A stretch of 64,000 bases of DNA. Origin: Candidatus Zhuqueibacterota bacterium (GTDB taxonomy: Bacteria > Zhuqueibacterota > Zhuqueibacteria > Thermofontimicrobiales > Thiofontviventaceae). The translations under genes and the position numbers were made by a program. The DNA lies in contig JAFGDW010000170.1 in assembly GCA_016931935.1 (NCBI GenBank), positions 41,931 to 105,930 of the forward strand. The letters are read 5' to 3'. The notes under the pieces are model-generated. The model was not told the DNA's origin. It searched no databases and saw nothing but the letters and a program-made list of their open reading frames with translations. This document shows, in pieces, positions 1 to 64,000 of the stretch (the stretch's first letter is position 1; each line of letters starts with the position of its first letter).

Positions 1-1
1 C

Positions 2-1510
2 ATTTGGGATAAAACAAAACAATTACTGTTTATCGCCAGGGATCGTCTTGGCATAAAACCATTGTATTACTTTTTCGATCACAAGCGATTCGTGTTTGGT
101 TCAGAATTGAAATCTATTCTGCAATTCGGAGAAATTCCCCGGCGGGTTGATCTACAAGCGCTTGATAATTTCCTGACGTTTGAATACATCCCGGCGCCAC
201 TGAGTATCTTTCAGGATATTAAAAAACTGCCAGCCGGATATTCACTGACTTTACGGAACAACGATATCAAAGTGCGCAATTTTTGGGATGTTAATTTTGA
301 TATCAACGGCGCGACCGAAACAACCGCCAAACAGGATATCCGGGAATTACTGCAGGACGCCGTGAAAATCCGATTGATGAGTGATGTGCCGCTTGGCGCA
401 TTTCTAAGTGGTGGGATCGATTCCAGTTCGATTGTGGCATTAATGGCTAATGTGATGAAAGAGCCGGTAAAAACCTTTTCGATTGGTTTTGAAGATTCAT
501 CTTACAATGAACTGGAATATGCCCGCTTGATCGCCAAACGCTATAAAACGGATCACAAAGAATTTATCATCAAACCAAATGCGGTTGAATTGACCGAACA
601 ATTAATCGGCTTTCTCGACGAACCATTCGGCGATTTTTCCATCTTCCCGACATATCTTGTCTCCAAAATGGCGCGTGATTACGTAACTGTCGTGCTGTCC
701 GGCGATGGCGGCGACGAATTATTCGCTGGATACGATACGTATATCGCGGATAAATTGTACGGCCGCTACAAGAAAATTCCCCCGTTTGTTCGGCAGCAGC
801 TAATGAATCGCGTGCTTGAAAGTATTCCGCCAACGTCGAAGAAAAAAGGCCTGGTCAACCGCGCGAAACGATTTGTAGAGGGCACTAAACTGCCTGAAGA
901 CTTGCGGCACACTCGCTGGATGATCTTCATGCAGGAAGCGGAAAAGGAAAGTTTATACACAACCGATATGCAAAGCGGGATTGTGGAAAAAGACCCATAC
1001 AAATTCATTCGGCATTATTTTTCGAATGTCTCCTATTGTAAGCAGGATCAAACCAGCCAGCAATTATACGTGGACATCAAAACCTATCTGGTCGATGACA
1101 TCCTGGTGAAGGTAGATCGCATGAGCATGGCCACATCGCTGGAAGCACGAGTTCCGTTTCTCGACTATCGATTTGTGGAAATGGCGGCACGCATTCCCAG
1201 TCATATGAAAATTCGTGGTCGTCAAACCAAATATATTTTGAAGAAGGCGATGGAAGACCTGCTGCCGCACGACATACTTTATCGTGGAAAAGAGGGCTTT
1301 TCAATTCCAATCAAGAATTGGCTGAAAGAAGATTTGAAACCGATGATGACCGATACGCTGGCGTCGGAAAAAATCAAGCGCGAAGGATTTTTCGATCCGG
1401 CATATGTCGATTCGTTGATGAAGGAGCATGTGCGCGGTACGCACAATCACAGCCACCGCCTGTGGGCGTTGATGGTGTTTGGAAAATGGTACGACATTTA
1501 TATGAAATAA
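2..1510 (+). CDS. asnB: Asparagine synthase (glutamine-hydrolysing) type amidotransferase, 5' end outside window
   Basis: The open frame runs in from the window edge, so roughly the first 110-130 residues, including any catalytic Cys2, are not visible. The first visible residues (WDK...ARDRLGIKPLYY) are the end of the Ntn-type glutaminase domain. The synthetase domain follows, with the PP-loop GAFLSGGIDSSSIVAL near position 400-435 and the second ATP/aspartate-site motif LSGDGGDELFAGY near 695-735. Homologues in polysaccharide clusters are thought to amidate sugar acids or glycan substituents rather than make free asparagine. Its neighbours (epimerase, acyltransferase, deacetylase) suggest such a role. 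A distant paralogue lies at 14992. The family assignment is firm; the substrate is unknown. Confidence 0.93.
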   Translation: MWDKTKQLLFIARDRLGIKPLYYFFDHKRFVFGSELKSILQFGEIPRRVDLQALDNFLTFEYIPAPLSIFQDIKKLPAGYSLTLRNNDIKVRNFWDVNFDINGATETTAKQDIRELLQDAVKIRLMSDVPLGAFLSGGIDSSSIVALMANVMKEPVKTFSIGFEDSSYNELEYARLIAKRYKTDHKEFIIKPNAVELTEQLIGFLDEPFGDFSIFPTYLVSKMARDYVTVVLSGDGGDELFAGYDTYIADKLYGRYKKIPPFVRQQLMNRVLESIPPTSKKKGLVNRAKRFVEGTKLPEDLRHTRWMIFMQEAEKESLYTTDMQSGIVEKDPYKFIRHYFSNVSYCKQDQTSQQLYVDIKTYLVDDILVKVDRMSMATSLEARVPFLDYRFVEMAARIPSHMKIRGRQTKYILKKAMEDLLPHDILYRGKEGFSIPIKNWLKEDLKPMMTDTLASEKIKREGFFDPAYVDSLMKEHVRGTHNHSHRLWALMVFGKWYDIYMK

Positions 1511-1665
1511 GAGTCACAAACCATGTAGATACAAAAAAAGATGTACTCTCTCGTGATAAATTTTATTGGCTAAAAGCCAAAAACAATTAAAAATTCAAAA
1601 AAAAGGTCTGAAATTCAAATAACAATGGCGTGTAGTATAACCACCCATGACATACAGGAAAAACA

Positions 1666-3348
1666 ATGAAACGCGATTTAAATACGTTAGCTAATACGGA
1701 ATACGATCTCATTGTCATTGGTAGTGGCATTTATGGGGCGAATACGGCCTGGGATGCGGCGTTGCGGGGATTAAAAGTTGCCCTGATTGAGAAAGATGAT
1801 TTTGGTGGCGCTACCTCGGCAAATAGTTTGAAAACTATTCATGGCGGATTACGATATCTGCAACAACTGGACTTCAAGCGCATGCGCGAATCGATTCGTG
1901 AACGTATGATCTTGATGCGCATTGCACCACAGTTTGTTTACCCGTTACGGGTTGTAATGCCCACATACAGTTACAAAATGAAAAGCCGGCCCGCGTTAAT
2001 GGCGGCGTTAATCGCCAATGACATCATCGGTTTTGATCGCAATGGCCTTAATGATCCGCATAAATATATGCCGAACGGGTACACCGTATCATCAAAAAAA
2101 GTCGATGAATACATCCCCGGTTACACAAAGTACAATTTGAATGGCGGCGCTGTCTGGTATGATTGCCAATGCTACAACACCGAGCGTATGCTGTTGTCGT
2201 TTGTACATTCAGCCGCAGAGCATGGTGCTGATGTGGCGAATTACCTGAAGGCAACCGAATTAATTTATGATGGTAAACGTGTGGTCGGGGTAAAAACTAA
2301 AGACGAATTTACTGGCAACACTCTGGACATTCGTGGAAAAATAGTAATCAATAGCGGTGGTCCATGGGTGGATCAGTTGCTGGCAAGTTTGAATGGCAAG
2401 GCGCCAGAGCGAAAATTCACGCTTTCCAGCGCGATGAATATTGTGGTGAAGCGAAATCTGCTCAATGGCAACGCGGCTGGTATTTCGGGGCCGTACAAAT
2501 ATATCCATCCGGATGGCAGTGAATACAATGCCCACCGGATTTTGTTTTTCTCGTCGTGGCGGGATTATACAATTATTGGGACGAATCATTTAGTATATCA
2601 CAAAAAAGACGCTCCTGAACAGTACAAAGTGTCTGAAGCTGAAATTCAGGATTTCCTCGCCTGCGTCAATCAGGCGTATCCGGCGGCCGAAATAAAACGC
2701 AATGAAGTCACTTTTTTCTACGGTGGATTTTTACCAATGGCTGGTCAGCATCCCAACAGCGGCGAAGTGCAATTAGAGAAACATTACCAAATTTGTGACC
2801 ATATGGCTTCTCATAAAATTGATGGCTTGATAACAGTGGTCGGTGTGAAGTACACAACGGCGCGTGATGTGGCGAAAAAGACGATCGATCTCGCATTCAA
2901 GAAATTGGGCAAAAAAGACCCGGGAACCAAAACGGATGTCACGCCGATTTATGGCGGTGAGATTAACCGATTTCTCGATTTTCAGGAACAGCTTGTCAGC
3001 AATCAGCCATACAAAATTCCGGAAGCCTCATTGAAGCATTTGAGCTACAATTACGGTTCGGCGTACAAGGATATTTTACAATACGCTGAGGACTCGGCGG
3101 ACTGGGCTCAACTTCTGCCCGGTTCTGATGAAGTATTAAAAGCGGAAGTGCTGCACGGTGTTCGCGAAGAAATGGCGATGAAATTATCTGACATCATTCT
3201 ACGAAGGACCGATATGGGCAGCGGCGAGCAACCGAACGCAGATGCTATTAGTGCGGCGGCAGATATTATGGCTGCCGAATTGAAATGGGATGATAAACGC
3301 AAGCAGCAAGAAATTGATGATGTTAATCAGATTTATGTATCGGTGTAG
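1666..3348 (+). CDS. glpD: FAD-dependent glycerol-3-phosphate dehydrogenase (GlpD/GlpA family)
   Basis: This 560-residue protein is the usual length for aerobic GlpD, which oxidises sn-glycerol-3-phosphate to dihydroxyacetone phosphate at the inner membrane. The N-terminus carries the dinucleotide-binding motif IVIGSGIYGANTAW, followed by ATSANSLKTIHGGLRYLQQL, matching the family signature TSSxSTKLIHGGLRYL. Near residue 400 is VVGVKYTTARDVA, the counterpart of the conserved GGKxTTYRxMA segment, and an alpha-helical C-terminal DAO_C-like domain follows. The start ATG follows AGGAA with 5 bp spacing. It stands alone, 155 bp after the amidotransferase, without glpF or glpK. It may be housekeeping, or may supply or recycle glycerol phosphate for a glycan or lipid; the sequence does not decide. 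Confidence 0.88.
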   Translation: MKRDLNTLANTEYDLIVIGSGIYGANTAWDAALRGLKVALIEKDDFGGATSANSLKTIHGGLRYLQQLDFKRMRESIRERMILMRIAPQFVYPLRVVMPTYSYKMKSRPALMAALIANDIIGFDRNGLNDPHKYMPNGYTVSSKKVDEYIPGYTKYNLNGGAVWYDCQCYNTERMLLSFVHSAAEHGADVANYLKATELIYDGKRVVGVKTKDEFTGNTLDIRGKIVINSGGPWVDQLLASLNGKAPERKFTLSSAMNIVVKRNLLNGNAAGISGPYKYIHPDGSEYNAHRILFFSSWRDYTIIGTNHLVYHKKDAPEQYKVSEAEIQDFLACVNQAYPAAEIKRNEVTFFYGGFLPMAGQHPNSGEVQLEKHYQICDHMASHKIDGLITVVGVKYTTARDVAKKTIDLAFKKLGKKDPGTKTDVTPIYGGEINRFLDFQEQLVSNQPYKIPEASLKHLSYNYGSAYKDILQYAEDSADWAQLLPGSDEVLKAEVLHGVREEMAMKLSDIILRRTDMGSGEQPNADAISAAADIMAAELKWDDKRKQQEIDDVNQIYVSV

Positions 3349-3685
3349 TAATTGATTGATTTTCTGGTATTCTTGCTACCAAATTTTCGACTTTCCAGTA
3401 AACTCGGATGTCATTCTGAATTCCGATGTTGTTTATCGGAAGGAAGAATCTTAAACCTCGTTACAGTTGGTGGTCAGATATCCTCCGGTAAAAAACACCT
3501 CAGGATGACACTTTAGTCTTTTACAGACCAAAGTGTAAAGTGGAAAGTAGAAAACCGAATAATGAATCCCCGCTATTTCATTAAGGCATATCGTTGATAC
3601 GCACATCGGGTTGTTGAGTGAAACCGCGGTTGTCAATCAAATTCAAATATCTACTAATAATTAATCGAAATACTCAGGATAACGA
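3349..3685 (+). other. Intergenic gap of 337 bp with one family-A repeat
   Basis: No supported gene is present. Positions 3410-3511 hold an inverted-repeat element (listed separately). The remaining sequence is AT-rich and leads to the AGGAT ribosome site of the SDR gene. I see no clear terminator. Confidence 0.6.
3410..3511. repeat. Family-A intergenic repeat, copy 1 (GTCATTCTGA ... TCAGGATGAC)
   Basis: The ends GTCATTCTGA and TCAGGATGAC are inverted with one mismatch. Inside is GAATTCCGATGTTGTTTATCGGAAGGAAGAATCT, with a TCCGAT/ATCGGA hairpin. Related copies lie at 19808, 27347 and 63838, all sharing GTCAT(T/C)C(T/C)... and a terminal GAATCT or GGATCT. Confidence 0.6.
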
Positions 3686-4672
3686 ATGACAAAAAAAGTA
3701 ATGGTAACAGGAGCTACCGGATTTACCGGAGGCTATCTTGCAGAGGAACTTGTGAATCGCGGCTATCATGTGGTCGCTCTAGCGTTACCGGATCAAAATG
3801 TTGAACGATTGAAAAAACTGGGAATTGAAGTCGTCACCGGAAACCTGACGAAAAAGGATTCATTAATTCCGGCAGTCACCGGTGTGGATACAGTGTACCA
3901 CATCGCTGCTGTTTATCGTGAACAAAATGTCCCCAAACAATATTTTTTTGATGTGAATGTTGGCGGATCACGCAATTTGCTGGAAGCTGCCCTTGAAGCT
4001 GGCGTTCGACGGTATGTGCATTGCAGCACGGTTGGTGTGCAGGGTGAAATTAAGAATCCGCCAGCGAAAGAAACAGATCCGTATGGTCCCGGCGATGTGT
4101 ATCAGCAATCCAAAGTCGAAGGTGAAAAATTGGCGCTGGAATTTTTCAAAAACAATGATATTGAAGGAGTGGTATTCCGGCCAGTCGGAATTTATGGCCC
4201 CGGCGATATGCGATTCCTGAAAATTTTCAAGTTCGTGAATAGCGGCACGTTCCGAATGATTGGGAACGGTGAGGTGCTGTACCATCTCACATTTGTTAAG
4301 GATTTAGTGAATGGTATTATTCTCTGCGGAGAAAAGAAAGAAGCCGTAGGTGAAATTTTCACGCTTGGCGGCAATGAGTATGTCACGTTAAAAGAATATG
4401 TGAAATTGCTGGCCGAGGTGCTTGGCGTAAAAGAGCCGAAAAAACATGTCCCATTATGGCCGGTCATGATCGCCGCTGTTATTTTTGAAACGATCTGCTA
4501 TCCCTTGCGGATTCAACCACCGATCTATCGCCGTCGGCTCGATTTCTTCACCAAAGATCGCGCGTTCGATATTTCAAAAGCGAAAAAACTGTTGGGCTAC
4601 CAACCAAGTGTTGATTTAAAAACCGGACTGAAGCTGACAGCCGATTGGTATCGGGAAAATAATTTGTTATAA
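3686..4672 (+). CDS. Extended SDR NAD(P)-dependent epimerase/dehydratase
   Basis: A 328-residue extended short-chain dehydrogenase/reductase. The Rossmann signature TGATGFTGGYLAEEL is at residues 8-22. A catalytic Ser lies in HCSTVGVQG (about 113) and the YxxxK pair in DVYQQSKVEGE (about 136). The substrate-side motif FRPVGIYGPGDMR is typical of sugar epimerases, dihydroflavonol reductase-like and 3-beta-HSD-like members. The C-terminus contains a hydrophobic stretch (WPVMIAAVIFETICYPL) that could touch the membrane. CAGGAT precedes the ATG by 5 bp. It probably makes or modifies a nucleotide sugar or lipid-linked sugar for the surrounding glycan cluster. The exact reaction cannot be read from the sequence. 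Confidence 0.88.
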   Translation: MTKKVMVTGATGFTGGYLAEELVNRGYHVVALALPDQNVERLKKLGIEVVTGNLTKKDSLIPAVTGVDTVYHIAAVYREQNVPKQYFFDVNVGGSRNLLEAALEAGVRRYVHCSTVGVQGEIKNPPAKETDPYGPGDVYQQSKVEGEKLALEFFKNNDIEGVVFRPVGIYGPGDMRFLKIFKFVNSGTFRMIGNGEVLYHLTFVKDLVNGIILCGEKKEAVGEIFTLGGNEYVTLKEYVKLLAEVLGVKEPKKHVPLWPVMIAAVIFETICYPLRIQPPIYRRRLDFFTKDRAFDISKAKKLLGYQPSVDLKTGLKLTADWYRENNLL

Positions 4673-4689
4673 AAAATTGATCTGACGGG

Positions 4690-4800
4690 CACGTTGCCTG
4701 AGCTTGTCGAAGGCAACATTGCGATCAAGTCCACGGAGATGTCGGCTTCGGCAAGCTCAGCCGACAGTCTACGTCAGGCTGAATAGTAACATAAACTCCA
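4690..4800. repeat. Family-B repeat, copy 1 (GTTGCCTGAGCTTGTCGAAGGCAAC)
   Basis: It has two hairpins: GTTGCCT...AGGCAAC around GAGCTTGTCGA, then GTCGGCT(TCGGCAAGCTC)AGCCGAC. It ends with GGCTGAATAGTAAC. The copy at 33042 shares all three parts but carries an extra GC-rich block in the first loop. The element lies between the SDR stop and the acyltransferase start and has extended that frame upstream by chance. Confidence 0.7.
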
Positions 4801-4833
4801 GATTAAATGTTAAAAATTTTGATAGGATAGTAA

Positions 4834-4866
4834 AGCGATACCATTACTTTAAGCGATGGTATCGCT
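4834..4866. repeat. Family-C hairpin, copy 1 (AGCGATACCAT / ATGGTATCGCT)
   Basis: A perfect 11-bp inverted repeat separated by 11 bp, 42 bp upstream of the acyltransferase ATG. The stem and right flank resemble the hairpin at 8138-8168 (AAGCGATG-TATCGCTATT in both). There is no following T-tract, so it is more likely a repeat than an intrinsic terminator. Confidence 0.6.
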
Positions 4867-4907
4867 ATTCTTATTCATATAACGATGCGAGAACCACAGG
4901 ATACTCC

Positions 4908-5660
4908 ATGAAACAGGAAACCGTTGAAATTCAGAAAGAATTGTTTGATCAAAAAACGTCGGCATTGAAAAAGTATCAGCAATTGATAATCGGCAAAATC
5001 GGATTGGGAAGCCTGATAAAATACGAACTCATCATGCTACTTACTAGTTGGGTGCCCGGTGCATTGGGACTGGTGCTTCGCATGAAACTCTATCCGCTGT
5101 TATTGGGCAACGTCGGCCGAGGGGTTACGTTTGGCCAAAATGTTGTACTGCGCCACCCGCATAAAATTAAAATTGGCGACAATGTAGTGATTGATGATAA
5201 CGTTGTGCTCGATGCCAAAGGTCAGGATAACGATGGCATAACAATTGGCAACGGCGTGTTTCTCGGTCGTGGCACGATTTTTAACTGTAAGAATGGTGAT
5301 ATTGTGCTGGATGATAATGTGAATATGGGATTCAATTGTCATATTTTTTCTGCCAGCCGCGTGAAGTTGGGAAAGAATGCACTCATCGCTGCCAATTGCT
5401 ACATGATTGGCGGGACACACAAATTCACACGTCTGGATATCTCACCGTTGGAACAGGAGCGCGAATCCAAAGGCATCGACATGGGCGCTAATATTTGGCT
5501 TGGTTCCAATGTCCAGGTCATGGATGGCGTTACTGTCGGACACGATGCAATCATTGGCACCGCAGCAGTGGTAAATGATAGTATCCCCGATTATGCAATC
5601 GCGGTGGGGATTCCCGCAAAGGTGATTAAAAATCGCAAAGATGCGGCGAAGGATGTATAA
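4908..5660 (+). CDS. Left-handed beta-helix (hexapeptide repeat) acyltransferase
   Basis: 250 residues when started at the ATG at 4908. The longer frame from TTG 4704 runs through intergenic repeats and is rejected. Hexapeptide repeats cover about residues 75-240, for example IGDNVVIDDNVVLDAKG, IGNGVFLGRGT and VNMGFNCHI. The C-terminal cap GHDAIIGTAAVVNDSIPDYA followed by VGIPAKVIKNR is typical of CysE/LacA/NodL-like O-acetyltransferases. An N-terminal helical part includes a hydrophobic segment (IMLLTSWVPGALGLVL) that may sit on the membrane. Its stop overlaps the next GT4 start (TAATG), implying translational coupling. The likely role is O-acetylation of the glycan or its lipid-linked precursor using acetyl-CoA. 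Confidence 0.88.
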   Translation: MKQETVEIQKELFDQKTSALKKYQQLIIGKIGLGSLIKYELIMLLTSWVPGALGLVLRMKLYPLLLGNVGRGVTFGQNVVLRHPHKIKIGDNVVIDDNVVLDAKGQDNDGITIGNGVFLGRGTIFNCKNGDIVLDDNVNMGFNCHIFSASRVKLGKNALIAANCYMIGGTHKFTRLDISPLEQERESKGIDMGANIWLGSNVQVMDGVTVGHDAIIGTAAVVNDSIPDYAIAVGIPAKVIKNRKDAAKDV

Positions 5661-6790
5661 TGGAGAATTCGAAAATTAACGTATTACATGTCATCGATAA
5701 GTTATCGATGGACGGCACCAATCCATCAAGTTGCACTAAGCTGTTTGTGGACTGGATGCCGAAGTTTGACGCTGACAAATTTAATGTCAAAGTGTGCACA
5801 CTGCGCGATCCCGATCCGGCAGGAAAGGTGCTTGAAGATATTGGCGTTGATGTGTTTTATATCAATAAAGGTAAAATTTCACCGGCCAATATTACTGAAA
5901 TTGAAACGCTGATCCAGAAGCACAAAATTGATATTGTCCATCTGCACGGCTACAGCGCAGCTAATTTCGGACGGATCGCCGCGCGGAGACAGGGCATTAA
6001 AAATGTGGTGCATGAACATGCAATTCTGAAAGTTCAACCGCATCAGTATGTAGCGGACTGGCTGCTTCGTAATAAAACTGATGCAGCCATTGCTGTTTCC
6101 GGCGCCGTCAAAGATTTCATGATGAGCGGCCGTCACGTCCCTGAAAATACAATTCGTGTTATCGAAAATGGCATTGACATCGAAAAATTTGCAGCGCCCT
6201 CACGTGAGGTTATTGAAAATGCCAGAAAACAATACGGTATTCCAGACGGCCAAAAAGTTATCGGTACGCTAACGCGATTTCGTGAAGAAAAGGGGAATCT
6301 GTATTTGATCGAAGCCATGCAGGATATTTTCAAACAACATCCCGACACGGTTTGTGTCTTGTTTGGCGATGGACCATTGCGTGATGAATTAAAGCAACTG
6401 GTGAAGACATTAAATATAGAAAAGCATGTATTATTTCCTGGCTTTGTCAATGATATTCATACCGCTTACCATCTGTTCGATGTCATGGTCATTCCATCGT
6501 TGTCCGAAGGATTTGGATTGGTGCTTGTGGAGGCAATGGCGTCGTCGCGCGCCTGTGTCGCCACGAAAATCGGTGGCATGGTGGATATTCTGGACGACGG
6601 CACAACTGGCTTCTTTGTCCCCCCGAAAGATGCGGTTGCCATAGCTGTACAGGTGAATAAATTATTAGCAGATGACACGTTACGCGATTCATTGGGACGT
6701 GCTGCCAAACTCGCTAGCGAGAAATATACGATGCAGCACAATGTTGACGCTCTCATGGAGTTGTATCAAGGACTGATGTATCGTTCGTAG
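5660..6790 (+). CDS. Glycosyltransferase family 4 (GT-B fold)
   Basis: 376 residues with both GT-B halves. The N-terminal acceptor domain begins INVLHVIDKLSMDGT. The C-terminal donor domain starts at IGTLTRFREEKGNLYL (about 195) and carries FGDGPLRDELKQL, VLFPGFVNDI and the E-x7-E motif in SEGFGLVLVEAMAS (about 280). These enzymes transfer a sugar from a nucleotide donor with retention of configuration, at the cytoplasmic face of the membrane. The ATG overlaps the stop of the acyltransferase. It is probably one of six GT4 enzymes building the repeat unit here. Donor and acceptor cannot be assigned. Confidence 0.92.
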   Translation: MENSKINVLHVIDKLSMDGTNPSSCTKLFVDWMPKFDADKFNVKVCTLRDPDPAGKVLEDIGVDVFYINKGKISPANITEIETLIQKHKIDIVHLHGYSAANFGRIAARRQGIKNVVHEHAILKVQPHQYVADWLLRNKTDAAIAVSGAVKDFMMSGRHVPENTIRVIENGIDIEKFAAPSREVIENARKQYGIPDGQKVIGTLTRFREEKGNLYLIEAMQDIFKQHPDTVCVLFGDGPLRDELKQLVKTLNIEKHVLFPGFVNDIHTAYHLFDVMVIPSLSEGFGLVLVEAMASSRACVATKIGGMVDILDDGTTGFFVPPKDAVAIAVQVNKLLADDTLRDSLGRAAKLASEKYTMQHNVDALMELYQGLMYRS

Positions 6791-6843
6791 GATGATGATA
6801 TTTAGTGATGATGTTGTTCCTGTTTATAGGTTGAAAGTTATAC

Positions 6844-8073
6844 ATGATGAATCGCCGATTACATAGCCTGAAGTGGAGCTACCGCAAAAATGCATATGAT
6901 ATTGCCGGTGTGTTAGGACGACAATTTCCCGATTTCATTCTGTCAAACAATCCCAAACCAATTAAAAATCAGGTGCCTGTGTTTGTGCTGCACGGCGTGA
7001 AGCCCGAGCCTTTTACTCAGCAACTGGAATATTTGAAGACGAATGGCTACCGAACACTAAATGCGGATGAATTGTATGCTGTATTGACCAATCAACACCA
7101 ATGTCCGGAAAATGCTATCGCCCTGACATTTGATGATGGCTGGTCAAACATGTACAGCGTCGCTTTTCCCCTTTTGAAAAAATATGGATTCCAGGCGATT
7201 TGTTTTCTTGTCCCCGGCCTGATACAGGAATCAGCACCGAAACAAATAACGCTGGAAGATGTATGGGCAGGTAAAGCAGCGCTTGCGGATGTGCAATCAC
7301 GCGATTTCGCCGATTCTCCCCTTTCAACCTGGGAAGAAATCGCCGAAATGCATGCAAGCGGGATTGTGGATTTCCAGGCCCATACGATGTACCATCATCT
7401 GGTTGCGACATCACCGAAGCTTATCGATTTTATTCATCCGGCGTTTCCGTATTACCGATTTGGGCCGATTAATGTGCCGGTGTATCTGCAAAACGGAAAT
7501 GAACTGGTATCCCGCCAATTACCCCTGGGAACACCAATCTATGATGCAGAACCGCGTCTGTATGGCAAATATCGCTTTTACGATCCGGAGCTGTTGCGAC
7601 AAGCCTGTGTGGAATTTGTAAACCAAAATGGTGGAAATGAATTTTTCAGGAAATCGGACTGGCGTACGGAATTGACGACTTTTTTTAGTCGTACGAAACA
7701 GGAATTGAATGACAAGGGGCGTTACGAAACACAGGCTGATTTGGAGCAGGACATTTTGAGAGATTTGGAACAAACTAAACAAATTTTAGAAAAGTGCCTG
7801 CCCGGCAAAAAAGTTCAGCATTTGTGCTACCCCTGGTTTCTCGGGAGCGAAACGGCTGTGAAAATGTCCCGCGAAGCTGGCTATATTGCAAATTATTGGG
7901 GAACACTATTTAACAATCCGGTTCCGCGACCGGGTACCGATCCGTTTTATATCAGCCGGACTGAAGATATTTACATTTACCGGTTACCTGGCGACGGACG
8001 AAAATCACTTTCATCGCTGATGAAACAGAAAATCAGACATTTTTTACCGGGATTTTTGAAGACGATTAAATGA
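6844..8073 (+). CDS. Polysaccharide deacetylase (NodB homology domain)
   Basis: 409 residues. The NodB core starts with VFVLHGVKPEPF, then TFDDGWSNMY (about residue 95; DD is the metal-binding/base pair) and the metal-ligand motif QAHTMYHHLVAT (about 178; HxxxH). A long insertion of about 110 residues separates these from LCYPWFLGS (about 330), which resembles the conserved RxPxG/Y region. There is no clear signal peptide, as in other cluster-encoded deacetylases. It probably removes N-acetyl groups from the glycan or its lipid-linked precursor. Two ATGs (6844 and 6847) are equivalent candidates. The family is certain; the substrate is inferred from the cluster. Confidence 0.9.
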   Translation: MMNRRLHSLKWSYRKNAYDIAGVLGRQFPDFILSNNPKPIKNQVPVFVLHGVKPEPFTQQLEYLKTNGYRTLNADELYAVLTNQHQCPENAIALTFDDGWSNMYSVAFPLLKKYGFQAICFLVPGLIQESAPKQITLEDVWAGKAALADVQSRDFADSPLSTWEEIAEMHASGIVDFQAHTMYHHLVATSPKLIDFIHPAFPYYRFGPINVPVYLQNGNELVSRQLPLGTPIYDAEPRLYGKYRFYDPELLRQACVEFVNQNGGNEFFRKSDWRTELTTFFSRTKQELNDKGRYETQADLEQDILRDLEQTKQILEKCLPGKKVQHLCYPWFLGSETAVKMSREAGYIANYWGTLFNNPVPRPGTDPFYISRTEDIYIYRLPGDGRKSLSSLMKQKIRHFLPGFLKTIK

Positions 8074-8083
8074 GAGAAATTAC

Positions 8084-8220
8084 AGGTGAAACGTCAAACG
8101 TCAATTGTGAAACGATTATTTATTTCAGGAGTGTCGGGCGATAGTATCGTTCAAAGCGATGCTATCGCTATTTAAGATAAAAACTTAGAGTTATTTGTCG
8201 TCTCACGTTTCACGTCTCAC
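8084..8220. repeat. Nested inverted repeat between deacetylase and flippase-like gene
   Basis: The outer arms are GTGAAACGTCAAACGTC with GTGAAACG on the left and CGTCTCACGTTTCACGTC on the right, which are imperfect inverse complements. They enclose the family-C hairpin at 8138-8168 (GCGATAGTATCG / CGATGCTATCGC, one mismatch). The gap is otherwise free of coding signal. Confidence 0.5.
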
Positions 8221-8240
8221 TTTTTGCTATCAGGATTTAC

Positions 8241-9197
8241 ATGAATAAAAAAACATTACTTAAAACAATCATAAGCATCTTGTTGGTTGCTTTTATCTTT
8301 TATAAAATAAATATCAACGAATTTCTTGCTACCGTTGCCAATGCTAATATAGCAGTTTTTAGTATATCATTTTTATCGCTTATATTTCAACAGTGGCTAA
8401 TCGCCTATACGTGGTATATTGTGGTGAAGGCACAGCAGCATGCCGTGCCAATGTGGCGGGTGGTACAGGTGCACTTCATCGGTAATTTTTTCGGTACATT
8501 TTTACCGACCAGTATTGGGATGGATATTATTCGTGCGTACAGCCTGTCCCGTCATCTCAAACAAGGTGTGGACGCTGCCAGCTCGATGTTTGTTGTGCGG
8601 GTGATTGGTTTTCTGGTGTTATTTTTAATGGCGCTGGCAATGTGCATTTTTCAGGGCGATTTAATTCAGGACGCACAAATAATCTGGGTAATCGTTGTTA
8701 CATCGATACTTTTCACGGCTGGTGTGCTCGTGATGTTTATTCCCCCGATTCGTAACCTGCTGTATCGGTTGTTGCTGTTATTCCGCATTCGCAGCGTCAA
8801 AGAAAAACTGGAATACTTTTACAGTTCAACCATTCAGCTTGCCCAATACCGATCGCTGTTGGTAAAAATAATTATCATTTCCTTTTTGATGCAGGTGATC
8901 GGCATTATTAATTTTTATCTGATTGGCGTTGCACTGCATATTCCGGTGCCGTTGGCCTATTATTTTCTTTATCTGCCGATCATTCAGGTGATAATTATGA
9001 TTCCCATTTCGATTGCCGGAATTGGAGTCCGGGAAGGTACATTTGTGTACTTCTTTTCACAAATCGGCGCTCAACAGGCTGAAGCGTTGTCGCTGTCCAT
9101 TTTAATGTTTTCACAAGCGATTGGGCTGGCGTTAATTGGTGGAATATTGTACTGGACATCCAATATCAAACTACCGGCAAAAAGTGAGGCAGTGTAA
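8241..9197 (+). CDS. Lysylphosphatidylglycerol synthase TM-region (UPF0104) flippase-like membrane protein
   Basis: 318 residues, almost wholly hydrophobic, with about seven or eight predicted membrane segments. Landmarks of the LPG_synthase_TM family include the segment around FFGTFLPTSIGMDIIRAYSL (about 88-107) and the late motif IPISIAGIGVREGTFVYFF (about 255), matching the conserved PxxxxGxGxRE. There is no catalytic synthase domain, so the protein is the stand-alone membrane half, often found in glycan clusters and proposed to act on lipid-linked substrates. A paralogue is at 23213. The ATG follows CAGGATTTAC. It may be a flippase or regulator of lipid-linked sugars; this is inference. 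Confidence 0.87.
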   Translation: MNKKTLLKTIISILLVAFIFYKININEFLATVANANIAVFSISFLSLIFQQWLIAYTWYIVVKAQQHAVPMWRVVQVHFIGNFFGTFLPTSIGMDIIRAYSLSRHLKQGVDAASSMFVVRVIGFLVLFLMALAMCIFQGDLIQDAQIIWVIVVTSILFTAGVLVMFIPPIRNLLYRLLLLFRIRSVKEKLEYFYSSTIQLAQYRSLLVKIIIISFLMQVIGIINFYLIGVALHIPVPLAYYFLYLPIIQVIIMIPISIAGIGVREGTFVYFFSQIGAQQAEALSLSILMFSQAIGLALIGGILYWTSNIKLPAKSEAV

Positions 9198-9247
9198 AAA
9201 AAAGCTTTCTATTCATGAATAAAATACGCAATTTTGTTGAGGAACGA

Positions 9248-10387
9248 ATGATTACGATTGAAAAGATAACGAATTTTGATGATGCAAATCTGAAACACAT
9301 GTGGACCGAATTGCTGGCTGAATGTCAGGCGCCCCACATTTTTTTAACATATGAATGGTTGAGTACATGGTGGGAAAGCTATGGCGTCGGCAAGGAGCTT
9401 GCCATTCTTGTTGCCAAAAATGGAGAAACGATCGTTGCAATAGCCCCGCTAATGATTGTCCACCAACGCTTTTCCCCGGTCAAGACGATTGAATTTGTCG
9501 GAACCGGATTTTCCGATTATCATGATTTTATTATTCGGGAAGCACACGAAGAAGTACTTTCCGCTATTTTCGACTATCTGGATTCTATCGGTGCACACGC
9601 CATTCGGTTGCGACACATTCCGGAGTGGTCGGCTAATCTGCCAGTCATTCGAAAAGTACTAAATGAACGATATGACGCTGCCAATGTGAGCGACCAGGAA
9701 ATTGTTGAGTGTCCTTATATTCAATTCACCGGGGATTGGGAATCATATTTTAATAGTCTGCCCCAAAAATTTCGGGCGGATGTTCGTCGCCGTATCAGAC
9801 GAATTGAAGAAAACGGAGAGTTAAAATACATAAGAGTCACAGGCAACGATGAAAATATCACAAAATATTTGGAACAGGTTTTCGATCTTCACCAAAAAAA
9901 TTGGGAGTCACGAAATTTCCGATGTTTCTTCTCATTTGCTAATTCCCGCAACCGGGAGTTTGTCAAAAAAATAACTGAGCGATTCGCGGATAAAAACTGG
10001 TACACGTTATTGCTGTTAATATTTGATGATCAAATTGTGGCGTATACATATGGCTTTACCTATAATAATACTGTCTCCCTGTGGAATACCTCATATGATT
10101 TGGAATACGTGAAATTTGCAGTCGGGAAAATAGTTCACCGATATCTGATTGAAGATTACATCACCAATGGTTTTGAAAAATGCGATTTTATGCGAGGCGT
10201 CGAACCGTACAAAATGGAGTGGTGTAATTCGGTTTTAAAAAATTATGAAATCAGCATCTATTCAAGTGGCCCGATTTCAAAAATTACGGCCTACTACTAT
10301 TTGACATTGAAGCCGTATCTTGAGACTAATGATACATTCAATAGATTATTGAGCGTTAAATTTATAAGTAAGCTGCTGGGAAAATAG
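9248..10387 (+). CDS. GNAT acetyltransferase of the FemAB/CelD (Acetyltransf_6) type
   Basis: I start this at ATG 9248, preceded by GAGGAACGA, rather than ATG 9215, giving 379 residues. The layout fits the double-GNAT FemAB/CelD/BcsL family: an N-terminal half with IFLTYEWLSTWWESYG (about 30-45) and a C-terminal half with FRADVRRRIRRI (about 180), LLIFDDQIVAYTYGFTYNN (about 258) and the late CDFMRGVEPYKMEW (about 317), a hallmark of this group. Members in exopolysaccharide clusters are presumed to transfer acyl or aminoacyl groups to glycans. It lies 50 bp after the flippase-like gene and probably belongs to the same transcript. The precise acyl donor is unknown. Confidence 0.85.
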   Translation: MITIEKITNFDDANLKHMWTELLAECQAPHIFLTYEWLSTWWESYGVGKELAILVAKNGETIVAIAPLMIVHQRFSPVKTIEFVGTGFSDYHDFIIREAHEEVLSAIFDYLDSIGAHAIRLRHIPEWSANLPVIRKVLNERYDAANVSDQEIVECPYIQFTGDWESYFNSLPQKFRADVRRRIRRIEENGELKYIRVTGNDENITKYLEQVFDLHQKNWESRNFRCFFSFANSRNREFVKKITERFADKNWYTLLLLIFDDQIVAYTYGFTYNNTVSLWNTSYDLEYVKFAVGKIVHRYLIEDYITNGFEKCDFMRGVEPYKMEWCNSVLKNYEISIYSSGPISKITAYYYLTLKPYLETNDTFNRLLSVKFISKLLGK

Positions 10388-10549
10388 CAGTACACTATTC
10401 TTTTTCAAATAAACGAGATATGAAAACGGTAATTGTGACAAATATTTTCAATAATGTCATAAACAATTCTGCAAAAATATGTCCTTGCACCTATTCCTTT
10501 ATTAATCAGTAGATTGTCAAATAAATTTCATCGTTTTCGGAGGAAGGGT

Positions 10550-13186
10550 ATGAGAAAGGCCTGGCGTAGCTGCATTTTAAATCTTTCAGTCCTGACGTTA
10601 GGGCTACTCCTTTTGAACGCATCGCGTTCATACGGACATGTTACGTTTACAGATGTAACCTCACAAGCAGGAGCAACCGCGCAGGAGGAAGTTGATGGAT
10701 ATGGTCATGGCGTTGCCTTCGGCGATTTTAACAATGATGGTTTTGAAGATTTGTATTTATTGGTCAATCTTTATGATAACTACCTTTTTATCAGCCGGGG
10801 CGATGGTACGTTTGAAGAGCGAGCTGCTGATGCCGGAGTCCGTGGTCCCGGCAATGGAGTCGGCGATCGCTGTGTGAATATTGTGGATTATGACAATGAT
10901 GGGGATTTGGATATATATCTCACAAATTCCGGCTCCAATAATTTGTATCGGAACAATGGCGGCGTTCATTTTTCTGACGTGAGCTGGGCCAGTGGCGCAA
11001 CAGGTTCCGGCTCTAATTTGGGAGAGCATTCATCGTGGTGTGATTATAATAATGATGGATATATTGATTTCTTCACATCAAACTGGGATGAACGGTGTGC
11101 GCTGTTTAAAAATAACGGAGATGGCACGTTCACGGATGTGACAACGTCAGCAGGAATATCCATCGATCAGGGTTACAGCCCAAGTAATGTATGGTTTGAT
11201 TACGATAATGATGGCAATCTTGACCTATTCGTCAGTCGGGCTGTAGAAAATCCGAATTGGTTATGGCGCAACAACGGCGATGGGACATTTACAGATGTTG
11301 CTTCACAGGCGGGTTTGGTAGTTACTATCGAAGGTCACGGCTCTGCAGCAGCCGATTATAACAATGACGGATTTATCGATCTGTATCAAACCAGTGATAA
11401 AGGCGCGAACGCACTATATCGCAATAATGGGAACGGAACATTTACTGAAGTTGGTGCAGTTGCCCGTGTTGATGACGAACGACGTACACTGGCTGGCGCA
11501 TGGGGCGATTTTGATAATGATGGCTGGCTTGATCTTTTCATCACAAACTATCGGGTGCCCAACTGTCTCTATTTTAACAATGGTGATGGGACGTTTTCAG
11601 TGGACGACAGCTTTTTTGAAGACTGGGAAGCAGGTTATAGTATTACACTGGGCGATTATAATAACGACGGATTTCTGGATATCTACCACTCCAATTCCGG
11701 TCAAAAAAGTCGATTGTTCAGGAATGATAGAAACAGCAACCACTGGTTGAAAATAAGGTTGCAGGGAGTGCAAAGTAACTCTTATGGCATCGGCGCCAGA
11801 ATCGAAGTGCTTGTCGGTTCAGCAAAACAAGATCAGGAAGTCACCGCCGGGAGTGGTTATACAGGACAGAATTCACTCATTATCAATTTCGGTCTGGCGG
11901 GAAGCACCGTGGCCGATAAAGTGATTGTTCACTGGCCCAGTGGCGCCAGGCAAGTACTCACTAATGTTGCAGCGGACCAGAAAATTACAATCGTGGAAGC
12001 GGATAATTCCATCTTCAATATTGCCGGGATGGTCTCTTATTATTCCAATGCGTTATCGGTAGACGATGTCCGACTCGATGTGGATAATGGAAATCAGACA
12101 TTTGATAACAGCATAAATGGTCAATACGCGTTCGATTTGGACGGCTGGGAAAATCATATTATTACGCCGGAAAAAATGACGAACCACAGTGCAGATGGCT
12201 GGGCCGTTGATATGTACGATGCTGCTTTAACGGCGCAACATGCCATTGGCTTGATTACGTTGAATGATATGCAACAGATCGCTGCGCAAATTGATAGTAC
12301 CGGTGAGATTACATTTTTTAACGCCGCGCAAATTGCCCGTTACGCCGTCGGTTTAAATCCAGTCGGCTCAACAATTATCGGATCATGGAAATTTAGTCCG
12401 GCGAGCAGAATCTATGTTGACTTGGAAGCTAATCAAGCCAACCAGAATTACCAGGCTATTTTAGCAGGTGATGTTAGCGGAAGTTGGTCGACTCAACCGC
12501 CATTGTCCAGGGAAAGTCAGGTGACAAATCGATTGTCGGAGTCATATGTTATACAGGATGACACACTCATCCTGCCGTTTTACAATATTCGCAACAGTGC
12601 CATGATTGCATTCGATTTGTCACTTGATTATCCCGATCAATATCTCGAATTTGTGGAAATAGTAAAATCCCCCCGCGGAAAGGATATTTCGTTTGTTTTC
12701 AATAAAACAGAAAATAATATTCGTGTTGGCGGATATAGCGTGAAACAGCACAACGATGATAGCGAATTGTTTGCTTTGAAATTTCATCTCCGTACAAATG
12801 TAGTCCCTGCCGATCGGATTGTGATGAATCATTTCAGAATAAATAATAGTATTTCGGAAACATCGATGATGTCGCTAACAGAAATTCAGGCCGGAAATAC
12901 GCAACCACGGAGTTTTTCACTAATGCAGAATTATCCGAATCCATTTAACAGTTCAACGGTCATTCCGTTGACTATCCCTGAAAGCGATGATGTCACAATC
13001 CAAATCTATAATCAACAGGGCGCGTTGGTACGGATACTTGTAAATGGACGCCTTAAACAGGGAAATCATTCAATCCATTGGGATGGCATGAATAATGAAG
13101 GTGTTACCACTGCCAGCGGTATCTATTTTGTTCAAGTCAATTATAGGCACGAAATTAAATTTTTGAAGCTGGTAACGATACGTTGA
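10550..13186 (+). CDS. Secreted FG-GAP/UnbV propeller protein with dockerin-like, cohesin-like and T9SS sorting domains
   Basis: ATG 10550 is chosen because GGAGGAAGG sits just upstream; the frame also opens at TTG 10514. The 878 residues read in order: signal peptide (1-27, ending in ASRSYG); seven or more FG-GAP/VCBS calcium-binding repeats of the form DYNNDGYIDFF or DFDNDGWLDLF (about 35-390); an ASPIC/UnbV domain (about 395-483, HWPSGARQVLTNV); a dockerin-like region (about 487-647) with VDMYDAALTAQHAIGL and FFNAAQIARYAVGL; a cohesin-like sandwich (about 664-780); and a T9SS type A sorting domain (QNYPNPFNSSTVIPL to the C-terminus). It is probably exported to the outer surface. The propeller suggests adhesion or ligand binding rather than catalysis. 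The dockerin loops have partly lost acidic residues. Confidence 0.85.
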   Translation: MRKAWRSCILNLSVLTLGLLLLNASRSYGHVTFTDVTSQAGATAQEEVDGYGHGVAFGDFNNDGFEDLYLLVNLYDNYLFISRGDGTFEERAADAGVRGPGNGVGDRCVNIVDYDNDGDLDIYLTNSGSNNLYRNNGGVHFSDVSWASGATGSGSNLGEHSSWCDYNNDGYIDFFTSNWDERCALFKNNGDGTFTDVTTSAGISIDQGYSPSNVWFDYDNDGNLDLFVSRAVENPNWLWRNNGDGTFTDVASQAGLVVTIEGHGSAAADYNNDGFIDLYQTSDKGANALYRNNGNGTFTEVGAVARVDDERRTLAGAWGDFDNDGWLDLFITNYRVPNCLYFNNGDGTFSVDDSFFEDWEAGYSITLGDYNNDGFLDIYHSNSGQKSRLFRNDRNSNHWLKIRLQGVQSNSYGIGARIEVLVGSAKQDQEVTAGSGYTGQNSLIINFGLAGSTVADKVIVHWPSGARQVLTNVAADQKITIVEADNSIFNIAGMVSYYSNALSVDDVRLDVDNGNQTFDNSINGQYAFDLDGWENHIITPEKMTNHSADGWAVDMYDAALTAQHAIGLITLNDMQQIAAQIDSTGEITFFNAAQIARYAVGLNPVGSTIIGSWKFSPASRIYVDLEANQANQNYQAILAGDVSGSWSTQPPLSRESQVTNRLSESYVIQDDTLILPFYNIRNSAMIAFDLSLDYPDQYLEFVEIVKSPRGKDISFVFNKTENNIRVGGYSVKQHNDDSELFALKFHLRTNVVPADRIVMNHFRINNSISETSMMSLTEIQAGNTQPRSFSLMQNYPNPFNSSTVIPLTIPESDDVTIQIYNQQGALVRILVNGRLKQGNHSIHWDGMNNEGVTTASGIYFVQVNYRHEIKFLKLVTIR

Positions 13187-13278
13187 CAGCAACTCCCATC
13201 AATAAAATAAGCTGGAATCACAACTAGCTGGCACATATAAAGAATCCGGAAAGGCAGATTAGGCAGGGGGAATAAGTA

Positions 13279-14793
13279 TTGATTAGTATGTTCATTCTTA
13301 TGATAGATTTTAAACGATTTTGTTATGCATCGGTTTGGACAATCTTGATTTCTTTACTATTTTCCATGACCGTATTTTCACAATCCCCAATATATGTTAA
13401 CATTAATGCAACTGGGGCAAATACAGGTGATGATTGGGAAAACGCTTTTACGACAATTCAGGCAGGAATTGATGCTGCAAATGCTAATGCTGTAGAAGTT
13501 TGGGTTGCCCGAGGCATCTATTATGAAAACATTCAGTTGTATGGTAATGTGGCGCTGTACGGTGGATTCTCCGGAAGCGAAAATGAACGTTCACAACGGA
13601 ACCTTTCCCGCAATCAATCAATTATTGATGGCAGCAATACATGGAGAGCTGTTGAAATTACGGGACATAACATTATTGATGGGTTTATCGTTCAACATGG
13701 ATTTTTTGCCTATGATGATAATGATGATGGTCGTGGGGGAGGAATTTTTCTTGAACAGGCGCACGGAACAATTATCCGCAAATGCCGTGTACAAGAAAAT
13801 CTTTCCGACCGTGGCGCTATTTATGTTAGCAGTACAGAAGATGTGTTGGTTGAGTATTGTGTTGTTGCAAATAACCATGGCGTTGTTTGTGCCGGCGGCA
13901 TCGAGCTAAATTATTCGACGGGTATTGTCCGGCAATGTACTATTGTTGACAATATAAGTTTCGGTATTGAAATTCCACACCGGGAAGATCAATTGCTGGC
14001 AGTTCTTTATAATAATATTGTTGTGGGCAATGTATTTAACAATCATCCCCGGTTTGCAGAGCCACTCCCGGATAACGATTTATACCAAATGGCCAAAATG
14101 AGCAACGATCATAATTTCATTGGTAAAATATGGGACTATAGTCCGATATTTGGGGATCCATTTAATCATGACAATCTCTATGGCGATTATGATAGCTTGA
14201 CGCCGGAATTTATGGATCACGATAATGGTGATTTTCATCTGCGCTATAACTCTCCATGTATTGGTACCGGCAGAGCAGGCACTACAATGGGCGCATTTCC
14301 GGAGATTGTGTGCGCAATTTCAGGTACTGTTATATATTGGAATAACGACACGCCAATGGAAAACGTGCTGTTAACGGTGCTGGGTAATGGAATTACGGAT
14401 TCTGTCCACACCGATAATTCGGGTTTTTATGATTTAATTGATTTACCCATTATAAACGAAAATACAATGTACACAATTACTCCAATGCAATTGGATACTG
14501 CGGATTTAAATGTACATATCACAATTGACGATGCGATTTCCGTTGCGCAATACGTTATGAACAATTCATCGTTTAATGAATATCAAACAGTTGCTGCCGA
14601 CTGCAACCGGGATGGCGTCGTTGATATGTACGATGCCGCGTTGATCGCGAGATCTGTCCATCAATCCACTAGCTTGTATGATGTGGGAAATTGTGTGTTT
14701 TACCCCTCTGAAAAAACGTATAACACCCTCATGGAAAATGCAACCGATGTGAATTTTCGAGTTGTGATTGTCGGAGATGTTGATGGTGAATGA
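13279..14793 (+). CDS. Secreted parallel beta-helix protein ending in a dockerin-like domain, no sorting domain
   Basis: 504 residues. The start is TTG 13279, 8 bp after AGGGGG; ATG 13288 is possible. A signal peptide (about 1-35, ending MTVFSQS) is followed by PIYVNINATGANTGDDWENA and TTIQAGIDAA, the usual opening of right-handed beta-helix proteins of the polymorphic-outer-membrane/DUF1565 style, with GGG and IEL-type turns to about residue 345. A carboxypeptidase-regulatory-like domain (about 348-405, ISGTVIYWNNDTPMENVLL) and a dockerin-like domain follow (DCNRDGVVDMYDAALIARSV, about 443-462). The protein stops right after GDVDGE, where its relatives continue into a cohesin-like and T9SS domain. 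It therefore looks C-terminally truncated, and its export route is unclear. Confidence 0.78.
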   Translation: MISMFILMIDFKRFCYASVWTILISLLFSMTVFSQSPIYVNINATGANTGDDWENAFTTIQAGIDAANANAVEVWVARGIYYENIQLYGNVALYGGFSGSENERSQRNLSRNQSIIDGSNTWRAVEITGHNIIDGFIVQHGFFAYDDNDDGRGGGIFLEQAHGTIIRKCRVQENLSDRGAIYVSSTEDVLVEYCVVANNHGVVCAGGIELNYSTGIVRQCTIVDNISFGIEIPHREDQLLAVLYNNIVVGNVFNNHPRFAEPLPDNDLYQMAKMSNDHNFIGKIWDYSPIFGDPFNHDNLYGDYDSLTPEFMDHDNGDFHLRYNSPCIGTGRAGTTMGAFPEIVCAISGTVIYWNNDTPMENVLLTVLGNGITDSVHTDNSGFYDLIDLPIINENTMYTITPMQLDTADLNVHITIDDAISVAQYVMNNSSFNEYQTVAADCNRDGVVDMYDAALIARSVHQSTSLYDVGNCVFYPSEKTYNTLMENATDVNFRVVIVGDVDGE

Positions 14794-14991
14794 GAAGGCG
14801 TGCGGCTGATGTGTTGTCGGTTTCATAGTTCACTTCTGTTTTAACAAAAATCGTAATGTAGCCGATAGATTAGTTATGGAATCATGAAGTAAAAACCGAG
14901 ATAAATGATTCCAGCTTTACCGTGAACAAATATTCAAATAGTTGAATTGAAAGCTATGCATGTATAAAAGCAAACGGATAAGGAGATATAT

Positions 14992-16884
14992 ATGATTGTT
15001 GGGATGTATCGGGCGGAAAAAGATGGTAATTTTACGGAGAATGAATTTAGCCGGCTCAAGGCTGGTGGAAAGCAGTACGATGGTGATGTCGTCACATCGT
15101 TTGAGCACCCTCGACTGGGACTCGCATTTCGTAATGACGGCCTGACTGTTCGAAATAATAAAGATGCTATTTACGTTAGTGATGATAAACAATTGGTAGT
15201 CGCTTGTGAAGGAAATATTTTTAATGAAAATGAATTGCGGGATTCGATTGAAAAGTCACTTTTGGGAAATCGCCGTGATAATGCCGCATTGATCGCTGCC
15301 TGCTACCGAAGCCTGGGGAAAGAGTGCTTTGTGAAGCTGAACGGCAATTTTGTGATTGTTATATGGGATCAGAAAACCGACGAATTGTACGTTGTTCGTG
15401 ATCATGTCGGCGTTGATCCGTTATTCTATGCCTGGGATGGCGAAACGTTGGTGTTCGGCACCTCGCTACAGGGTCTTATTCAAACAAAACTGGTTGAACC
15501 GAAATTAAATATGAAAGCATTGTACACCTATTTTCTGTTCAACTATATACCCGGTTTTGAAGCGCTGGTAGACAAGGTGAAAAAAGTTCGCCCCGGTCAT
15601 TTTCTGTATACATCGAACGGGTCGTTGGCAAATAAACGATACTGGTATCTTTCTTTTGCCCGGGATGAAACATTGGAGTCTAAAGATGAGACATCATATG
15701 CCAGGGAAATGTTTGAATTATTGAAAGATACCGTCGCTATCCGGATTGCATCGAATGAGTCGTCCCATGGCGCATTTCTCAGCGGCGGCATGGATTCCAG
15801 TTCGGTGGTGGGTTTGATGAGCGATATCGGTGCCAGTCCAATCCATACATTTTCCTTCCGTTGCAAGGGAAAAACGTTTGACGAGTCCAAATACGCCAAA
15901 ATTATGTCCGATAATTATGGTACCCAGCATTATTTGGTTGAGTATCCGGCATCAACAATTTCGGCGATCGAAGACATGGTTCGGTTTATGGATGAGCCGT
16001 TCTGTGATATTGGTATAGAAGTTGCATCTTACATTTTAGGTAGAGAAGCTAAGGGTAAAACAAACTACGTACTTACCGGTGATGGTGGTGATGAGCTATT
16101 TGCAGGCCATCCTGTCTATCTCGCCGATGATATGGCACATAAGTTTGACCGGGTACCTCGCCCGGTAAGGCAGCCATTAACTAAATTATTACAATTTCTT
16201 CCCGATACTGATAAAAAGAAAAGTTTGGCTGTCAAAGCAAAACGTTTTTCTTACAGTTATCAGTTCCCTGTGGATTTGTACAGTAACCGCTGGCGGATTT
16301 ACTATACACCGCAGGAGATGGCGGCGTTGATGACTGGAACAATGCACGACGAATTGCAGAGTCTGAATCCGTTAAGCGACATCGCCCACCTGTACGACGA
16401 AGCAGATGGGCAGGATTTCCTGAGCAAAACGCTCTATGGCGATTACATGACGGTGGTTGGATTCTACTTCATCCGCATGAAGCTGTTACGGGCGTTCGGG
16501 CTTGAAGGGCGGTTTCCGATGTTCGATCACCGACTGGTGGAATTTGCAGCTAAAATGCCGTCGTCCTTGAAAATTCGTGGGACAGAAGTAAAATACATTC
16601 TTCACAAAGCGATGGCCGGATTCTTGCCCGATGAAATCGTATTTCGCAAGGATAAACTCGGTCACAGTGTGCCCATGAAGAATTGGATGCGAGACGAACC
16701 GGTGGTTAAAGAGTTTATCGCGGATCATTTATCCGATGCATCGCTACAAAAAAAAGGGTATTTTAATACGAAGTTCGTGCAGCGCATGATAAAGCAGCAT
16801 CTGAGCAAATCGCATAACCATTCGCACCGTTTATGGGCGTTGGTAGTGTTGAAATTGTGGCTGGATGCACATCATGTGTCTTAG
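14992..16884 (+). CDS. Asparagine-synthase-like amidotransferase lacking the catalytic Cys
   Basis: 630 residues, full family length. The start is firm: AAGGAGATATAT precedes the only suitable ATG. The protein begins MIVGMYRAEKD, whereas active class II glutaminases begin MCG, so the N-terminal nucleophile is absent. The rest of the Ntn fold is kept, including VIWDQKTDELYVVRDHVGVD (about 125-145). The synthetase domain is intact, with the PP-loop GAFLSGGMDSSSVVGLM (about 258) and LTGDGGDELFAGH (about 360). It may use free ammonia, get ammonia from a partner, or have changed chemistry. It lies between the secreted-protein genes and the glycosyltransferase block. The 5'-truncated paralogue at window start cannot be compared at Cys2. 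Confidence 0.9.
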   Translation: MIVGMYRAEKDGNFTENEFSRLKAGGKQYDGDVVTSFEHPRLGLAFRNDGLTVRNNKDAIYVSDDKQLVVACEGNIFNENELRDSIEKSLLGNRRDNAALIAACYRSLGKECFVKLNGNFVIVIWDQKTDELYVVRDHVGVDPLFYAWDGETLVFGTSLQGLIQTKLVEPKLNMKALYTYFLFNYIPGFEALVDKVKKVRPGHFLYTSNGSLANKRYWYLSFARDETLESKDETSYAREMFELLKDTVAIRIASNESSHGAFLSGGMDSSSVVGLMSDIGASPIHTFSFRCKGKTFDESKYAKIMSDNYGTQHYLVEYPASTISAIEDMVRFMDEPFCDIGIEVASYILGREAKGKTNYVLTGDGGDELFAGHPVYLADDMAHKFDRVPRPVRQPLTKLLQFLPDTDKKKSLAVKAKRFSYSYQFPVDLYSNRWRIYYTPQEMAALMTGTMHDELQSLNPLSDIAHLYDEADGQDFLSKTLYGDYMTVVGFYFIRMKLLRAFGLEGRFPMFDHRLVEFAAKMPSSLKIRGTEVKYILHKAMAGFLPDEIVFRKDKLGHSVPMKNWMRDEPVVKEFIADHLSDASLQKKGYFNTKFVQRMIKQHLSKSHNHSHRLWALVVLKLWLDAHHVS

Positions 16885-17142
16885 TCATTGCTCAAAAATT
16901 AAATGTAAAATAATTAAATTACAGAAACGTGTCGGTACTTCAGTATGATGAGTAATCGGTGATCAGTAATCGGTGACCCGATCACCGTTCACTGATTACC
17001 GATTACCTTCAATCTATAGGCAAAGATTAATGGTATTATCATGAACATAAAAAGGTAATTAATTTTTGAGCAATCCCTTAGTGTCATAGAAAATTGAAAT
17101 AGATTCGTTTTCTAATGAACACGAATCATCCGGAAAATATAC
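16885..17142 (+). other. Intergenic gap of 258 bp with a long hairpin
   Basis: No gene is supported. Positions 16952-17006 form a long imperfect hairpin (listed separately). The sequence after it is AT-rich. Confidence 0.5.
16952..17006. repeat. Long hairpin built from ATCGGTGATCAGTAATCGGTGA
   Basis: The left arm of 25 bp starting GTAATCGGTGATCAG pairs with the right arm ending CTGATTACCGATTAC, with about three mismatches and a 5-base loop (CCCGA). Each arm itself contains two copies of an ATCGGTGA-like unit. There is no T-tract, so it is more likely a mobile or REP-like repeat than a terminator. Confidence 0.6.
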
Positions 17143-17697
17143 ATGCCGACACCTGTTGCACACGCGTTGTGCGGTTATGTCTGTCACCAAATATCGACCC
17201 GCCGGGGAGAGCGCTGGCAGATTGGACGAATACTTGGATTGATTGTGGTCGCGAACCTGGCGGATCTGGATTATCTGCCGGGCGCCTTTATCAATCAACC
17301 CAATAGTTTTCATCATGGAATGACCCACAGTCTGACATTTGCTGTGTTGTTCGGACTGCTGGCTGGTGCGGTCGGCTATGTTTGGAAACGTCAATTCTGG
17401 TCAGTAGCGATTATCATGACGGTGACGTATGCATCGCACATTTTACTCGATTTTTTCACAATGGATACGGCGGAACCATTCGGCGAGCAACTGTTGTGGC
17501 CATTTTCATCGGCGTATTTTCTTTCTCCGATCGCGTTATTTCGGGATATTGATAAAGGCGGCACAAACGCCACATTTTTTCTACGGGCGTTCGGATTGTA
17601 CAATCTGAAGACAGTCGCACTGGAATGCGCGATCTTCGCGCCAATTATTTTTATAATTCGCTATATGAAGGTAAAGTTCAATGGCAAACGGCAATAA
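17143..17697 (+). CDS. YdjM/DUF457-like membrane-bound metal-dependent hydrolase
   Basis: 184 residues with about four or five membrane segments. Family marks are an early His (PTPVAHALCGYV, about 2-13), NLADLDYLPG (about 44), the paired His/Asp region FHHGMTHSLTFAV (about 56) and SHILLDFFTMD (about 101). These conserved His and Asp residues are why the family is annotated as metal-dependent hydrolase; no substrate is established. The 3' end overlaps the next GT2 gene by 17 bp, so the two are almost certainly cotranslated. A role on lipid-linked glycan intermediates is possible but inferred only from position. Confidence 0.82.
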   Translation: MPTPVAHALCGYVCHQISTRRGERWQIGRILGLIVVANLADLDYLPGAFINQPNSFHHGMTHSLTFAVLFGLLAGAVGYVWKRQFWSVAIIMTVTYASHILLDFFTMDTAEPFGEQLLWPFSSAYFLSPIALFRDIDKGGTNATFFLRAFGLYNLKTVALECAIFAPIIFIIRYMKVKFNGKRQ

Positions 17698-18649
17698 CAA
17701 GAAAAAATCAACCGGACTGGCGGTCTCAGTAGTGGTACCGGTGTACAACGAAGAAGAAAATGTATCGATTCTCCATGAGCGGATTTCCGCCGCCATGCAT
17801 TCCATTAAAAAGCCGTATGAAATTATTATGGTGGACGATGGCAGTCGTGACAGAACGCTGGAGGTGTTGTGCGATATTCAGAAAGATGATCCGAATTTAC
17901 GGGTGGTGAAATTCCGTCGTAATTTTGGCCAGTCAGCGGCGATGGCCGCCGGCTTTGATGCCGCGCGCGGTGACATTGTGGTGGCGATGGATGGTGATTT
18001 GCAGAATGATCCCGGCGACATCCCGTTGCTGCTGGAAAAAATGGATGAGGGATTCGATGTCGTAAGCGGCTGGCGCAAAAATCGCAAGGATAATATGCTG
18101 ATTCGAAAAGTGCCTTCGAAAATTGCCAACCGGCTAATCTGTTCGGTCACCGGAGTTGATTTACACGACACCGGATGTTCACTAAAAGCCTTTCGTAAGG
18201 AAATTATCAAGCGCATCCGCTTGTACGGGGAGTTGCATCGGTTTATTCCAGCGCTTGCTAAAATTGAGGGCGCGCGAATCACCGAGATGGCAGTGAATCA
18301 CCATCCGCGAATTTATGGCCAATCAAAATACAATATCACCCGCACCTTCCGCGTGATAATGGATTTGACATCGTTGAACCTGTTTCTTAAATATTTCAAC
18401 AATCCGCTGCAATTTTTTGGAGGCCTGGGACTTATTCTAATGTTCATCGCTGGCATTATCGGCATGTTAACATTGGGTTTTGCATTCACGCACGATAATG
18501 CTGTCAGTAGCATGAACATATTAATAACCCTTACTTTTTTGCTTGTGATATTGAGTTTTCAATTTATCTTTTTTGGATTGTTAGCCGCCTTGATTGTGAA
18601 GACCGGCAATAAAAAGTCAGCTTACTTAGTGGAAACATTAACCAAATAG
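17681..18649 (+). CDS. Polyprenyl-phosphate glycosyltransferase, GT2 (DPM1/GtrB type), active-looking
   Basis: 322 residues. The GT-A domain shows VVVPVYNEEENV (about 14-25), MVDDGSRDRT (about 49), the catalytic DxD in VAMDGDLQNDPGDIP (about 103), a conserved DTGCSLKAFRKEI (about 165) and the acceptor-side HPRIYGQSKYNITR (about 208). Two C-terminal membrane helices follow (about 245-310), as in GtrB and ArnC. These enzymes load a sugar from a nucleotide donor onto undecaprenyl or decaprenyl phosphate. The start overlaps the YdjM-like gene, and the stop lies 14 bp before a divergent paralogue that has lost the key motifs. The sugar is not predictable. Confidence 0.92.
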   Translation: MANGNNKKKSTGLAVSVVVPVYNEEENVSILHERISAAMHSIKKPYEIIMVDDGSRDRTLEVLCDIQKDDPNLRVVKFRRNFGQSAAMAAGFDAARGDIVVAMDGDLQNDPGDIPLLLEKMDEGFDVVSGWRKNRKDNMLIRKVPSKIANRLICSVTGVDLHDTGCSLKAFRKEIIKRIRLYGELHRFIPALAKIEGARITEMAVNHHPRIYGQSKYNITRTFRVIMDLTSLNLFLKYFNNPLQFFGGLGLILMFIAGIIGMLTLGFAFTHDNAVSSMNILITLTFLLVILSFQFIFFGLLAALIVKTGNKKSAYLVETLTK

Positions 18650-18663
18650 TGCAGGAATAGACA

Positions 18664-19671
18664 ATGAATTCAAAAGATGTGATCGTCGAAGAATCCGTGA
18701 CACGTGTGAAAACCACCAAGGCAGCCAAAATAACTGCCGCAATATCTGTCATCATTCCCGTGCAGAATATGGAATCCGAAATTGAAGAAATTTATGGCCT
18801 GGTGGCGTCGGCCATGAACGATCATGGGAAATCGTTCGAAATTGTGTTTATTGATGATGGCAGTACGGATTCGACTTATGCGAAATTGCTGACCATTTCA
18901 TCGAAAGACAAGCAGGTGAAACTCATTCGCATGCGGTCGGCGTTTGGCGAATCCAGTGCATTTGATGCCGGAATTAAAAATTCGACCGGTGACGTCATTG
19001 TCTATTTCACCGCTCGTGTTCGTATCAATCCGGCGGGAATTCCCAAACTGCTGGAACGCCTGGATGATCAACACGATCTGGTTGTCGGTTGGCGCTATCC
19101 CCGCCGCGATTCCGGTTTGAATCAGGTGATTTCCAAAATGTTCAACTCAATTACGGGTAAACTGGCTAAACTGGAACTGCACGATATGAACAGCGGCATT
19201 TTGGTGACCAAACGCGATGTGCTGGAGAATATCAACCTGTACGGCGATTTTCATAATTTCATTCCTGTGCTTGCCGTCACCCAGGGCTATCGTGTTACGG
19301 AAGAAAAAATTGAGCAGTTGAAAGGCAAATTCCGTCGCTCGATGTATGTTCGTGAGTACCTTCAGCGCATGCTCGATATTATCACGGTGCTGTTCCTCAC
19401 CAATTATTTGAAGAAACCGATTCATGCACTGGGATTTGTTGGCTCGTTATTCACACTACTCGGTGCAGTCATCGAGTTGTATTTATTTGTTTACCGAATT
19501 TTGGGACTTGGCCCGATTGCAGGGCGCCCGCTGTTATTGTTGGGAGCGATGTTGCTGGTCATTGGCATTCAAATGATCTCCATTGGTTTGCTTGGGGAAA
19601 TGATTATTTTTACCCATGCGCGGGAATTGAAAGAATATAATATCGAAGAAATTATCGAGACAAAAGCGTAG
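18664..19671 (+). CDS. GT2 paralogue of the preceding gene with lost catalytic motifs (probable pseudoenzyme)
   Basis: 335 residues. The fold is preserved: ISVIIPVQNMESEI (about 28-41), FIDDGSTDSTYAKL (about 62), YGDFHNFIPVLAVTQG matching YGELHRFIPALAKIEG next door, and two C-terminal membrane helices. Two features essential in the family are gone. The DxD segment MDGDLQNDP is replaced by FTARVRINP, and the acceptor motif RIYGQSKY is replaced by GKFRRSMY. The reading frame is intact and codon use looks like its neighbours, so it is probably expressed. It could be a regulatory or scaffolding partner of the active GT2 upstream, or have a new activity. The position 14 bp downstream favours a working pair. 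Confidence 0.88.
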   Translation: MNSKDVIVEESVTRVKTTKAAKITAAISVIIPVQNMESEIEEIYGLVASAMNDHGKSFEIVFIDDGSTDSTYAKLLTISSKDKQVKLIRMRSAFGESSAFDAGIKNSTGDVIVYFTARVRINPAGIPKLLERLDDQHDLVVGWRYPRRDSGLNQVISKMFNSITGKLAKLELHDMNSGILVTKRDVLENINLYGDFHNFIPVLAVTQGYRVTEEKIEQLKGKFRRSMYVREYLQRMLDIITVLFLTNYLKKPIHALGFVGSLFTLLGAVIELYLFVYRILGLGPIAGRPLLLLGAMLLVIGIQMISIGLLGEMIIFTHARELKEYNIEEIIETKA

Positions 19672-19955
19672 TGTGAAAATGTTGAATTTTGAGTGTTGAA
19701 TTTTGAATTCATTCGATCTATTCAAAATTTAGTATTTATAATTTACAAATCAATTAGTTTAGGTTTGGGAATTAAATAACGTGAGCAACTTCTAATAAAT
19801 CAAAACAGTGTCATTCCTGCGAATGCAGGAATCTCCATGCTCGGATACAGTATGTGTCTGCATTCGTAAAAATGACACCAGATGCTAAATAGAAGCCACA
19901 CATGGTCAGTTATTTAATTCTCATCCCATAATCAGAATATAATAGGAGCATGTGA
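19672..19955 (+). other. Intergenic gap of 284 bp with a family-A repeat
   Basis: No gene is supported. Positions 19808-19878 hold a family-A element. AGGAG at about 19944 serves the next gene. Confidence 0.5.
19808..19878. repeat. Family-A intergenic repeat, copy 2 (GTGTCATTCCTGCGAATGCAGGAATCT)
   Basis: The ends are GTGTCATT and AATGACAC, a perfect 8-bp inverted repeat 71 bp apart end to end. Just inside the left end is the hairpin CCTGC-GAAT-GCAGG, followed by AATCT. It resembles a very small MITE or REP-type element. Confidence 0.65.
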
Positions 19956-20882
19956 ATGCATATTGCTGTGATTATTCCGGCTTATAATGAGGAATTGACG
20001 ATTGCCAATGTCGTCAGGGAGTACCGGGATGCGCTTCCCGAAGCATCGATTTATGTGGGGGATAATAACAGTAAGGATAATACCGCCAAAGAAGCGGAAG
20101 ATGCCGGCGCAATTGTGATTCACTGTGAGCAGCAGGGCAAGGGCAACGCTGTACGTAAAATGCTGGAAGTCGTGAATGCGGATGTATATGTGATGATCGA
20201 TGCCGACGAAACCTACAGCGCGGAAAATGTTCGTGATTTGATCGACCCGATTGAACAGGGAAAAGCGGATATGGTGGTAGGGTCGCGGAAACAGATTTCA
20301 AAAAAAGCATTCTCATTTTCCCATAAAATTGGCAATTGGGTGTTAACCACAATTCTCAATCGTTTCTTTAAGGTGGAATTGAAAGACATTCTGTCAGGCT
20401 ATCGTGTGATGAGCAAACGGCTGGCGGAACATTTGGTACTGCTGGCGGAAGGATTTGAAATTGAAGCCGAGCTGACAATCCGGACATTGCAGGAACATTA
20501 CCGGATTGTCGAAATCCCGATTGATTATCGCAATCGCCCCAAAGGCTCGAATTCCAAACTGAACACCTGGGGCGATGGTTTTTTAATTTTATACACGATT
20601 GTCACGCTGTTCCGCGACTACAATCCGATGATGTTTTTTGTGGCCATGTCGCTGACGTTCTTTCTTGCTGGTTTTGCCAGTGGCATGTATATTTTCATTA
20701 TTTGGTTGCAAAAGGGCGTCATGTATCACATTGGTCTGGCCATCTTTACCGCATTATCAATCATGCTATCGGCCATCATTTTTATGATGGGCTTGTTGCT
20801 GGATTCGTTCCACAATAGCTGGCGGTTGACCCAGGAAAGTATGCGCCGGAATAATATGCTGTTGAAAAGGTTTGAGCGGTAG
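19956..20882 (+). CDS. GT2 polyprenyl-phosphate glycosyltransferase (DPM1-like)
   Basis: 308 residues. The GT-A domain has IAVIIPAYNEELTIANVV (about 3-20), YVGDNNSKDNT (about 33; GDNNS rather than DDGS), EQQGKGNAVRKML (about 56), the DxD in VMIDADETYSAENV (about 77) and LSGYRVMSKRLAEHL (about 144). It continues with IPIDYRNRPKGSNSKLNTW (about 188) and two membrane helices near residues 225-290. It is preceded by AGGAGCATGTGA. The GDNNS/QGKGNA/DADETY pattern is that of dolichyl- or decaprenyl-phosphate hexose synthases. It probably charges a polyprenyl carrier for one of the GT-C enzymes nearby. The sugar is unknown. Confidence 0.9.
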   Translation: MHIAVIIPAYNEELTIANVVREYRDALPEASIYVGDNNSKDNTAKEAEDAGAIVIHCEQQGKGNAVRKMLEVVNADVYVMIDADETYSAENVRDLIDPIEQGKADMVVGSRKQISKKAFSFSHKIGNWVLTTILNRFFKVELKDILSGYRVMSKRLAEHLVLLAEGFEIEAELTIRTLQEHYRIVEIPIDYRNRPKGSNSKLNTWGDGFLILYTIVTLFRDYNPMMFFVAMSLTFFLAGFASGMYIFIIWLQKGVMYHIGLAIFTALSIMLSAIIFMMGLLLDSFHNSWRLTQESMRRNNMLLKRFER

Positions 20883-20915
20883 GATGATCGCAACAAGAAC
20901 AATTTTGAAATGATT

Positions 20916-20973
20916 GAACACGGATCAAACGGATGTGACGGATTTAAACGGATTTTATGATCAATCCGTGTTC
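20916..20973. repeat. Inverted repeat GAACACGGAT / ATCCGTGTTC with CGGAT-rich interior
   Basis: Perfect 10-bp inverted ends 58 bp apart enclose three further A-CGGAT units. It fills the 134-bp gap before the GT9 gene. A similar style of repeat appears at 63694-63756. Confidence 0.6.
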
Positions 20974-21016
20974 TATGTTTTTTTAAGATTTAATAATTTC
21001 TCATCCGGAAAATAAT

Positions 21017-22159
21017 ATGGAGTATGCATTGAAGCTCGAATTTAAAAATATAGCTGTCCTCTCAGTCTCCGGAATCGGAAACACGATTTTTGCGGTGCCG
21101 ATGTTACGCTTGCTGCGAAAGCAATATCCAAACGCGCACATTGTATTGTTCGTCCGGTTTAAAGCTGCGCGGGATTTGTTTCAGGCATGTCCATATGTGG
21201 ATGAAATTATTGTTGTCGATTATGCAATTTTAAAAACGTTAAAGGAACGTATTCAATTTGTGCTGGATATTCGCCAACGAAAATTTGATTTGTGCATCAT
21301 TCCGTTTCCATCGGAAAAACGCGATAAAAACATATTCAGCTTCCTGACTGGTGCACCCGTGCGCATCTCCAATAGCTATGTGATTGATCGCATCACCGAT
21401 CTGGGATTCCTGCAAACAAAGCGAATTCCCGTGGATGTAACCATTCACGATCTCGATCAGAATTTACGGATACTAGAAGAGTTGGGGATCGACACATCCA
21501 ATGCTGACCGTACGCTTCAGGTATGGGTATCTGATGAAGATAAAGCATTCGCCAAAAAATATCTTCAGGAAAAGCTCGGCGCTGATAATTTGAATAAAAA
21601 ACTGATCGTTGGATTTCATGCCGGCAGCAGCGAAGAATTCGGCATGACTTACAAACGCTGGGCCCCGGAAAATTTCGCCAGACTGGGTGATATGATTCTG
21701 GAAAAATACGACGCGGAAATTTTGCTGTTTGGCGGTCCGGAAGAAAAGGAATTGAAACAAGCGATCGCGAAATCCATGAAGCGCACACCGCATATTATTG
21801 AGAAAACATCGCTGCCAAAAGACGCGGCCATTATGGATTATTGCCATTTGTTTGTCAGCAACGATTCGGGCAATATGAATCTGGCGCTGGCGGTTGGTGT
21901 GAAGACGATTGGTCTATTCGGTCCGGTAGATAGTGTGCGGGCGGATTTGAAAAGCGAGCAGCATCGAATTATTCAGTCGCCAGCGCATTGCAGTCCGTGT
22001 TGGGGCTTGGCAAATATAACCGAGCCGTTGATCTGTACCCAACCGGAAGTGATTTGCATGAAAAAGATAGCGTATGATTCGGTTCAAAAAATTGTGGATG
22101 AATATTTGCTAAGTATAACTGTCGCCGATGAGACTCAAAATGAAAAGCGGGTTGCCTGA
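21017..22159 (+). CDS. Glycosyltransferase family 9 (heptosyltransferase-like)
   Basis: 380 residues. The N-terminal part IAVLSVSGIGNTIFAVPMLR (about 13-32) is the GT9 phosphate-binding opening (GxGDxxxxxPxL), here with N for D. The C-terminal part has VGFHAGSSEEFGMTYKRW (about 200-217), ILLFGGPEEKEL (about 236) and FVSNDSGNMNLALAVGV (about 279), the conserved DSG-xxHLA motif with N replacing H. GLFGPVDS follows. GT9 enzymes add heptose or related sugars to lipid A-core or other glycans at the inner face of the membrane. Its pairing with the DUF4254 gene 30 bp downstream is a known FCB-group arrangement. The donor is not certain to be heptose. Confidence 0.9.
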   Translation: MEYALKLEFKNIAVLSVSGIGNTIFAVPMLRLLRKQYPNAHIVLFVRFKAARDLFQACPYVDEIIVVDYAILKTLKERIQFVLDIRQRKFDLCIIPFPSEKRDKNIFSFLTGAPVRISNSYVIDRITDLGFLQTKRIPVDVTIHDLDQNLRILEELGIDTSNADRTLQVWVSDEDKAFAKKYLQEKLGADNLNKKLIVGFHAGSSEEFGMTYKRWAPENFARLGDMILEKYDAEILLFGGPEEKELKQAIAKSMKRTPHIIEKTSLPKDAAIMDYCHLFVSNDSGNMNLALAVGVKTIGLFGPVDSVRADLKSEQHRIIQSPAHCSPCWGLANITEPLICTQPEVICMKKIAYDSVQKIVDEYLLSITVADETQNEKRVA

Positions 22160-22189
22160 AATTGGAATTGTCAGGAAAGGAATAGTAGC

Positions 22190-22819
22190 ATGGATGTAAA
22201 TACCTGGAATCTTCAAAATGTAAAAACAAATAATTATTTCCAATTTTTCGAAGCATTGAACATCCGCTGGCATCAGGAATTCGATGGTAAGGTAAAGCCC
22301 ACGGATCGCTTCGATAATATTTTCAGTAATCTGCATTTTTTCAATTACAGCCTTTGGCATGAAGAGGACGAAGCCCGGCGCGATGATGTTGATGACAGTG
22401 TGATTGCCCAGACAAAACGGAATATTGATAAATTCAATCAGCGCCGTAACGATTCGATTGAATTGCTGGATACATATATTCTCAGCTTGTTGAAGCAGCA
22501 TCCCGGTTACAGTGAATCGCAGCCGTTAAATTCGGAAACGCCCGGTTCAATTATCGACCGAATTTCGATCATTTCACTAAAAATTTATCATATGGATGAG
22601 CAGACAAAACGAACGGATGTCAACGCTGATCACATTGAAGCGTGCCGGAAAAAAGCTAATCGTCTGATCGAACAAAAAAATGATTTGCGTAAGTGTTTTA
22701 ATGCATTGATTGATGAGTACATGAACGGCAGCAAAACACTGAAGGTATATTTTCAATTCAAAATGTACAACGATCCAACGTTAAACCCGGCGGTGTATGC
22801 GAAGCAAGTAGCACAGTAA
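22190..22819 (+). CDS. DUF4254 family protein
   Basis: 209 residues, predicted soluble and mostly helical. It matches what I recall of DUF4254: NLHFFNYSLWHEEDEARRDD (about 46-65), then AQTKRNIDKFNQRRNDSIE (about 71-89), then PGSIIDRISIISLKIYHM (about 120). The conserved W-H-x-E-D-x-A-R-R and N-Q-x-R-N-D blocks suggest a charged active or binding site, but no function is established. AGGAAAGGAA precedes the ATG, and the gene follows GT9 by 30 bp, so it is probably in the same operon. It is usually found beside glycosyltransferases, which implies a part in glycan or LPS-core assembly. Confidence 0.85.
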   Translation: MDVNTWNLQNVKTNNYFQFFEALNIRWHQEFDGKVKPTDRFDNIFSNLHFFNYSLWHEEDEARRDDVDDSVIAQTKRNIDKFNQRRNDSIELLDTYILSLLKQHPGYSESQPLNSETPGSIIDRISIISLKIYHMDEQTKRTDVNADHIEACRKKANRLIEQKNDLRKCFNALIDEYMNGSKTLKVYFQFKMYNDPTLNPAVYAKQVAQ

Positions 22820-23212
22820 TAGAATAATTTTTTTTTGCTCTGCTATTCGCCGGCGGATTACTTATATGTCAATTACAGAGAGATGTTCAAGGCATTATTA
22901 TTACACCGAAGCTGTAAAACAACAAAGCCCAGGGTATCGCTCTGCGAAACCCTGGGAAAAATAGTGAATAAATAGAACTCTGAAGGAGTTCAATAAGAAC
23001 GACTGATTACTATACCTTTAGAATTTGTAATGTGGAACCCCGTTGGGGTTCATTAATTTCCTGATATTTTTTCCCAGGGTTGGGATCTGTAACGCCTTCG
23101 GCGTAATTGTAAACTGCATATCTTTATTTTACAAAGTTAAATTTTAGGTTTTGGGCAATACAAAAAATTGGTGGAACGAGTTAACTCGATAACAAATTCA
23201 AATACATTTACC
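22820..23212 (+). other. Intergenic gap of 393 bp holding a multi-hairpin repeat
   Basis: No gene is supported. The composite element at 22928-23103 fills the middle. Sequence on both sides is AT-rich. Confidence 0.55.
22928..23103. repeat. Composite multi-hairpin repeat (CCCAGGGT ... ACCCTGGGAAAAA ... TTTTTTCCCAGGGTT)
   Basis: CCCAGGGT (22928) pairs with ACCCTGGG (22949). The extended AACCCTGGGAAAAA (22948-22961) is also perfectly inverted as TTTTTCCCAGGGTT (about 23068-23081). Between and after these lie three short hairpins: GAACTC/GAGTTC (22975-22991), GAACCCC/GGGGTTC (23035-23051) and ACGCC/GGCGT (23091-23103). The pattern resembles a folded non-coding RNA or a non-autonomous mobile repeat. 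No open frame is present. Confidence 0.65.
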
Positions 23213-24202
23213 ATGGCCAAACGATTAAACAAAAAAAGCATCTTCAACATCATCTTTCTGATTCTGATTGTCGGCGGCATTTACCTGATCTTCCGCACCG
23301 GCGATATGGAAAAATTGCGTCAGGTGAGCCATAATTTAAACTATTGGGGGCTGGCCGGCGTTTTGGCAATTACCGCAATCAATATCATTCTGATTGTCTT
23401 TCGCTGGTACCTGCTGCTGAAACCGGTGAAGTCCGATATTTCGTTTGGAAATGTTTTCTATATTTCCATTAGTGCAGTGGCGATTGATTTTACAGGTCCC
23501 GGAAAACTGGGGACACCAACGAAAGCCCTGCTTCTGAAAAAACTGGAAAATATTGAAGTCTCTCGCGGCATTCCGTCATTGATGAGTGAAATTATTTTGG
23601 AATATTCTATCGCCGGCGTATTAATGGTGAGTGCGGCATTAATTGGCGGGTATGTGGCGATTGTGTTCGATTCGTTCAAAAATTATCTGACCCCGCTGAA
23701 TATCACAATAGTATCACTGGCAATCATAACGGGTATCATTGTTCTGGTCGCATTCAGAAAACGAATATTGGCGATTCCGTTTTTTGCCAAATTGGTCACC
23801 GCATTGGCGAGCACGCAAAGACGCAAGGACATTCTGGCCGCTGCGATGGGAATTACATTGGCAAATTATTTCTTAACATTCGCGGCTGATTTCTGGCTTT
23901 ACAAAAGCATTGGTTTTAATGTACCCTATATATTTATTATTTTTTCCGGCTGCTTTGCCCATTTCATGGCATTGCTATCCCCACTGCCCGGCGGGATTGG
24001 CATGCGTGAAATGTCCAGCGCATATCTGTTCAAAATATTTTATAACCTCGGCGAAATTTCCGTGATAGCCGTGCTGATCCGGCGTATTTTAACCTATGTT
24101 GCTCTGTTCGTATTGTTCATCACGGAAAAATTTATCAAACGGGCGGATCAGCTCGATAAGGCGGAATTACAAAAAATATCAACGGCGGCGGAGGCCCATT
24201 AG
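23213..24202 (+). CDS. Second LPG-synthase-TM (UPF0104) flippase-like membrane protein
   Basis: 329 residues from ATG 23213; the frame also opens at TTG 23168, but neither has a strong ribosome site. About eight membrane segments. Family marks are DFTGPGKLGTPTKALLLKKL (about 90-110, the PGxxGEPxRA-like segment) and LSPLPGGIGMREMSSAYLF (about 263, PxPGGxGxRE). It is only loosely similar to the protein at 8241. The C-terminus is a charged cytoplasmic tail (EKFIKRADQLDKAEL). It lies 25 bp before a GT4 gene. It possibly moves or supports lipid-linked glycan intermediates; the function of stand-alone members is not settled. Confidence 0.83.
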   Translation: MAKRLNKKSIFNIIFLILIVGGIYLIFRTGDMEKLRQVSHNLNYWGLAGVLAITAINIILIVFRWYLLLKPVKSDISFGNVFYISISAVAIDFTGPGKLGTPTKALLLKKLENIEVSRGIPSLMSEIILEYSIAGVLMVSAALIGGYVAIVFDSFKNYLTPLNITIVSLAIITGIIVLVAFRKRILAIPFFAKLVTALASTQRRKDILAAAMGITLANYFLTFAADFWLYKSIGFNVPYIFIIFSGCFAHFMALLSPLPGGIGMREMSSAYLFKIFYNLGEISVIAVLIRRILTYVALFVLFITEKFIKRADQLDKAELQKISTAAEAH

Positions 24203-24227
24203 TTCGTAAGTATCGGAGTTCGGTAGT

Positions 24228-25313
24228 ATGAAAATCGCATTTATTGATGAGTCGTATGGGACGAAAGAGGCCGGGGGAGCAGAAGTTTGGACGCGACTAT
24301 TAGTTGAAGCATTACAGCAAGACAATCATGATTGTCAGATTTATGCCTATGGCAACGGCATTGATACCAATATTCCTGATCGGATAAAGCATTTTCCGTA
24401 CGTTCGTGAGGGATTCGTTTATCCATCGATCGGGCGTGAGCTTATTCGCAAAATTGAAGCGAATCACGATGTGCTAGTATTTTCGTCGATCACAACGCCG
24501 GCATTGTACAAATCAAAAACAACATCCGTGATTTATGCAAATTGTTTGTTTTCACGCCAAACGAAATATTTTCAACATCGCTTGCCAATTAAATACAAGC
24601 TGCTTTTTAACACCGCCAGCTACCTTTTTTTCAAAATTCTCGATCGCATGAGTTTGAATAATGTCAGCCGGATTGTGGTCCCCAGTAACGATGTTAAACA
24701 GTTTATGGTGAACCATTTGGGAATTAATCCGGACAAAATTGATGTTATTTGCGCCGGAATTAATAACAAACTTTTTAAACCCCCTGAAAATGAAAATGCT
24801 CGGGAAGATATTGCCCTTTTTGTTGGCAGGGGTACGATTGCTAAAGGCTTTGATACGGTGCTGTCAGCAACGAGTATGATTAAGGGGAAAGTGATTGTGG
24901 TCGCCCAGCGCGTGGCTGGTCACTATAAGAAAATGGCTGACAAACTGGATAATTTGGAGGTGATCCCGAGGTTGGAGCATAGTGAGCTTGTGAAACTGTA
25001 CCAACGTGCGCGGGTATTTATTCTGCCGTCGCTGTCCGAAGGCGCGCCGGTAACGACGCTGGAAGCGATGGCCTGCGGACTGCCGGTTGTAGCGACCGTT
25101 GAAGGCGCTGGTGAAAAAATAGAAGACAACAAAAATGGATTTATCGTCCCGTTTCGTGATCCCGAAAAGTTAGCGGAAAAAGTGAATTATTTATTTGAAA
25201 AGAAAAATGTCGCTCGTGAGTTTGGCGAATATAATACAAAACTGATTCATAATAATTTCACGATTCAACATAGCACTGCAAAAATGATGGATATATTCGA
25301 TCAATTGATATAA
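24228..25313 (+). CDS. Glycosyltransferase family 4
   Basis: 361 residues, GT-B fold. The N-terminus IAFIDESYGTKEAGGAEVWT carries the glycine-rich acceptor-domain loop. The donor domain starts at ALFVGRGTIAKGFDTVLSA (about 195) and carries IPRLEHSELVKLYQRARVF (about 245) and the E-x7-E motif SEGAPVTTLEAMACGLPVV (about 268). It transfers a sugar from a nucleotide donor in the cytoplasm. It lies between the UPF0104 and DUF2079 genes with short gaps of 25 and 30 bp. The specific sugar is unknown. Confidence 0.92.
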   Translation: MKIAFIDESYGTKEAGGAEVWTRLLVEALQQDNHDCQIYAYGNGIDTNIPDRIKHFPYVREGFVYPSIGRELIRKIEANHDVLVFSSITTPALYKSKTTSVIYANCLFSRQTKYFQHRLPIKYKLLFNTASYLFFKILDRMSLNNVSRIVVPSNDVKQFMVNHLGINPDKIDVICAGINNKLFKPPENENAREDIALFVGRGTIAKGFDTVLSATSMIKGKVIVVAQRVAGHYKKMADKLDNLEVIPRLEHSELVKLYQRARVFILPSLSEGAPVTTLEAMACGLPVVATVEGAGEKIEDNKNGFIVPFRDPEKLAEKVNYLFEKKNVAREFGEYNTKLIHNNFTIQHSTAKMMDIFDQLI

Positions 25314-25343
25314 AATTTATGTCATTGACGCCGGAGAAATTAC

Positions 25344-27311
25344 ATGCCACAGCTTGAAAATAACCTGTTCAATTCCATCCCGTCACAGAAGCAATTTCGC
25401 CAGGGACTGCTGATTGTGTCTGTGTTGGCGCTTTGCTATATTGTCGGATTAAGCTATCTCTCGATTTTGCGTTTCCGTTCGTTTAATGGCAACGCTTTCG
25501 ATTTGGGATTGATGATTCAGGCGATCTGGAATACCAGCCATGGCCGCATTCTGGTAGAAAGCATCAATATCGGCAGCCCGTCGCCACGGGTCTGGACAGC
25601 CCATCTGGAATTTATCTATTTATTTGTCGCGCTGATTTATAAGATATTTCGGCATGCGGATGTTATTCTTGTCACCCAAACATTTGTTCTGGGAATGGGG
25701 GCATATGCAGTATATCTGCTGGCGGTCGATCGTTTGAAAAATGTATGGGTAGCTGTAGGCTTCGCTGCGTGTTATTTATTATTCCCGGCCATGCAAAACG
25801 CCAATTTATGCGATGTGCACGGACTGGTGTATTCCACATCCCTTTTAATATTTGCGTTTTATTTCTTCCAGAAAAAGAGCTTCAAATTATTTGGGTTGTT
25901 CGCAATTTTAGCGCTCATGTGCCGTGAAGATATTTCGTTGATCCTGTTCATGTTCGGCTTGTACGCGATTCTTATTCTCAAAGACCGGAAAGTTGGAATT
26001 GCGTTGCTGCTCATCGGCATGGTTTATTTTGGGGCATTTTATGAACGAGCAGCCATTCGATCGCTGATGGGATTGCCGGAGTTTGTGTATCACGAAGGCG
26101 GGGAAAGCCACTGGTCACATTTAAGCGCCGTGAAAGAAAATCCGATTTATTTGGTTACGTTCCTGGCCAAGAAATACAACATCAAATATCTTACGAATTT
26201 GTTTGGCCCGTTATCTTTTTTAAGTATACTAAGCCCAACTACGCTTGTACTGATGGCGCCGACGTTTTTGATCAATATATTAAGCAGTTGGATGTTCACG
26301 CATGACATCGAGCACATCTATACATCCACATTAACACCGATTATTTTCATCTCATCGATTTATGGATTCGGCAACGCGATTCGGCTTATCAATAAACGGC
26401 GACCGGCAGTGATTCAGAAATTCGGATTGCAGCGTGCGATGTATGCGTTCGCCGGCTGGTTGGTGCTGCTGTCACTATTCTTTTTTGTGAAGGAATCCAA
26501 TGTGTTTGACGTTGCTCGTTATGAAATTACAGTGCATCATAAAAAAATTGATAAAGCGATTGCCACAATCGAGCCGGATGCATCGGTCTCGGCCGATCTG
26601 TTCATTGCCAGCCGTACCACTGAACGCGAACAAGCGTTTGTTTTTCCTGATAACATGAATACGGCCGATTATGTGTTGTACGATTTCTACGCACCGCAAT
26701 TCCATCTGTACACCAAAGAAGATTTTTATGTCGAGCATCATTTGCCGGTGAATAAATACATCCAACAGGTGTTGGAGAATCCGGATTACGGCGTTTCATA
26801 TTACGATGAAGGCATCACGCTGTTTAAAAAGGGGATGGATCGCACGGAGGGACTCCGTATCCTGAGTCATACAGAATCCGGTGATATCGAGCATGCAACC
26901 GAGGTTCCGCTTGTGGATTCATTAAAATTGATGGGCTACACAACACCGGAAATTGTCGATCTCTGGTTCCCGAAAAAGGATTCCTATGATATCTACTATC
27001 GCCGGTTGATCCGTACCAATCTGTTCTGGGAATCCACAGGTACACCACAATCGACGGTGCTGTTTTTCCATTATCGGATCGATAATGGTACCGACTCGTA
27101 CATTGTGTCCGCTGAACCGGTGTTTGGTATTTATCCGCCATCACAATGGCCGGATGGCGCGCTGGTACGCGATTTACAATTATTTGAAATACCGTATGAT
27201 TCCAAACCGGGAACATACACGCTATCCGTTTACGCAGGCGAAAAATTACAGGCAGAACTCAATCAGAATGACTATATAAAACTATTTGATTTTCAAATTA
27301 AAGGAAAGTAA
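25344..27311 (+). CDS. DUF2079 polytopic membrane protein, putative GT-C glycosyltransferase
   Basis: 655 residues. About ten membrane segments occupy residues 20-380, followed by a large hydrophilic C-terminal domain (about 390-655). DUF2079 marks are FNGNAFDLGLMIQAIWNTSH (about 40-59, with the conserved FDxGxxxQxxWN) and the loop CREDISLILFMF (about 193). The layout of an acidic first loop, a polytopic core and a soluble outer domain is that of GT-C enzymes using polyprenyl-phosphate sugars. CGGAGAA lies upstream of the ATG. It probably uses a donor made by one of the GT2 proteins upstream. The catalytic assignment is inference. Confidence 0.83.
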   Translation: MPQLENNLFNSIPSQKQFRQGLLIVSVLALCYIVGLSYLSILRFRSFNGNAFDLGLMIQAIWNTSHGRILVESINIGSPSPRVWTAHLEFIYLFVALIYKIFRHADVILVTQTFVLGMGAYAVYLLAVDRLKNVWVAVGFAACYLLFPAMQNANLCDVHGLVYSTSLLIFAFYFFQKKSFKLFGLFAILALMCREDISLILFMFGLYAILILKDRKVGIALLLIGMVYFGAFYERAAIRSLMGLPEFVYHEGGESHWSHLSAVKENPIYLVTFLAKKYNIKYLTNLFGPLSFLSILSPTTLVLMAPTFLINILSSWMFTHDIEHIYTSTLTPIIFISSIYGFGNAIRLINKRRPAVIQKFGLQRAMYAFAGWLVLLSLFFFVKESNVFDVARYEITVHHKKIDKAIATIEPDASVSADLFIASRTTEREQAFVFPDNMNTADYVLYDFYAPQFHLYTKEDFYVEHHLPVNKYIQQVLENPDYGVSYYDEGITLFKKGMDRTEGLRILSHTESGDIEHATEVPLVDSLKLMGYTTPEIVDLWFPKKDSYDIYYRRLIRTNLFWESTGTPQSTVLFFHYRIDNGTDSYIVSAEPVFGIYPPSQWPDGALVRDLQLFEIPYDSKPGTYTLSVYAGEKLQAELNQNDYIKLFDFQIKGK

Positions 27312-27346
27312 GATATTGTCTCTTCATCTTTACCCAAAAAGAACAT

Positions 27347-27391
27347 GTCATTCCGGTTCCCGGCGTCTTTTGTCGGGATACCGGAATCTCC
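27347..27391. repeat. Family-A intergenic repeat, copy 3 (GTCATTCCGG ... CCGGAATCTC)
   Basis: GTCATTCCGGTTCCCGGCGTC with TCGGGATACCGGAATCT forms nested hairpins (TTCCGG/CCGGAA and TCCCG/CGGGA). A separate perfect hairpin, CAGTTAGC-ATC-GCTAACTG, lies at 27477-27495, about 30 bp before the next start. Confidence 0.6.
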
Positions 27392-27523
27392 CGTGCGCAT
27401 TTGGGAGGCAGGAATAGATTTCGTTATATGGTTCACAAAAATTCTGGTCACGCAAATACAGGATTAAATAATTTATCAGTTAGCATCGCTAACTGAAATT
27501 GACGAAAAGGTTTGTTAACGGAT

Positions 27524-28633
27524 ATGAAAATTGCAATCATGGGTATACGCGGTATCCCCGCTAATTATGGTGGATTTGAAACGTTTGCAGAAGAACTGTC
27601 CAGCCGTCTGGTAGACCGGGGTCACGACGTTACGGTTTATGGACGGACAAATATTATTGATTATTCCGAAAAATATTATAAGGGTGTAGAAATAAAGCTG
27701 CTGCCCACTATCAGTCACAAATATTTCGATACGGTGGCGCACACGTTTTTGTGTGTGATGGATTCGTTCAAACGGGAATTCGATGTTATTCTGATCTGTA
27801 ACTCCGCCAACAGTATTTTTTCCGGCCTTCCCCGACTCACCGGAAAGCGCGTAGCGCTTAATGTGGACGGACTCGAATGGCAGCGTGGCAAGTGGAATAT
27901 TGTCGGCAATTGGTACTACCGCATTTCCGAGTGTCTCGCTACATTCATGCCCGATCAAATTGTGACGGATTCGATCTATATTCGGAAATATTATGAGCAA
28001 CGGTTCGAGAAGGTTTCTACATTTATTCCGTATGGCGCGCCCACGAAGAAAATTAGTACGAAAAATGTACTGGATAAATTTGGTGTGAAACCCGGGAAAT
28101 ACATTCTTTACGTTAGCCGGCTCGAACCGGAAAACAACGCCCACTTGGTCGTGAAAGCGTTCGAAAATGTGAAAACCGATTTGAAGTTGGTGGTGGTCGG
28201 CGATGCGCCTTATAGTACGAAATATATCCGCGACTTGAAAAGCACAAATGATCCGCGCATTATTTTTACCGGCTATGTGTTTGGCGATGGTTACAAGGAA
28301 TTTCAATCAAATGCCTATTGCTATGTACAGGCAACCGAAGTCGGTGGCACCCATCCTGCATTGCTCGAAGCAATGGGCTACGGCAACTGTGTGCTGGCCA
28401 ATGAAGTCCCGGAACACACTGAAGTACTACGTGACGCAGGTATCTACTACAAAAAAAGTAATGTTGAAGACTTACAGAAGCAAATGCAATATCTTGTGGA
28501 AAATGAAAGTGTGGTCAAGGCTTGTCGTGAGAAGGCGTGTATGCGGATTGAAGAAGCTTATACGTGGGATAGAATTACCGATCAATATGAAAATTTGTTT
28601 AAAGCCATGTTGGATGGCCGAGCGAAACGTTAA
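27524..28633 (+). CDS. GT4 glycosyltransferase with DUF1972 N-terminal domain (rhamnosyltransferase-like)
   Basis: 369 residues from ATG 27524; the frame opens at TTG 27512. It begins MKIAIMGIRGIPANYGGFET, the signature of the DUF1972 acceptor domain seen in cps rhamnosyltransferases of the WchF/Cps2T type. The donor domain runs from about residue 190 with ILYVSRLEPENNAHLVV and FTGYVFGDG, and ends with the E-x7-E motif in TEVGGTHPALLEAMGYGN (about 270). The cytoplasmic face is expected. The family often adds the second sugar of a capsule repeat unit, typically rhamnose to a glucose-lipid, but no dTDP-rhamnose genes are in this window, so the sugar stays open. Confidence 0.9.
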   Translation: MKIAIMGIRGIPANYGGFETFAEELSSRLVDRGHDVTVYGRTNIIDYSEKYYKGVEIKLLPTISHKYFDTVAHTFLCVMDSFKREFDVILICNSANSIFSGLPRLTGKRVALNVDGLEWQRGKWNIVGNWYYRISECLATFMPDQIVTDSIYIRKYYEQRFEKVSTFIPYGAPTKKISTKNVLDKFGVKPGKYILYVSRLEPENNAHLVVKAFENVKTDLKLVVVGDAPYSTKYIRDLKSTNDPRIIFTGYVFGDGYKEFQSNAYCYVQATEVGGTHPALLEAMGYGNCVLANEVPEHTEVLRDAGIYYKKSNVEDLQKQMQYLVENESVVKACREKACMRIEEAYTWDRITDQYENLFKAMLDGRAKR

Positions 28634-28648
28634 TAAGGAAGTCAATGT

Positions 28649-30355
28649 ATGTCTGCACAACTTAAGAATAAAGTATTTGCCAAATATCAGATCGATATGA
28701 AAGAGCTTGCATGGCTAATATTGATTTTTATTGGCGCGATTGGTTTCCGCTTGATATTAATGACAAAAACTTACGCGGTCGGATTTGATGAGGTCAATTA
28801 TTTAAAACTTGCTGCAGATGCAAAACTGAATGGCATTTCGCATGTGATGCACCCATACTGGCCGCCGCTGTTCCCGTTGGCACTGGCGGCGTTTTCATAT
28901 ATTGTTCCCAATTATGAATTAGCCGGCCGATTACTTTCGATTTTATGTAATGTGGCGCTTATTTTTCCGTTCTATTTTCTGGTCAAACAACATTTGGGTA
29001 AACGAATTGCGTATCTGGTTGCACTGTTGGTGGCGTTCTACACGATGTATGCAAAATACAGCGTGAAAATTGAAACTGAGGCATTGTATATTTTTCTGGC
29101 AATTCTTGGTATTTTTATTGGCTGGTCCACACTGAATAAACGCTCCGTTTGGAAATCGTTAATTGTCGGAATTCTGTTCGGTGGCGCCTATTTATTGCGG
29201 CCTGAGGGAATTGGTTTTCTGTTGGTGTTTCTGGGGCTGACTGGTGTGGTTATCATTATCAATCTATTTTCAAAACAGAAAGTTGGTAAATATTTTCTAA
29301 TAATTCTGCTGTCGTTCGCCGGATTCATGGTCGTTGCATTTCCGTATTTGAACTATTTAAAAAATGTTACCGGCGGCTGGACTATCAGCGCGAAAGGTAT
29401 TTCAAACCAGCTTGGTGAACTCTATTTACGCACCAAAGCGCCGGATGAACCCCATCCGTTTCATGTACTACGCGATAATAACACTCGTTTGATTGAAGAT
29501 GAAATTTACCATTTGGGAAATTTCACTGCCAATTTGAAGCATGAAAAAACGATGTCCAAAGACGTGTCAATATTTGGCATCCTGAAAAAAATCGGATTGC
29601 ACAATTATCAAATCATGACAAAGGAATTTTTACAAGTCTTTCCACTACCAATTGTCATAATATTGGTACTTGGCTTATTAGCTGTGCCGTGGACGCGAAA
29701 AGATTTTATATTTGAAGGCTATTTACTCTGCTTTGTGCTATTTTTCTGGTTTCTGCTAATTCCCAGTTTCCATATTTCAATTCGTTATTTCATTCCGTTG
29801 ATGCCGTTATGCTTCATCTGGCTGGTCAAGGGAGGTGATCGCTTAAAAGCCTGGATTGAAGCCACGCTTTCCAATGTTAATACAATTGGCGTTCCCACAA
29901 AATGGATTCAATTGTTGGCGACGATTTTGGTTGTCGGTATAGTTGTGTTTGGCGCTATCATTCCTGAATTTGCCAAGCAGATGAAACTAAGCCGATTATC
30001 GACGCAGGAATGGGACCCGGCGATTGAGCAAAAAGAAGCAGGCCTGTGGCTAAAGGCACACGGCGTAAAAAGTCCGATTGTTATGGCATATAATCACGCC
30101 GTTAGTTTTTATGCTGGTAATTACGATATTCGGGAGTCAGTGGAAATTCCGGAAAATAAGGTAGCTGATCTGATTGCCTATGCACGGTATCGTGGTGTCA
30201 ACTACCTTGTGCTCGATGATCGCTATAAAGCAAAGCATCCGTTAATTTCAGATTTGTATGAGGAAAAGGATATTCCACCTGATTTGAAATTGATTTATAC
30301 GAAGCGGCAGCCAAATGGGTTAGCAACGCATATTTATGAAATATTGAAACCCTGA
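28649..30355 (+). CDS. GT-C membrane glycosyltransferase, GT39/PMT-like
   Basis: 568 residues with about eleven or twelve membrane segments. The first outer loop has the acidic pair in YAVGFDEVNYLKLAADAK (about 39-56), the likely catalytic position in PMT/ArnT-like enzymes. Another loop has HPYWPPLFPLALAAF (about 68), and ILFGGAYLLRPEGIGFLLVF (about 176) matches the conserved RPEG loop. A soluble domain of about 120 residues ends the protein. AAGGAAG sits before the ATG, 15 bp after the previous stop. It presumably takes a sugar from polyprenyl phosphate on the outer face; the GT2 at 30670 is the obvious donor-maker. The acceptor could be glycan, lipid or protein. Confidence 0.88.
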   Translation: MSAQLKNKVFAKYQIDMKELAWLILIFIGAIGFRLILMTKTYAVGFDEVNYLKLAADAKLNGISHVMHPYWPPLFPLALAAFSYIVPNYELAGRLLSILCNVALIFPFYFLVKQHLGKRIAYLVALLVAFYTMYAKYSVKIETEALYIFLAILGIFIGWSTLNKRSVWKSLIVGILFGGAYLLRPEGIGFLLVFLGLTGVVIIINLFSKQKVGKYFLIILLSFAGFMVVAFPYLNYLKNVTGGWTISAKGISNQLGELYLRTKAPDEPHPFHVLRDNNTRLIEDEIYHLGNFTANLKHEKTMSKDVSIFGILKKIGLHNYQIMTKEFLQVFPLPIVIILVLGLLAVPWTRKDFIFEGYLLCFVLFFWFLLIPSFHISIRYFIPLMPLCFIWLVKGGDRLKAWIEATLSNVNTIGVPTKWIQLLATILVVGIVVFGAIIPEFAKQMKLSRLSTQEWDPAIEQKEAGLWLKAHGVKSPIVMAYNHAVSFYAGNYDIRESVEIPENKVADLIAYARYRGVNYLVLDDRYKAKHPLISDLYEEKDIPPDLKLIYTKRQPNGLATHIYEILKP

Positions 30356-30669
30356 CGTTTTCATATGTTTGCACGTAACTTGTCACAGAATATTTCATTA
30401 AAATATCATTTGTGATACAAAAAATAGACAAAGCGATAGGGCGACAAAGTGAACGGGAGAGAAAATGAATCGTTTAAACTCCCCATCTCCTTGTCACCTT
30501 GTCTCCTACTTAAAACGACGGATGATTCAATATCAAAGATGATATTCGATGAAATTAATTTCAACTGTTGACAAACGTTCGTGTTTGGTGCAATTGTTGC
30601 TTGAAGGATATGAGATGCCAGGGAAAACACTGAGAGTAATGGTAGCGTTATTGATGAGAGTATGGTCGT
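30356..30669 (+). other. Intergenic gap of 314 bp with a GACAAAG-type inverted repeat
   Basis: About 30427-30512 holds AGACAAAGCGATAGGGCGACAAAG on the left and CTCCTTGTCACCTTGTCTCCT on the right, imperfect inverse complements. The rest shows no gene. A TTGACA at 30568 has no good -10 partner. Confidence 0.5.
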
Positions 30670-31377
30670 ATGCAGAAAATTTTGATGATTGTCCCGGCGT
30701 ACAATGAAGAAAAAAATATTCGTCATGTGATTGCGGATTTACGAAGTTGTAATGTGAAAGTAGATCCACTGATTATCGATGATGGATCGATGGATAATAC
30801 CGCAAAAGTTGCCAGGAGTGAAGGTGCGGATGTTATTGTGCTGCCTTGCAATTTAGGCATCGGTGGAGCGGTTCAGACGGGCTTCAAATACGCATTTGAA
30901 AACGATTACGATATTGCAATTCAATTTGATGGTGATGGTCAGCATATGGCTTGCGAAATTGAAACGCTGATCAAAAACGTGGTGGAAGATAAATGTGATG
31001 TAGCAATCGGATCGCGATTTTTAACAGCCACGGATTTTAAATCCACATTCGCGCGAAAACTTGGAATTAAAATTTTTACAATCATTAATTCCATAATAAT
31101 TGGCCAACGAATAACGGACAATACCTCCGGCTTTCGGGCGTACAATCGGCCCGCCATAAAATTCCTTTCACGTAATTATCCGGATGACTATCCCGAACCC
31201 GAAGCGATTATTTTGTTGAGTAAAAACAAATTTCGCATCATGGAAGTACCCGTTAAAATGCAGCAGCGGCAACATGGCGATTCGTCTATTAATACATTGC
31301 GGGCAATTTATTACATGATAAAAGTCGTGTTGGCCATATTAATCGGCGTATTTCGCAATGTGGAAAGGAAAGATTGA
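30670..31377 (+). CDS. GT2 glycosyltransferase, DPM1-like, without C-terminal membrane helices
   Basis: 235 residues. The GT-A core has ILMIVPAYNEEKNIRHVI (about 4-21), LIIDDGSMDNT (about 35), LGIGGAVQTGFKYA (about 60) and the DxD in IQFDGDGQHMACEIETLI (about 80). ITDNTSGFRAYNRPAIKFL (about 150) and VPVKMQQRQHGDSSIN (about 195) complete it. It lacks the two terminal membrane helices of the GtrB type; the DUF2304 gene that starts at once afterwards could supply a membrane anchor. It probably makes a polyprenyl-phosphate sugar for the flanking GT-C genes. This GT2 plus DUF2304 pairing is known from many bacteria. Confidence 0.91.
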   Translation: MQKILMIVPAYNEEKNIRHVIADLRSCNVKVDPLIIDDGSMDNTAKVARSEGADVIVLPCNLGIGGAVQTGFKYAFENDYDIAIQFDGDGQHMACEIETLIKNVVEDKCDVAIGSRFLTATDFKSTFARKLGIKIFTIINSIIIGQRITDNTSGFRAYNRPAIKFLSRNYPDDYPEPEAIILLSKNKFRIMEVPVKMQQRQHGDSSINTLRAIYYMIKVVLAILIGVFRNVERKD

Positions 31378-31378
31378 T

Positions 31379-31741
31379 ATGAACCATCGGATTGATATTT
31401 TGGCGATACTGGGGAGTTTATTTCTCTGTTTTTTAATTTTAGAGTTAATCCGAAAGAAACGATTGATGGAGCGTTATGCTCTTCTGTGGTTTGCATCTGT
31501 GCTCATTATCACGCTATTTGCTGTGTGGCGGAGTTTGCTGGATAAACTTGCGGCGGTGCTTGGAATCTATTATGCGCCATCGGCGCTGTTCTTACTTGCA
31601 CTATTTTGTGGGCTTGTGCTGGTACTGCATTTCACGCTTGTAATTTCCAAATTAACTGAACAGAATAAAACACTCACCCAATCGGTCGCGCTATTAAAGA
31701 ATAAAGTGGATAGTATTGCTGAACACGTACAGTGCGAGTAA
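31379..31741 (+). CDS. DUF2304 small membrane protein
   Basis: 120 residues from ATG 31379, one base after the stop of the GT2 gene and preceded by GGAAAGGAAAG. The in-frame ATG at 31358 would overlap the GT2. It has three membrane segments (about 6-24, 36-52, 63-88) and a C-terminal helix with heptad character (KLTEQNKTLTQSVALLKNKV). The conserved block KKRLMERYALLWFASVLIIT (about 26-45) is the DUF2304 signature. The family is nearly always next to a DPM1-like GT2 and is presumed to be its membrane partner; no enzymatic motif is visible. Confidence 0.85.
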   Translation: MNHRIDILAILGSLFLCFLILELIRKKRLMERYALLWFASVLIITLFAVWRSLLDKLAAVLGIYYAPSALFLLALFCGLVLVLHFTLVISKLTEQNKTLTQSVALLKNKVDSIAEHVQCE

Positions 31742-31751
31742 AGTGAAGTAT

Positions 31752-32984
31752 ATGAATAAAATTACAAAATATATGATTGGTATTATTGCTGTTGGAATGA
31801 TTGCCCGGTTGGCATTGATCATTCTGTTACCCAATATCGGCGACCCTCATATTATGGACGCTAAGGCATATGATGATATCGCTACGAGCCTGGTTGCTGG
31901 TAAGGGATTCTCGCTATACAACGACCCGACAGTCTTTGTCGCCCCGCTTTATCCGTTTTTCCTGTCGGTCATTTACGGATTGTTCAACCATAGTTATCTT
32001 GTGGCAAAAATATGCAATGTTCTGCTCGCCGGGGTAACGATTTTTCTGATTTTTTTGATCGGCCGGGAGGTTATGAATGAATGGGTAGGCTTGATTGCTG
32101 CCGGCATTGTAGCGATTCATCCGGAGCTGATTGGAATTACCGCATTTCTGTACACCGAAATTTTAAATACGTTATTATTGGCGCTCTTTGTGTGGACGCT
32201 CATCAAGGCAATTAAAGCGCCCGACCGCAAATCGAGCCTGATCTTTTTCGGTGTATCCGGTTTGCTGTTGGGAATTTCCACGTTGACCAAAGGGACAACG
32301 ATGTTATTTCCGTTTTTCATGATCGGCTTGCTATTGATTGATAAGGAACTACGAGCGAAGTGGTTAGTCATGATACCGTTTGTAGCGCTTTTCTTGATTT
32401 CACTTGTCCCCTGGACAGTTCGGAATTACCACCATTTTAAAATGATAATCCCGGTAGCTACCGGTGGTGGTGAAGCGCTTTGGACCGGTAATTATTTCCC
32501 CTTCAATGGAGAGTATCGCTACGAACAGACGCGCGATACAATTCATGAATTGACGAAAGATCGTCCCTGGATTGAACGCGACTCCATTCTCATGACGGAA
32601 GCAAAAAAAAACATCAAAGCCAACCCCGGCGCCTTCGTTCGGCTATGTTTTGTTAAAGTATACCGGTTTTGGATTAAAGTTTATGAAAATATTCCAGAGG
32701 GACTGGAGCGGCATGGGAGTTTTTTTATTCAGGCATCACTTTTTATTATGCAATTTATTTTGCTGGTGTTGGCCATTATTGGTATTAGTCAAACACTTCT
32801 AAAAAATTTAGGCGCCCGGATTATTGTCTATCTGTTACTCTATTACACAGCAATGCACGCGCTTACGTTTGCAGTTCCGCGATATCGATTGTCAGTGGTG
32901 CCATTTCTTTTCGTTTTTTCAGCGATTGCACTTTTTAATTTCATTGACAAGATTTTGAAAAAGAGAACTGCTGCGAAAGCATAA
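31752..32984 (+). CDS. GT-C membrane glycosyltransferase, GT39/PMT_2-like
   Basis: 410 residues from ATG 31752; the frame also opens at TTG 31716 inside the preceding gene. It has about nine or ten membrane segments. The first loop MDAKAYDDIATSLVAGKGFS (about 35-54) carries the acidic residues and the GxGFS turn of bacterial PMT_2 proteins. LYPFFLSVIYGLFNHSY (about 68) and FGVSGLLLGISTLTKGTT (about 172) follow. It forms a tight cassette with GT2 and DUF2304, which suggests use of the polyprenyl-phosphate sugar made by that GT2. Whether the acceptor is glycan or protein is unknown. Confidence 0.87.
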   Translation: MNKITKYMIGIIAVGMIARLALIILLPNIGDPHIMDAKAYDDIATSLVAGKGFSLYNDPTVFVAPLYPFFLSVIYGLFNHSYLVAKICNVLLAGVTIFLIFLIGREVMNEWVGLIAAGIVAIHPELIGITAFLYTEILNTLLLALFVWTLIKAIKAPDRKSSLIFFGVSGLLLGISTLTKGTTMLFPFFMIGLLLIDKELRAKWLVMIPFVALFLISLVPWTVRNYHHFKMIIPVATGGGEALWTGNYFPFNGEYRYEQTRDTIHELTKDRPWIERDSILMTEAKKNIKANPGAFVRLCFVKVYRFWIKVYENIPEGLERHGSFFIQASLFIMQFILLVLAIIGISQTLLKNLGARIIVYLLLYYTAMHALTFAVPRYRLSVVPFLFVFSAIALFNFIDKILKKRTAAKA

Positions 32985-33041
32985 CGTTGTTTTAGTTTGG
33001 ATTATTCAGACATGTAATTTATAAAATATCTGCGGATAACT

Positions 33042-33180
33042 ACGTTGCCTGAGCTTGCCGTCTCGCCGCTGTTCGCGGCACGAACGGTGTCGAAGGCAAC
33101 ACTTACACAATATTTTAGAGTATCGTCGGCTTCGACAGGCTCAGCCGATGGATTGCCAATGACTGAATAGTAACTTCAGT
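33042..33180. repeat. Family-B repeat, copy 2, with a 27-bp insertion in the first loop
   Basis: CGTTGCCTGAGCTTG and TGTCGAAGGCAAC match copy 1 at 4690 but are separated by CCGTCTCGCCGCTGTTCGCG and a few more GC-rich bases. The second hairpin GTCGGCTTCGACAGGCTCAGCC and the tail GACTGAATAGTAACTTCAG also match. Confidence 0.7.
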
Positions 33181-33302
33181 TTATTTGTAACTATTTATTT
33201 TTTTGATAGCCATCAAGACACACGGTGACCCAAGTCTTCCTTAGTAAAAAGGTAATTCGGTTGGCGGGACGTAATAAAGTTTAATAAAGAAAAACATTTT
33301 TT

Positions 33303-33340
33303 TCTTGTGTTTTTTTGTGTCCTTTGTGCCTGTGTGGCAG
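33303..33340. repeat. Family-D repeat arm (TTTGTGTCCTTTGTGCCTGTG)
   Basis: The text CTTGTGTTTTTTTGTGTCCTTTGTGCCTGTGTGGCAG matches, in inverse complement, the arm at 38713-38752 (GCCACAAAGACTCGAAGGCACT...). It lies just upstream of the ribosome site of the polymerase/ligase gene. Confidence 0.55.
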
Positions 33341-33374
33341 AAATATATTTTCATTTTTGGGGAAGGATTTTCGA

Positions 33375-34754
33375 TTGCGTCAAGCTACATTTGTTCTGAT
33401 GGCAATGATTGCCTTCGGATGTTTAGTAAATAAGAAAACCGCTCGGTCCAATTTAATTTTTTTGTTAAGCTTTTATATGATTTTTAATCTCGGTTGGGTT
33501 TTTTATCACTACACCGGGATTATGGTTGTTGATTTTCCAATGTTAGCGCTCATTATACTTGGTCATACATCGAAAGGAAAATTTCGCTACTATTTCCCGG
33601 GAATCAGCACCCCGGCAATTATTTTGCTTGTTTGGGGTGTGATTACTTCGTTAATTGCATTGGAAGTTGGCTGGGCGTTGGCAGAACTATCGATGATATT
33701 ACGCGCCTATTTGGTGTTTATTAGTGTTGCCAATAATATAAAACATGTGGATGATATTAAAGCGATGTTAAAGGGATTTGCTGCCGGGGTTGCATTAGAA
33801 TTTTTTATGGCGATGTGGCAGTGGCGATTGGGTCCTACACCGCTTTTACCGTTTATTAATGAGCAGTTCCATGAATGGCGGGCAACCGGCACATTCTATA
33901 TGCCGCATTATTTGGCAAATTACCTGTTAGTTTTAATGCCAATTTTGTTCCGGTTTCTGTTATATTTCAAGCCACCAAAAAAAATTATGACGACTCGATA
34001 CGGCATATTATTTTCAGTATCATTGTTAACATTTCTCATTACGTTTGCCCGTGGGTCGTGGATTGCATTCGCCGTATCGATGTCGTTGGTAACTGTCTGG
34101 AGCGTTATAAATAGTAAGTACAGGGTACGGGTCAAATGGGCGTTAGGGCTGCTCGTATTGGGAGCTGGTTTGCTTGTCGTCCGCTATTCAGATACAATCA
34201 TAAATCAATTCGGCAAAGAACGTAGCGACGCAACCTCGATCCGGTTCGATCAAATCCGTACTGCCAAACGGTTGATAAAGGACAACTGGCTGGTTGGTAC
34301 GGGGCTTGGTAACTATGAATTGATTTCACCAAATTATGTGTATGATTATGAACGTGCAGATCCTCGATCCTGGCAGTTTTCGGAAATGGTTCATAATTCC
34401 TATCTGTTTTTTACCTCACAGTTGGGAATTCCGGGATTGTTAATTCTCATCTGGGGAGGCTATGTCTGCTTTAAGTACGGAATAAAAGTCGTAAAGTCCA
34501 AAATATCCTTTTTTTCCAATTTGGGAATTGCGATAAATACGGGCTTCGTTGGAATAGCTGTTGCCTTTATAGCAGGACCGGACATAAAAAGTGCACAATT
34601 ATTGATCCATATTGGAATGAATGTCGGACTTTTAATTGGTATGATAGCGATGGAAAAGAATATTAAGAAATATTTTTGTGAGGCGAGTAAAACGTCTACG
34701 CCTGAAGAATTACGAACAATGATGAAAAAAATGGACAGCATGTTTGCGATATAA
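33375..34754 (+). CDS. O-antigen polymerase/ligase-like membrane protein (Wzy/WaaL superfamily)
   Basis: 459 residues starting at TTG 33375, 7 bp after a strong GGGGAAGGA; the longer frame from GTG 33315 lies in a repeat. It has about ten to twelve membrane segments, with a large outer loop near residues 280-360. Family marks are LITFARGSWIAFAVSM (about 215), RFDQIRTAKRLIKDNWLVGT (about 293), then G-x-GNYELISP and VHNSYLFFTSQLGIPGLL (about 337), the conserved H-N loop of ligases and polymerases. It joins lipid-linked repeat units outside the inner membrane or ligates glycan to an acceptor. The Wzx-like gene follows 3 bp later. Polymerase versus ligase cannot be decided. Confidence 0.88.
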   Translation: MRQATFVLMAMIAFGCLVNKKTARSNLIFLLSFYMIFNLGWVFYHYTGIMVVDFPMLALIILGHTSKGKFRYYFPGISTPAIILLVWGVITSLIALEVGWALAELSMILRAYLVFISVANNIKHVDDIKAMLKGFAAGVALEFFMAMWQWRLGPTPLLPFINEQFHEWRATGTFYMPHYLANYLLVLMPILFRFLLYFKPPKKIMTTRYGILFSVSLLTFLITFARGSWIAFAVSMSLVTVWSVINSKYRVRVKWALGLLVLGAGLLVVRYSDTIINQFGKERSDATSIRFDQIRTAKRLIKDNWLVGTGLGNYELISPNYVYDYERADPRSWQFSEMVHNSYLFFTSQLGIPGLLILIWGGYVCFKYGIKVVKSKISFFSNLGIAINTGFVGIAVAFIAGPDIKSAQLLIHIGMNVGLLIGMIAMEKNIKKYFCEASKTSTPEELRTMMKKMDSMFAI

Positions 34755-34757
34755 TAT

Positions 34758-36203
34758 ATGAAAAATAATAACCTGAAAAAAAATACCTATTTTGTAGCGA
34801 CGGGGCAGCTTGCTCAAAAAGTACTGGCGTTTGCACTAATTCCCTTCGCTGCACGTTATTTGGGAGATGATGGATTTGGCAAGTTTTCATTAGCCAGCAC
34901 GATCATGTTTTTTGTTTTCCTGTTGAATGATCTTGGCATCAACACATACATAACCCGGGAAATCGCACGCGATAAAAAACTGGCCGAAAAATATTTTTAC
35001 AATGCAATTGCAATCAAAATGTTGATAATCGTGTTCAATTTTATGGTGTTATTGATTTTTTTAAAATTTGCTAATTATTCGATTGATACTAACAAAGCGA
35101 TTATCATTTTTGCCGGATATGGAATTGCCACTTCTATTTTCCAAATGAGTGTAGGGGTGTATCAGGCGTTTGAACGGATGGAATATGAAGCAATTATTTA
35201 CACGTTCGAGAAAATATTTGTGACCGCACTGGGAATTTTGTTGCTTTATAAAGGATTCGGACTGATTGTATTTTGCGGCGTATTTCTCGCCGGGGGCACA
35301 ATCAGTATATTTCTATCAATATTTATATTGGAACGTTATTTTTCATTCCGGATTAAAAATATTTCGATTGAATGGAAGGTTATTCGTTCACTGGTCGTAA
35401 ATTCCACTCCGTTTGGGCTATCGATTTTAATTTCAACGATATATAATTATGTCGGCATTTTGTTGCTGTCGCTCATGCAATCTCCGGAAATTGTCGGTTG
35501 GTATGCTGCCAGCTCCAAATTTATTTCGATTACTAATATTATCCCGATGGTATTAATAGCGGCGACTTATCCCGCACTCTCTCGGGGAGCAAATCAGGCA
35601 GATTCCCGAATGGGGGAATTGTATAACAAATGTTTTAGATATCTGACATTTGTAGCGCTTCCCACGATCGTAGGTACCGTTATTCTATCGCGTCCGATTG
35701 TGGATATTATTTATGGAAGTCAATACACCAATGCAATTTTGCCATTGAAAATTTTGGCCTGGGCGGCGGCATTGGTGTACTATAATATCTTTTTTACAGG
35801 TGTGCTGAAAGCTGCCAATTTGCAAACGCTAATGGTAAAAATCTTACTGGTCGCGTTGACAATTAATACAGTTTTGAATGTAACTCTCATTCATTATTTC
35901 TCATACATCGGCGCAGCGATCACAACAGTATCCACCGAGGTGTTTATTTTCCTAACGCACCTGTTTATTATTCACAAACGCGTAATTAAACTCGATACTT
36001 ACGCTTTTATTCTGAAAGGACTATTTGCCACAACCTGTATGGGCATATTCTGTTATTATTTCAGGAATCATAATTTTTTTGTCAATGTCCTGGGTAGCAT
36101 TGTCATACTTGTGGTTTCATTATACATGGTGAAAGGATTTACACTGGAAGAAATTTTGCCGACACGTATGAATGGTTTTCTGAAACGAGGTGTGAATGGC
36201 TGA
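34758..36203 (+). CDS. wzx: Polysaccharide flippase of the MOP/Wzx family
   Basis: 481 residues with about twelve to fourteen membrane segments. It opens with NTYFVATGQLAQKVLAFALI and PFAARYLGDDGFGKFSLAS (about residues 8-45), the usual Wzx start, and has TYPALSRGANQADSRMGELY (about 273) and the mid-protein KILAWAAALVYYNIFF (about 330). It exports lipid-linked oligosaccharide repeat units across the inner membrane. The ATG lies 3 bp after the polymerase/ligase stop, and the 3' end overlaps the next GT4 start by 8 bp, so the three are surely cotranscribed. Of all genes here this most clearly marks the locus as Wzx-dependent. Confidence 0.92.
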   Translation: MKNNNLKKNTYFVATGQLAQKVLAFALIPFAARYLGDDGFGKFSLASTIMFFVFLLNDLGINTYITREIARDKKLAEKYFYNAIAIKMLIIVFNFMVLLIFLKFANYSIDTNKAIIIFAGYGIATSIFQMSVGVYQAFERMEYEAIIYTFEKIFVTALGILLLYKGFGLIVFCGVFLAGGTISIFLSIFILERYFSFRIKNISIEWKVIRSLVVNSTPFGLSILISTIYNYVGILLLSLMQSPEIVGWYAASSKFISITNIIPMVLIAATYPALSRGANQADSRMGELYNKCFRYLTFVALPTIVGTVILSRPIVDIIYGSQYTNAILPLKILAWAAALVYYNIFFTGVLKAANLQTLMVKILLVALTINTVLNVTLIHYFSYIGAAITTVSTEVFIFLTHLFIIHKRVIKLDTYAFILKGLFATTCMGIFCYYFRNHNFFVNVLGSIVILVVSLYMVKGFTLEEILPTRMNGFLKRGVNG

Positions 36204-37440
36204 GAAACGAAAAATTGCCATGGTCAATAAATATCACTTTGTGAAAGGCGGTTCCGAGCGTTATTATTTTGAATTGACGAAAATTCTGGAAAGCAAGGGG
36301 CACAAAGTTATGCCATTTGCCATGAAAGCGCCGGAAAATGTACCGTCCGAATATTCACAGTATTTTGTCGATCACATCGAATTCAATCAGGCATCTGTAG
36401 TCAAAAAACTTATGATGGCGCCGAAGGCGATCGGGCGTATTATCTATTCGCTGCATGCAAAACGGAATTTCGAAAAATTTATCAATGCTGCAAAACCCGA
36501 TATTGCCCATTTACACATGATCGATCATCAAATTTCACCATCGATTTTAGATGTGCTCAAAAAGTACGATATTCCGGTTATTCAAACAGTACATCAGTAC
36601 AAAATGGTCTGTCCAAATTATTTATTGTACATTCCGCACAAAAATGAAATTTGTGAACGTTGCATTAAAGGCTCTATCTTAAGTCCGTTAGTTACCAAAT
36701 GTCATAAAAATTCGTTGTTCGCCAGTTCCATTTTGGTGGCGGAAACCTGGGTCCATCGAATGCTAAAAATTTATGATACAATCGATCTGTTTCACGCACC
36801 GAGTACATTCATGCAAAATAAATTGATCGCTGGCGGAATTCCCGCAGAAAAAGTCACCCACCATTTCTATTCCATCAATCTGGATGACTTTTCCTTCTCC
36901 GGTGAATCGGATGACTATTTTGTGTACATTGGCCGGTTATCGAAAGAAAAAGGTATTTTGACGCTGTTGAAAGCCATGACCGGCATAAAAAAATCCCGAT
37001 TGTTATTGATCGGGGATGGCCCCCAGCGTCTGGAATTGGAAGCATTTGCCACTCAACAAAAGCTCGAAAATGTACAATTCGCCGGTAACAAATCGCGCCA
37101 GGAAGTGCGCGATCTAGTGGCTAAGGCAAAATTTATTGTCGTACCATCGGAGTGGTACGATAATTCACCGCTGGTAATTTATGAGGCGTTTGCTATTGGT
37201 AAACCTGTACTGGGAGCGGCTCTCGGGGGCATTTCCGAATTGGTTGAAAATCGTAAAATGGGTTTGACTTTTCAGGCCGGTGATGTCGATCAATTGCGTA
37301 TCAATATCGAATATATGCTGGGACATGAAAGTGAATTAAAGCAATGGGGGAAAAATGCACGGGCTCGGGCTGAGCAGGAATTTCATCCCGAAAAACATTA
37401 TCAGTGGATTGATCAGGTATATTCAAATTTATTGAATTAA
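36196..37440 (+). CDS. Glycosyltransferase family 4 with Cys cluster
   Basis: 414 residues. The N-terminal domain begins IAMVNKYHFVKGGSERYYFE (about 6-25). A Cys-rich loop at about 138-177 has CPNYLLY, then ICERCIKG, then TKCHK, a four-Cys pattern seen in a subset of GT4 enzymes and possibly metal binding. The donor domain starts near 236 (YIGRLSKEKGILTLLKAM) with LLIGDGPQRLELE, and the E-x7-E region is SEWYDNSPLVIYEAFAIGKP (about 318). The start overlaps the Wzx stop. It adds a sugar to the lipid-linked intermediate in the cytoplasm; the sugar is unknown. Confidence 0.91.
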   Translation: MAEKRKIAMVNKYHFVKGGSERYYFELTKILESKGHKVMPFAMKAPENVPSEYSQYFVDHIEFNQASVVKKLMMAPKAIGRIIYSLHAKRNFEKFINAAKPDIAHLHMIDHQISPSILDVLKKYDIPVIQTVHQYKMVCPNYLLYIPHKNEICERCIKGSILSPLVTKCHKNSLFASSILVAETWVHRMLKIYDTIDLFHAPSTFMQNKLIAGGIPAEKVTHHFYSINLDDFSFSGESDDYFVYIGRLSKEKGILTLLKAMTGIKKSRLLLIGDGPQRLELEAFATQQKLENVQFAGNKSRQEVRDLVAKAKFIVVPSEWYDNSPLVIYEAFAIGKPVLGAALGGISELVENRKMGLTFQAGDVDQLRINIEYMLGHESELKQWGKNARARAEQEFHPEKHYQWIDQVYSNLLN

Positions 37441-37472
37441 CATGAATGATTTAACCGATTGGGAATGAGCGC

Positions 37473-38681
37473 ATGAAAATTGTCTACCTGAATTATTTAT
37501 ATGATCTGTATGGTGCATCACTGGGGTCGACCCGCAAGGCAGAATTGCTAATGCATGAATTGGCTCAATACGGGCACGATGTCAAACTTTACTGGATGAA
37601 AAAACAGCCGGAGCCATCAAATGGCCAGCCGCCAAAATTGAAACAGAAAGTTCGTGGTTCCTTGAAAAAATATTTGGCGGTTCTGTTGCACAATCCGAAA
37701 AACATCATGTCGAATTTTGGTTATTTTTTCAGGGAACTGAAAATATTACGTGATGAGAATCCGGACCTGGTTATTTACCGGCTGAGTAATTACCAGTTTT
37801 CGGCATTGTGGGTGGCTAAAATGCTTAAAATCCCGGTGATAATCGAAGCAGACGCGCCGAACATGTACGAAGAAAAAATATATGAAACTCAGTACTGGCA
37901 GCCACCATGGATTGGTACTTTTATTGAAACACAGGTTATTAAGCACTCAGAGATGGGCATTTGTGTGTCGAATGTCGCGATGGATTATTTCAGAAATAAC
38001 GGTGTGCCTGACGAAAAAATATGTGTGATATCTAACGGTGCATATCCGGAAAAATACGATGCAGCTCGAATTGAGAATGATATCCGGGCAAAATTCAATT
38101 TTAAGGATAAGGTATGTATCGGGTTTGTCGGGACATTTCATTTCTGGCATGGTGTGGAAAATTTATTCAAAATAATCAGGGAGATCGCTACTGAATTCCC
38201 CAATGTCGTGTTTTTGATGGTCGGTGATGGCGGCCCACTGAAGCCCGCATTTACCAAGTTTGTGCAGGAAGAAAATCTGGAAAACAACGTGATCTTTTCC
38301 GGGTATGTACCGTTTGAGAAAGTTGCCAAATACCTTGTGGCAATGGATATTGTACTGGCGCCATACCCGAATGTAGAAATGTTTTATTATTCACCGGTGA
38401 AATTGTTCGAATACATGGCCGCCGGCAAACCGGTGATAGCATCTGCGCTAGGGCAGATCGCTGAAATGATTGAAGATGGCGTCAGCGGCAAATTATGCAG
38501 TCCCGGTAATGTTGAACAGATGATCGCGAGCATTAAAGAGCTTATCCGGGAACCTGAACTTAGAAAAAAAATAGGCGATAATGCACGCCAAACAATTCTG
38601 AAACATCATACCTGGCAGATAAAGGCGCAGGAATGGTCACAGATATGTCATGATGTTGTTGATAATTATGGGAAAAATTAA
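37473..38681 (+). CDS. Glycosyltransferase family 4
   Basis: 402 residues. The acceptor domain begins IVYLNYLYDLYGASLGSTRK (about 3-22), and the donor domain begins near 208 (IGFVGTFHFWHGVENLFKII) with FLMVGDGGPLKPAF and IFSGYVPFEKVAKYL. The late catalytic region is PNVEMFYYSPVKLFEYMAAG (about 302-321), with YSPVKLFEYMAAGKPV in place of the E-x7-E acidic pair seen in neighbours, as in the SPxKLxEYM subgroup. It lies 32 bp after the previous GT4. The donor and acceptor are not predictable. Confidence 0.91.
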   Translation: MKIVYLNYLYDLYGASLGSTRKAELLMHELAQYGHDVKLYWMKKQPEPSNGQPPKLKQKVRGSLKKYLAVLLHNPKNIMSNFGYFFRELKILRDENPDLVIYRLSNYQFSALWVAKMLKIPVIIEADAPNMYEEKIYETQYWQPPWIGTFIETQVIKHSEMGICVSNVAMDYFRNNGVPDEKICVISNGAYPEKYDAARIENDIRAKFNFKDKVCIGFVGTFHFWHGVENLFKIIREIATEFPNVVFLMVGDGGPLKPAFTKFVQEENLENNVIFSGYVPFEKVAKYLVAMDIVLAPYPNVEMFYYSPVKLFEYMAAGKPVIASALGQIAEMIEDGVSGKLCSPGNVEQMIASIKELIREPELRKKIGDNARQTILKHHTWQIKAQEWSQICHDVVDNYGKN

Positions 38682-38712
38682 ATCTACTTTGTTAGATTAG
38701 CAAATGCTTTTT

Positions 38713-38868
38713 TGCCACAAAGACTCGAAGGCACTAAGAAACACAAAGAAAGACATAAGTCATTTACATGTTAGAACAATCTTTTTCAAGTTGAAATGTA
38801 AAATACGAAATATGATCAATAAAAAATGCTTTTCTTTATTTCCTTTGTTACCTGGTGACTTCGCGGCA
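38713..38868. repeat. Family-D inverted-repeat element (TGCCACAAAG ... CTTCGCGGCA)
   Basis: The left arm TGCCACAAAGACTCGAAGGC and following AAGAAACACAAAGAAAG is imperfectly complementary to the right arm CTTTATTTCCTTTGTTACC and TGGTGACTTCGCGGCA. It occupies most of the 239-bp gap. A 74-codon frame opens in it (38704-38928) but is composed of repeat sequence and is not called as a gene. Confidence 0.6.
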
Positions 38869-38920
38869 GAACCAATACGAAAATGGGGATTTGACAAAGT
38901 CCGATTAAGTCAAAAGAACT

Positions 38921-40102
38921 ATGTCTGAAAAACGAAAAATAAATATTTTGCAGGTCGTAAATGGCTTTGCTGTCGGGGGAGCTGAACTGAAGTTACTTGA
39001 ATTGGTCAAAACATTTCAGGAACGCTATCCGGATACATATAATCAATATGTGTGCGGTGTCGGTCAGGGAGGCGCGTTACACGAGCGATTTACGGAATTG
39101 GGGATTAAGACGTTTGTGTTCTCTAAAAAAAATAAGTTTGATATTTCACAGGTATTCAAAGTTGCCAGCTTGATGAAAGCAAAATCCATCGACATCATTC
39201 AATCAACATTATTCTATGCTGATATCATTGGTGCAATGGCCGCGAAATTGGCGAAGGTGCCTGTTCACATTTCCTGGGAGACTGTTTCACATAAGCAAAA
39301 TTACATGCATTCCAAATGGCGACAACAATTCGCATACAATTGGGCGATGAAATCCGCGTACCGGATTGTCGGCGTTTCACAGGAAGTCAAGGATTCCATT
39401 ATCGAGAAACGAAAAATCGATGCAGCGAAAATCGATGTCATTTATTATGGAGTCGATCTCAGGAAATTTACATCCGAAAAAAATACAGCCATCAAAAAAG
39501 AATTGCGGCTCAGTGATGATAAGAAAATTATCGGCGTTGTCGGTCGGTTAGACCCGGTAAAGGGACACACCTATCTTTTGGATGCGTTGGCACATGTCAT
39601 AAAGAAATTACCAAACCTGCATTGCTTGATTATCGGCGATGGGCCAAGCCGATCCGATCTGGAGCAGCAGGCGTTAAGATTGGGGATTGCACCGCACATT
39701 TCATTTTTAGGATTTCGGAATGATGTGAAAGATTTGCTTTCAGCGTTTAATCTGTTTGTATTGCCATCAAAATCAGAAGGATTGCCCAACGCAATTCTTG
39801 AGGCAATGGCATCGGGTGTCGCTGTTGTTGCAACAAGTGTCGGTGGCATCCCGGAAGTTATAAAAGATGGTGAAACCGGACTGCTCGTTCAGCCGACGAA
39901 CGTTGATCAACTTGGCAATGCAGTTTATAAAATACTTTCAGACGATACATTGCATGCGTCGATCGTAACAAAAGCACATAAGCTTGTGACAGATCGCTTT
40001 TCTCTGGATGGGCAAATTGAAGGATTTCATCAGTTGTATCAACGAAGTATAAGCGGAAAGTCAGGAAAAGTTCGGGATTTTATAAATCGGGAAAAGATGT
40101 AA
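38921..40102 (+). CDS. Glycosyltransferase family 4
   Basis: 393 residues. The N-terminus INILQVVNGFAVGGAELKLL (about 6-25) has the GGAE loop typical of GT4 acceptor domains. The donor domain begins near 201 (IGVVGRLDPVKGHTYLLDAL) with LIIGDGPSRSDLEQQAL, ISFLGFRNDVKDLLSAF and the E-x7-E motif SEGLPNAILEAMASGVAVV (about 284). It ends the glycosyltransferase block; the following gene, after 47 bp, is a secreted hydrolase. The ribosome site is weak, but ATG 38921 aligns with the family start. The specificity is unknown. Confidence 0.92.
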   Translation: MSEKRKINILQVVNGFAVGGAELKLLELVKTFQERYPDTYNQYVCGVGQGGALHERFTELGIKTFVFSKKNKFDISQVFKVASLMKAKSIDIIQSTLFYADIIGAMAAKLAKVPVHISWETVSHKQNYMHSKWRQQFAYNWAMKSAYRIVGVSQEVKDSIIEKRKIDAAKIDVIYYGVDLRKFTSEKNTAIKKELRLSDDKKIIGVVGRLDPVKGHTYLLDALAHVIKKLPNLHCLIIGDGPSRSDLEQQALRLGIAPHISFLGFRNDVKDLLSAFNLFVLPSKSEGLPNAILEAMASGVAVVATSVGGIPEVIKDGETGLLVQPTNVDQLGNAVYKILSDDTLHASIVTKAHKLVTDRFSLDGQIEGFHQLYQRSISGKSGKVRDFINREKM

Positions 40103-40149
40103 CAATGAAGAACCTGTATAATTACAGGCAATTCCATTAGGAGGTTTTT

Positions 40150-42948
40150 ATGCGCGGACGTCTTCGAAACTACACCAACCTCAGTATGTTAGGGGGAGTT
40201 CTATTATTGATTTCGATTACAACGAATTTGTATGGCCAATTTCAGCATGGCTATCCACGCACCGGGGTTTTTCACTGGGGTGGAGCGCCAACTGACTGGT
40301 ACGCGAAATATGACATGATTATGACCAGCTCAAGCAATTCCAATTTTGCCAAAGACATCAAACAGATTAATCCGGAAGCAATTGTAGTGGCCACACTCGA
40401 TATCAATGCCGGTCAGGCAGCGCGAAGTTATTCCGATGAGTGGACATGTGTGGATTCCCACGGAAACAAAATTATGATTTATGGTGGCTCAAGGCCGTTG
40501 GCGGACCCTACGGATTATTGTCCTACCGTAAATGGAAAACGCTACAATCAGGCGGCAGCGGAGGGAATGAGCCAACTGGTCGATTTCAACTATTTTGATG
40601 GAATCGCCACTGACGGCTTATGGGATGCACCCTGGGGAGATGCCCAAAATGATATCGACTTGGATCGCAATGGTGTAAATGACAATAATGAACATGGCCG
40701 TGATTGGGTGGTTAACCGCTGGAAAGAAGGCGCTGGTAAAATTGTCACGCTGATTGATGATTTAATTCCCAGCGATAAAATTTTCGTCATTAACGGAACG
40801 ACCATGAGCGGATATCGCAACAGATTTAATGGGCACGTGTTCGAATACGGTGGTGCGTTTTCGTCGGCATATCTGTGGGGATTTGGAATTTATATGGATT
40901 TGGTGAATGAGCTTCAGCAACCACATGCGACGATGATTGATGGCTGTGGCGCCTGGGCGGGAATCGGCGAAGATGCCCTGATAAAGAACAATTTTGAACT
41001 GTTCCGATTTGTACTCGCTACCGCCCTTATGGGCGATGCCTATGTTGGGTTTCAGATAAAATACAAGGACCATTATATCCTTGGCTACTACGATGAATAT
41101 GAACTGGATCTGGGCCAGCCGACATCATCGCCACAAGAGATATTTCAGAGTGGTTCTGAGAGTGTAAAGGTACGATTTTTTCAAAATGGTGTTGTTATTT
41201 TAAACGCTACAATGGATGCTGTCAATGTGTCCGATAGTGATATTCATTCTCTTAGTGGATACAATGGGCCGTATTACCGATTTGAAGGTAATCAGGATCC
41301 GCAATGGAATAATGGTGACATATTCAATAGTTCAGTTGCGCTGGAATCGAAGCGAGTGGACAGCGACAATTTTGTGGGCGATGCGCTTATATTAATGCGT
41401 GAAAAGCAGGCAATTGTAACTGAAATGATTATCGACAACACCGATGAAGCCACATCGCCCGGAAGTCAGCCGGCAGAACTGGTTGGCGGCTGGAATCAGA
41501 GTTGCGGTGGCGGGAACTGGTCAAGTGGCTGTTGGGAGTGGATCGGCGCATATGAATACGCTTCAATCGGAAGCGGATCAGGAAATGAATATGCGGTTTA
41601 CCGGCCGACATTTGGTGTTCCTGGAAAATATGAAGTGTACGAATGGCACGGTGAACAAAGCAGTGGTGCTGCATCAAACGTACCGTTTGAAATAACCCAT
41701 GCAAATGGAAAGGCAACCGGGACTATTAACCAAAGTACTAATAAAAGGAAATGGAATTTACTCGGGACTTATAACTTTGCACAAGGCACAAATAACTATG
41801 TGAAAATTACCAACGCTGCAAATGGTCCTGTCATTGCAGATGCGTTTAAGTTTGTATATGTAGATGGTGCTGCCCGCGATTCAATCCCGCCAAATTCACC
41901 GAGTAATTTACATGGTTCAAACGTTACTGAAACGAGTATTACACTAACCTGGTCCGCACCGAGTCCGGCTGCAGATGAAGATATCGCCATGTATTATGCA
42001 GTCTATCGCGATGATAATTTGGTGGGAACTGCAACCAGTACAACATATACAGACAACGGATTAACTGAAAATACCACATATTATTATGATGTCTATGCGG
42101 TAGACGATGCCAGAACTCAAAGTCTGAATGCAGCACAGACAAGTGTTACCACTCAGGCGGATGTAACCCCGCCAGCAGTAACGAGTGTAACTTCACTGGG
42201 ACTAACATCGCTTGGAATTGAGTTTAGTGAAATTGTCGATAAAGCATCTGCGGAAGCTGCAGGAAATTATTCTGTCAGTAATAATATTCAGGTTCTGTCG
42301 GCAACTCTGGAGAATAATGAAAACGTTGTTAATTTAACAACAACGAATCAACAAGCAGGAATGCAATACAGCGTTACGGTGAATAATGTTAAGGATCAAT
42401 CATCGCGTCAGAACGCCTGTTCCAGTGTGTCTGCGTCATTTACCGCACAAATGAGTCCGCTTGTAATTTCAATTTCTGCGGATAATTCATATGAATTGTA
42501 TGTTAATGGAGTACTTATCGGATCGAACAGCAGTTGGAATGTTGCCGAAGTATACACAGTTCCTTCAAATCAGGATAAAAATGTCATTGCAGTCAAGGCG
42601 ACTGATCAGGAAGGTGTCGCAGGTGTTGTGGCAGAAGTTGATTGGGGTAGCTATCCCTTTACAACAAACGATCGTTGGAAAGTGTCAACCAGCTATCAAA
42701 GTGGTTGGGAAACACTCGATTTTAACGATATATCCTGGCAAAAAGCTACGCCACACGGCTTCCATGGTTCAACCGATCCGTGGACAACCTTTGGAGATGT
42801 CGATGGAATTGAAACCGGCACAAGTGTGTCGTGGATCTGGTCGGCTGATAATTCCGGAGATGATGAGGTTTACCTGCGTTTGACCATTTCGGACATGGAT
42901 ATGAATCCACCAGAAACGCCGAAAGGATTGCAAGTAGCGAATCCATAA
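40150..42948 (+). CDS. Secreted putative glycoside hydrolase with golvesin-like, FN3 and jelly-roll domains; C-terminus truncated
   Basis: 932 residues; AGGAGG precedes the ATG. The signal peptide ends TTNLYG (about 28). The N-terminal domain (about 35-418) looks like a TIM-barrel hydrolase of the GHL15/DUF4015 kind: TGVFHWGGAPTDWYAKYDMI, VVATLDINAG, and YFDGIATDGLWDAPWGD with candidate acidic residues. Then come a golvesin/xanthan-lyase-like beta domain (about 424-573, EYAVYRPTFGVPGKYEVYEW), an FN3 domain (about 577-672), an SbsA-like Ig domain (about 673-767) and a jelly-roll domain (about 771-915, YELYVNGVLIGS). The last residues, PPETPKGLQVANP, are the opening strand of another FN3, cut by a stop, so the usual T9SS tail is missing. 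The enzyme class is moderately sure. Confidence 0.78.
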   Translation: MRGRLRNYTNLSMLGGVLLLISITTNLYGQFQHGYPRTGVFHWGGAPTDWYAKYDMIMTSSSNSNFAKDIKQINPEAIVVATLDINAGQAARSYSDEWTCVDSHGNKIMIYGGSRPLADPTDYCPTVNGKRYNQAAAEGMSQLVDFNYFDGIATDGLWDAPWGDAQNDIDLDRNGVNDNNEHGRDWVVNRWKEGAGKIVTLIDDLIPSDKIFVINGTTMSGYRNRFNGHVFEYGGAFSSAYLWGFGIYMDLVNELQQPHATMIDGCGAWAGIGEDALIKNNFELFRFVLATALMGDAYVGFQIKYKDHYILGYYDEYELDLGQPTSSPQEIFQSGSESVKVRFFQNGVVILNATMDAVNVSDSDIHSLSGYNGPYYRFEGNQDPQWNNGDIFNSSVALESKRVDSDNFVGDALILMREKQAIVTEMIIDNTDEATSPGSQPAELVGGWNQSCGGGNWSSGCWEWIGAYEYASIGSGSGNEYAVYRPTFGVPGKYEVYEWHGEQSSGAASNVPFEITHANGKATGTINQSTNKRKWNLLGTYNFAQGTNNYVKITNAANGPVIADAFKFVYVDGAARDSIPPNSPSNLHGSNVTETSITLTWSAPSPAADEDIAMYYAVYRDDNLVGTATSTTYTDNGLTENTTYYYDVYAVDDARTQSLNAAQTSVTTQADVTPPAVTSVTSLGLTSLGIEFSEIVDKASAEAAGNYSVSNNIQVLSATLENNENVVNLTTTNQQAGMQYSVTVNNVKDQSSRQNACSSVSASFTAQMSPLVISISADNSYELYVNGVLIGSNSSWNVAEVYTVPSNQDKNVIAVKATDQEGVAGVVAEVDWGSYPFTTNDRWKVSTSYQSGWETLDFNDISWQKATPHGFHGSTDPWTTFGDVDGIETGTSVSWIWSADNSGDDEVYLRLTISDMDMNPPETPKGLQVANP

Positions 42949-42970
42949 ATACTTATTTGGGGCATGAGTA

Positions 42971-43945
42971 ATGAAAATACTGATACGGCTATTAATTCTG
43001 TTTATAATTCTTGGAGCACTTGGTAGTTTAGTTTTGTTTAGTTTACCCAAAATATTCGAACATAAACCCTATTCAATTACAACCGGCCCGGATGATGAGC
43101 GTACCCCGGAATGGTCAAAATTTTCCAATGATATTTATTATGTCGTGGGCAGGAATGGAAATAATGAAATCCACCGCACACAGCTTGGTGGCAACATGCA
43201 AGCGCACGTTGCACAATCTGTAACCAACGCGCATTTCCCTTCGATTTCACCTATTGATGATAGATTGGCGTATCAGGCATATCAGAATGGTAATATTGAA
43301 ATATGGAGTCATGATGTTAAAACTGGCAATGAAAGTCAGCTTACAAAAAACAGGGCAGCGGATTTAATGCCATCCTGGTCACCGGATGGTCAAAAAATCG
43401 CTTTCGTTTCTCGCCGAAATGGCAATGCTGATATTTGGATTATGGATAATCAGGGAAAATCGCCGGTTCAGCTAACCGACGATTCAAGTGACAATGGTTA
43501 CCCCGCCTGGTCGCCCGATGGTGCATCCATTGCTTACGCATCCTTAAAAAGCGGAAATTGGGATATTTGGATGATACCTGTCAATGGAGACGATGCGGTA
43601 CAACTTACACAACAATCGGGTATAGATGATGTGCCTGTGTGGTCGCCCGATGGCAAATACCTTGCCTTTCGTTCGGTCGTTCGCAATAACAGCAATATTT
43701 GGGTGCTTGATGTTAATTCAAACAAGAAATACCAAATTACGTATGGTGATTTTTTCGACTGGTACCCCACCTGGTCCCCCGATGGTAAGTTGATTGCGTT
43801 CCAGTCAAATCGAGGAGGAAATGAGGATATTTGGGGTGTGAAAGGCCCATCATTTTCATTCATGTATAAATTAGCAACGAAGTCCACAAAATTAATTCGT
43901 TTCGCTAAATGGATAATAATGGAAAAAATCTTAAATCGAATATAA
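42971..43945 (+). CDS. TolB-like PD40 beta-propeller protein with N-terminal membrane anchor
   Basis: 324 residues. An N-terminal hydrophobic helix (about 3-26, LIRLLILFIILGALGSLVLF) is a signal or anchor. Six PD40/WD40-like TolB blades follow, each with WSPDGKxIAF-type text: for example PSWSPDGQKIAFVSRRNGNA (about 136), PAWSPDGASIAYASLKSGNW, PVWSPDGKYLAFRS and PTWSPDGKLIAFQSNRGGNE. No catalytic domain is attached. Such propellers usually bind partners in the periplasm. The gene sits 22 bp after the truncated hydrolase and 20 bp before the Asp-box protein, so it is probably cotranscribed with both. Confidence 0.85.
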   Translation: MKILIRLLILFIILGALGSLVLFSLPKIFEHKPYSITTGPDDERTPEWSKFSNDIYYVVGRNGNNEIHRTQLGGNMQAHVAQSVTNAHFPSISPIDDRLAYQAYQNGNIEIWSHDVKTGNESQLTKNRAADLMPSWSPDGQKIAFVSRRNGNADIWIMDNQGKSPVQLTDDSSDNGYPAWSPDGASIAYASLKSGNWDIWMIPVNGDDAVQLTQQSGIDDVPVWSPDGKYLAFRSVVRNNSNIWVLDVNSNKKYQITYGDFFDWYPTWSPDGKLIAFQSNRGGNEDIWGVKGPSFSFMYKLATKSTKLIRFAKWIIMEKILNRI

Positions 43946-43965
43946 CCATGATTGGGGAACTTCGA

Positions 43966-45090
43966 ATGTATCGATTCAAAGAAATTGTTTCAAAAAATTA
44001 TTGGATAAAATTAGTAATTTATTGTTGGATTGTCTGTTTAATAATAACACTAAATTGTTCGAAAAAAAAACCTGTAATGCAAATTTCAGATAAAATTGAA
44101 TACGTACAATTGCCTCTTGAACTTGGTGCAAGCTACTGTTACAAAGACACTATTTTTGCCGGTGATGTTTCGGACGGTTCGTTTTACAATAGCACCGATG
44201 AAGGTTTGACATGGAATAAACTGACGCAGCTTCAGGATGGAAATGGTACCATACGCTGCGTTTTTGTGAGCAGTACCGGCAGCATTTTTGTAAGTCGTGA
44301 TAAAAGCGGCAAACTGATGAAAAGTATAAATCATGGACAAAGGTTTGAACCGTGCTTATTCCTTTCAAATAAAAAGGCGAGTACTGTTTGGCATATGGCT
44401 GAAAATACCAATGGCTGGCTTTTCGTAGCAGAATACAGTAATCTGAGTTGGAACGATTCCTGTGCATACATTTATCGCAGCGAAGATGACGGCAATACCT
44501 GGGAAACGATTTATGACAATCCCACCGGTGCACGCCATTTTCATTTTGTTGATATTGATCCGTATACAAACAATATTTACGCGGCTTATGGAGATGGAAA
44601 GGAACGTGCGGGATTTATACGTTCCGTTGACAACGGGGATACATGGGAATTAATTGGCAATAACAAAACAAATCCCGATATCGATTGGCAATTTACATCG
44701 ATAGTTTTTACGCCAAACTATCGTATTTTAGGTGAAGATGAGCCGATTCAATCCGACATTGTACGGACATCAGATGATATTCATTTTGAGAAAGTGTTCA
44801 TTCCCGATAGCCTGGAACAGTATAATTTTTGGGCATGGGGGCGAATTGATAATGACGGAAATGTTTTATTCGGTAGTTGGACACAACACAATTTTTTGAA
44901 AGACACAGTTAATGAATCGCGTGGGGTTGTTTATCTAACTCAGGATGAGGGCGATACTTGGGAAAAATTAATAGATTTTGGATTACAGGAGAAACATTCG
45001 GGAACGCATTTCGCGAGCAATATATTCAATGATGAATGGATTTTTTTTCATAGTCGCGGCTCCAATCAACGAATAAAAATTCGTGATTGA
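43966..45090 (+). CDS. Asp-box (BNR) repeat protein, probable lipoprotein or membrane-anchored propeller
   Basis: 374 residues from ATG 43966, which follows GGGGAACTTCG; ATGs at 43909 and 43948 are further upstream in frame. The N-terminus has a hydrophobic helix ending LIITLNCSKKKP. The Cys could be lipidated, though N at -1 is unusual for a lipobox. Four Asp boxes are visible: STDEGLTWNKL, SEDDGNTWETI, SVDNGDTWELI and TQDEGDTWEKL. These mark a sialidase-like or sortilin-like beta-propeller. I see no sialidase Arg triad with confidence, so catalysis is doubtful. It probably binds surface glycan or protein. Confidence 0.8.
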   Translation: MYRFKEIVSKNYWIKLVIYCWIVCLIITLNCSKKKPVMQISDKIEYVQLPLELGASYCYKDTIFAGDVSDGSFYNSTDEGLTWNKLTQLQDGNGTIRCVFVSSTGSIFVSRDKSGKLMKSINHGQRFEPCLFLSNKKASTVWHMAENTNGWLFVAEYSNLSWNDSCAYIYRSEDDGNTWETIYDNPTGARHFHFVDIDPYTNNIYAAYGDGKERAGFIRSVDNGDTWELIGNNKTNPDIDWQFTSIVFTPNYRILGEDEPIQSDIVRTSDDIHFEKVFIPDSLEQYNFWAWGRIDNDGNVLFGSWTQHNFLKDTVNESRGVVYLTQDEGDTWEKLIDFGLQEKHSGTHFASNIFNDEWIFFHSRGSNQRIKIRD

Positions 45091-45817
45091 TTGCTAAACA
45101 AGCGTACCATGTAATGATGGCGCTCAGTTATGCGATAAAACTGATGATGGTATCGTGCAAGAGAATGTGCATAAAATGCACCGGTCCAATCATTGTTTTG
45201 GAAGTGGTAGACGATTGAATAGATTAAATTGATATTAATATTCATCTGTTATAATTAAGAAAAGTGAAGATGATAAAATTTAATCGGATAGTTTTCACGG
45301 CGTAAAGGAACCGCTCAAAGTGAAATTAGCGGGTAAAGTTGTTTATAGTACTCTTTACAATTTTTCCGAATAGTAATGTAAAATGTGAAAAGAAAATTGA
45401 TACGATTGGGATGCGATGTTTGAAAAACATAATTTGCTTGTTATAGGTCAAAATGAAACAATTAAAGCTCATGATTCGAACTAAAATGAAATCTTTAATA
45501 TTAAAAATTAGCAATGCATATATTCTATAAGTAACAGTAACTTCAGTAATCCTGCAAACATCCTGTCTCTGTTGCACCAATTACAAGCATCCATCTCTCC
45601 GTTATGTTTTGATTTAATACATGCTGCGCCTTGTAGGCACAAAAACTGTATTGGAATTAACCGGTAAAAGGCTTCATTGTATAATAAATTGTTTTGGTAC
45701 GGACTTTGCACGTGAATCAGATTGATATTAACAAATAAAAGCACATTTTTTCACGACAATATGATCGTAATGTATATTTAAACACAGTTGCGAGTTTTTA
45801 CAGGAGGATCAACAACT
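45091..45817 (+). other. Long intergenic region (727 bp) with a possible promoter
   Basis: No gene is supported on either strand; the small frames on the - strand have no family-like sequence or ribosome site. The region is AT-rich and has no repeat of the families seen elsewhere. A possible sigma70-like promoter lies at 45657-45685, and AGGAGG at about 45802 serves the giant protein. The length and lack of repeats suggest a regulatory leader. Confidence 0.5.
45657..45685 (+). promoter_or_regulatory. Possible promoter for the 2833-residue protein
   Basis: TTAACC, then a 17-bp spacer, then TATAAT, giving a leader of about 125 bases. It matches the sigma70 consensus at 4 and 6 of 6 positions. 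The phylum may use another consensus, so this is tentative. Confidence 0.35.
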
Positions 45818-48800
45818 ATGGCACGCTCCAAACGATTTTTCTCATCAACGGTTGAGGGATTATTATTAATTCTGTTAGCAGTCTTGTTGACGGCATCACA
45901 TTCATACGGACAAATAACAATAATGCCTCTGGGTGACTCGATAACGCGGGGTGTGGGCTCAACAAATGAAAATGGGTATCGAAAACCATTATATAATTTA
46001 TTAAATGGTGAAACGGGTACATATGGCTTCACTTTTGATTTTGTAGGAAGTTTAAGTGATGGTGATTTTGCGGATACAGATCATGAAGGACATAACGGTT
46101 ATCAGAGTAACCAATTGAATAGTGAAATTCAGACATACCTGGCAAATGCCGGTCACCCGGATATTGTCATTTTACATTTGGGAACGAATGATATTAATAA
46201 TGCCCGTGATCTTGACGCTACAGTAGCCGATATGGAAAGCTCAATCGAGCAGATTGGTAAAACCACAACCTTTTTGCTCTGCAGCCTGGTTCCGCGTTAT
46301 GATAATACTGCGCTTGACGACAGTACAACTGTGCTCAACAATAAATTGAAGATAATGTACTATAGAAAATTGAATCAAGGTTACGATTTGTACTATGTTG
46401 GCATCAATGAAGTATTTAAAACAAAAACAAACTGGAATTCCAGTTCCTATTTTGATGCAGACAAAGTTCATCCGAACGATGGTGGTTATAATCTGATGGC
46501 TGGTGTAATTTTCAATGTGTTAATGAATGCTATCAATGAAACACCTAAAATTGTGACTGATAATTTTAACCGTACAGATTTAGGAAGCACATGGGCTGTG
46601 GACAATGGTACATTTGATATCAACACCAACGAACTACGTGATGCTTCCGGAGTTGACGATTGGCATATGGCAGTGTTTTTGGGAATTAAAGATGCATTTC
46701 AAACAGAAATTCGTTGGAGTACCAGCGCCAATCAGGCAGGTATTACGCAGGGTGGATTGCTGATGGGACTTACTGGTCCAACTACCAGTGCAAATGGTTA
46801 TTTTATTTGGGTGCATCCTTCCAATAAAATTATGTTGTACAATATTGTCAACGGTGCGCCGTCGAATGGTATTGATGAAATGAATTCGCTAGTATCATTA
46901 CCAGCGCCTGGAGATACATTCCGTGTGGTTATGCGCCAGGAAAGCAGCAGCCACACATTTGATTGCTACATAAATGGTGAATTAGCCGGTACCTTGTACG
47001 ACAATGCTAAACTCTACAGCAATGATGTTTACAGCGGTGTAATGCTGCTCGGTGCCCAGAGCAATAAAATAGACTACTTCAATCTTCCCAGACAGGATGA
47101 TGTGATTGCCCCAAATGCAGTGTCTGACCTCGATATTGCCAAAACCGGTGCAACATCTGTATTATTGAGATTTACGGCCTCAGGTGATGATGGGAATACT
47201 GGTACAGCGTCTGGCTACGATTTACGCTATTCCACATCAACTATTACAGCATTGAATTTTTCAACGGCAACTCAAGTTGCAAATGAACCAACCCCAAAAA
47301 CTGCCGGACAAATTGATTCGATTCTGGTTACAGGGTTGTCACCGGCAACAACCTATTATTTCGCTTTAAAAGTATTTGATGAATCGCCAAATTTTTCGTT
47401 ACTATCAAACAATGCACCAACCACAACATTGGAAAGTAATATTCTTACAGATAACTTTAATCGGACTTCATTGGGTACGGACTGGTTGGCGGATGCTACG
47501 TTATCAATCGCCAATGGGGAACTTCATAACACAAGTTCAACAGGTGGCTGGCAGGATATGGCGATTTTTAAGCCACGCGCAAATCCGATTGAGGTTTCTT
47601 TTCGCTATGGGACAAGTGTTACAAATAGTGGTATGGAATCAGTAGGTTTGCTTTTAATGCTTGATAGTCCATCATTAACGGCAAGTGGTTATTTGGCATG
47701 GGTTCGGCCGGATAACGGATCGATTAATCTGTTCACAATAATTGATGGGGCGCCATCGGATGCCGTTGGGAGCGCTAGTTTACCTTCTCAGTACAACCCA
47801 CAACCTGGATCGGTTTTCAAAATAGCGTTATCTCCCGGTTCGGCAAATCGTTTTATTTATTATATTGATGATGTGGAAGTCGGTGAAATAGTGGATAACA
47901 ATCCGGGTGACCTGGGTACAGCTTCGATGCTATATTCCGGTGTATTGTTTGATGGAAATTCGAATAATAATATTGATGATTTTTCTGTTTTAAATATTGG
48001 TGGCCAACCGACGAACCTTGTTATTGTGCAGGGCAATAATCAATCGGCTCCGGTCAATGAAACCTTACCTGATTCATTGATAGTACGGGTAACAGATAAT
48101 AACAGCATTGCAATTGAAAATGTATTGGTCGATTTCAAAGTGAAAACAGGTGGCGGTCATGTAAATCTACAGTCGCCTGACAACAACATCCGAATGGAAG
48201 CCGAATATGCAACCTTATCCGGATCATTTGTTAAAGCCAGCGACGCAACTGCCAGTGGTGGCAGCATGGTAAGCACTAGTGGCGGCGATCCGTTGGGTGG
48301 TAAGGCAAGTTTTACGGTATATGTACAAACCGCAGGTAACTATGTTATTTGGGGACGCGTGAAAGCGAAAGAGGGCGGTTATTCTTACTATTCTTACTTT
48401 GTTCAGGTTGATGGCTTACCCGCAAATGTTGCACCGGGCAATGATGATGGTGTCTGGGACTTTTTCCCAACAACTGATGCCTGGAGCTGGGATCGTGTTT
48501 CCAATCGTCTGGGTGGCAGTGAAGGCAGTCCCGGAACTGATCCGGTAATTTATAATTTGACAGCGGGAAACCACACGATTGCCATTACGCAGCGGTATCC
48601 ATCAGCAATATTACTGGATAAAATTTTACTGGCGCCTCAGAGCAGTGGTTATACACCGAGTGGCAAGGAAGAAGTTCCGCAATATATAACCGATGCTAAC
48701 GGAATTGCACGGGCAACCTGGACGATGGGTACGGTCGTTGGCTCAAATAATTCACTTGAAGTGACTGTTCCGGGCTATAGCGTTCCAGCGAAAACCTTCA

Positions 48801-51800
48801 ATGCGACCGTGCTGCCTGCGCCGCCAACGCATATGGATAAAGTTGCAGGCGGTGATGGACAATCGGGTGTTGGTGGACATGAGCTTCCAACACCATTTGC
48901 GGTCGTGCTTTCCGATAATTACGGAAATAAAGTGCCGGGATATGAAGTTACATTCACGGTGACTGAAGGAAACGGTACGTTGACTGGTGGTGTAACTACT
49001 AAAAAGGTAGTTAGTGATGCAACTGGTAAGGCATCTATTCTATTAACATTAGCAACCGATGGCGCTTCGAACAAAGTAACTGCCAGTTTTCCAAATTTGA
49101 CGAGTTTGGTTTTTTCGGCGACGTCTACTAGTGGATTAGCGGCGCGACTACAAAAAACGACGTCAGGTGCAATTTCTGATACCGTTAATACGATGGCTGA
49201 AACGAAGCTAACAGCGCGGGTGTTAGATAGTGGTGGAAATCCAGTTGTGAATCATGATGTACTTTTTAGCCTTACTCAAGGAACTGGGTCTCTACTTGCG
49301 ACAAATCTTCCAGGAGAAACACCAGCCCAAACGATTACAACACGGAGCAATGCAAATGGTTATGTTGGTGTGTACATTAAGTTGGGACAACAAGCCGGCA
49401 CATATTTAGTTGAAGTTTCATCAGTAAAACGAGGTAATATTTCCTTAACCGATTCTCCGTTTGAATATTCAATTCAGGCTGTGGCAGATATTGCGACAAA
49501 TATGAAATATGAATCGGGTAACAATCAAACTGGTGCTGCAGGAATGCCCTTAAGCCAACCTTTCGTAGTTAAAGTTGTGGATCAATATAATAATGGTGTA
49601 AGTAACTATCCCGTGAATTATCAGGTGACGCAAGGTTCGGGGAGTTTAACTACTTCTGGTCCGTGGTATACTGATAGTAATGGGTTAGCACGGGCAACAC
49701 TTATCCTTGGAGAAGAGGCTAATTTAACAAATAAAGTATTGGCAACAGCTGATAAAAATTTGCCTTCACCAGTTGAATTCGTTGCCATTGCTGGGCAGGT
49801 GACGTCAATTGAACGGATTAGCAGCGCGAATCCGTCCGGTTCGGCAAATTGGCCGCTAGATGATTCATTGAAAGTTCGTGTCCTGGATAATTATGGAAAT
49901 CCTGTCGGAGGATATCCCGTCATTTGGGAATGTTATGGGGATAACAAGGGTACGGTAAATGGCGAGACGTTAATAACGACTTACACAACGACGAACGGGA
50001 TTTCCAAGGTTGAATATATTTGTGGTCCGGAACCTGGAAAAATTTCGTACGCACAGGCAATCACCGATGGCTTAACTGGGTCACCTGTGACATTTACAGT
50101 AAGTGTGGCGGATTTGGAAGCTTTACAGGCAATCACAACCGGCATATCGAGCGGAACAGTTGGATCACCATTAGCAGAGCCATTTAAAGTCAAAGTTGTG
50201 GATCAGTTCGGACATGGCGTCAAGAATTATAAAGTGACATTTGCAGTCAAAGAGGGAGATGGTAAGTTTAATAATAGTGACAGTATTAATGTTTTAACCA
50301 ATGACAATAATGAGGCGGTCGCTACTTTAACGTTAGGTCCAATTCCGGGAACAGAAAATAATGTTGTGGAAGTATCTGCCAAAAGAAAAGGGAAGCAATT
50401 ACTCACAAATGGGAAAATGGATGATTGGCTTGGGATTAATTTAACAGACTGGGGTCAATGGGTGGCCACGAATAGTGCAATATCAAGAAATCTTACCAGT
50501 GCACGAAGTGGTAGTTGTGTTAAGATAACAGGGACAACAGATGCTAGTTATGGATTTATCTATCGGGCGTCTACAATTGTGGTGAAAGCAAGTACGAAAT
50601 ATAAATTATCGTTTTGGGCAAAAGGAACTGCCGGTATAAAAATGTTTGCTCGGGTTCGGGCCACCGGTGATGTGTTCCTCCAGCCTGATGGATCCTGGGC
50701 ACAAACGTTGGCAAACTGTATTGAATCATCATCCCTGACTGATGAATTCCGCTTGTATACCTTTGAATTTACAACCCGTTCGGATGCAAAAGCATTTGAT
50801 GGTGGCAATTTCAGATTTTACGGCCAGGGCAACGGCAGCGTTTATGTCGATGATATTTCTCTATTAGAACTAACTGACGAAGAAGTTCACCTCACCAATT
50901 CACCGATCACTTTCAAAGCATCCGCAGTGATCGGGGCGGCGGATAGCCTGGCAGCGATTTCCGGAAATTTGCAGAATGTAGTTGTAGGAAATCAATTGCC
51001 AAAACCCATCGTCGTCAAGGTGACGGATAAATGCGGAAACGGTATTGCAGCCTACGATGTGACATTTGCGGTGAAAGCGGGCGGTGGATTTGTCGATAAT
51101 CATTTGATTAATGCTATTAAACCTACCGATGCGAATGGATTGGCACAAGTTAACTGGACAGTTGGCAGTGTAAAGGGCGATTTGAATAATATTCTCGAGG
51201 TCCGGGCAAATAAAACCGGGGTTGGACAATTACGTAATTCACCGTTCTCATTTTATGCATCCGCGAAAGAGAATGATGCATTCAAAATCGAGAAGGTGTC
51301 AGGCGATAATCCGGCCAATAAACCAGTTCGGGAAAAATTAACGGCGCCGTTCATTGTAAAAGTATCGGATCAGGCAGGAAATGGTGTGTCCGATCATCCG
51401 GTGACGTTTACTGTCATTGAAGGCAGCGGTACGTTTAATGCTGCAGATGGTGATTCGATGGTAACAGTAACCACCGGTGAAAACGGAAATGCCAGTGTTT
51501 ACTACTATCCGGGTCCCAAAGCTGGTTTACGTAATGTAATTCAGGCGCGGTCGTGGAATGGTTCACCCGAACTGGTTGGTTCGCCAATTCAGTTCACAGT
51601 GACACCGGTAACAGGCGCAGTGAGTCCGACGGCATCAACTATTCAAGCCGAATCCCCAATACCTGCGGATGGTTCGACGAAATCGACCATCACTGTTACA
51701 CTTACCGATAGTTATGGAAATGCAATTGCGGACAAATCGGTTACCCTCCAGGTTGATGGTTCCGCGCGGGTGAGTGATCAGCCGCCGGCAAAATCAAATT

Positions 51801-54319
51801 CTGCCGGTCAGGTCCAGGGCAAAATTTTATCCACAAAAGCAGAATTGGTTACTGTTAGAGCATATGTAGTCGATTATCAACTTTGGTTGACAACAACCGC
51901 AAAGGTTCGGTTTACGGCATTAGCGGCAACTAATGTTGTTTATGTGAGCGGAACAAACCAATCTGGTAATTTTGAAACCGCTCTGCAGGATATGATTCGT
52001 GCTAAAGTTGTGGATCGTAATGGTAATGGTGTCTATAATCATGAAGTGTTCTTCAGTGTTGTGCAAGGTGGCGGGCTTATCTACCGAGCAAACAAAACAC
52101 TGCTTCGTGATGGTGATCCGGTATATACGGATTCCAGCGGAATTGCATCTGCCTACTTCATTTTAGGCAAGGATCAGCTCAATATTGCTGAAGCAACACA
52201 TCCATCACTTTCCGGGAAAGCGCAGTTTTATGCTGGCGCCGATGTTGGAACTGCTACAACTCTGTCCATTGCTTCCGGCAATAATCAGGTAGGCACAGCC
52301 GGCTATACATTGGTTAATCCATTGGTCGCCAAGGTAACAGATTCGGAGGCCGATCCGATCGGAAATTATCCGGTGACGTACGAAGTGACTTTTGGCGGCG
52401 GCTCGATTAATAATAAGTCTAAAGTTTCATTAACTACAAATTATTTCGGTGAAGCGCCTGTCTATTTCACACTTGGAAGCGAGGCTGGTTCAAATACGAT
52501 TGAGGCTTCGGCTGAAGGGCTTGCCGGTACGCCGCAATATTTCTTCGTGACCGGTAATTCCGGCGCGGCTGCTAAAATGGTGAAAAAGAGTGGCGATGGA
52601 CGCACCGGAACTGTTGGCGGTACTGTGTCCGGAATTTCAGTCCAGATAACTGACCTCAATGGTAATGTATACGAAGGCGGATATGATGTTACGTTCAGTG
52701 TATTGGAAGGTGACGCGGAAATTGTTGGCGATCCGGAAGTGTCAACCGGTCCGGATGGTATTGCAACGACTGCCATTCGTTTAGGTACAACAATCGGGCA
52801 AGTGGTTGTACAGGCATATGCCCCCGGCTTAATGGTAAACAATCCGGTGAAGTTTGTCATTAACGCCCGTGCTGCCGCCGCAGTAAGTATGGCGATCGCC
52901 AGTGGAAATAATCAGGATGGTACGGTTGGGCGTGAATTGCCGTATCCGTTTGAAGTGCTTGTTGTTGATCAATATGACAATCCGGTCTCCGGTGTTGCCA
53001 TAACATTCGTGCGTACCGGCGGTAACGGAACCATTCTTACGCCACAACCGGTGACCACTGATGAAAACGGCATTGCAGCCACCCGGTTACAATTAGCAAA
53101 TAATACGGGAAGTTATGAGGTCACGGCAATCCGTAACGGTTTGCCCGGCTCACCGTTGGTGTTTACTGCCACCGGAGTCACAAATAATTTCCCACTCTTT
53201 AATCATATTGCCGAGGTAACCAGTCCGGAAGGTCAAATTATTTCATTCCAGGTAAGTGCAACCGATGCAGATAACGATCAGATTCAATATGAAGCGCGAA
53301 ATTTACCGTCCGGGGCGAGTTTTGATCAGAACAATCGGTTTAACTGGACGCCAAATTTGCGGCAAGCGGGAGAGTATAAAGTCCGTTTCATTGCGCGTGA
53401 TACCAAAAACGGTATTGATGATGAAACCGCGTTGATCACGGTGACGAATTCCAATCAAAAACCGGTCCTGGTAAGTAAATATCCCAATACAAGCGATGTG
53501 ATACTTGGTCACAAAGATGTCGGCGAACGCTATGATTTCCGCGTGGATGTAACAGATGCCGATATTGATGATGAAATTATATACGAATGGCATTTTGATG
53601 ACTTAGTAGTATCCACACAATCAAGTTACACCTTGCTTGTGAATGATCCGATGGTCAATGTTGGAACCCACTTTGTAACGGTTGAAATTACTGATGGCTA
53701 CGATACAATTTCCGGAGGATCATGGGAACTTGCTGTTGTCACACCGGTCGAGCTTGTTACCTTTGCCTACGAAGTACTTCCACGCCAGGGTGTCGTACTC
53801 TCGTGGCAAACCGGTCATGAATTTAACAATAGCGGATTTAATGTCCTGCGCAGCAACTCGATTAGTGGACCGTACGAGCAAATTAATGATGATTTAATTC
53901 CATCAAATACTGATGGCACGTACAAATTTCTCGATTCGCATGTCAAATCCGGTCAAATGTATTTCTATAAAGTGGCTGATGTGTCGCTCTCAGGCACAAC
54001 CACAGAGCATGATATTATCAAGGTACTTGTAAGCAAACCAACTGAATATGAATTGTCCCAGAATTATCCGAATCCGTTTAATCCGACTACCAAAATTAAT
54101 TTCCAGGTACCGGAGCAACAATGGGTAACGTTAAAAATCTACAACATAATGGGACAGGAAATAGCGACGTTGGTGGATGAACAACGTGAAGCCGGTTACC
54201 ACACAGCAATTTGGAACGGTCTCGACAAGAATGGAAACCGGGCAACCTCAGGCGTTTACTACTATCGAATTATCGCCGGCTCGTTCGTTCATACCAAAAA
54301 AATGGTACTAATGAAATAA
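45818..54319 (+). CDS. Giant secreted SGNH hydrolase / adhesin with 13 Ig-like repeats, nested carbohydrate-binding modules and T9SS tail
   Basis: 2833 residues from ATG 45818 after CAGGAGGATC. In order: signal peptide (1-31, ending SHSYG); SGNH/GDSL hydrolase (about 33-235) with MPLGDSITRGV, LHLGTNDI and DKVHPND; LamG-like domain (about 246-426); FN3 (429-538); second LamG-like domain (543-727); about thirteen Big_1/invasin-like Ig repeats (728-2457); a cadherin/He_PIG-like domain; a PKD-like domain; an FN3-like domain (WQTGHEFNNSGFNVLRS); and a T9SS type A tail (QNYPNPFNPTTKINF, KMVLMK end). A CBM6-like module (792-944) and a CBM4_9-like module (about 1526-1690) are inserted inside Ig repeats 1 and 6. 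It is probably a cell-surface stalk presenting an esterase that deacylates glycans, perhaps the host's own or prey/plant polymer. Confidence 0.87.
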   Translation: MARSKRFFSSTVEGLLLILLAVLLTASHSYGQITIMPLGDSITRGVGSTNENGYRKPLYNLLNGETGTYGFTFDFVGSLSDGDFADTDHEGHNGYQSNQLNSEIQTYLANAGHPDIVILHLGTNDINNARDLDATVADMESSIEQIGKTTTFLLCSLVPRYDNTALDDSTTVLNNKLKIMYYRKLNQGYDLYYVGINEVFKTKTNWNSSSYFDADKVHPNDGGYNLMAGVIFNVLMNAINETPKIVTDNFNRTDLGSTWAVDNGTFDINTNELRDASGVDDWHMAVFLGIKDAFQTEIRWSTSANQAGITQGGLLMGLTGPTTSANGYFIWVHPSNKIMLYNIVNGAPSNGIDEMNSLVSLPAPGDTFRVVMRQESSSHTFDCYINGELAGTLYDNAKLYSNDVYSGVMLLGAQSNKIDYFNLPRQDDVIAPNAVSDLDIAKTGATSVLLRFTASGDDGNTGTASGYDLRYSTSTITALNFSTATQVANEPTPKTAGQIDSILVTGLSPATTYYFALKVFDESPNFSLLSNNAPTTTLESNILTDNFNRTSLGTDWLADATLSIANGELHNTSSTGGWQDMAIFKPRANPIEVSFRYGTSVTNSGMESVGLLLMLDSPSLTASGYLAWVRPDNGSINLFTIIDGAPSDAVGSASLPSQYNPQPGSVFKIALSPGSANRFIYYIDDVEVGEIVDNNPGDLGTASMLYSGVLFDGNSNNNIDDFSVLNIGGQPTNLVIVQGNNQSAPVNETLPDSLIVRVTDNNSIAIENVLVDFKVKTGGGHVNLQSPDNNIRMEAEYATLSGSFVKASDATASGGSMVSTSGGDPLGGKASFTVYVQTAGNYVIWGRVKAKEGGYSYYSYFVQVDGLPANVAPGNDDGVWDFFPTTDAWSWDRVSNRLGGSEGSPGTDPVIYNLTAGNHTIAITQRYPSAILLDKILLAPQSSGYTPSGKEEVPQYITDANGIARATWTMGTVVGSNNSLEVTVPGYSVPAKTFNATVLPAPPTHMDKVAGGDGQSGVGGHELPTPFAVVLSDNYGNKVPGYEVTFTVTEGNGTLTGGVTTKKVVSDATGKASILLTLATDGASNKVTASFPNLTSLVFSATSTSGLAARLQKTTSGAISDTVNTMAETKLTARVLDSGGNPVVNHDVLFSLTQGTGSLLATNLPGETPAQTITTRSNANGYVGVYIKLGQQAGTYLVEVSSVKRGNISLTDSPFEYSIQAVADIATNMKYESGNNQTGAAGMPLSQPFVVKVVDQYNNGVSNYPVNYQVTQGSGSLTTSGPWYTDSNGLARATLILGEEANLTNKVLATADKNLPSPVEFVAIAGQVTSIERISSANPSGSANWPLDDSLKVRVLDNYGNPVGGYPVIWECYGDNKGTVNGETLITTYTTTNGISKVEYICGPEPGKISYAQAITDGLTGSPVTFTVSVADLEALQAITTGISSGTVGSPLAEPFKVKVVDQFGHGVKNYKVTFAVKEGDGKFNNSDSINVLTNDNNEAVATLTLGPIPGTENNVVEVSAKRKGKQLLTNGKMDDWLGINLTDWGQWVATNSAISRNLTSARSGSCVKITGTTDASYGFIYRASTIVVKASTKYKLSFWAKGTAGIKMFARVRATGDVFLQPDGSWAQTLANCIESSSLTDEFRLYTFEFTTRSDAKAFDGGNFRFYGQGNGSVYVDDISLLELTDEEVHLTNSPITFKASAVIGAADSLAAISGNLQNVVVGNQLPKPIVVKVTDKCGNGIAAYDVTFAVKAGGGFVDNHLINAIKPTDANGLAQVNWTVGSVKGDLNNILEVRANKTGVGQLRNSPFSFYASAKENDAFKIEKVSGDNPANKPVREKLTAPFIVKVSDQAGNGVSDHPVTFTVIEGSGTFNAADGDSMVTVTTGENGNASVYYYPGPKAGLRNVIQARSWNGSPELVGSPIQFTVTPVTGAVSPTASTIQAESPIPADGSTKSTITVTLTDSYGNAIADKSVTLQVDGSARVSDQPPAKSNSAGQVQGKILSTKAELVTVRAYVVDYQLWLTTTAKVRFTALAATNVVYVSGTNQSGNFETALQDMIRAKVVDRNGNGVYNHEVFFSVVQGGGLIYRANKTLLRDGDPVYTDSSGIASAYFILGKDQLNIAEATHPSLSGKAQFYAGADVGTATTLSIASGNNQVGTAGYTLVNPLVAKVTDSEADPIGNYPVTYEVTFGGGSINNKSKVSLTTNYFGEAPVYFTLGSEAGSNTIEASAEGLAGTPQYFFVTGNSGAAAKMVKKSGDGRTGTVGGTVSGISVQITDLNGNVYEGGYDVTFSVLEGDAEIVGDPEVSTGPDGIATTAIRLGTTIGQVVVQAYAPGLMVNNPVKFVINARAAAAVSMAIASGNNQDGTVGRELPYPFEVLVVDQYDNPVSGVAITFVRTGGNGTILTPQPVTTDENGIAATRLQLANNTGSYEVTAIRNGLPGSPLVFTATGVTNNFPLFNHIAEVTSPEGQIISFQVSATDADNDQIQYEARNLPSGASFDQNNRFNWTPNLRQAGEYKVRFIARDTKNGIDDETALITVTNSNQKPVLVSKYPNTSDVILGHKDVGERYDFRVDVTDADIDDEIIYEWHFDDLVVSTQSSYTLLVNDPMVNVGTHFVTVEITDGYDTISGGSWELAVVTPVELVTFAYEVLPRQGVVLSWQTGHEFNNSGFNVLRSNSISGPYEQINDDLIPSNTDGTYKFLDSHVKSGQMYFYKVADVSLSGTTTEHDIIKVLVSKPTEYELSQNYPNPFNPTTKINFQVPEQQWVTLKIYNIMGQEIATLVDEQREAGYHTAIWNGLDKNGNRATSGVYYYRIIAGSFVHTKKMVLMK

Positions 54320-54341
54320 CATGTTTGATTTAAAGTATTTC

Positions 54342-54377
54342 AAAAGCCCGTTTTCGAATAGAGAATGGGCTTTTTTC
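54342..54377 (+). terminator. Intrinsic terminator after the giant gene
   Basis: AAAAGCCCGTTTTC, a 5-base loop, then GAGAATGGGCTTTTTT. The stem has about two mismatches and ends in a T-tract. It starts 22 bp after the stop and is the clearest terminator in the window. Confidence 0.75.
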
Positions 54378-54868
54378 GTTGATAAAATGATCAATTTTGA
54401 GACATTGTATTAACAAGAACGGTATTGCAAGTTGCAGGAAGTTGATAACTTTTAATAAAATAAGTACTATGTTGTGGCATAACATTTGCCGAATATATTC
54501 GATTTGATGTGCGGATAGAACCTGCCATAGTATCATTGGAATTCAAATTATTTAACGCCTGTGACAGGCGCGAGATGACAGGAGCCGCCGACGGTCAAAT
54601 CTTTAATGATGTTTTCGGATAGGTTCATATTACTCCCCCCCGATAATTATGAACATCAGTTTTGTGGATGGTGGATTTTCAGGATAATATCTTCTGCTCT
54701 GGAGCAACGTTCCCTAATCACAGATTCATGCAGTTCGCAGATTGCATAATCCGGTTTTATTAATCCAGATGGTCTATTGTTATTGGACAGAAATCGGATG
54801 ATAGTTATGATTCAGAAATTATTATTCATGAGCATTAAAAGAATCGCGCAATGCTGAAACTGATTTTT

Positions 54869-54896
54869 TTAGCAATTGTAATATTTCAATTATAAA
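54869..54896 (+). promoter_or_regulatory. Possible promoter for the FG-GAP/apiosidase gene
   Basis: TTAGCA, a 16-bp spacer, then TATAAA, about 98 bases upstream of ATG 54995. The fit to the sigma70 consensus is partial (4/6 and 5/6), and the region is AT-rich, so chance matches are likely. Confidence 0.3.
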
Positions 54897-54994
54897 TTTA
54901 TGCAAAAAAAACGTATTGCTTGTATTCTCTATAACTTAACGGATAAATATTTCTTGGTATATAAAGCCATACGCATATTGAAATAAGGATGAAT

Positions 54995-57900
54995 ATGATA
55001 TCTGGTGTTAAACGGATTAGTTTCGTTTTATTCTGCTTATCAATTTTGTACTGTGGATGGTTTGGAACGGATGCACATGCAAGCATTAATTCCGAAAAAA
55101 TCGCGCTTAAAACAATAGCTTCCGGCAAAGATTCACTTAGTTTTTTAGAGATTACAACACAGGCCGGAATTGATGATCCACTTGGCGGACATTCGGTCGT
55201 GTTTACGGATGTCAATGGCGATAGTCTGCCCGATGTTTATTTCACAATGATTTACGAAGCGCCGACTTCCGATCGGTTTTATGTAAATCGCGAGGGTAAT
55301 AAATTTCAGGAGAGCGCTGCTTTATTCGGGATTGATGACTATGACGGCGGTTCCCACGGCGCTTGTTTTGCTGATCTGGACAATGATGGCGATTACGATC
55401 TTATTAATGGTACAACCGATGGCGTATCCGGTGAACCGGGCATAAATAATATTTATGAGAATATTGGAAATAATCAGTTCCGGGATGTTACGGCAAGCTG
55501 TGGAATATTAACGCGCGATTGGGAAACACGCGGCGTTACGGTATTTGATTTTGATAATGATGGCGATCTGGATATCTTTTTCGTCACGAATTATCAAGGC
55601 AGCAACGATCCCGTCGGTGAGCGGAATGAAATATATCGGAATGAAGGCAACTTGACTTTTACCCCGCTTAATTTTGGTGAATTGTATACCTGCCCTGCCG
55701 GACAGGGTGTCACCGCGGTCGACTATGACGGCGATGGTGATATTGACCTGTTTACCGGCAACCGCTACAGTGCAGTCAATATTCTCAGAAATGATGGCGG
55801 TGACAAATTTGAGCTTGTTGATCCATCTTCAATCGGTATTAATCACAAAGCCGGTGATGGTATTACATTCGCTGATGTAGATAATGATGGTATTTTGGAT
55901 GTCATGCTCACCAGCGATAATGAAGGCCATCTATATCGGGGACTCGGCGACGGAATGTTCAGCTATCTACAGTCGTTTTCCAATACCGATGGTTACATGG
56001 CTGCCTTCCCGGATTTGGATAATGATGGCGATGTGGATGTTGTCTTCTCTGGTGATGATGTTTGCTACCTGAACGACGGCGCCGGCAGATTTACTCCAGG
56101 TCCGGCGATTATCTTTAAATATTTGTACGATCCACGTGCAATCGGCCTGGCCGATATTGATAATGATGGCGATATAGATTTCGCCTATGGTTGCAAACGC
56201 TCGAACAATATTTTGATTCGGAATAATTTTAACGGTGGTAACTGGATCAAAATCGCGCTAATTTCTGTGGAAGGGCAGGCTGGCGCGTTTGGTGCGAAGG
56301 TGCGTGTGTATCCGGCGGGACAGGCAGTTAGTGGCCAATTAATTGGTATGCAGCAGGCACAGGGCGCTTACGGTTATTTGGGACAGAACGATCCGGTATT
56401 GCATTTCGGCTTAGGAACACATGACTCTATTGATGTTGTCGTTGATTTTTTAGATGGAACCCGGATTATTCAGGCAGGTATTTCTGCGAACCAACGCATT
56501 TCAATCGATGCGCGAACCGGGTTGAATCGTCGGTATTATTTGGACGTAAGAAACGGAACAGGCAGCGGCTATTATCGTGCCGGCGATATTATTCCGGTAC
56601 AAGCGCGGCCAGCGCCTGCAGGTTTTTTATTTGCTGGCTGGACCGGGGATAATACGTCGGTTGCGGTACCGGTAAAAATGTCGACATCAGTTTTAATGCC
56701 GAATGAACGAGTTAAAATTGTCGCACATTACAAACGAAAACCTGTGGAGATCGACCAGTTCGGCGTTTGTGAAATAAAATTGAATTCAACAAAAAACTAT
56801 CCCAATCCATACAAAGATACTCAGGTGGAAGCCATTTTTCACGGACCGTCCGACATTTACAACGTGAACGGCTTCTGGGATGGCGACAGCACCTTTAAAA
56901 TACGATTTTCCCCGAACGAATCAGGTGAATGGTCGGTTGAAACCAGAAGCGCTGATACTAACTTGCACTTAAATGCGACATTCGACTGTGTTCAATCGAG
57001 CCTGAGCGGCGGTATTGCGACTATGAACGGATATCCGTATCACTTTCAAACACAAGATGGGATTCCGTTTTGGTGGTTTGGGGAAACCTGCTGGAACGCA
57101 ATGAGCACGAATGCAGCCGAAAACCTGACCCATGAAACATATGAAGAATATGTCCGTGTTCGGGCAGAACAGGATTTTAACTATCTTCAGGTACTGTTGC
57201 TTCATGATGGCAATTGGGGCGGTGTTCCATTTATTGGAGACACCGGTGAGCTTGTGAATCCGGTGTTTTGGCAGGAAGTTGACCGGAGAATCGCCTTTGC
57301 AAATGCAAACGGTCTTCAGTGTGGACTTGTGCTGGCATGGAAGCACGGTGGTGATGACAATACTGATGATTGGGAAGCATTTGAAGATACCAATTCCCGA
57401 AAAGCGTTTTGTCAATACATTGCCTCCCGATACGGCGCCTACAACGTTGTCTGGATTCTTGCCGGCGAATACAATGAACTGGGGAGCGATAAAAATGTAA
57501 TTACGATTGATGAATGGTCGCAACTGGCTGAAACTCTTCAGCAATTCGATCCGCATCATCGATTGCTTGGTATGCATGCTGCCAACACGGCAGAGGAACT
57601 CGCTGATTTGCCGTGGATTTCTTTCGGAGATTACATGCAAACATACAACCAGTTGCATGCCGCGGTGTTGAATTCACGCGATCATCAAAAGCCTGTAATA
57701 AACGCTGAGTATGCCTATTATTTGCGCGATTCCAACGGGGATGGTATTGTGGACAAGCCGAATAGCGCCACCCGTGATGAATTCCGTTATGCTTCCTGGG
57801 ATATTGCCATGGCCGGTGGCTATTTTGTATCCGGTTTTGGAACAACGTATCTTGGTGGTTTGAATGATCCCAATCCGTTTGATGTTCACGATCCGCGCAA

Positions 57901-59455
57901 TGATGACGCGGAACTGGATTTGCAATATTTAAGGACATTTTTCACAGCGCTGGATTGGTGGAAATATCAACCGGCAGATCAGTTGGTATCGGGAACCGGA
58001 ATACACTACTGTCTGAGCGATCAGGATTCACATTACGTCGTTTATGTCCGGGGGACAATCGATTCCGTTCAATTGAATGCAGATAGGTCGACCAGTGGCA
58101 CATTTGTGTTAAAACGCTTCAATCCTCGTGATGGGAAATGGACGCTTGAACACGATGTCACAAACGATTCGTTGATTATAATTACACCTCCGGATAGTAA
58201 CGATTGGGTATATTATCTCGCACGTCCGGCGGAAAGTATTTCTGGCTCAATCATCTATTATGCCGGTTATCAGCTAATTCCGAACGTTTCTGTTGTGTGG
58301 ACGACAGATTCAACTACAATTGATACAATTACAGCAGATCAGTTTGGTAAATATTCGTTTGGACACCTAAGTCCCTATCAGGATTATCATGTTCAATGCA
58401 GCAAGCAGGCCGAAAGCGATTTGGATAATGTAACGATCACAGCCTATGATGCAGCGCTGACATATCAGGCAGCGATGGGATCACGTAATTTAACCGCATT
58501 TCAGCGCATTGCTGCAGATGTTGATTTGGATAGTACGATAACTGCATCCGATGCTGCACAAATTGCTGCCTATTCAGTAGGAATCTGGCCGATTATCGGT
58601 TCACATGTTGGGGAGTGGACCTTTTCACCAAATGAATATATTTACCAGCCGTTGGATAGTACACGCGTTGCTCAAAATTTTGTGGGAATAATACGGGGCA
58701 ATGTGCATGGAGGCTGGGGCAAATCGACGAATACGAATACGCTTGTCAAAGATAAAACAGAGGTTACCGAATTTGTGAAAATTGATCATTCGGATTTACA
58801 TTCTGACTTGATTATTCACATCCCGGCAGGACAGAACACTATTTCCGTTGATCTGGAACTTGAATATCAACCATCTTTAATGCATGTTGCCTCGGTTAAT
58901 CGTACATCGTTAACGATGGATTTTGAAATCAAAAACAATCAAACAGAAAATTTAGTACGAGTCGGGTTGTATGGCGTACAGCCGATTGACCAGGCTGGTG
59001 ATGTGTTAATTGTACGGCTGTCACATGATCCGGAGATGACTGAGCAGCAAGTAACTGAGGCGATTACAATAAATAAGCTATTTATAAATTGCCAACGAAT
59101 TATTGACAACAGTATTTTCCTGAGTGTAAATTCGGATGCACAGCAACCGGTCACGTTCAGGTTAGAGCAAAATTATCCCAATCCGTTTGGCGCTGTCAAT
59201 GCCGCTGGTACAGGATTGGTTAAAACATATATTGGATATCAAATTCCGCGACCCGGGCATGTAACATTAAAGATATTTAATTATATTGGCCAGGAAATTT
59301 GCATACTGGTTAATGAGAACAAAAGCCCGGGAAAACAGCAAGTGGTGTGGGATGGACGGAATTCGCAGGGTGTGTCTGTCGCTGCGGGAATTTATTTTTA
59401 TCAGTTATCGTGGGGAAGTGAGAACAGGGTGAAAAAACTAGTTTTGTTGCGTTAG
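54995..59455 (+). CDS. Secreted FG-GAP/UnbV propeller fused to an apiosidase-like glycoside hydrolase, dockerin-like, cohesin-like and T9SS domains
   Basis: 1486 residues from ATG 54995 (AAGGAT upstream; ATG 54989 is too close to it). Order: signal peptide (to about 31); FG-GAP/VCBS repeats such as DLDNDGDYDLI (45-410); ASPIC/UnbV domain (415-505); an InlB-like repeat (508-580, GFLFAGWTGD); DUF5060 (585-660); a DUF4038/GH140-like barrel (672-1078) with candidate catalytic Glu in WILAGEYNEL and KPVINAEYAYY; a regulatory-like domain; a dockerin-like region with VTITAYDAALTYQAAMG and ADVDLDSTITASDAAQIAAY (about 1140-1185); a cohesin-like sandwich (1265-1385); and a T9SS tail (QNYPNPFGAV). It is probably surface-displayed and hydrolyses a pectin-like or other branched glycan. 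The activity is inferred from the family. Confidence 0.85.
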   Translation: MISGVKRISFVLFCLSILYCGWFGTDAHASINSEKIALKTIASGKDSLSFLEITTQAGIDDPLGGHSVVFTDVNGDSLPDVYFTMIYEAPTSDRFYVNREGNKFQESAALFGIDDYDGGSHGACFADLDNDGDYDLINGTTDGVSGEPGINNIYENIGNNQFRDVTASCGILTRDWETRGVTVFDFDNDGDLDIFFVTNYQGSNDPVGERNEIYRNEGNLTFTPLNFGELYTCPAGQGVTAVDYDGDGDIDLFTGNRYSAVNILRNDGGDKFELVDPSSIGINHKAGDGITFADVDNDGILDVMLTSDNEGHLYRGLGDGMFSYLQSFSNTDGYMAAFPDLDNDGDVDVVFSGDDVCYLNDGAGRFTPGPAIIFKYLYDPRAIGLADIDNDGDIDFAYGCKRSNNILIRNNFNGGNWIKIALISVEGQAGAFGAKVRVYPAGQAVSGQLIGMQQAQGAYGYLGQNDPVLHFGLGTHDSIDVVVDFLDGTRIIQAGISANQRISIDARTGLNRRYYLDVRNGTGSGYYRAGDIIPVQARPAPAGFLFAGWTGDNTSVAVPVKMSTSVLMPNERVKIVAHYKRKPVEIDQFGVCEIKLNSTKNYPNPYKDTQVEAIFHGPSDIYNVNGFWDGDSTFKIRFSPNESGEWSVETRSADTNLHLNATFDCVQSSLSGGIATMNGYPYHFQTQDGIPFWWFGETCWNAMSTNAAENLTHETYEEYVRVRAEQDFNYLQVLLLHDGNWGGVPFIGDTGELVNPVFWQEVDRRIAFANANGLQCGLVLAWKHGGDDNTDDWEAFEDTNSRKAFCQYIASRYGAYNVVWILAGEYNELGSDKNVITIDEWSQLAETLQQFDPHHRLLGMHAANTAEELADLPWISFGDYMQTYNQLHAAVLNSRDHQKPVINAEYAYYLRDSNGDGIVDKPNSATRDEFRYASWDIAMAGGYFVSGFGTTYLGGLNDPNPFDVHDPRNDDAELDLQYLRTFFTALDWWKYQPADQLVSGTGIHYCLSDQDSHYVVYVRGTIDSVQLNADRSTSGTFVLKRFNPRDGKWTLEHDVTNDSLIIITPPDSNDWVYYLARPAESISGSIIYYAGYQLIPNVSVVWTTDSTTIDTITADQFGKYSFGHLSPYQDYHVQCSKQAESDLDNVTITAYDAALTYQAAMGSRNLTAFQRIAADVDLDSTITASDAAQIAAYSVGIWPIIGSHVGEWTFSPNEYIYQPLDSTRVAQNFVGIIRGNVHGGWGKSTNTNTLVKDKTEVTEFVKIDHSDLHSDLIIHIPAGQNTISVDLELEYQPSLMHVASVNRTSLTMDFEIKNNQTENLVRVGLYGVQPIDQAGDVLIVRLSHDPEMTEQQVTEAITINKLFINCQRIIDNSIFLSVNSDAQQPVTFRLEQNYPNPFGAVNAAGTGLVKTYIGYQIPRPGHVTLKIFNYIGQEICILVNENKSPGKQQVVWDGRNSQGVSVAAGIYFYQLSWGSENRVKKLVLLR

Positions 59456-59472
59456 TTGGAGGTCATCACCAA

Positions 59473-61350
59473 ATGAGAAGGAAAACAATAGTCCTGGTTT
59501 CCATATTGATGGGAAGCTGGTTGTCGGCAGGGCTTGTGGAGGCCCAACAATTTCGAATAATGCCGTTGGGAAATTCCATTACGGAGGGTGTGCAACAGCG
59601 TGGAGTAATCGATTGGGGTGGTTATCGTGATGACCTGGCGGAAATGTTAATCGGTGAGGGAATCGATTTTGATATGGTCGGAAGTCAGGACGACGGAACA
59701 GATTTTTATCCCCGTCACGAAGGACATGCGGGTTGGAATGCGTACCAAATTGCTGATAATATCGCCGGCTGGATAAATACGTACACACCGAATATCTTCT
59801 TCTTTCATATCGGTACCAATGATATTAGTGCACAATTCGGAATTTCATATATTGTTGATGAAATTGAAAATACGCTCGATGAAATTCATGATTACAATCC
59901 CAATGCGGTGGTATTCCTTGCGAGTGTCATACCGCGCGATGATGAATTGGATGGCTACAATGATTCACTTAACGATGCGATTCGGCAATTAATCCCAACA
60001 AAACAAATTCAGGGATATCGATTGTATTATTCTGCCCAACACGAGCAGATCGTCCAGAATTCCAATTGGAAAAATGATTATATGTCCGATTATCTGCATC
60101 CGAATGATACCGGTTATCATTTGATGGCAGAACAATTTTTTAATGATTTCATCGCCAATGTAAATACGAGTAATAGCTTTATGATCGCTGGTGACGTTCG
60201 ATATTATCTGAATGATGAAGCTGTGGCAAATGTGTTGCTTCAAGTGGGAGAATATCCCGGCGAATCTATTCTGTCGTCCGCGGATGGCTCATATGAATTT
60301 AATGATTTGGCAGCAGGGAGCAATTATACAATCACCGCATTGAAGGATCCGTTGTCGATCGAAGAGAATTTGACACATTTTTACATTACTACATATAGCG
60401 CGGCACTCACATTACGTTATAGTTTAGGACTGGAAACTTTATCCGGTGAGCAGCAAGTTGCCGCCGATGTGGATAAAGATGGAAACATCTTTTCGTACGA
60501 TGCCGCGTTAATCGCTCGCTACTCTGTCGGATTACCGCGATTTGCCGATTCTCATGTAGGTGAATGGTCGTTCACTCCCGACTCGCGTTCGTATAGTCCG
60601 CCAAACGTCGATAAACCAAATGACGATTACACGGCGATTCTGCTTGGGGATGTCAGCGGCAGTTACATCGCCCAGGGCAGTTTGCTTGCCAAGCAGACTG
60701 AAAAGGACAATTGGTCAATTACGGAGTCGTATCAGACCGGTGACGAATTTGCTCTGTACATTCAATCATCTCATGCAGCGCTACTGGCTTATGATATTCT
60801 GTGTGATTTCCCACATGATAAACTTCGCCTGAAACGAATTACCCTGTTGGCTGCTGTTGCTGATTTTCAACTTGTACAAAATGCGTCGGATAAGCAGGTT
60901 AAAGTTGGGCTGTATAGCGCCCAGCCGAGTGATGCTTCCGGAGATATTATAGAAATTGTTTTTGATGTGACAGCGCCGTTTACAGAGATAAATATTGGGT
61001 CATTGGAACAGGCCGGCGAGCATTCAACTCTCCTCGCCTATCAGTTATCAATTCCCGAAAACACCATGCCGGCTCAATTTGTAGTACATCAGAACTATCC
61101 CAACCCATTCAATCCGGAAACAACTATTTCCTACGAATTGCCGGAAATGGGTACAGTGGATATAAATATTTTTAATATTGTTGGGCAACATGTGAAAACA
61201 GTATTTAGCGGTACACAAATGGCAGGCGTGAATAACATTCAATGGCGCGGCGACAACGATTTTGGCCAGCAGGTCAGTTCTGGCGTGTACTTATGTCAAA
61301 TACGTTATCAGGGAATTGTCAAAAATATTCGAATGTTAAAAATTGAATAG
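59473..61350 (+). CDS. Secreted SGNH hydrolase with dockerin-like, cohesin-like and T9SS domains
   Basis: 625 residues; GGAGG precedes the ATG, 17 bp after the previous stop. The signal peptide ends about residue 25 (LVEAQQ). The SGNH domain (26-232) has block I MPLGNSITEGV, where the usual GDS is GNS but the Ser is kept, block III HIGTNDI and block V DYLHPND. A regulatory-like beta domain (236-300) and a dockerin-like region follow, with TTYSAALTLRYSLGL and the near-perfect DVDKDGNIFSYDAALIARYS (about 335-355), then SHVGEWSFTP and GDVSGSY. A cohesin-like domain (411-526) and T9SS tail (QNYPNPFNPETTISYEL) end it. It is a probable carbohydrate esterase on the cell surface, partnering the glycoside hydrolase upstream. 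Confidence 0.87.
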   Translation: MRRKTIVLVSILMGSWLSAGLVEAQQFRIMPLGNSITEGVQQRGVIDWGGYRDDLAEMLIGEGIDFDMVGSQDDGTDFYPRHEGHAGWNAYQIADNIAGWINTYTPNIFFFHIGTNDISAQFGISYIVDEIENTLDEIHDYNPNAVVFLASVIPRDDELDGYNDSLNDAIRQLIPTKQIQGYRLYYSAQHEQIVQNSNWKNDYMSDYLHPNDTGYHLMAEQFFNDFIANVNTSNSFMIAGDVRYYLNDEAVANVLLQVGEYPGESILSSADGSYEFNDLAAGSNYTITALKDPLSIEENLTHFYITTYSAALTLRYSLGLETLSGEQQVAADVDKDGNIFSYDAALIARYSVGLPRFADSHVGEWSFTPDSRSYSPPNVDKPNDDYTAILLGDVSGSYIAQGSLLAKQTEKDNWSITESYQTGDEFALYIQSSHAALLAYDILCDFPHDKLRLKRITLLAAVADFQLVQNASDKQVKVGLYSAQPSDASGDIIEIVFDVTAPFTEINIGSLEQAGEHSTLLAYQLSIPENTMPAQFVVHQNYPNPFNPETTISYELPEMGTVDINIFNIVGQHVKTVFSGTQMAGVNNIQWRGDNDFGQQVSSGVYLCQIRYQGIVKNIRMLKIE

Positions 61351-61360
61351 GAAATATATT

Positions 61361-62947
61361 ATGTTGTGGTTGAAAAAGTGGCTGTGGGTATGGTGTGTTC
61401 TCGCTTTGTGGTTGTCAATTGGAATAGGGTGGGGAATTCCCGGTTATGATTCATGGGCGCCGGATGAAGTGACACCGGCACGGGTAATGAGCGGGCTTCA
61501 CACTGCATTTTCCGGAAACTGGTACGATACTTATCCGCCATTCCATTATTACGTTATTTCAGCATTCTATTTGCCGTTTTTAATAGCAGGTAAATTGGGA
61601 TTTATAGACACGTACGCCATGCCCTGGTATGGTGTGCTGTCATATGTGGCGCGAATGGTGTCGGTATTAATGGGGTTGGGAATTATCTATTTTGTTTACC
61701 GACTGGGTCAACGGCTAATGGATCGAAACTCCGGGATTGCTGCCGCTTCAATTTTAGCACTTACACTATCATTCAATTACTATACTAAAGTTGCAAATGT
61801 GGACATTCCCTATATTTTCTGGTTTACATTTTCGTTATTGTTTTTTGTAGATATTCTGAAGTACATGCGCCTGAAAGATTTTGTCATGTTTGGTGTAGCG
61901 GGCACGCTGGCGATTTGCACGAAAGATCAGGCGTATGCGTTGTTTGTTATTCCGGCATTTTATCTTATTTTTACCCTGCAACGGCATATAAAATTCAACA
62001 ATCCGCAGGCGCATGTTTTCAGCGCCCTGCTTGATAAACGTCTGTGGATGACTGCACTAACAGTATTTGTTGTGTTTGTTCTGGCGCATAACTGGATGTT
62101 CAATTTTAAGGGATTTATGTCACATGTGCAATTTATCACAAGTGACGGGAGCAAGCCCTGGGCAGAATATGGAAATTCACTTTCAAGTCACCTGATCATG
62201 TTTCTCCGCAGTCTGCGACATATCAATTATTCGTTTGGCTGGGCGCTTACATTTATATGTCTCGTCGGCTTAATCTGGAGCTACATTGGGCTGCAAAAGC
62301 AAGAACGATTTGGTTGGCTTTGGATGTTTCCGATTTCCTACTACATTTTTTTTATTACTGTCATCCGGTATAACTATGTACGGTTTTTTCTGCCGGTGTG
62401 CATTGTTTTAGCGTTGTATGGTGGTCTGGCAATATCTACGTTTCTGAAATTGAAGTTTCGCACCAGATATATTCAATACGCAGTGTTGGCTGTACTCGGA
62501 TTGTTCGCTGTGCATTATACATGGGGAATTAACAGCCTAATGCTGCACGATTCCAGGTACGCCATGGAAGACTGGATTACACAACATGTTGACGCAGACG
62601 CGTATATTGGTTATGCCATGTTGCCGGAATACGCACCGCGACTCGATGCGTTTCCGCATCATGAAATGGTGGAATTGACAACGGAGACAATGGAAACGAA
62701 AAAGCCTGATTATTTGGTACTAAATTGGGACTACATTCAGCGCTATCGTAAAGATTCTCAGGAATATCAGTATTTCCAAAAAATCAGAAATGGCCAAACC
62801 GAGTATGAATTGGTGTTCGATAAATATAATAATTTAAGCGCTAATCATCTTAAAAATATAAAAATTCTTACCAATATTAATAAGCTCAATCCGCAATTAG
62901 AACTTTATAAGCGGACAGTCATGAATGCCGAAAGGGAAGGAGATTGA
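61361..62947 (+). CDS. GT-C membrane glycosyltransferase, GT39/PMT-like
   Basis: 528 residues from ATG 61361 (AGGAAATATATT upstream); the frame also opens at TTG 61343 inside the preceding gene. About ten or eleven membrane segments. The first outer loop has the motif SWAPDEVTPARVMSGL (about 29-44) with the acidic DE pair, then YDTYPPFHYYVISAFY (about 53). LAICTKDQAYALFVIP (about 187) matches the conserved inner loop (xxxTKxxxxxxxxP). A soluble C-terminal region follows. The next gene, a GT2, starts 3 bp after the stop, so this is a donor-maker and transferase pair. Being next to secreted proteins, it could serve protein glycosylation; this is inference. Confidence 0.86.
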   Translation: MLWLKKWLWVWCVLALWLSIGIGWGIPGYDSWAPDEVTPARVMSGLHTAFSGNWYDTYPPFHYYVISAFYLPFLIAGKLGFIDTYAMPWYGVLSYVARMVSVLMGLGIIYFVYRLGQRLMDRNSGIAAASILALTLSFNYYTKVANVDIPYIFWFTFSLLFFVDILKYMRLKDFVMFGVAGTLAICTKDQAYALFVIPAFYLIFTLQRHIKFNNPQAHVFSALLDKRLWMTALTVFVVFVLAHNWMFNFKGFMSHVQFITSDGSKPWAEYGNSLSSHLIMFLRSLRHINYSFGWALTFICLVGLIWSYIGLQKQERFGWLWMFPISYYIFFITVIRYNYVRFFLPVCIVLALYGGLAISTFLKLKFRTRYIQYAVLAVLGLFAVHYTWGINSLMLHDSRYAMEDWITQHVDADAYIGYAMLPEYAPRLDAFPHHEMVELTTETMETKKPDYLVLNWDYIQRYRKDSQEYQYFQKIRNGQTEYELVFDKYNNLSANHLKNIKILTNINKLNPQLELYKRTVMNAEREGD

Positions 62948-62950
62948 TGT

Positions 62951-63631
62951 TTGAAGCTATCGATTGTAGTTCCGGTTTATAACGAGAAAAATACGATAGA
63001 AGAAATTGTAAAACGAATACAACGTACTCCTTTTGAGAAAGAAATTATTATGGTGGATGACTATTCCACCGATGGTACTCGTGAAATTATTACCAACATG
63101 AAAAGCGATAATATTAAAAAGGTTTTTCATGAAAAAAATCAGGGGAAGGGTGCAGCATTACGCACGGCGTTCGAACATATCTCCGGTGATGTTGTGATTG
63201 TGCAGGATGCCGATTTGGAATACGATCCGCGCGAATATGAAAAATTGATTGATCCAATCGTGGATGGCCGTGCCGACGTAGTGTATGGGTCACGATTTTT
63301 AGGTGGTCCGCATCGGGTGCTATTTTTCTGGCATTATGTCGGAAATTTGATGCTGACACTGTTTTCCAATATGATGACCAATCTCAACCTGACGGATATG
63401 GAAACCTGTTACAAGGCATTTAAAGCATCAGCAATACAGGGAATAAAAATTCGATCAAACCGCTTTGGATTTGAGCCGGAAATTACAGCTAAAATCGCCC
63501 GACGGAAAGTCCGAATTTATGAAGTTCCAATCTCGTATAGCGGTCGGGATTATTCAGAAGGTAAAAAAATCGGCTGGCGTGATGGTGTGAAAGCTATTGG
63601 TGCGATTATTTTATATCGTTTTATTGACTAA
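62951..63631 (+). CDS. GT2 glycosyltransferase, DPM1-like
   Basis: 226 residues, starting at TTG 62951, 9 bp after AAGGAG; no ATG exists in frame nearby. The GT-A core has [18 protein letters not shown] (about 3-20), [11 protein letters not shown] (about 33; DDYS rather than DDGS), [15 protein letters not shown] (about 61), the DxD in [17 protein letters not shown] (about 84) and VYGSRFLGG (about 110). Late motifs are [14 protein letters not shown] and [20 protein letters not shown] (about 196-215). The [22 protein letters not shown] pattern is that of polyprenyl-phosphate mannose or glucose synthases. It has no membrane helix. It probably supplies the lipid-linked sugar to the GT-C just upstream. 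Confidence 0.92.
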
Positions 63632-63837
63632 TTCTGAAATTTGATTTCCCAAATTGCAGAAGCCAGAACCAAAAATTATAGTACTAATTCTAGTACACAG
63701 AAAAACACGGAAATAGAAATGATTGTTATGCTTTTTCTGTGTCCGTCCATGTATTTCGATGTTAAATTACTTTTTCTGGCTATGCAGTTTGATCCTGTGC
63801 TGTCTATATATTGTGATAGACAACAAATACAAAAACT

Positions 63838-63880
63838 GTCATCCTGAATCCCGATTCTTTATATCGGGATGAAGGATCTC
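63838..63880. repeat. Family-A intergenic repeat, copy 4 (GTCATCCTGAATCCCGAT ... ATCGGGATGAAGGATCT)
   Basis: GTCATCCTGAATCCCGAT followed by TCTTTAT and ATCGGGATGAAGGATCT. CCCGAT/ATCGGG forms a perfect hairpin. It has the same order of parts as copies 1-3. Confidence 0.6.
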
Positions 63881-63923
63881 ATGCCACAATACCTAACCTG
63901 GATAAACCAGAACTAAAAAAATT

Positions 63924-64000
63924 AGACAGGATAACAGGATGAACAGGATTTCTTAGAGGAAGAGATTATACAAATCCTGTGAATCCGTGAAATCCTGTCT
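63924..64000. repeat. Palindromic ACAGGAT element running off the window
   Basis: The left arm AGACAGGATAACAGGATGAA plus CAGGATTT is imperfectly complementary to the right arm AAATCCTGTGAATCCGTGAA plus ATCCTGTCT. The arms are about 28 bp, and the end of the right arm coincides with the window end. Confidence 0.65.

What the first reader, a model, noticed from the sequence alone, without database searches (positions are those of the whole stretch)
10550..61350. A shared surface module in four secreted proteins: regulatory-like domain + dockerin-like domain + cohesin-like domain + T9SS tail
The proteins at 10550, 13279, 54995 and 59473 have unrelated N-terminal domains (FG-GAP propeller, beta-helix, propeller plus glycoside hydrolase, SGNH esterase) but similar ends. 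The end runs: a G-x-(V/I)-x-Y-Y strand domain, two helix-loop units of the form Y/F-DAA-L-x-x-x-Y-x-x-G, the signature (S)H-V-G-E-W-x-F-(S/T)-P, then G-(D/N)-V-x-G-(S/G)-(W/Y). In three of them a cohesin-like beta sandwich and a T9SS sorting domain follow. DVDKDGNIFSYDAALIARYS at 59473 is close to a classical type I dockerin repeat. Having both a dockerin-like and a cohesin-like domain in one chain suggests self-assembly: head-to-tail polymers, or cross-binding among the cargo to form a cellulosome-like surface complex without a separate scaffoldin. Alternatively the two domains may pack intramolecularly as a stability cap. The domain similarities are seen; the assembly is a hypothesis.
Basis: partly seen in the sequence, partly recalled or inferred. 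Interest (0 to 1): 0.78.

Follow-up and report, generated by a model that had tools for sequence, protein, structure and literature searches.

The report
Self-clasping dockerin–cohesin surface tail
Four neighbouring, predicted secreted proteins of one bacterium end in the same unit, a dockerin built into another domain and, in three of them, a cohesin right behind it; dockerin and cohesin normally glue different proteins together, but here they are predicted to grip each other within one chain, which would make a stiff stalk that likely holds the protein at the cell surface.

Summary
The "regulatory-like domain" and the "SHVGEWxFxP" signature are two halves of one CarboxypepD_reg/transthyretin-like beta-sandwich (X), with the dockerin inserted between them. 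A profile of X with the dockerin cut out finds undivided X domains (best 4e-17; in this genome 1e-14), and a solved 82-residue carboxypeptidase D domain aligns over its whole length to the two halves. I collected 166 distinct copies; named ones come from candidate division KSB1, Calditrichota, Marinimicrobia, Gemmatimonadota and Acidobacteriota. A cohesin follows in 148 of 153 copies whose gene end is visible. AlphaFold2 gives X(Doc)–Coh pTM 0.89 for two window proteins, so the parts are predicted to form one rigid body. Dockerin–cohesin covariation concentrates on two cohesin strands (14 of the top 20 pairs; 3.7 on average when shuffled), though its strength alone does not exceed a tail control. 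Best reading: a self-docked intramolecular clasp, not a scaffoldin-free cellulosome; head-to-tail swapping is not excluded. One protein (13279) has the dockerin without cohesin or T9SS tail. Likelihood of the clasp about 0.6; no bench test was done.

The parts
12014..12175 (+). 10514 protein: X domain, N-terminal half (CarboxypepD_reg/transthyretin-like)
   Evidence: alignment and HMM
12176..12379 (+). 10514 protein: inserted dockerin; second loop QIDSTGEITFFN departs from the canonical calcium loop
   Evidence: no Pfam Dockerin_1 match listed for this copy
12380..12487 (+). 10514 protein: X domain, C-terminal half, ending in GDVSGSW
12521..12913 (+). 10514 protein: cohesin
   Evidence: family cohesin HMM 1.4e-27 (this copy is among the sequences the HMM was built from); no Pfam Cohesin match in this copy alone
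12929..13183 (+). 10514 protein: T9SS sorting tail
   Evidence: TIGR04183 34.5 bits, cut-off 23
14314..14490 (+). 13279 protein: X domain, N-terminal half
   Evidence: CarboxypepD_reg 2.3e-4, below cut-off; HMM
14491..14685 (+). 13279 protein: inserted dockerin
   Evidence: Dockerin_1 8.5e-5, 23.1 bits, over cut-off 22.9; 27.9 bits in the genome scan
14686..14790 (+). 13279 protein: X domain, C-terminal half; the ORF stops here, no cohesin and no T9SS tail
58232..58402 (+). 54989 protein: X domain, N-terminal half
   Evidence: CarboxypepD_reg 8.5e-5, below cut-off; AF2 strands
58403..58612 (+). 54989 protein: inserted dockerin; second loop DVDLDSTITASD
   Evidence: Dockerin_1 17.5 bits, below cut-off, 23.9 bits, over cut-off; AF2 helices
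58613..58717 (+). 54989 protein: X domain, C-terminal half
   Evidence: AF2 strands
58769..59131 (+). 54989 protein: cohesin
59171..59452 (+). 54989 protein: T9SS sorting tail
   Evidence: TIGR04183 21.6 bits, just below cut-off 23; FlgD_ig 26.1 bits, just below cut-off 27
60172..60345 (+). 59473 protein: X domain, N-terminal half
   Evidence: AF2 strands; 5aq0_B 82 of 82 residues within model 5..161
60346..60558 (+). 59473 protein: inserted dockerin; second loop DVDKDGNIFSYD is canonical
   Evidence: Dockerin_1 20.3 bits, below cut-off 22.9, 24.0 bits, over cut-off; loop
60559..60666 (+). 59473 protein: X domain, C-terminal half (GEWSFTP...GDVSGSY)
60694..61074 (+). 59473 protein: cohesin
61093..61347 (+). 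59473 protein: T9SS sorting tail
   Evidence: TIGR04183 34.1 bits, cut-off 23

Best explanation
The shared C-terminal unit is a CarboxypepD_reg/transthyretin-like beta-sandwich with a type I-like dockerin inserted into it, normally followed by a cohesin and in most copies by a T9SS sorting tail, and the dockerin is predicted to dock onto the cohesin of its own chain, likely making a rigid clasp that would hold the cargo off the cell surface. Shown here: the nested anatomy, the family identity of each part, the near-constant order and spacing, and the spread over several phyla. Predicted: X-dockerin and cohesin form one rigid body, and their contact uses the cohesin sheet that binds dockerins in cellulosomes. 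Inferred: the contact is within the chain and not between chains, calcium bound mainly at the second dockerin loop steadies it, and its use is mechanical (a stalk or spacer between cargo and T9SS anchor) and protective. The 13279 protein, with the dockerin but no cohesin and no tail, would need a cohesin of another chain to stay at the surface.
Confidence: 0.6

Rival explanations
1. Head-to-tail assembly: the dockerin of one chain binds the cohesin of the next (domain swap), linking the cargo into surface chains or a mixed complex without a scaffoldin.
For: The same covariation on the docking face fits; genes with the unit often lie side by side (31 adjacent same-strand gene pairs, from the 32 rows after leaving out one row that is a single ORF); 44 of 153 copies have a further cohesin upstream; the dockerin-only 13279 protein sits in the same locus. 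In print, R. bromii Amy4 with both modules is drawn as able to self-aggregate through its own cohesin and dockerin (PMC5814915, passages).
Against: A partner in the same chain on a short linker is present in 148 of 153 copies and AF2 packs the unit as one body; a tethered partner would normally outcompete a free one (general argument, not tested).
Confidence: 0.22
2. Cellulosome-like complex: the dockerins serve free cohesins such as the four-cohesin T9SS protein of this genome, and the cohesin behind each dockerin is a separate receptor for other dockerins.
For: This genome has 12 Pfam cohesins over cut-off, 4 of them in one 1145-residue open frame with a T9SS-type end; the 13279 protein has an unpaired dockerin.
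Against: The docking-face strand of the four-cohesin array looks unlike that of the linked cohesins (R/K at column 240 in 100 of 153 linked cohesins and in 26 of 102 others; the array has N, E, E, N). Only 1 of 5 X-Doc copies in this genome lacks its own cohesin. Cargo in the 13 proteins scanned (4, 9) is mostly propellers, SGNH esterases, CotH or lectin-like folds, with one apiosidase-like domain; some show no cargo family.
Confidence: 0.1
3. The dockerin and cohesin folds are relics: they pack as a plain structural stalk with no reversible or calcium-dependent docking.
For: First calcium loop degenerate; in the 10514 protein the second loop is off canon too.
Against: Second loop near canonical in 78 of 91 and D12 in 90 of 91; couplings concentrate on the docking face.
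Confidence: 0.08

Closest known systems
Cellulosomal cohesin-dockerin pairs (type I/II)
   Same: Cohesin fold by structure and dockerin by sequence profile; contact predicted on the same sheet and helices (PMC5934362, passages)
   Different: Partners are in one chain at near-fixed spacing; first calcium loop degenerate; the cargo scanned is mostly not plant-cell-wall enzymes
X-dockerin dyads of cellulosomes (for example the complexes of 4iu3, 4u3s and 5g5d listed)
   Same: A beta-sandwich X module paired with a dockerin
   Different: There X and dockerin follow each other (recalled); here the dockerin is inserted inside the sandwich
Ruminococcus bromii Amy4 (PMC5814915, passages)
   Same: One enzyme with both a dockerin and a cohesin; self-aggregation proposed
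   Different: One protein of an amylosome; the passages read describe no nested dockerin and no cassette shared by unrelated cargo
Single-cohesin, single-dockerin proteins of Ruminococcus flavefaciens (PMC4081043, passages)
   Same: One cohesin and one dockerin in one polypeptide
   Different: Described as possible adaptors with partners on other proteins
Scaffoldins of Acetivibrio cellulolyticus with cohesins and dockerins in one chain (PMC3413522, passages)
   Same: Both modules in one polypeptide
   Different: Scaffoldins of a clostridial cellulosome
Non-cellulosomal cohesin of Archaeoglobus fulgidus (2xdh)
   Different: Archaeal; the papers on it were seen only as cited references
Cohesin-like modules of Clostridium perfringens glycoside hydrolases (2jh2, 2vo8, 2w1n)
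   Same: Top structural matches of the cohesin
   Different: Partner dockerin lies on other enzymes (recalled)
ANME archaea and Cloacimonadota proteins with dockerin/cohesin (PMC9012536, passages and section 32; PMC8542988, passages)
   Same: Use of the modules outside clostridia; ANME have proteins with one dockerin and several cohesins; the Cloacimonadota scaffoldin-like protein has a C-terminal attachment domain (CTD)
   Different: Read there as scaffoldin-type systems between chains

Membership tests
Dockerin (type I) | Sequence family match (Dockerin_1) | tested here: met
   66 of 91 members at E <= 0.01; over cut-off in one of four window proteins in the protein scan and in three in the genome scan; profile hits to solved dockerins
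Dockerin (type I) | Two calcium-binding loop-helix repeats, both loops canonical | tested here: not met
   Repeat 2 near canonical in 78 of 91; repeat 1 keeps D12 (83 of 91) but its loop is variable and often shorter. Called dockerin-like for this reason
Dockerin (type I) | Calcium-dependent binding to a cohesin | not testable with these tools
   Needs a binding assay
Cohesin | Cohesin fold and sequence family | tested here: met
Cohesin | Dockerin-binding face | tested here: inconclusive
   Covariation points to it but its strength is not above a control; contact not seen in coordinates
X-dockerin dyad (tandem) | X module and dockerin as consecutive domains | tested here: not met
   Dockerin nested inside X
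CarboxypepD_reg / transthyretin-like domain | Sequence family and sandwich fold of about 80 residues | tested here: met
   67 of 91 at E <= 0.01, below the curated cut-off in the window copies; 5aq0_B aligned over all 82 residues to the two halves
T9SS cargo | C-terminal sorting tail and T9SS in the genome | tested here: met
   TIGR04183 over cut-off in two of the three tailed window proteins, the third at 21.6 of 23 bits; PorU-like and SprA_N matches. Not met for the 13279 protein, which has no tail
Cellulosome | Scaffoldin cohesins separate from dockerin-bearing enzymes | tested here: inconclusive
   148 of 153 dockerins have a cohesin behind them in the chain, but this genome also has free cohesins

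The most novel reading that the evidence does not exclude
The unit is a switchable self-latch: closed in cis it is a stiff stalk, and when opened the nested dockerin and the cohesin reconnect between neighbouring chains, so T9SS cargo zips into head-to-tail surface filaments, with dockerin-only proteins such as 13279 as end caps. Nature would then have turned the cellulosome's glue into a polymerising surface fastener shared by several phyla.
Probability: 0.12. Interest if true: 0.87.

Novelty: new variant of a known kind. Interest (0 to 1): 0.62.

Why it matters
Dockerins and cohesins are known as glue between proteins. A widespread cassette in which the dockerin is built into a beta-sandwich and sits beside a cohesin of its own chain would mean that the pair also serves as an internal clasp, and that counting 'dockerin' and 'cohesin' domains in genomes can overstate cellulosome-like assembly. 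It would also be a ready stiff stalk for surface display by T9SS, and it is a small unit on which cis docking, swapping and calcium control can be tested directly. My nine literature searches (open-licence papers only) listed no title or abstract on a nested dockerin or on cis docking as a shared cassette; I read passages or one section of six papers, so this is not proof that no report exists.

Tried and rejected
Unrelated-Ig-fold reading of the third domain: rejected. Frameshift or lost tail in the 13279 protein: by eye the three forward frames over 14700-15000 hold no cohesin or T9SS remnant (no profile was run on them); a similar ending exists in L134, so a real ending is likelier, though decay cannot be excluded. 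'SHVGEW signature as a separate element': rejected, it is the second half of X. Cohesin recognition by a profile of free cohesins of this genome only: 63 of 97 tails at E < 0.001 (for 100 sequences) and 0 of 97 shuffled ones, but 23 of 372 N-terminal pieces also matched, probably because some proteins carry a second cohesin upstream; of the three window tails one passed (3.5e-4) and two did not (0.12 and 0.28). Covariation by sheer strength: not decisive. The dockerin does not appear among the structural matches listed, because the other two domains fill the list; its identity rests on sequence profiles and predicted helices.

A protein homology search with the 59473 segment gave 7 proteins including itself, after scoring only the 7997 candidates sharing most words; too few for an alignment by itself.

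Full report
What is there. Four predicted secreted proteins in the window share a C-terminal region. The N-terminal parts are unrelated: FG-GAP/ASPIC propeller (10514), beta-helix (13279), FG-GAP propeller with DUF5060 and an apiosidase-like domain (54989), SGNH esterase (59473). A profile of the four shared regions (A1) finds five places in the whole 7.9 Mb genome at E <= 0.001, these four and one in contig C228, in a 1322-residue open frame with LTD and CotH domains whose cohesin passes the Pfam cut-off. The window is otherwise a polysaccharide locus: of 30 further ORFs scanned, many are glycosyltransferases, with a Wzy_C protein and a Wzx-like (Polysacc_synt) protein. One pair of X-Doc genes lies at 10.5-14.8 kb and one at 55-61 kb, with such genes between and beyond them.

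Dockerin and cohesin. One by one, 91 segments (fetched around the hits, with three window copies and C228) match Pfam Dockerin_1 in 66, CarboxypepD_reg in 67, Cohesin in 42, Por_Secre_tail in 82 and FlgD_ig in 90 cases at E <= 0.01. A profile of 33 members finds solved cohesins and dockerins (2xdh 3.1e-10; 9qf9 2.1e-7; 4uyq_B 1.1e-5). The second calcium loop is near canonical in 78 of 91, strictly so in 52 of 91; position 12 is D in 90 of 91. The first loop is variable and often short but keeps D12 in 83 of 91. The window copies are at the edge: 59473 and 54989 have good second loops, 10514 has Q at position 1 and N at position 12. In the protein scan Dockerin_1 passes its cut-off in one window protein, in the genome scan in three; none of the three window cohesins is recognised by Pfam alone.

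Spread and coupling. X-Doc occurs in 35 of 60 genomes, own included, at E <= 0.001, and in 41 of 82 genomes of the phylum, own included, at 1e-12; up to 18 matches in one genome, some of them pieces of one copy. Named loci with X and dockerin come from candidate division KSB1, Calditrichota, Marinimicrobia, a bin labelled Deferribacteres, Gemmatimonadota and Acidobacteriota. After removal of identical copies there are 166 X-Doc copies with a near-complete match; 153 have the gene end inside the fetched stretch; 148 of these have a cohesin within 80 residues, and 106 a NYPNPF-like T9SS motif. The five without cohesin: the window's 13279 protein, L134 (ends two residues later), L192 (83 residues later), and L178 and L174, whose tails of 228 and 220 residues the cohesin profile did not recognise. 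That profile was built from the tails of A3, so the count is partly circular; Pfam's own Cohesin model (42 of 91) and a profile of free cohesins (63 of 97) are independent of it. In Acidobacteriota loci the unit stands without a NYPNPF-type tail, often followed by an undivided X. Forty-four of the 153 have one or more further cohesins upstream. Thirty-one pairs of such genes are adjacent on one strand (32 rows less one single-ORF row).

How it likely works. Inferred: T9SS exports the chain (PorU-like and SprA_N genes are in the genome), the tail is removed or anchored, and the X(Doc)-Coh clasp, closed by dockerin-cohesin docking in cis and steadied by calcium at the second loop, stands as a compact stalk between cargo and surface. 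A nested dockerin is held at both ends, which would suit a rigid clasp better than a free linker. The near-constant one-to-one pairing favours this over a mix-and-match complex. Domain swapping between neighbouring chains would use the same contacts and remains open. The 13279 protein, a dockerin without cohesin and tail, is the interesting exception; it would need a free cohesin, and this genome has 12 Pfam cohesins over cut-off, one of which (C228) belongs to an X-Doc unit.

Known or new. The parts are known; proteins with both modules are known (R. bromii Amy4, for which self-aggregation was drawn, PMC5814915, passages; R. flavefaciens, PMC4081043, passages; A. cellulolyticus scaffoldins, PMC3413522, passages; ANME archaea, PMC9012536, section 32). 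I found no report of a nested dockerin or of a cis clasp as a cassette in the searches listed under Why it matters. I rate it a new variant of a known kind. It is not filed as a cellulosome, and the dockerin is called dockerin-like because one of its two defining calcium loops is not met.

Noticed in passing
window 1-64000: The window is a polysaccharide biosynthesis locus (glycosyltransferases, Wzx-like and Wzy_C proteins, PMT_2 membrane proteins) that holds two pairs of X-Doc genes, 40 kb apart.
   Followed up: partly
window 45788-54319: 2843-residue protein with SGNH esterase, 13 Big_1 stretches, a CBM_4_9 match and a C-terminal NYPNPF-type T9SS end, but no X-Doc.
   Followed up: no
L007:332-3766 (G000:C143): 1145-residue open frame with four cohesins and a NYPNPF-type end, scaffoldin-like, on a 5.4-kb contig.
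   Followed up: partly
L010:3356-6187 (G000:C278): Protein with a cohesin, a Dockerin_1 match with two loop-like repeats, and a T9SS tail, without X: a second, different cohesin-dockerin chain in this genome.
   Followed up: no
G000:C259:21857-25108: A PorU-like T9SS sortase gene overlaps a Dockerin_1 match (C259:21929-22099, 5.9e-4); may be chance.
   Followed up: no
L130:7193-8578, L132:7192-8118, L135:4611-6727: ORFs directly behind X-Doc genes carry a free cohesin near the N-terminus; three of these four ORFs are cut by the end of the stretch.
   Followed up: no
L134:4252-6459: Gemmatimonadetes protein that ends two residues after X-Doc, like the window's 13279 protein.
   Followed up: no
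L192:28-3252: One chain with two X-Doc matches.
   Followed up: no
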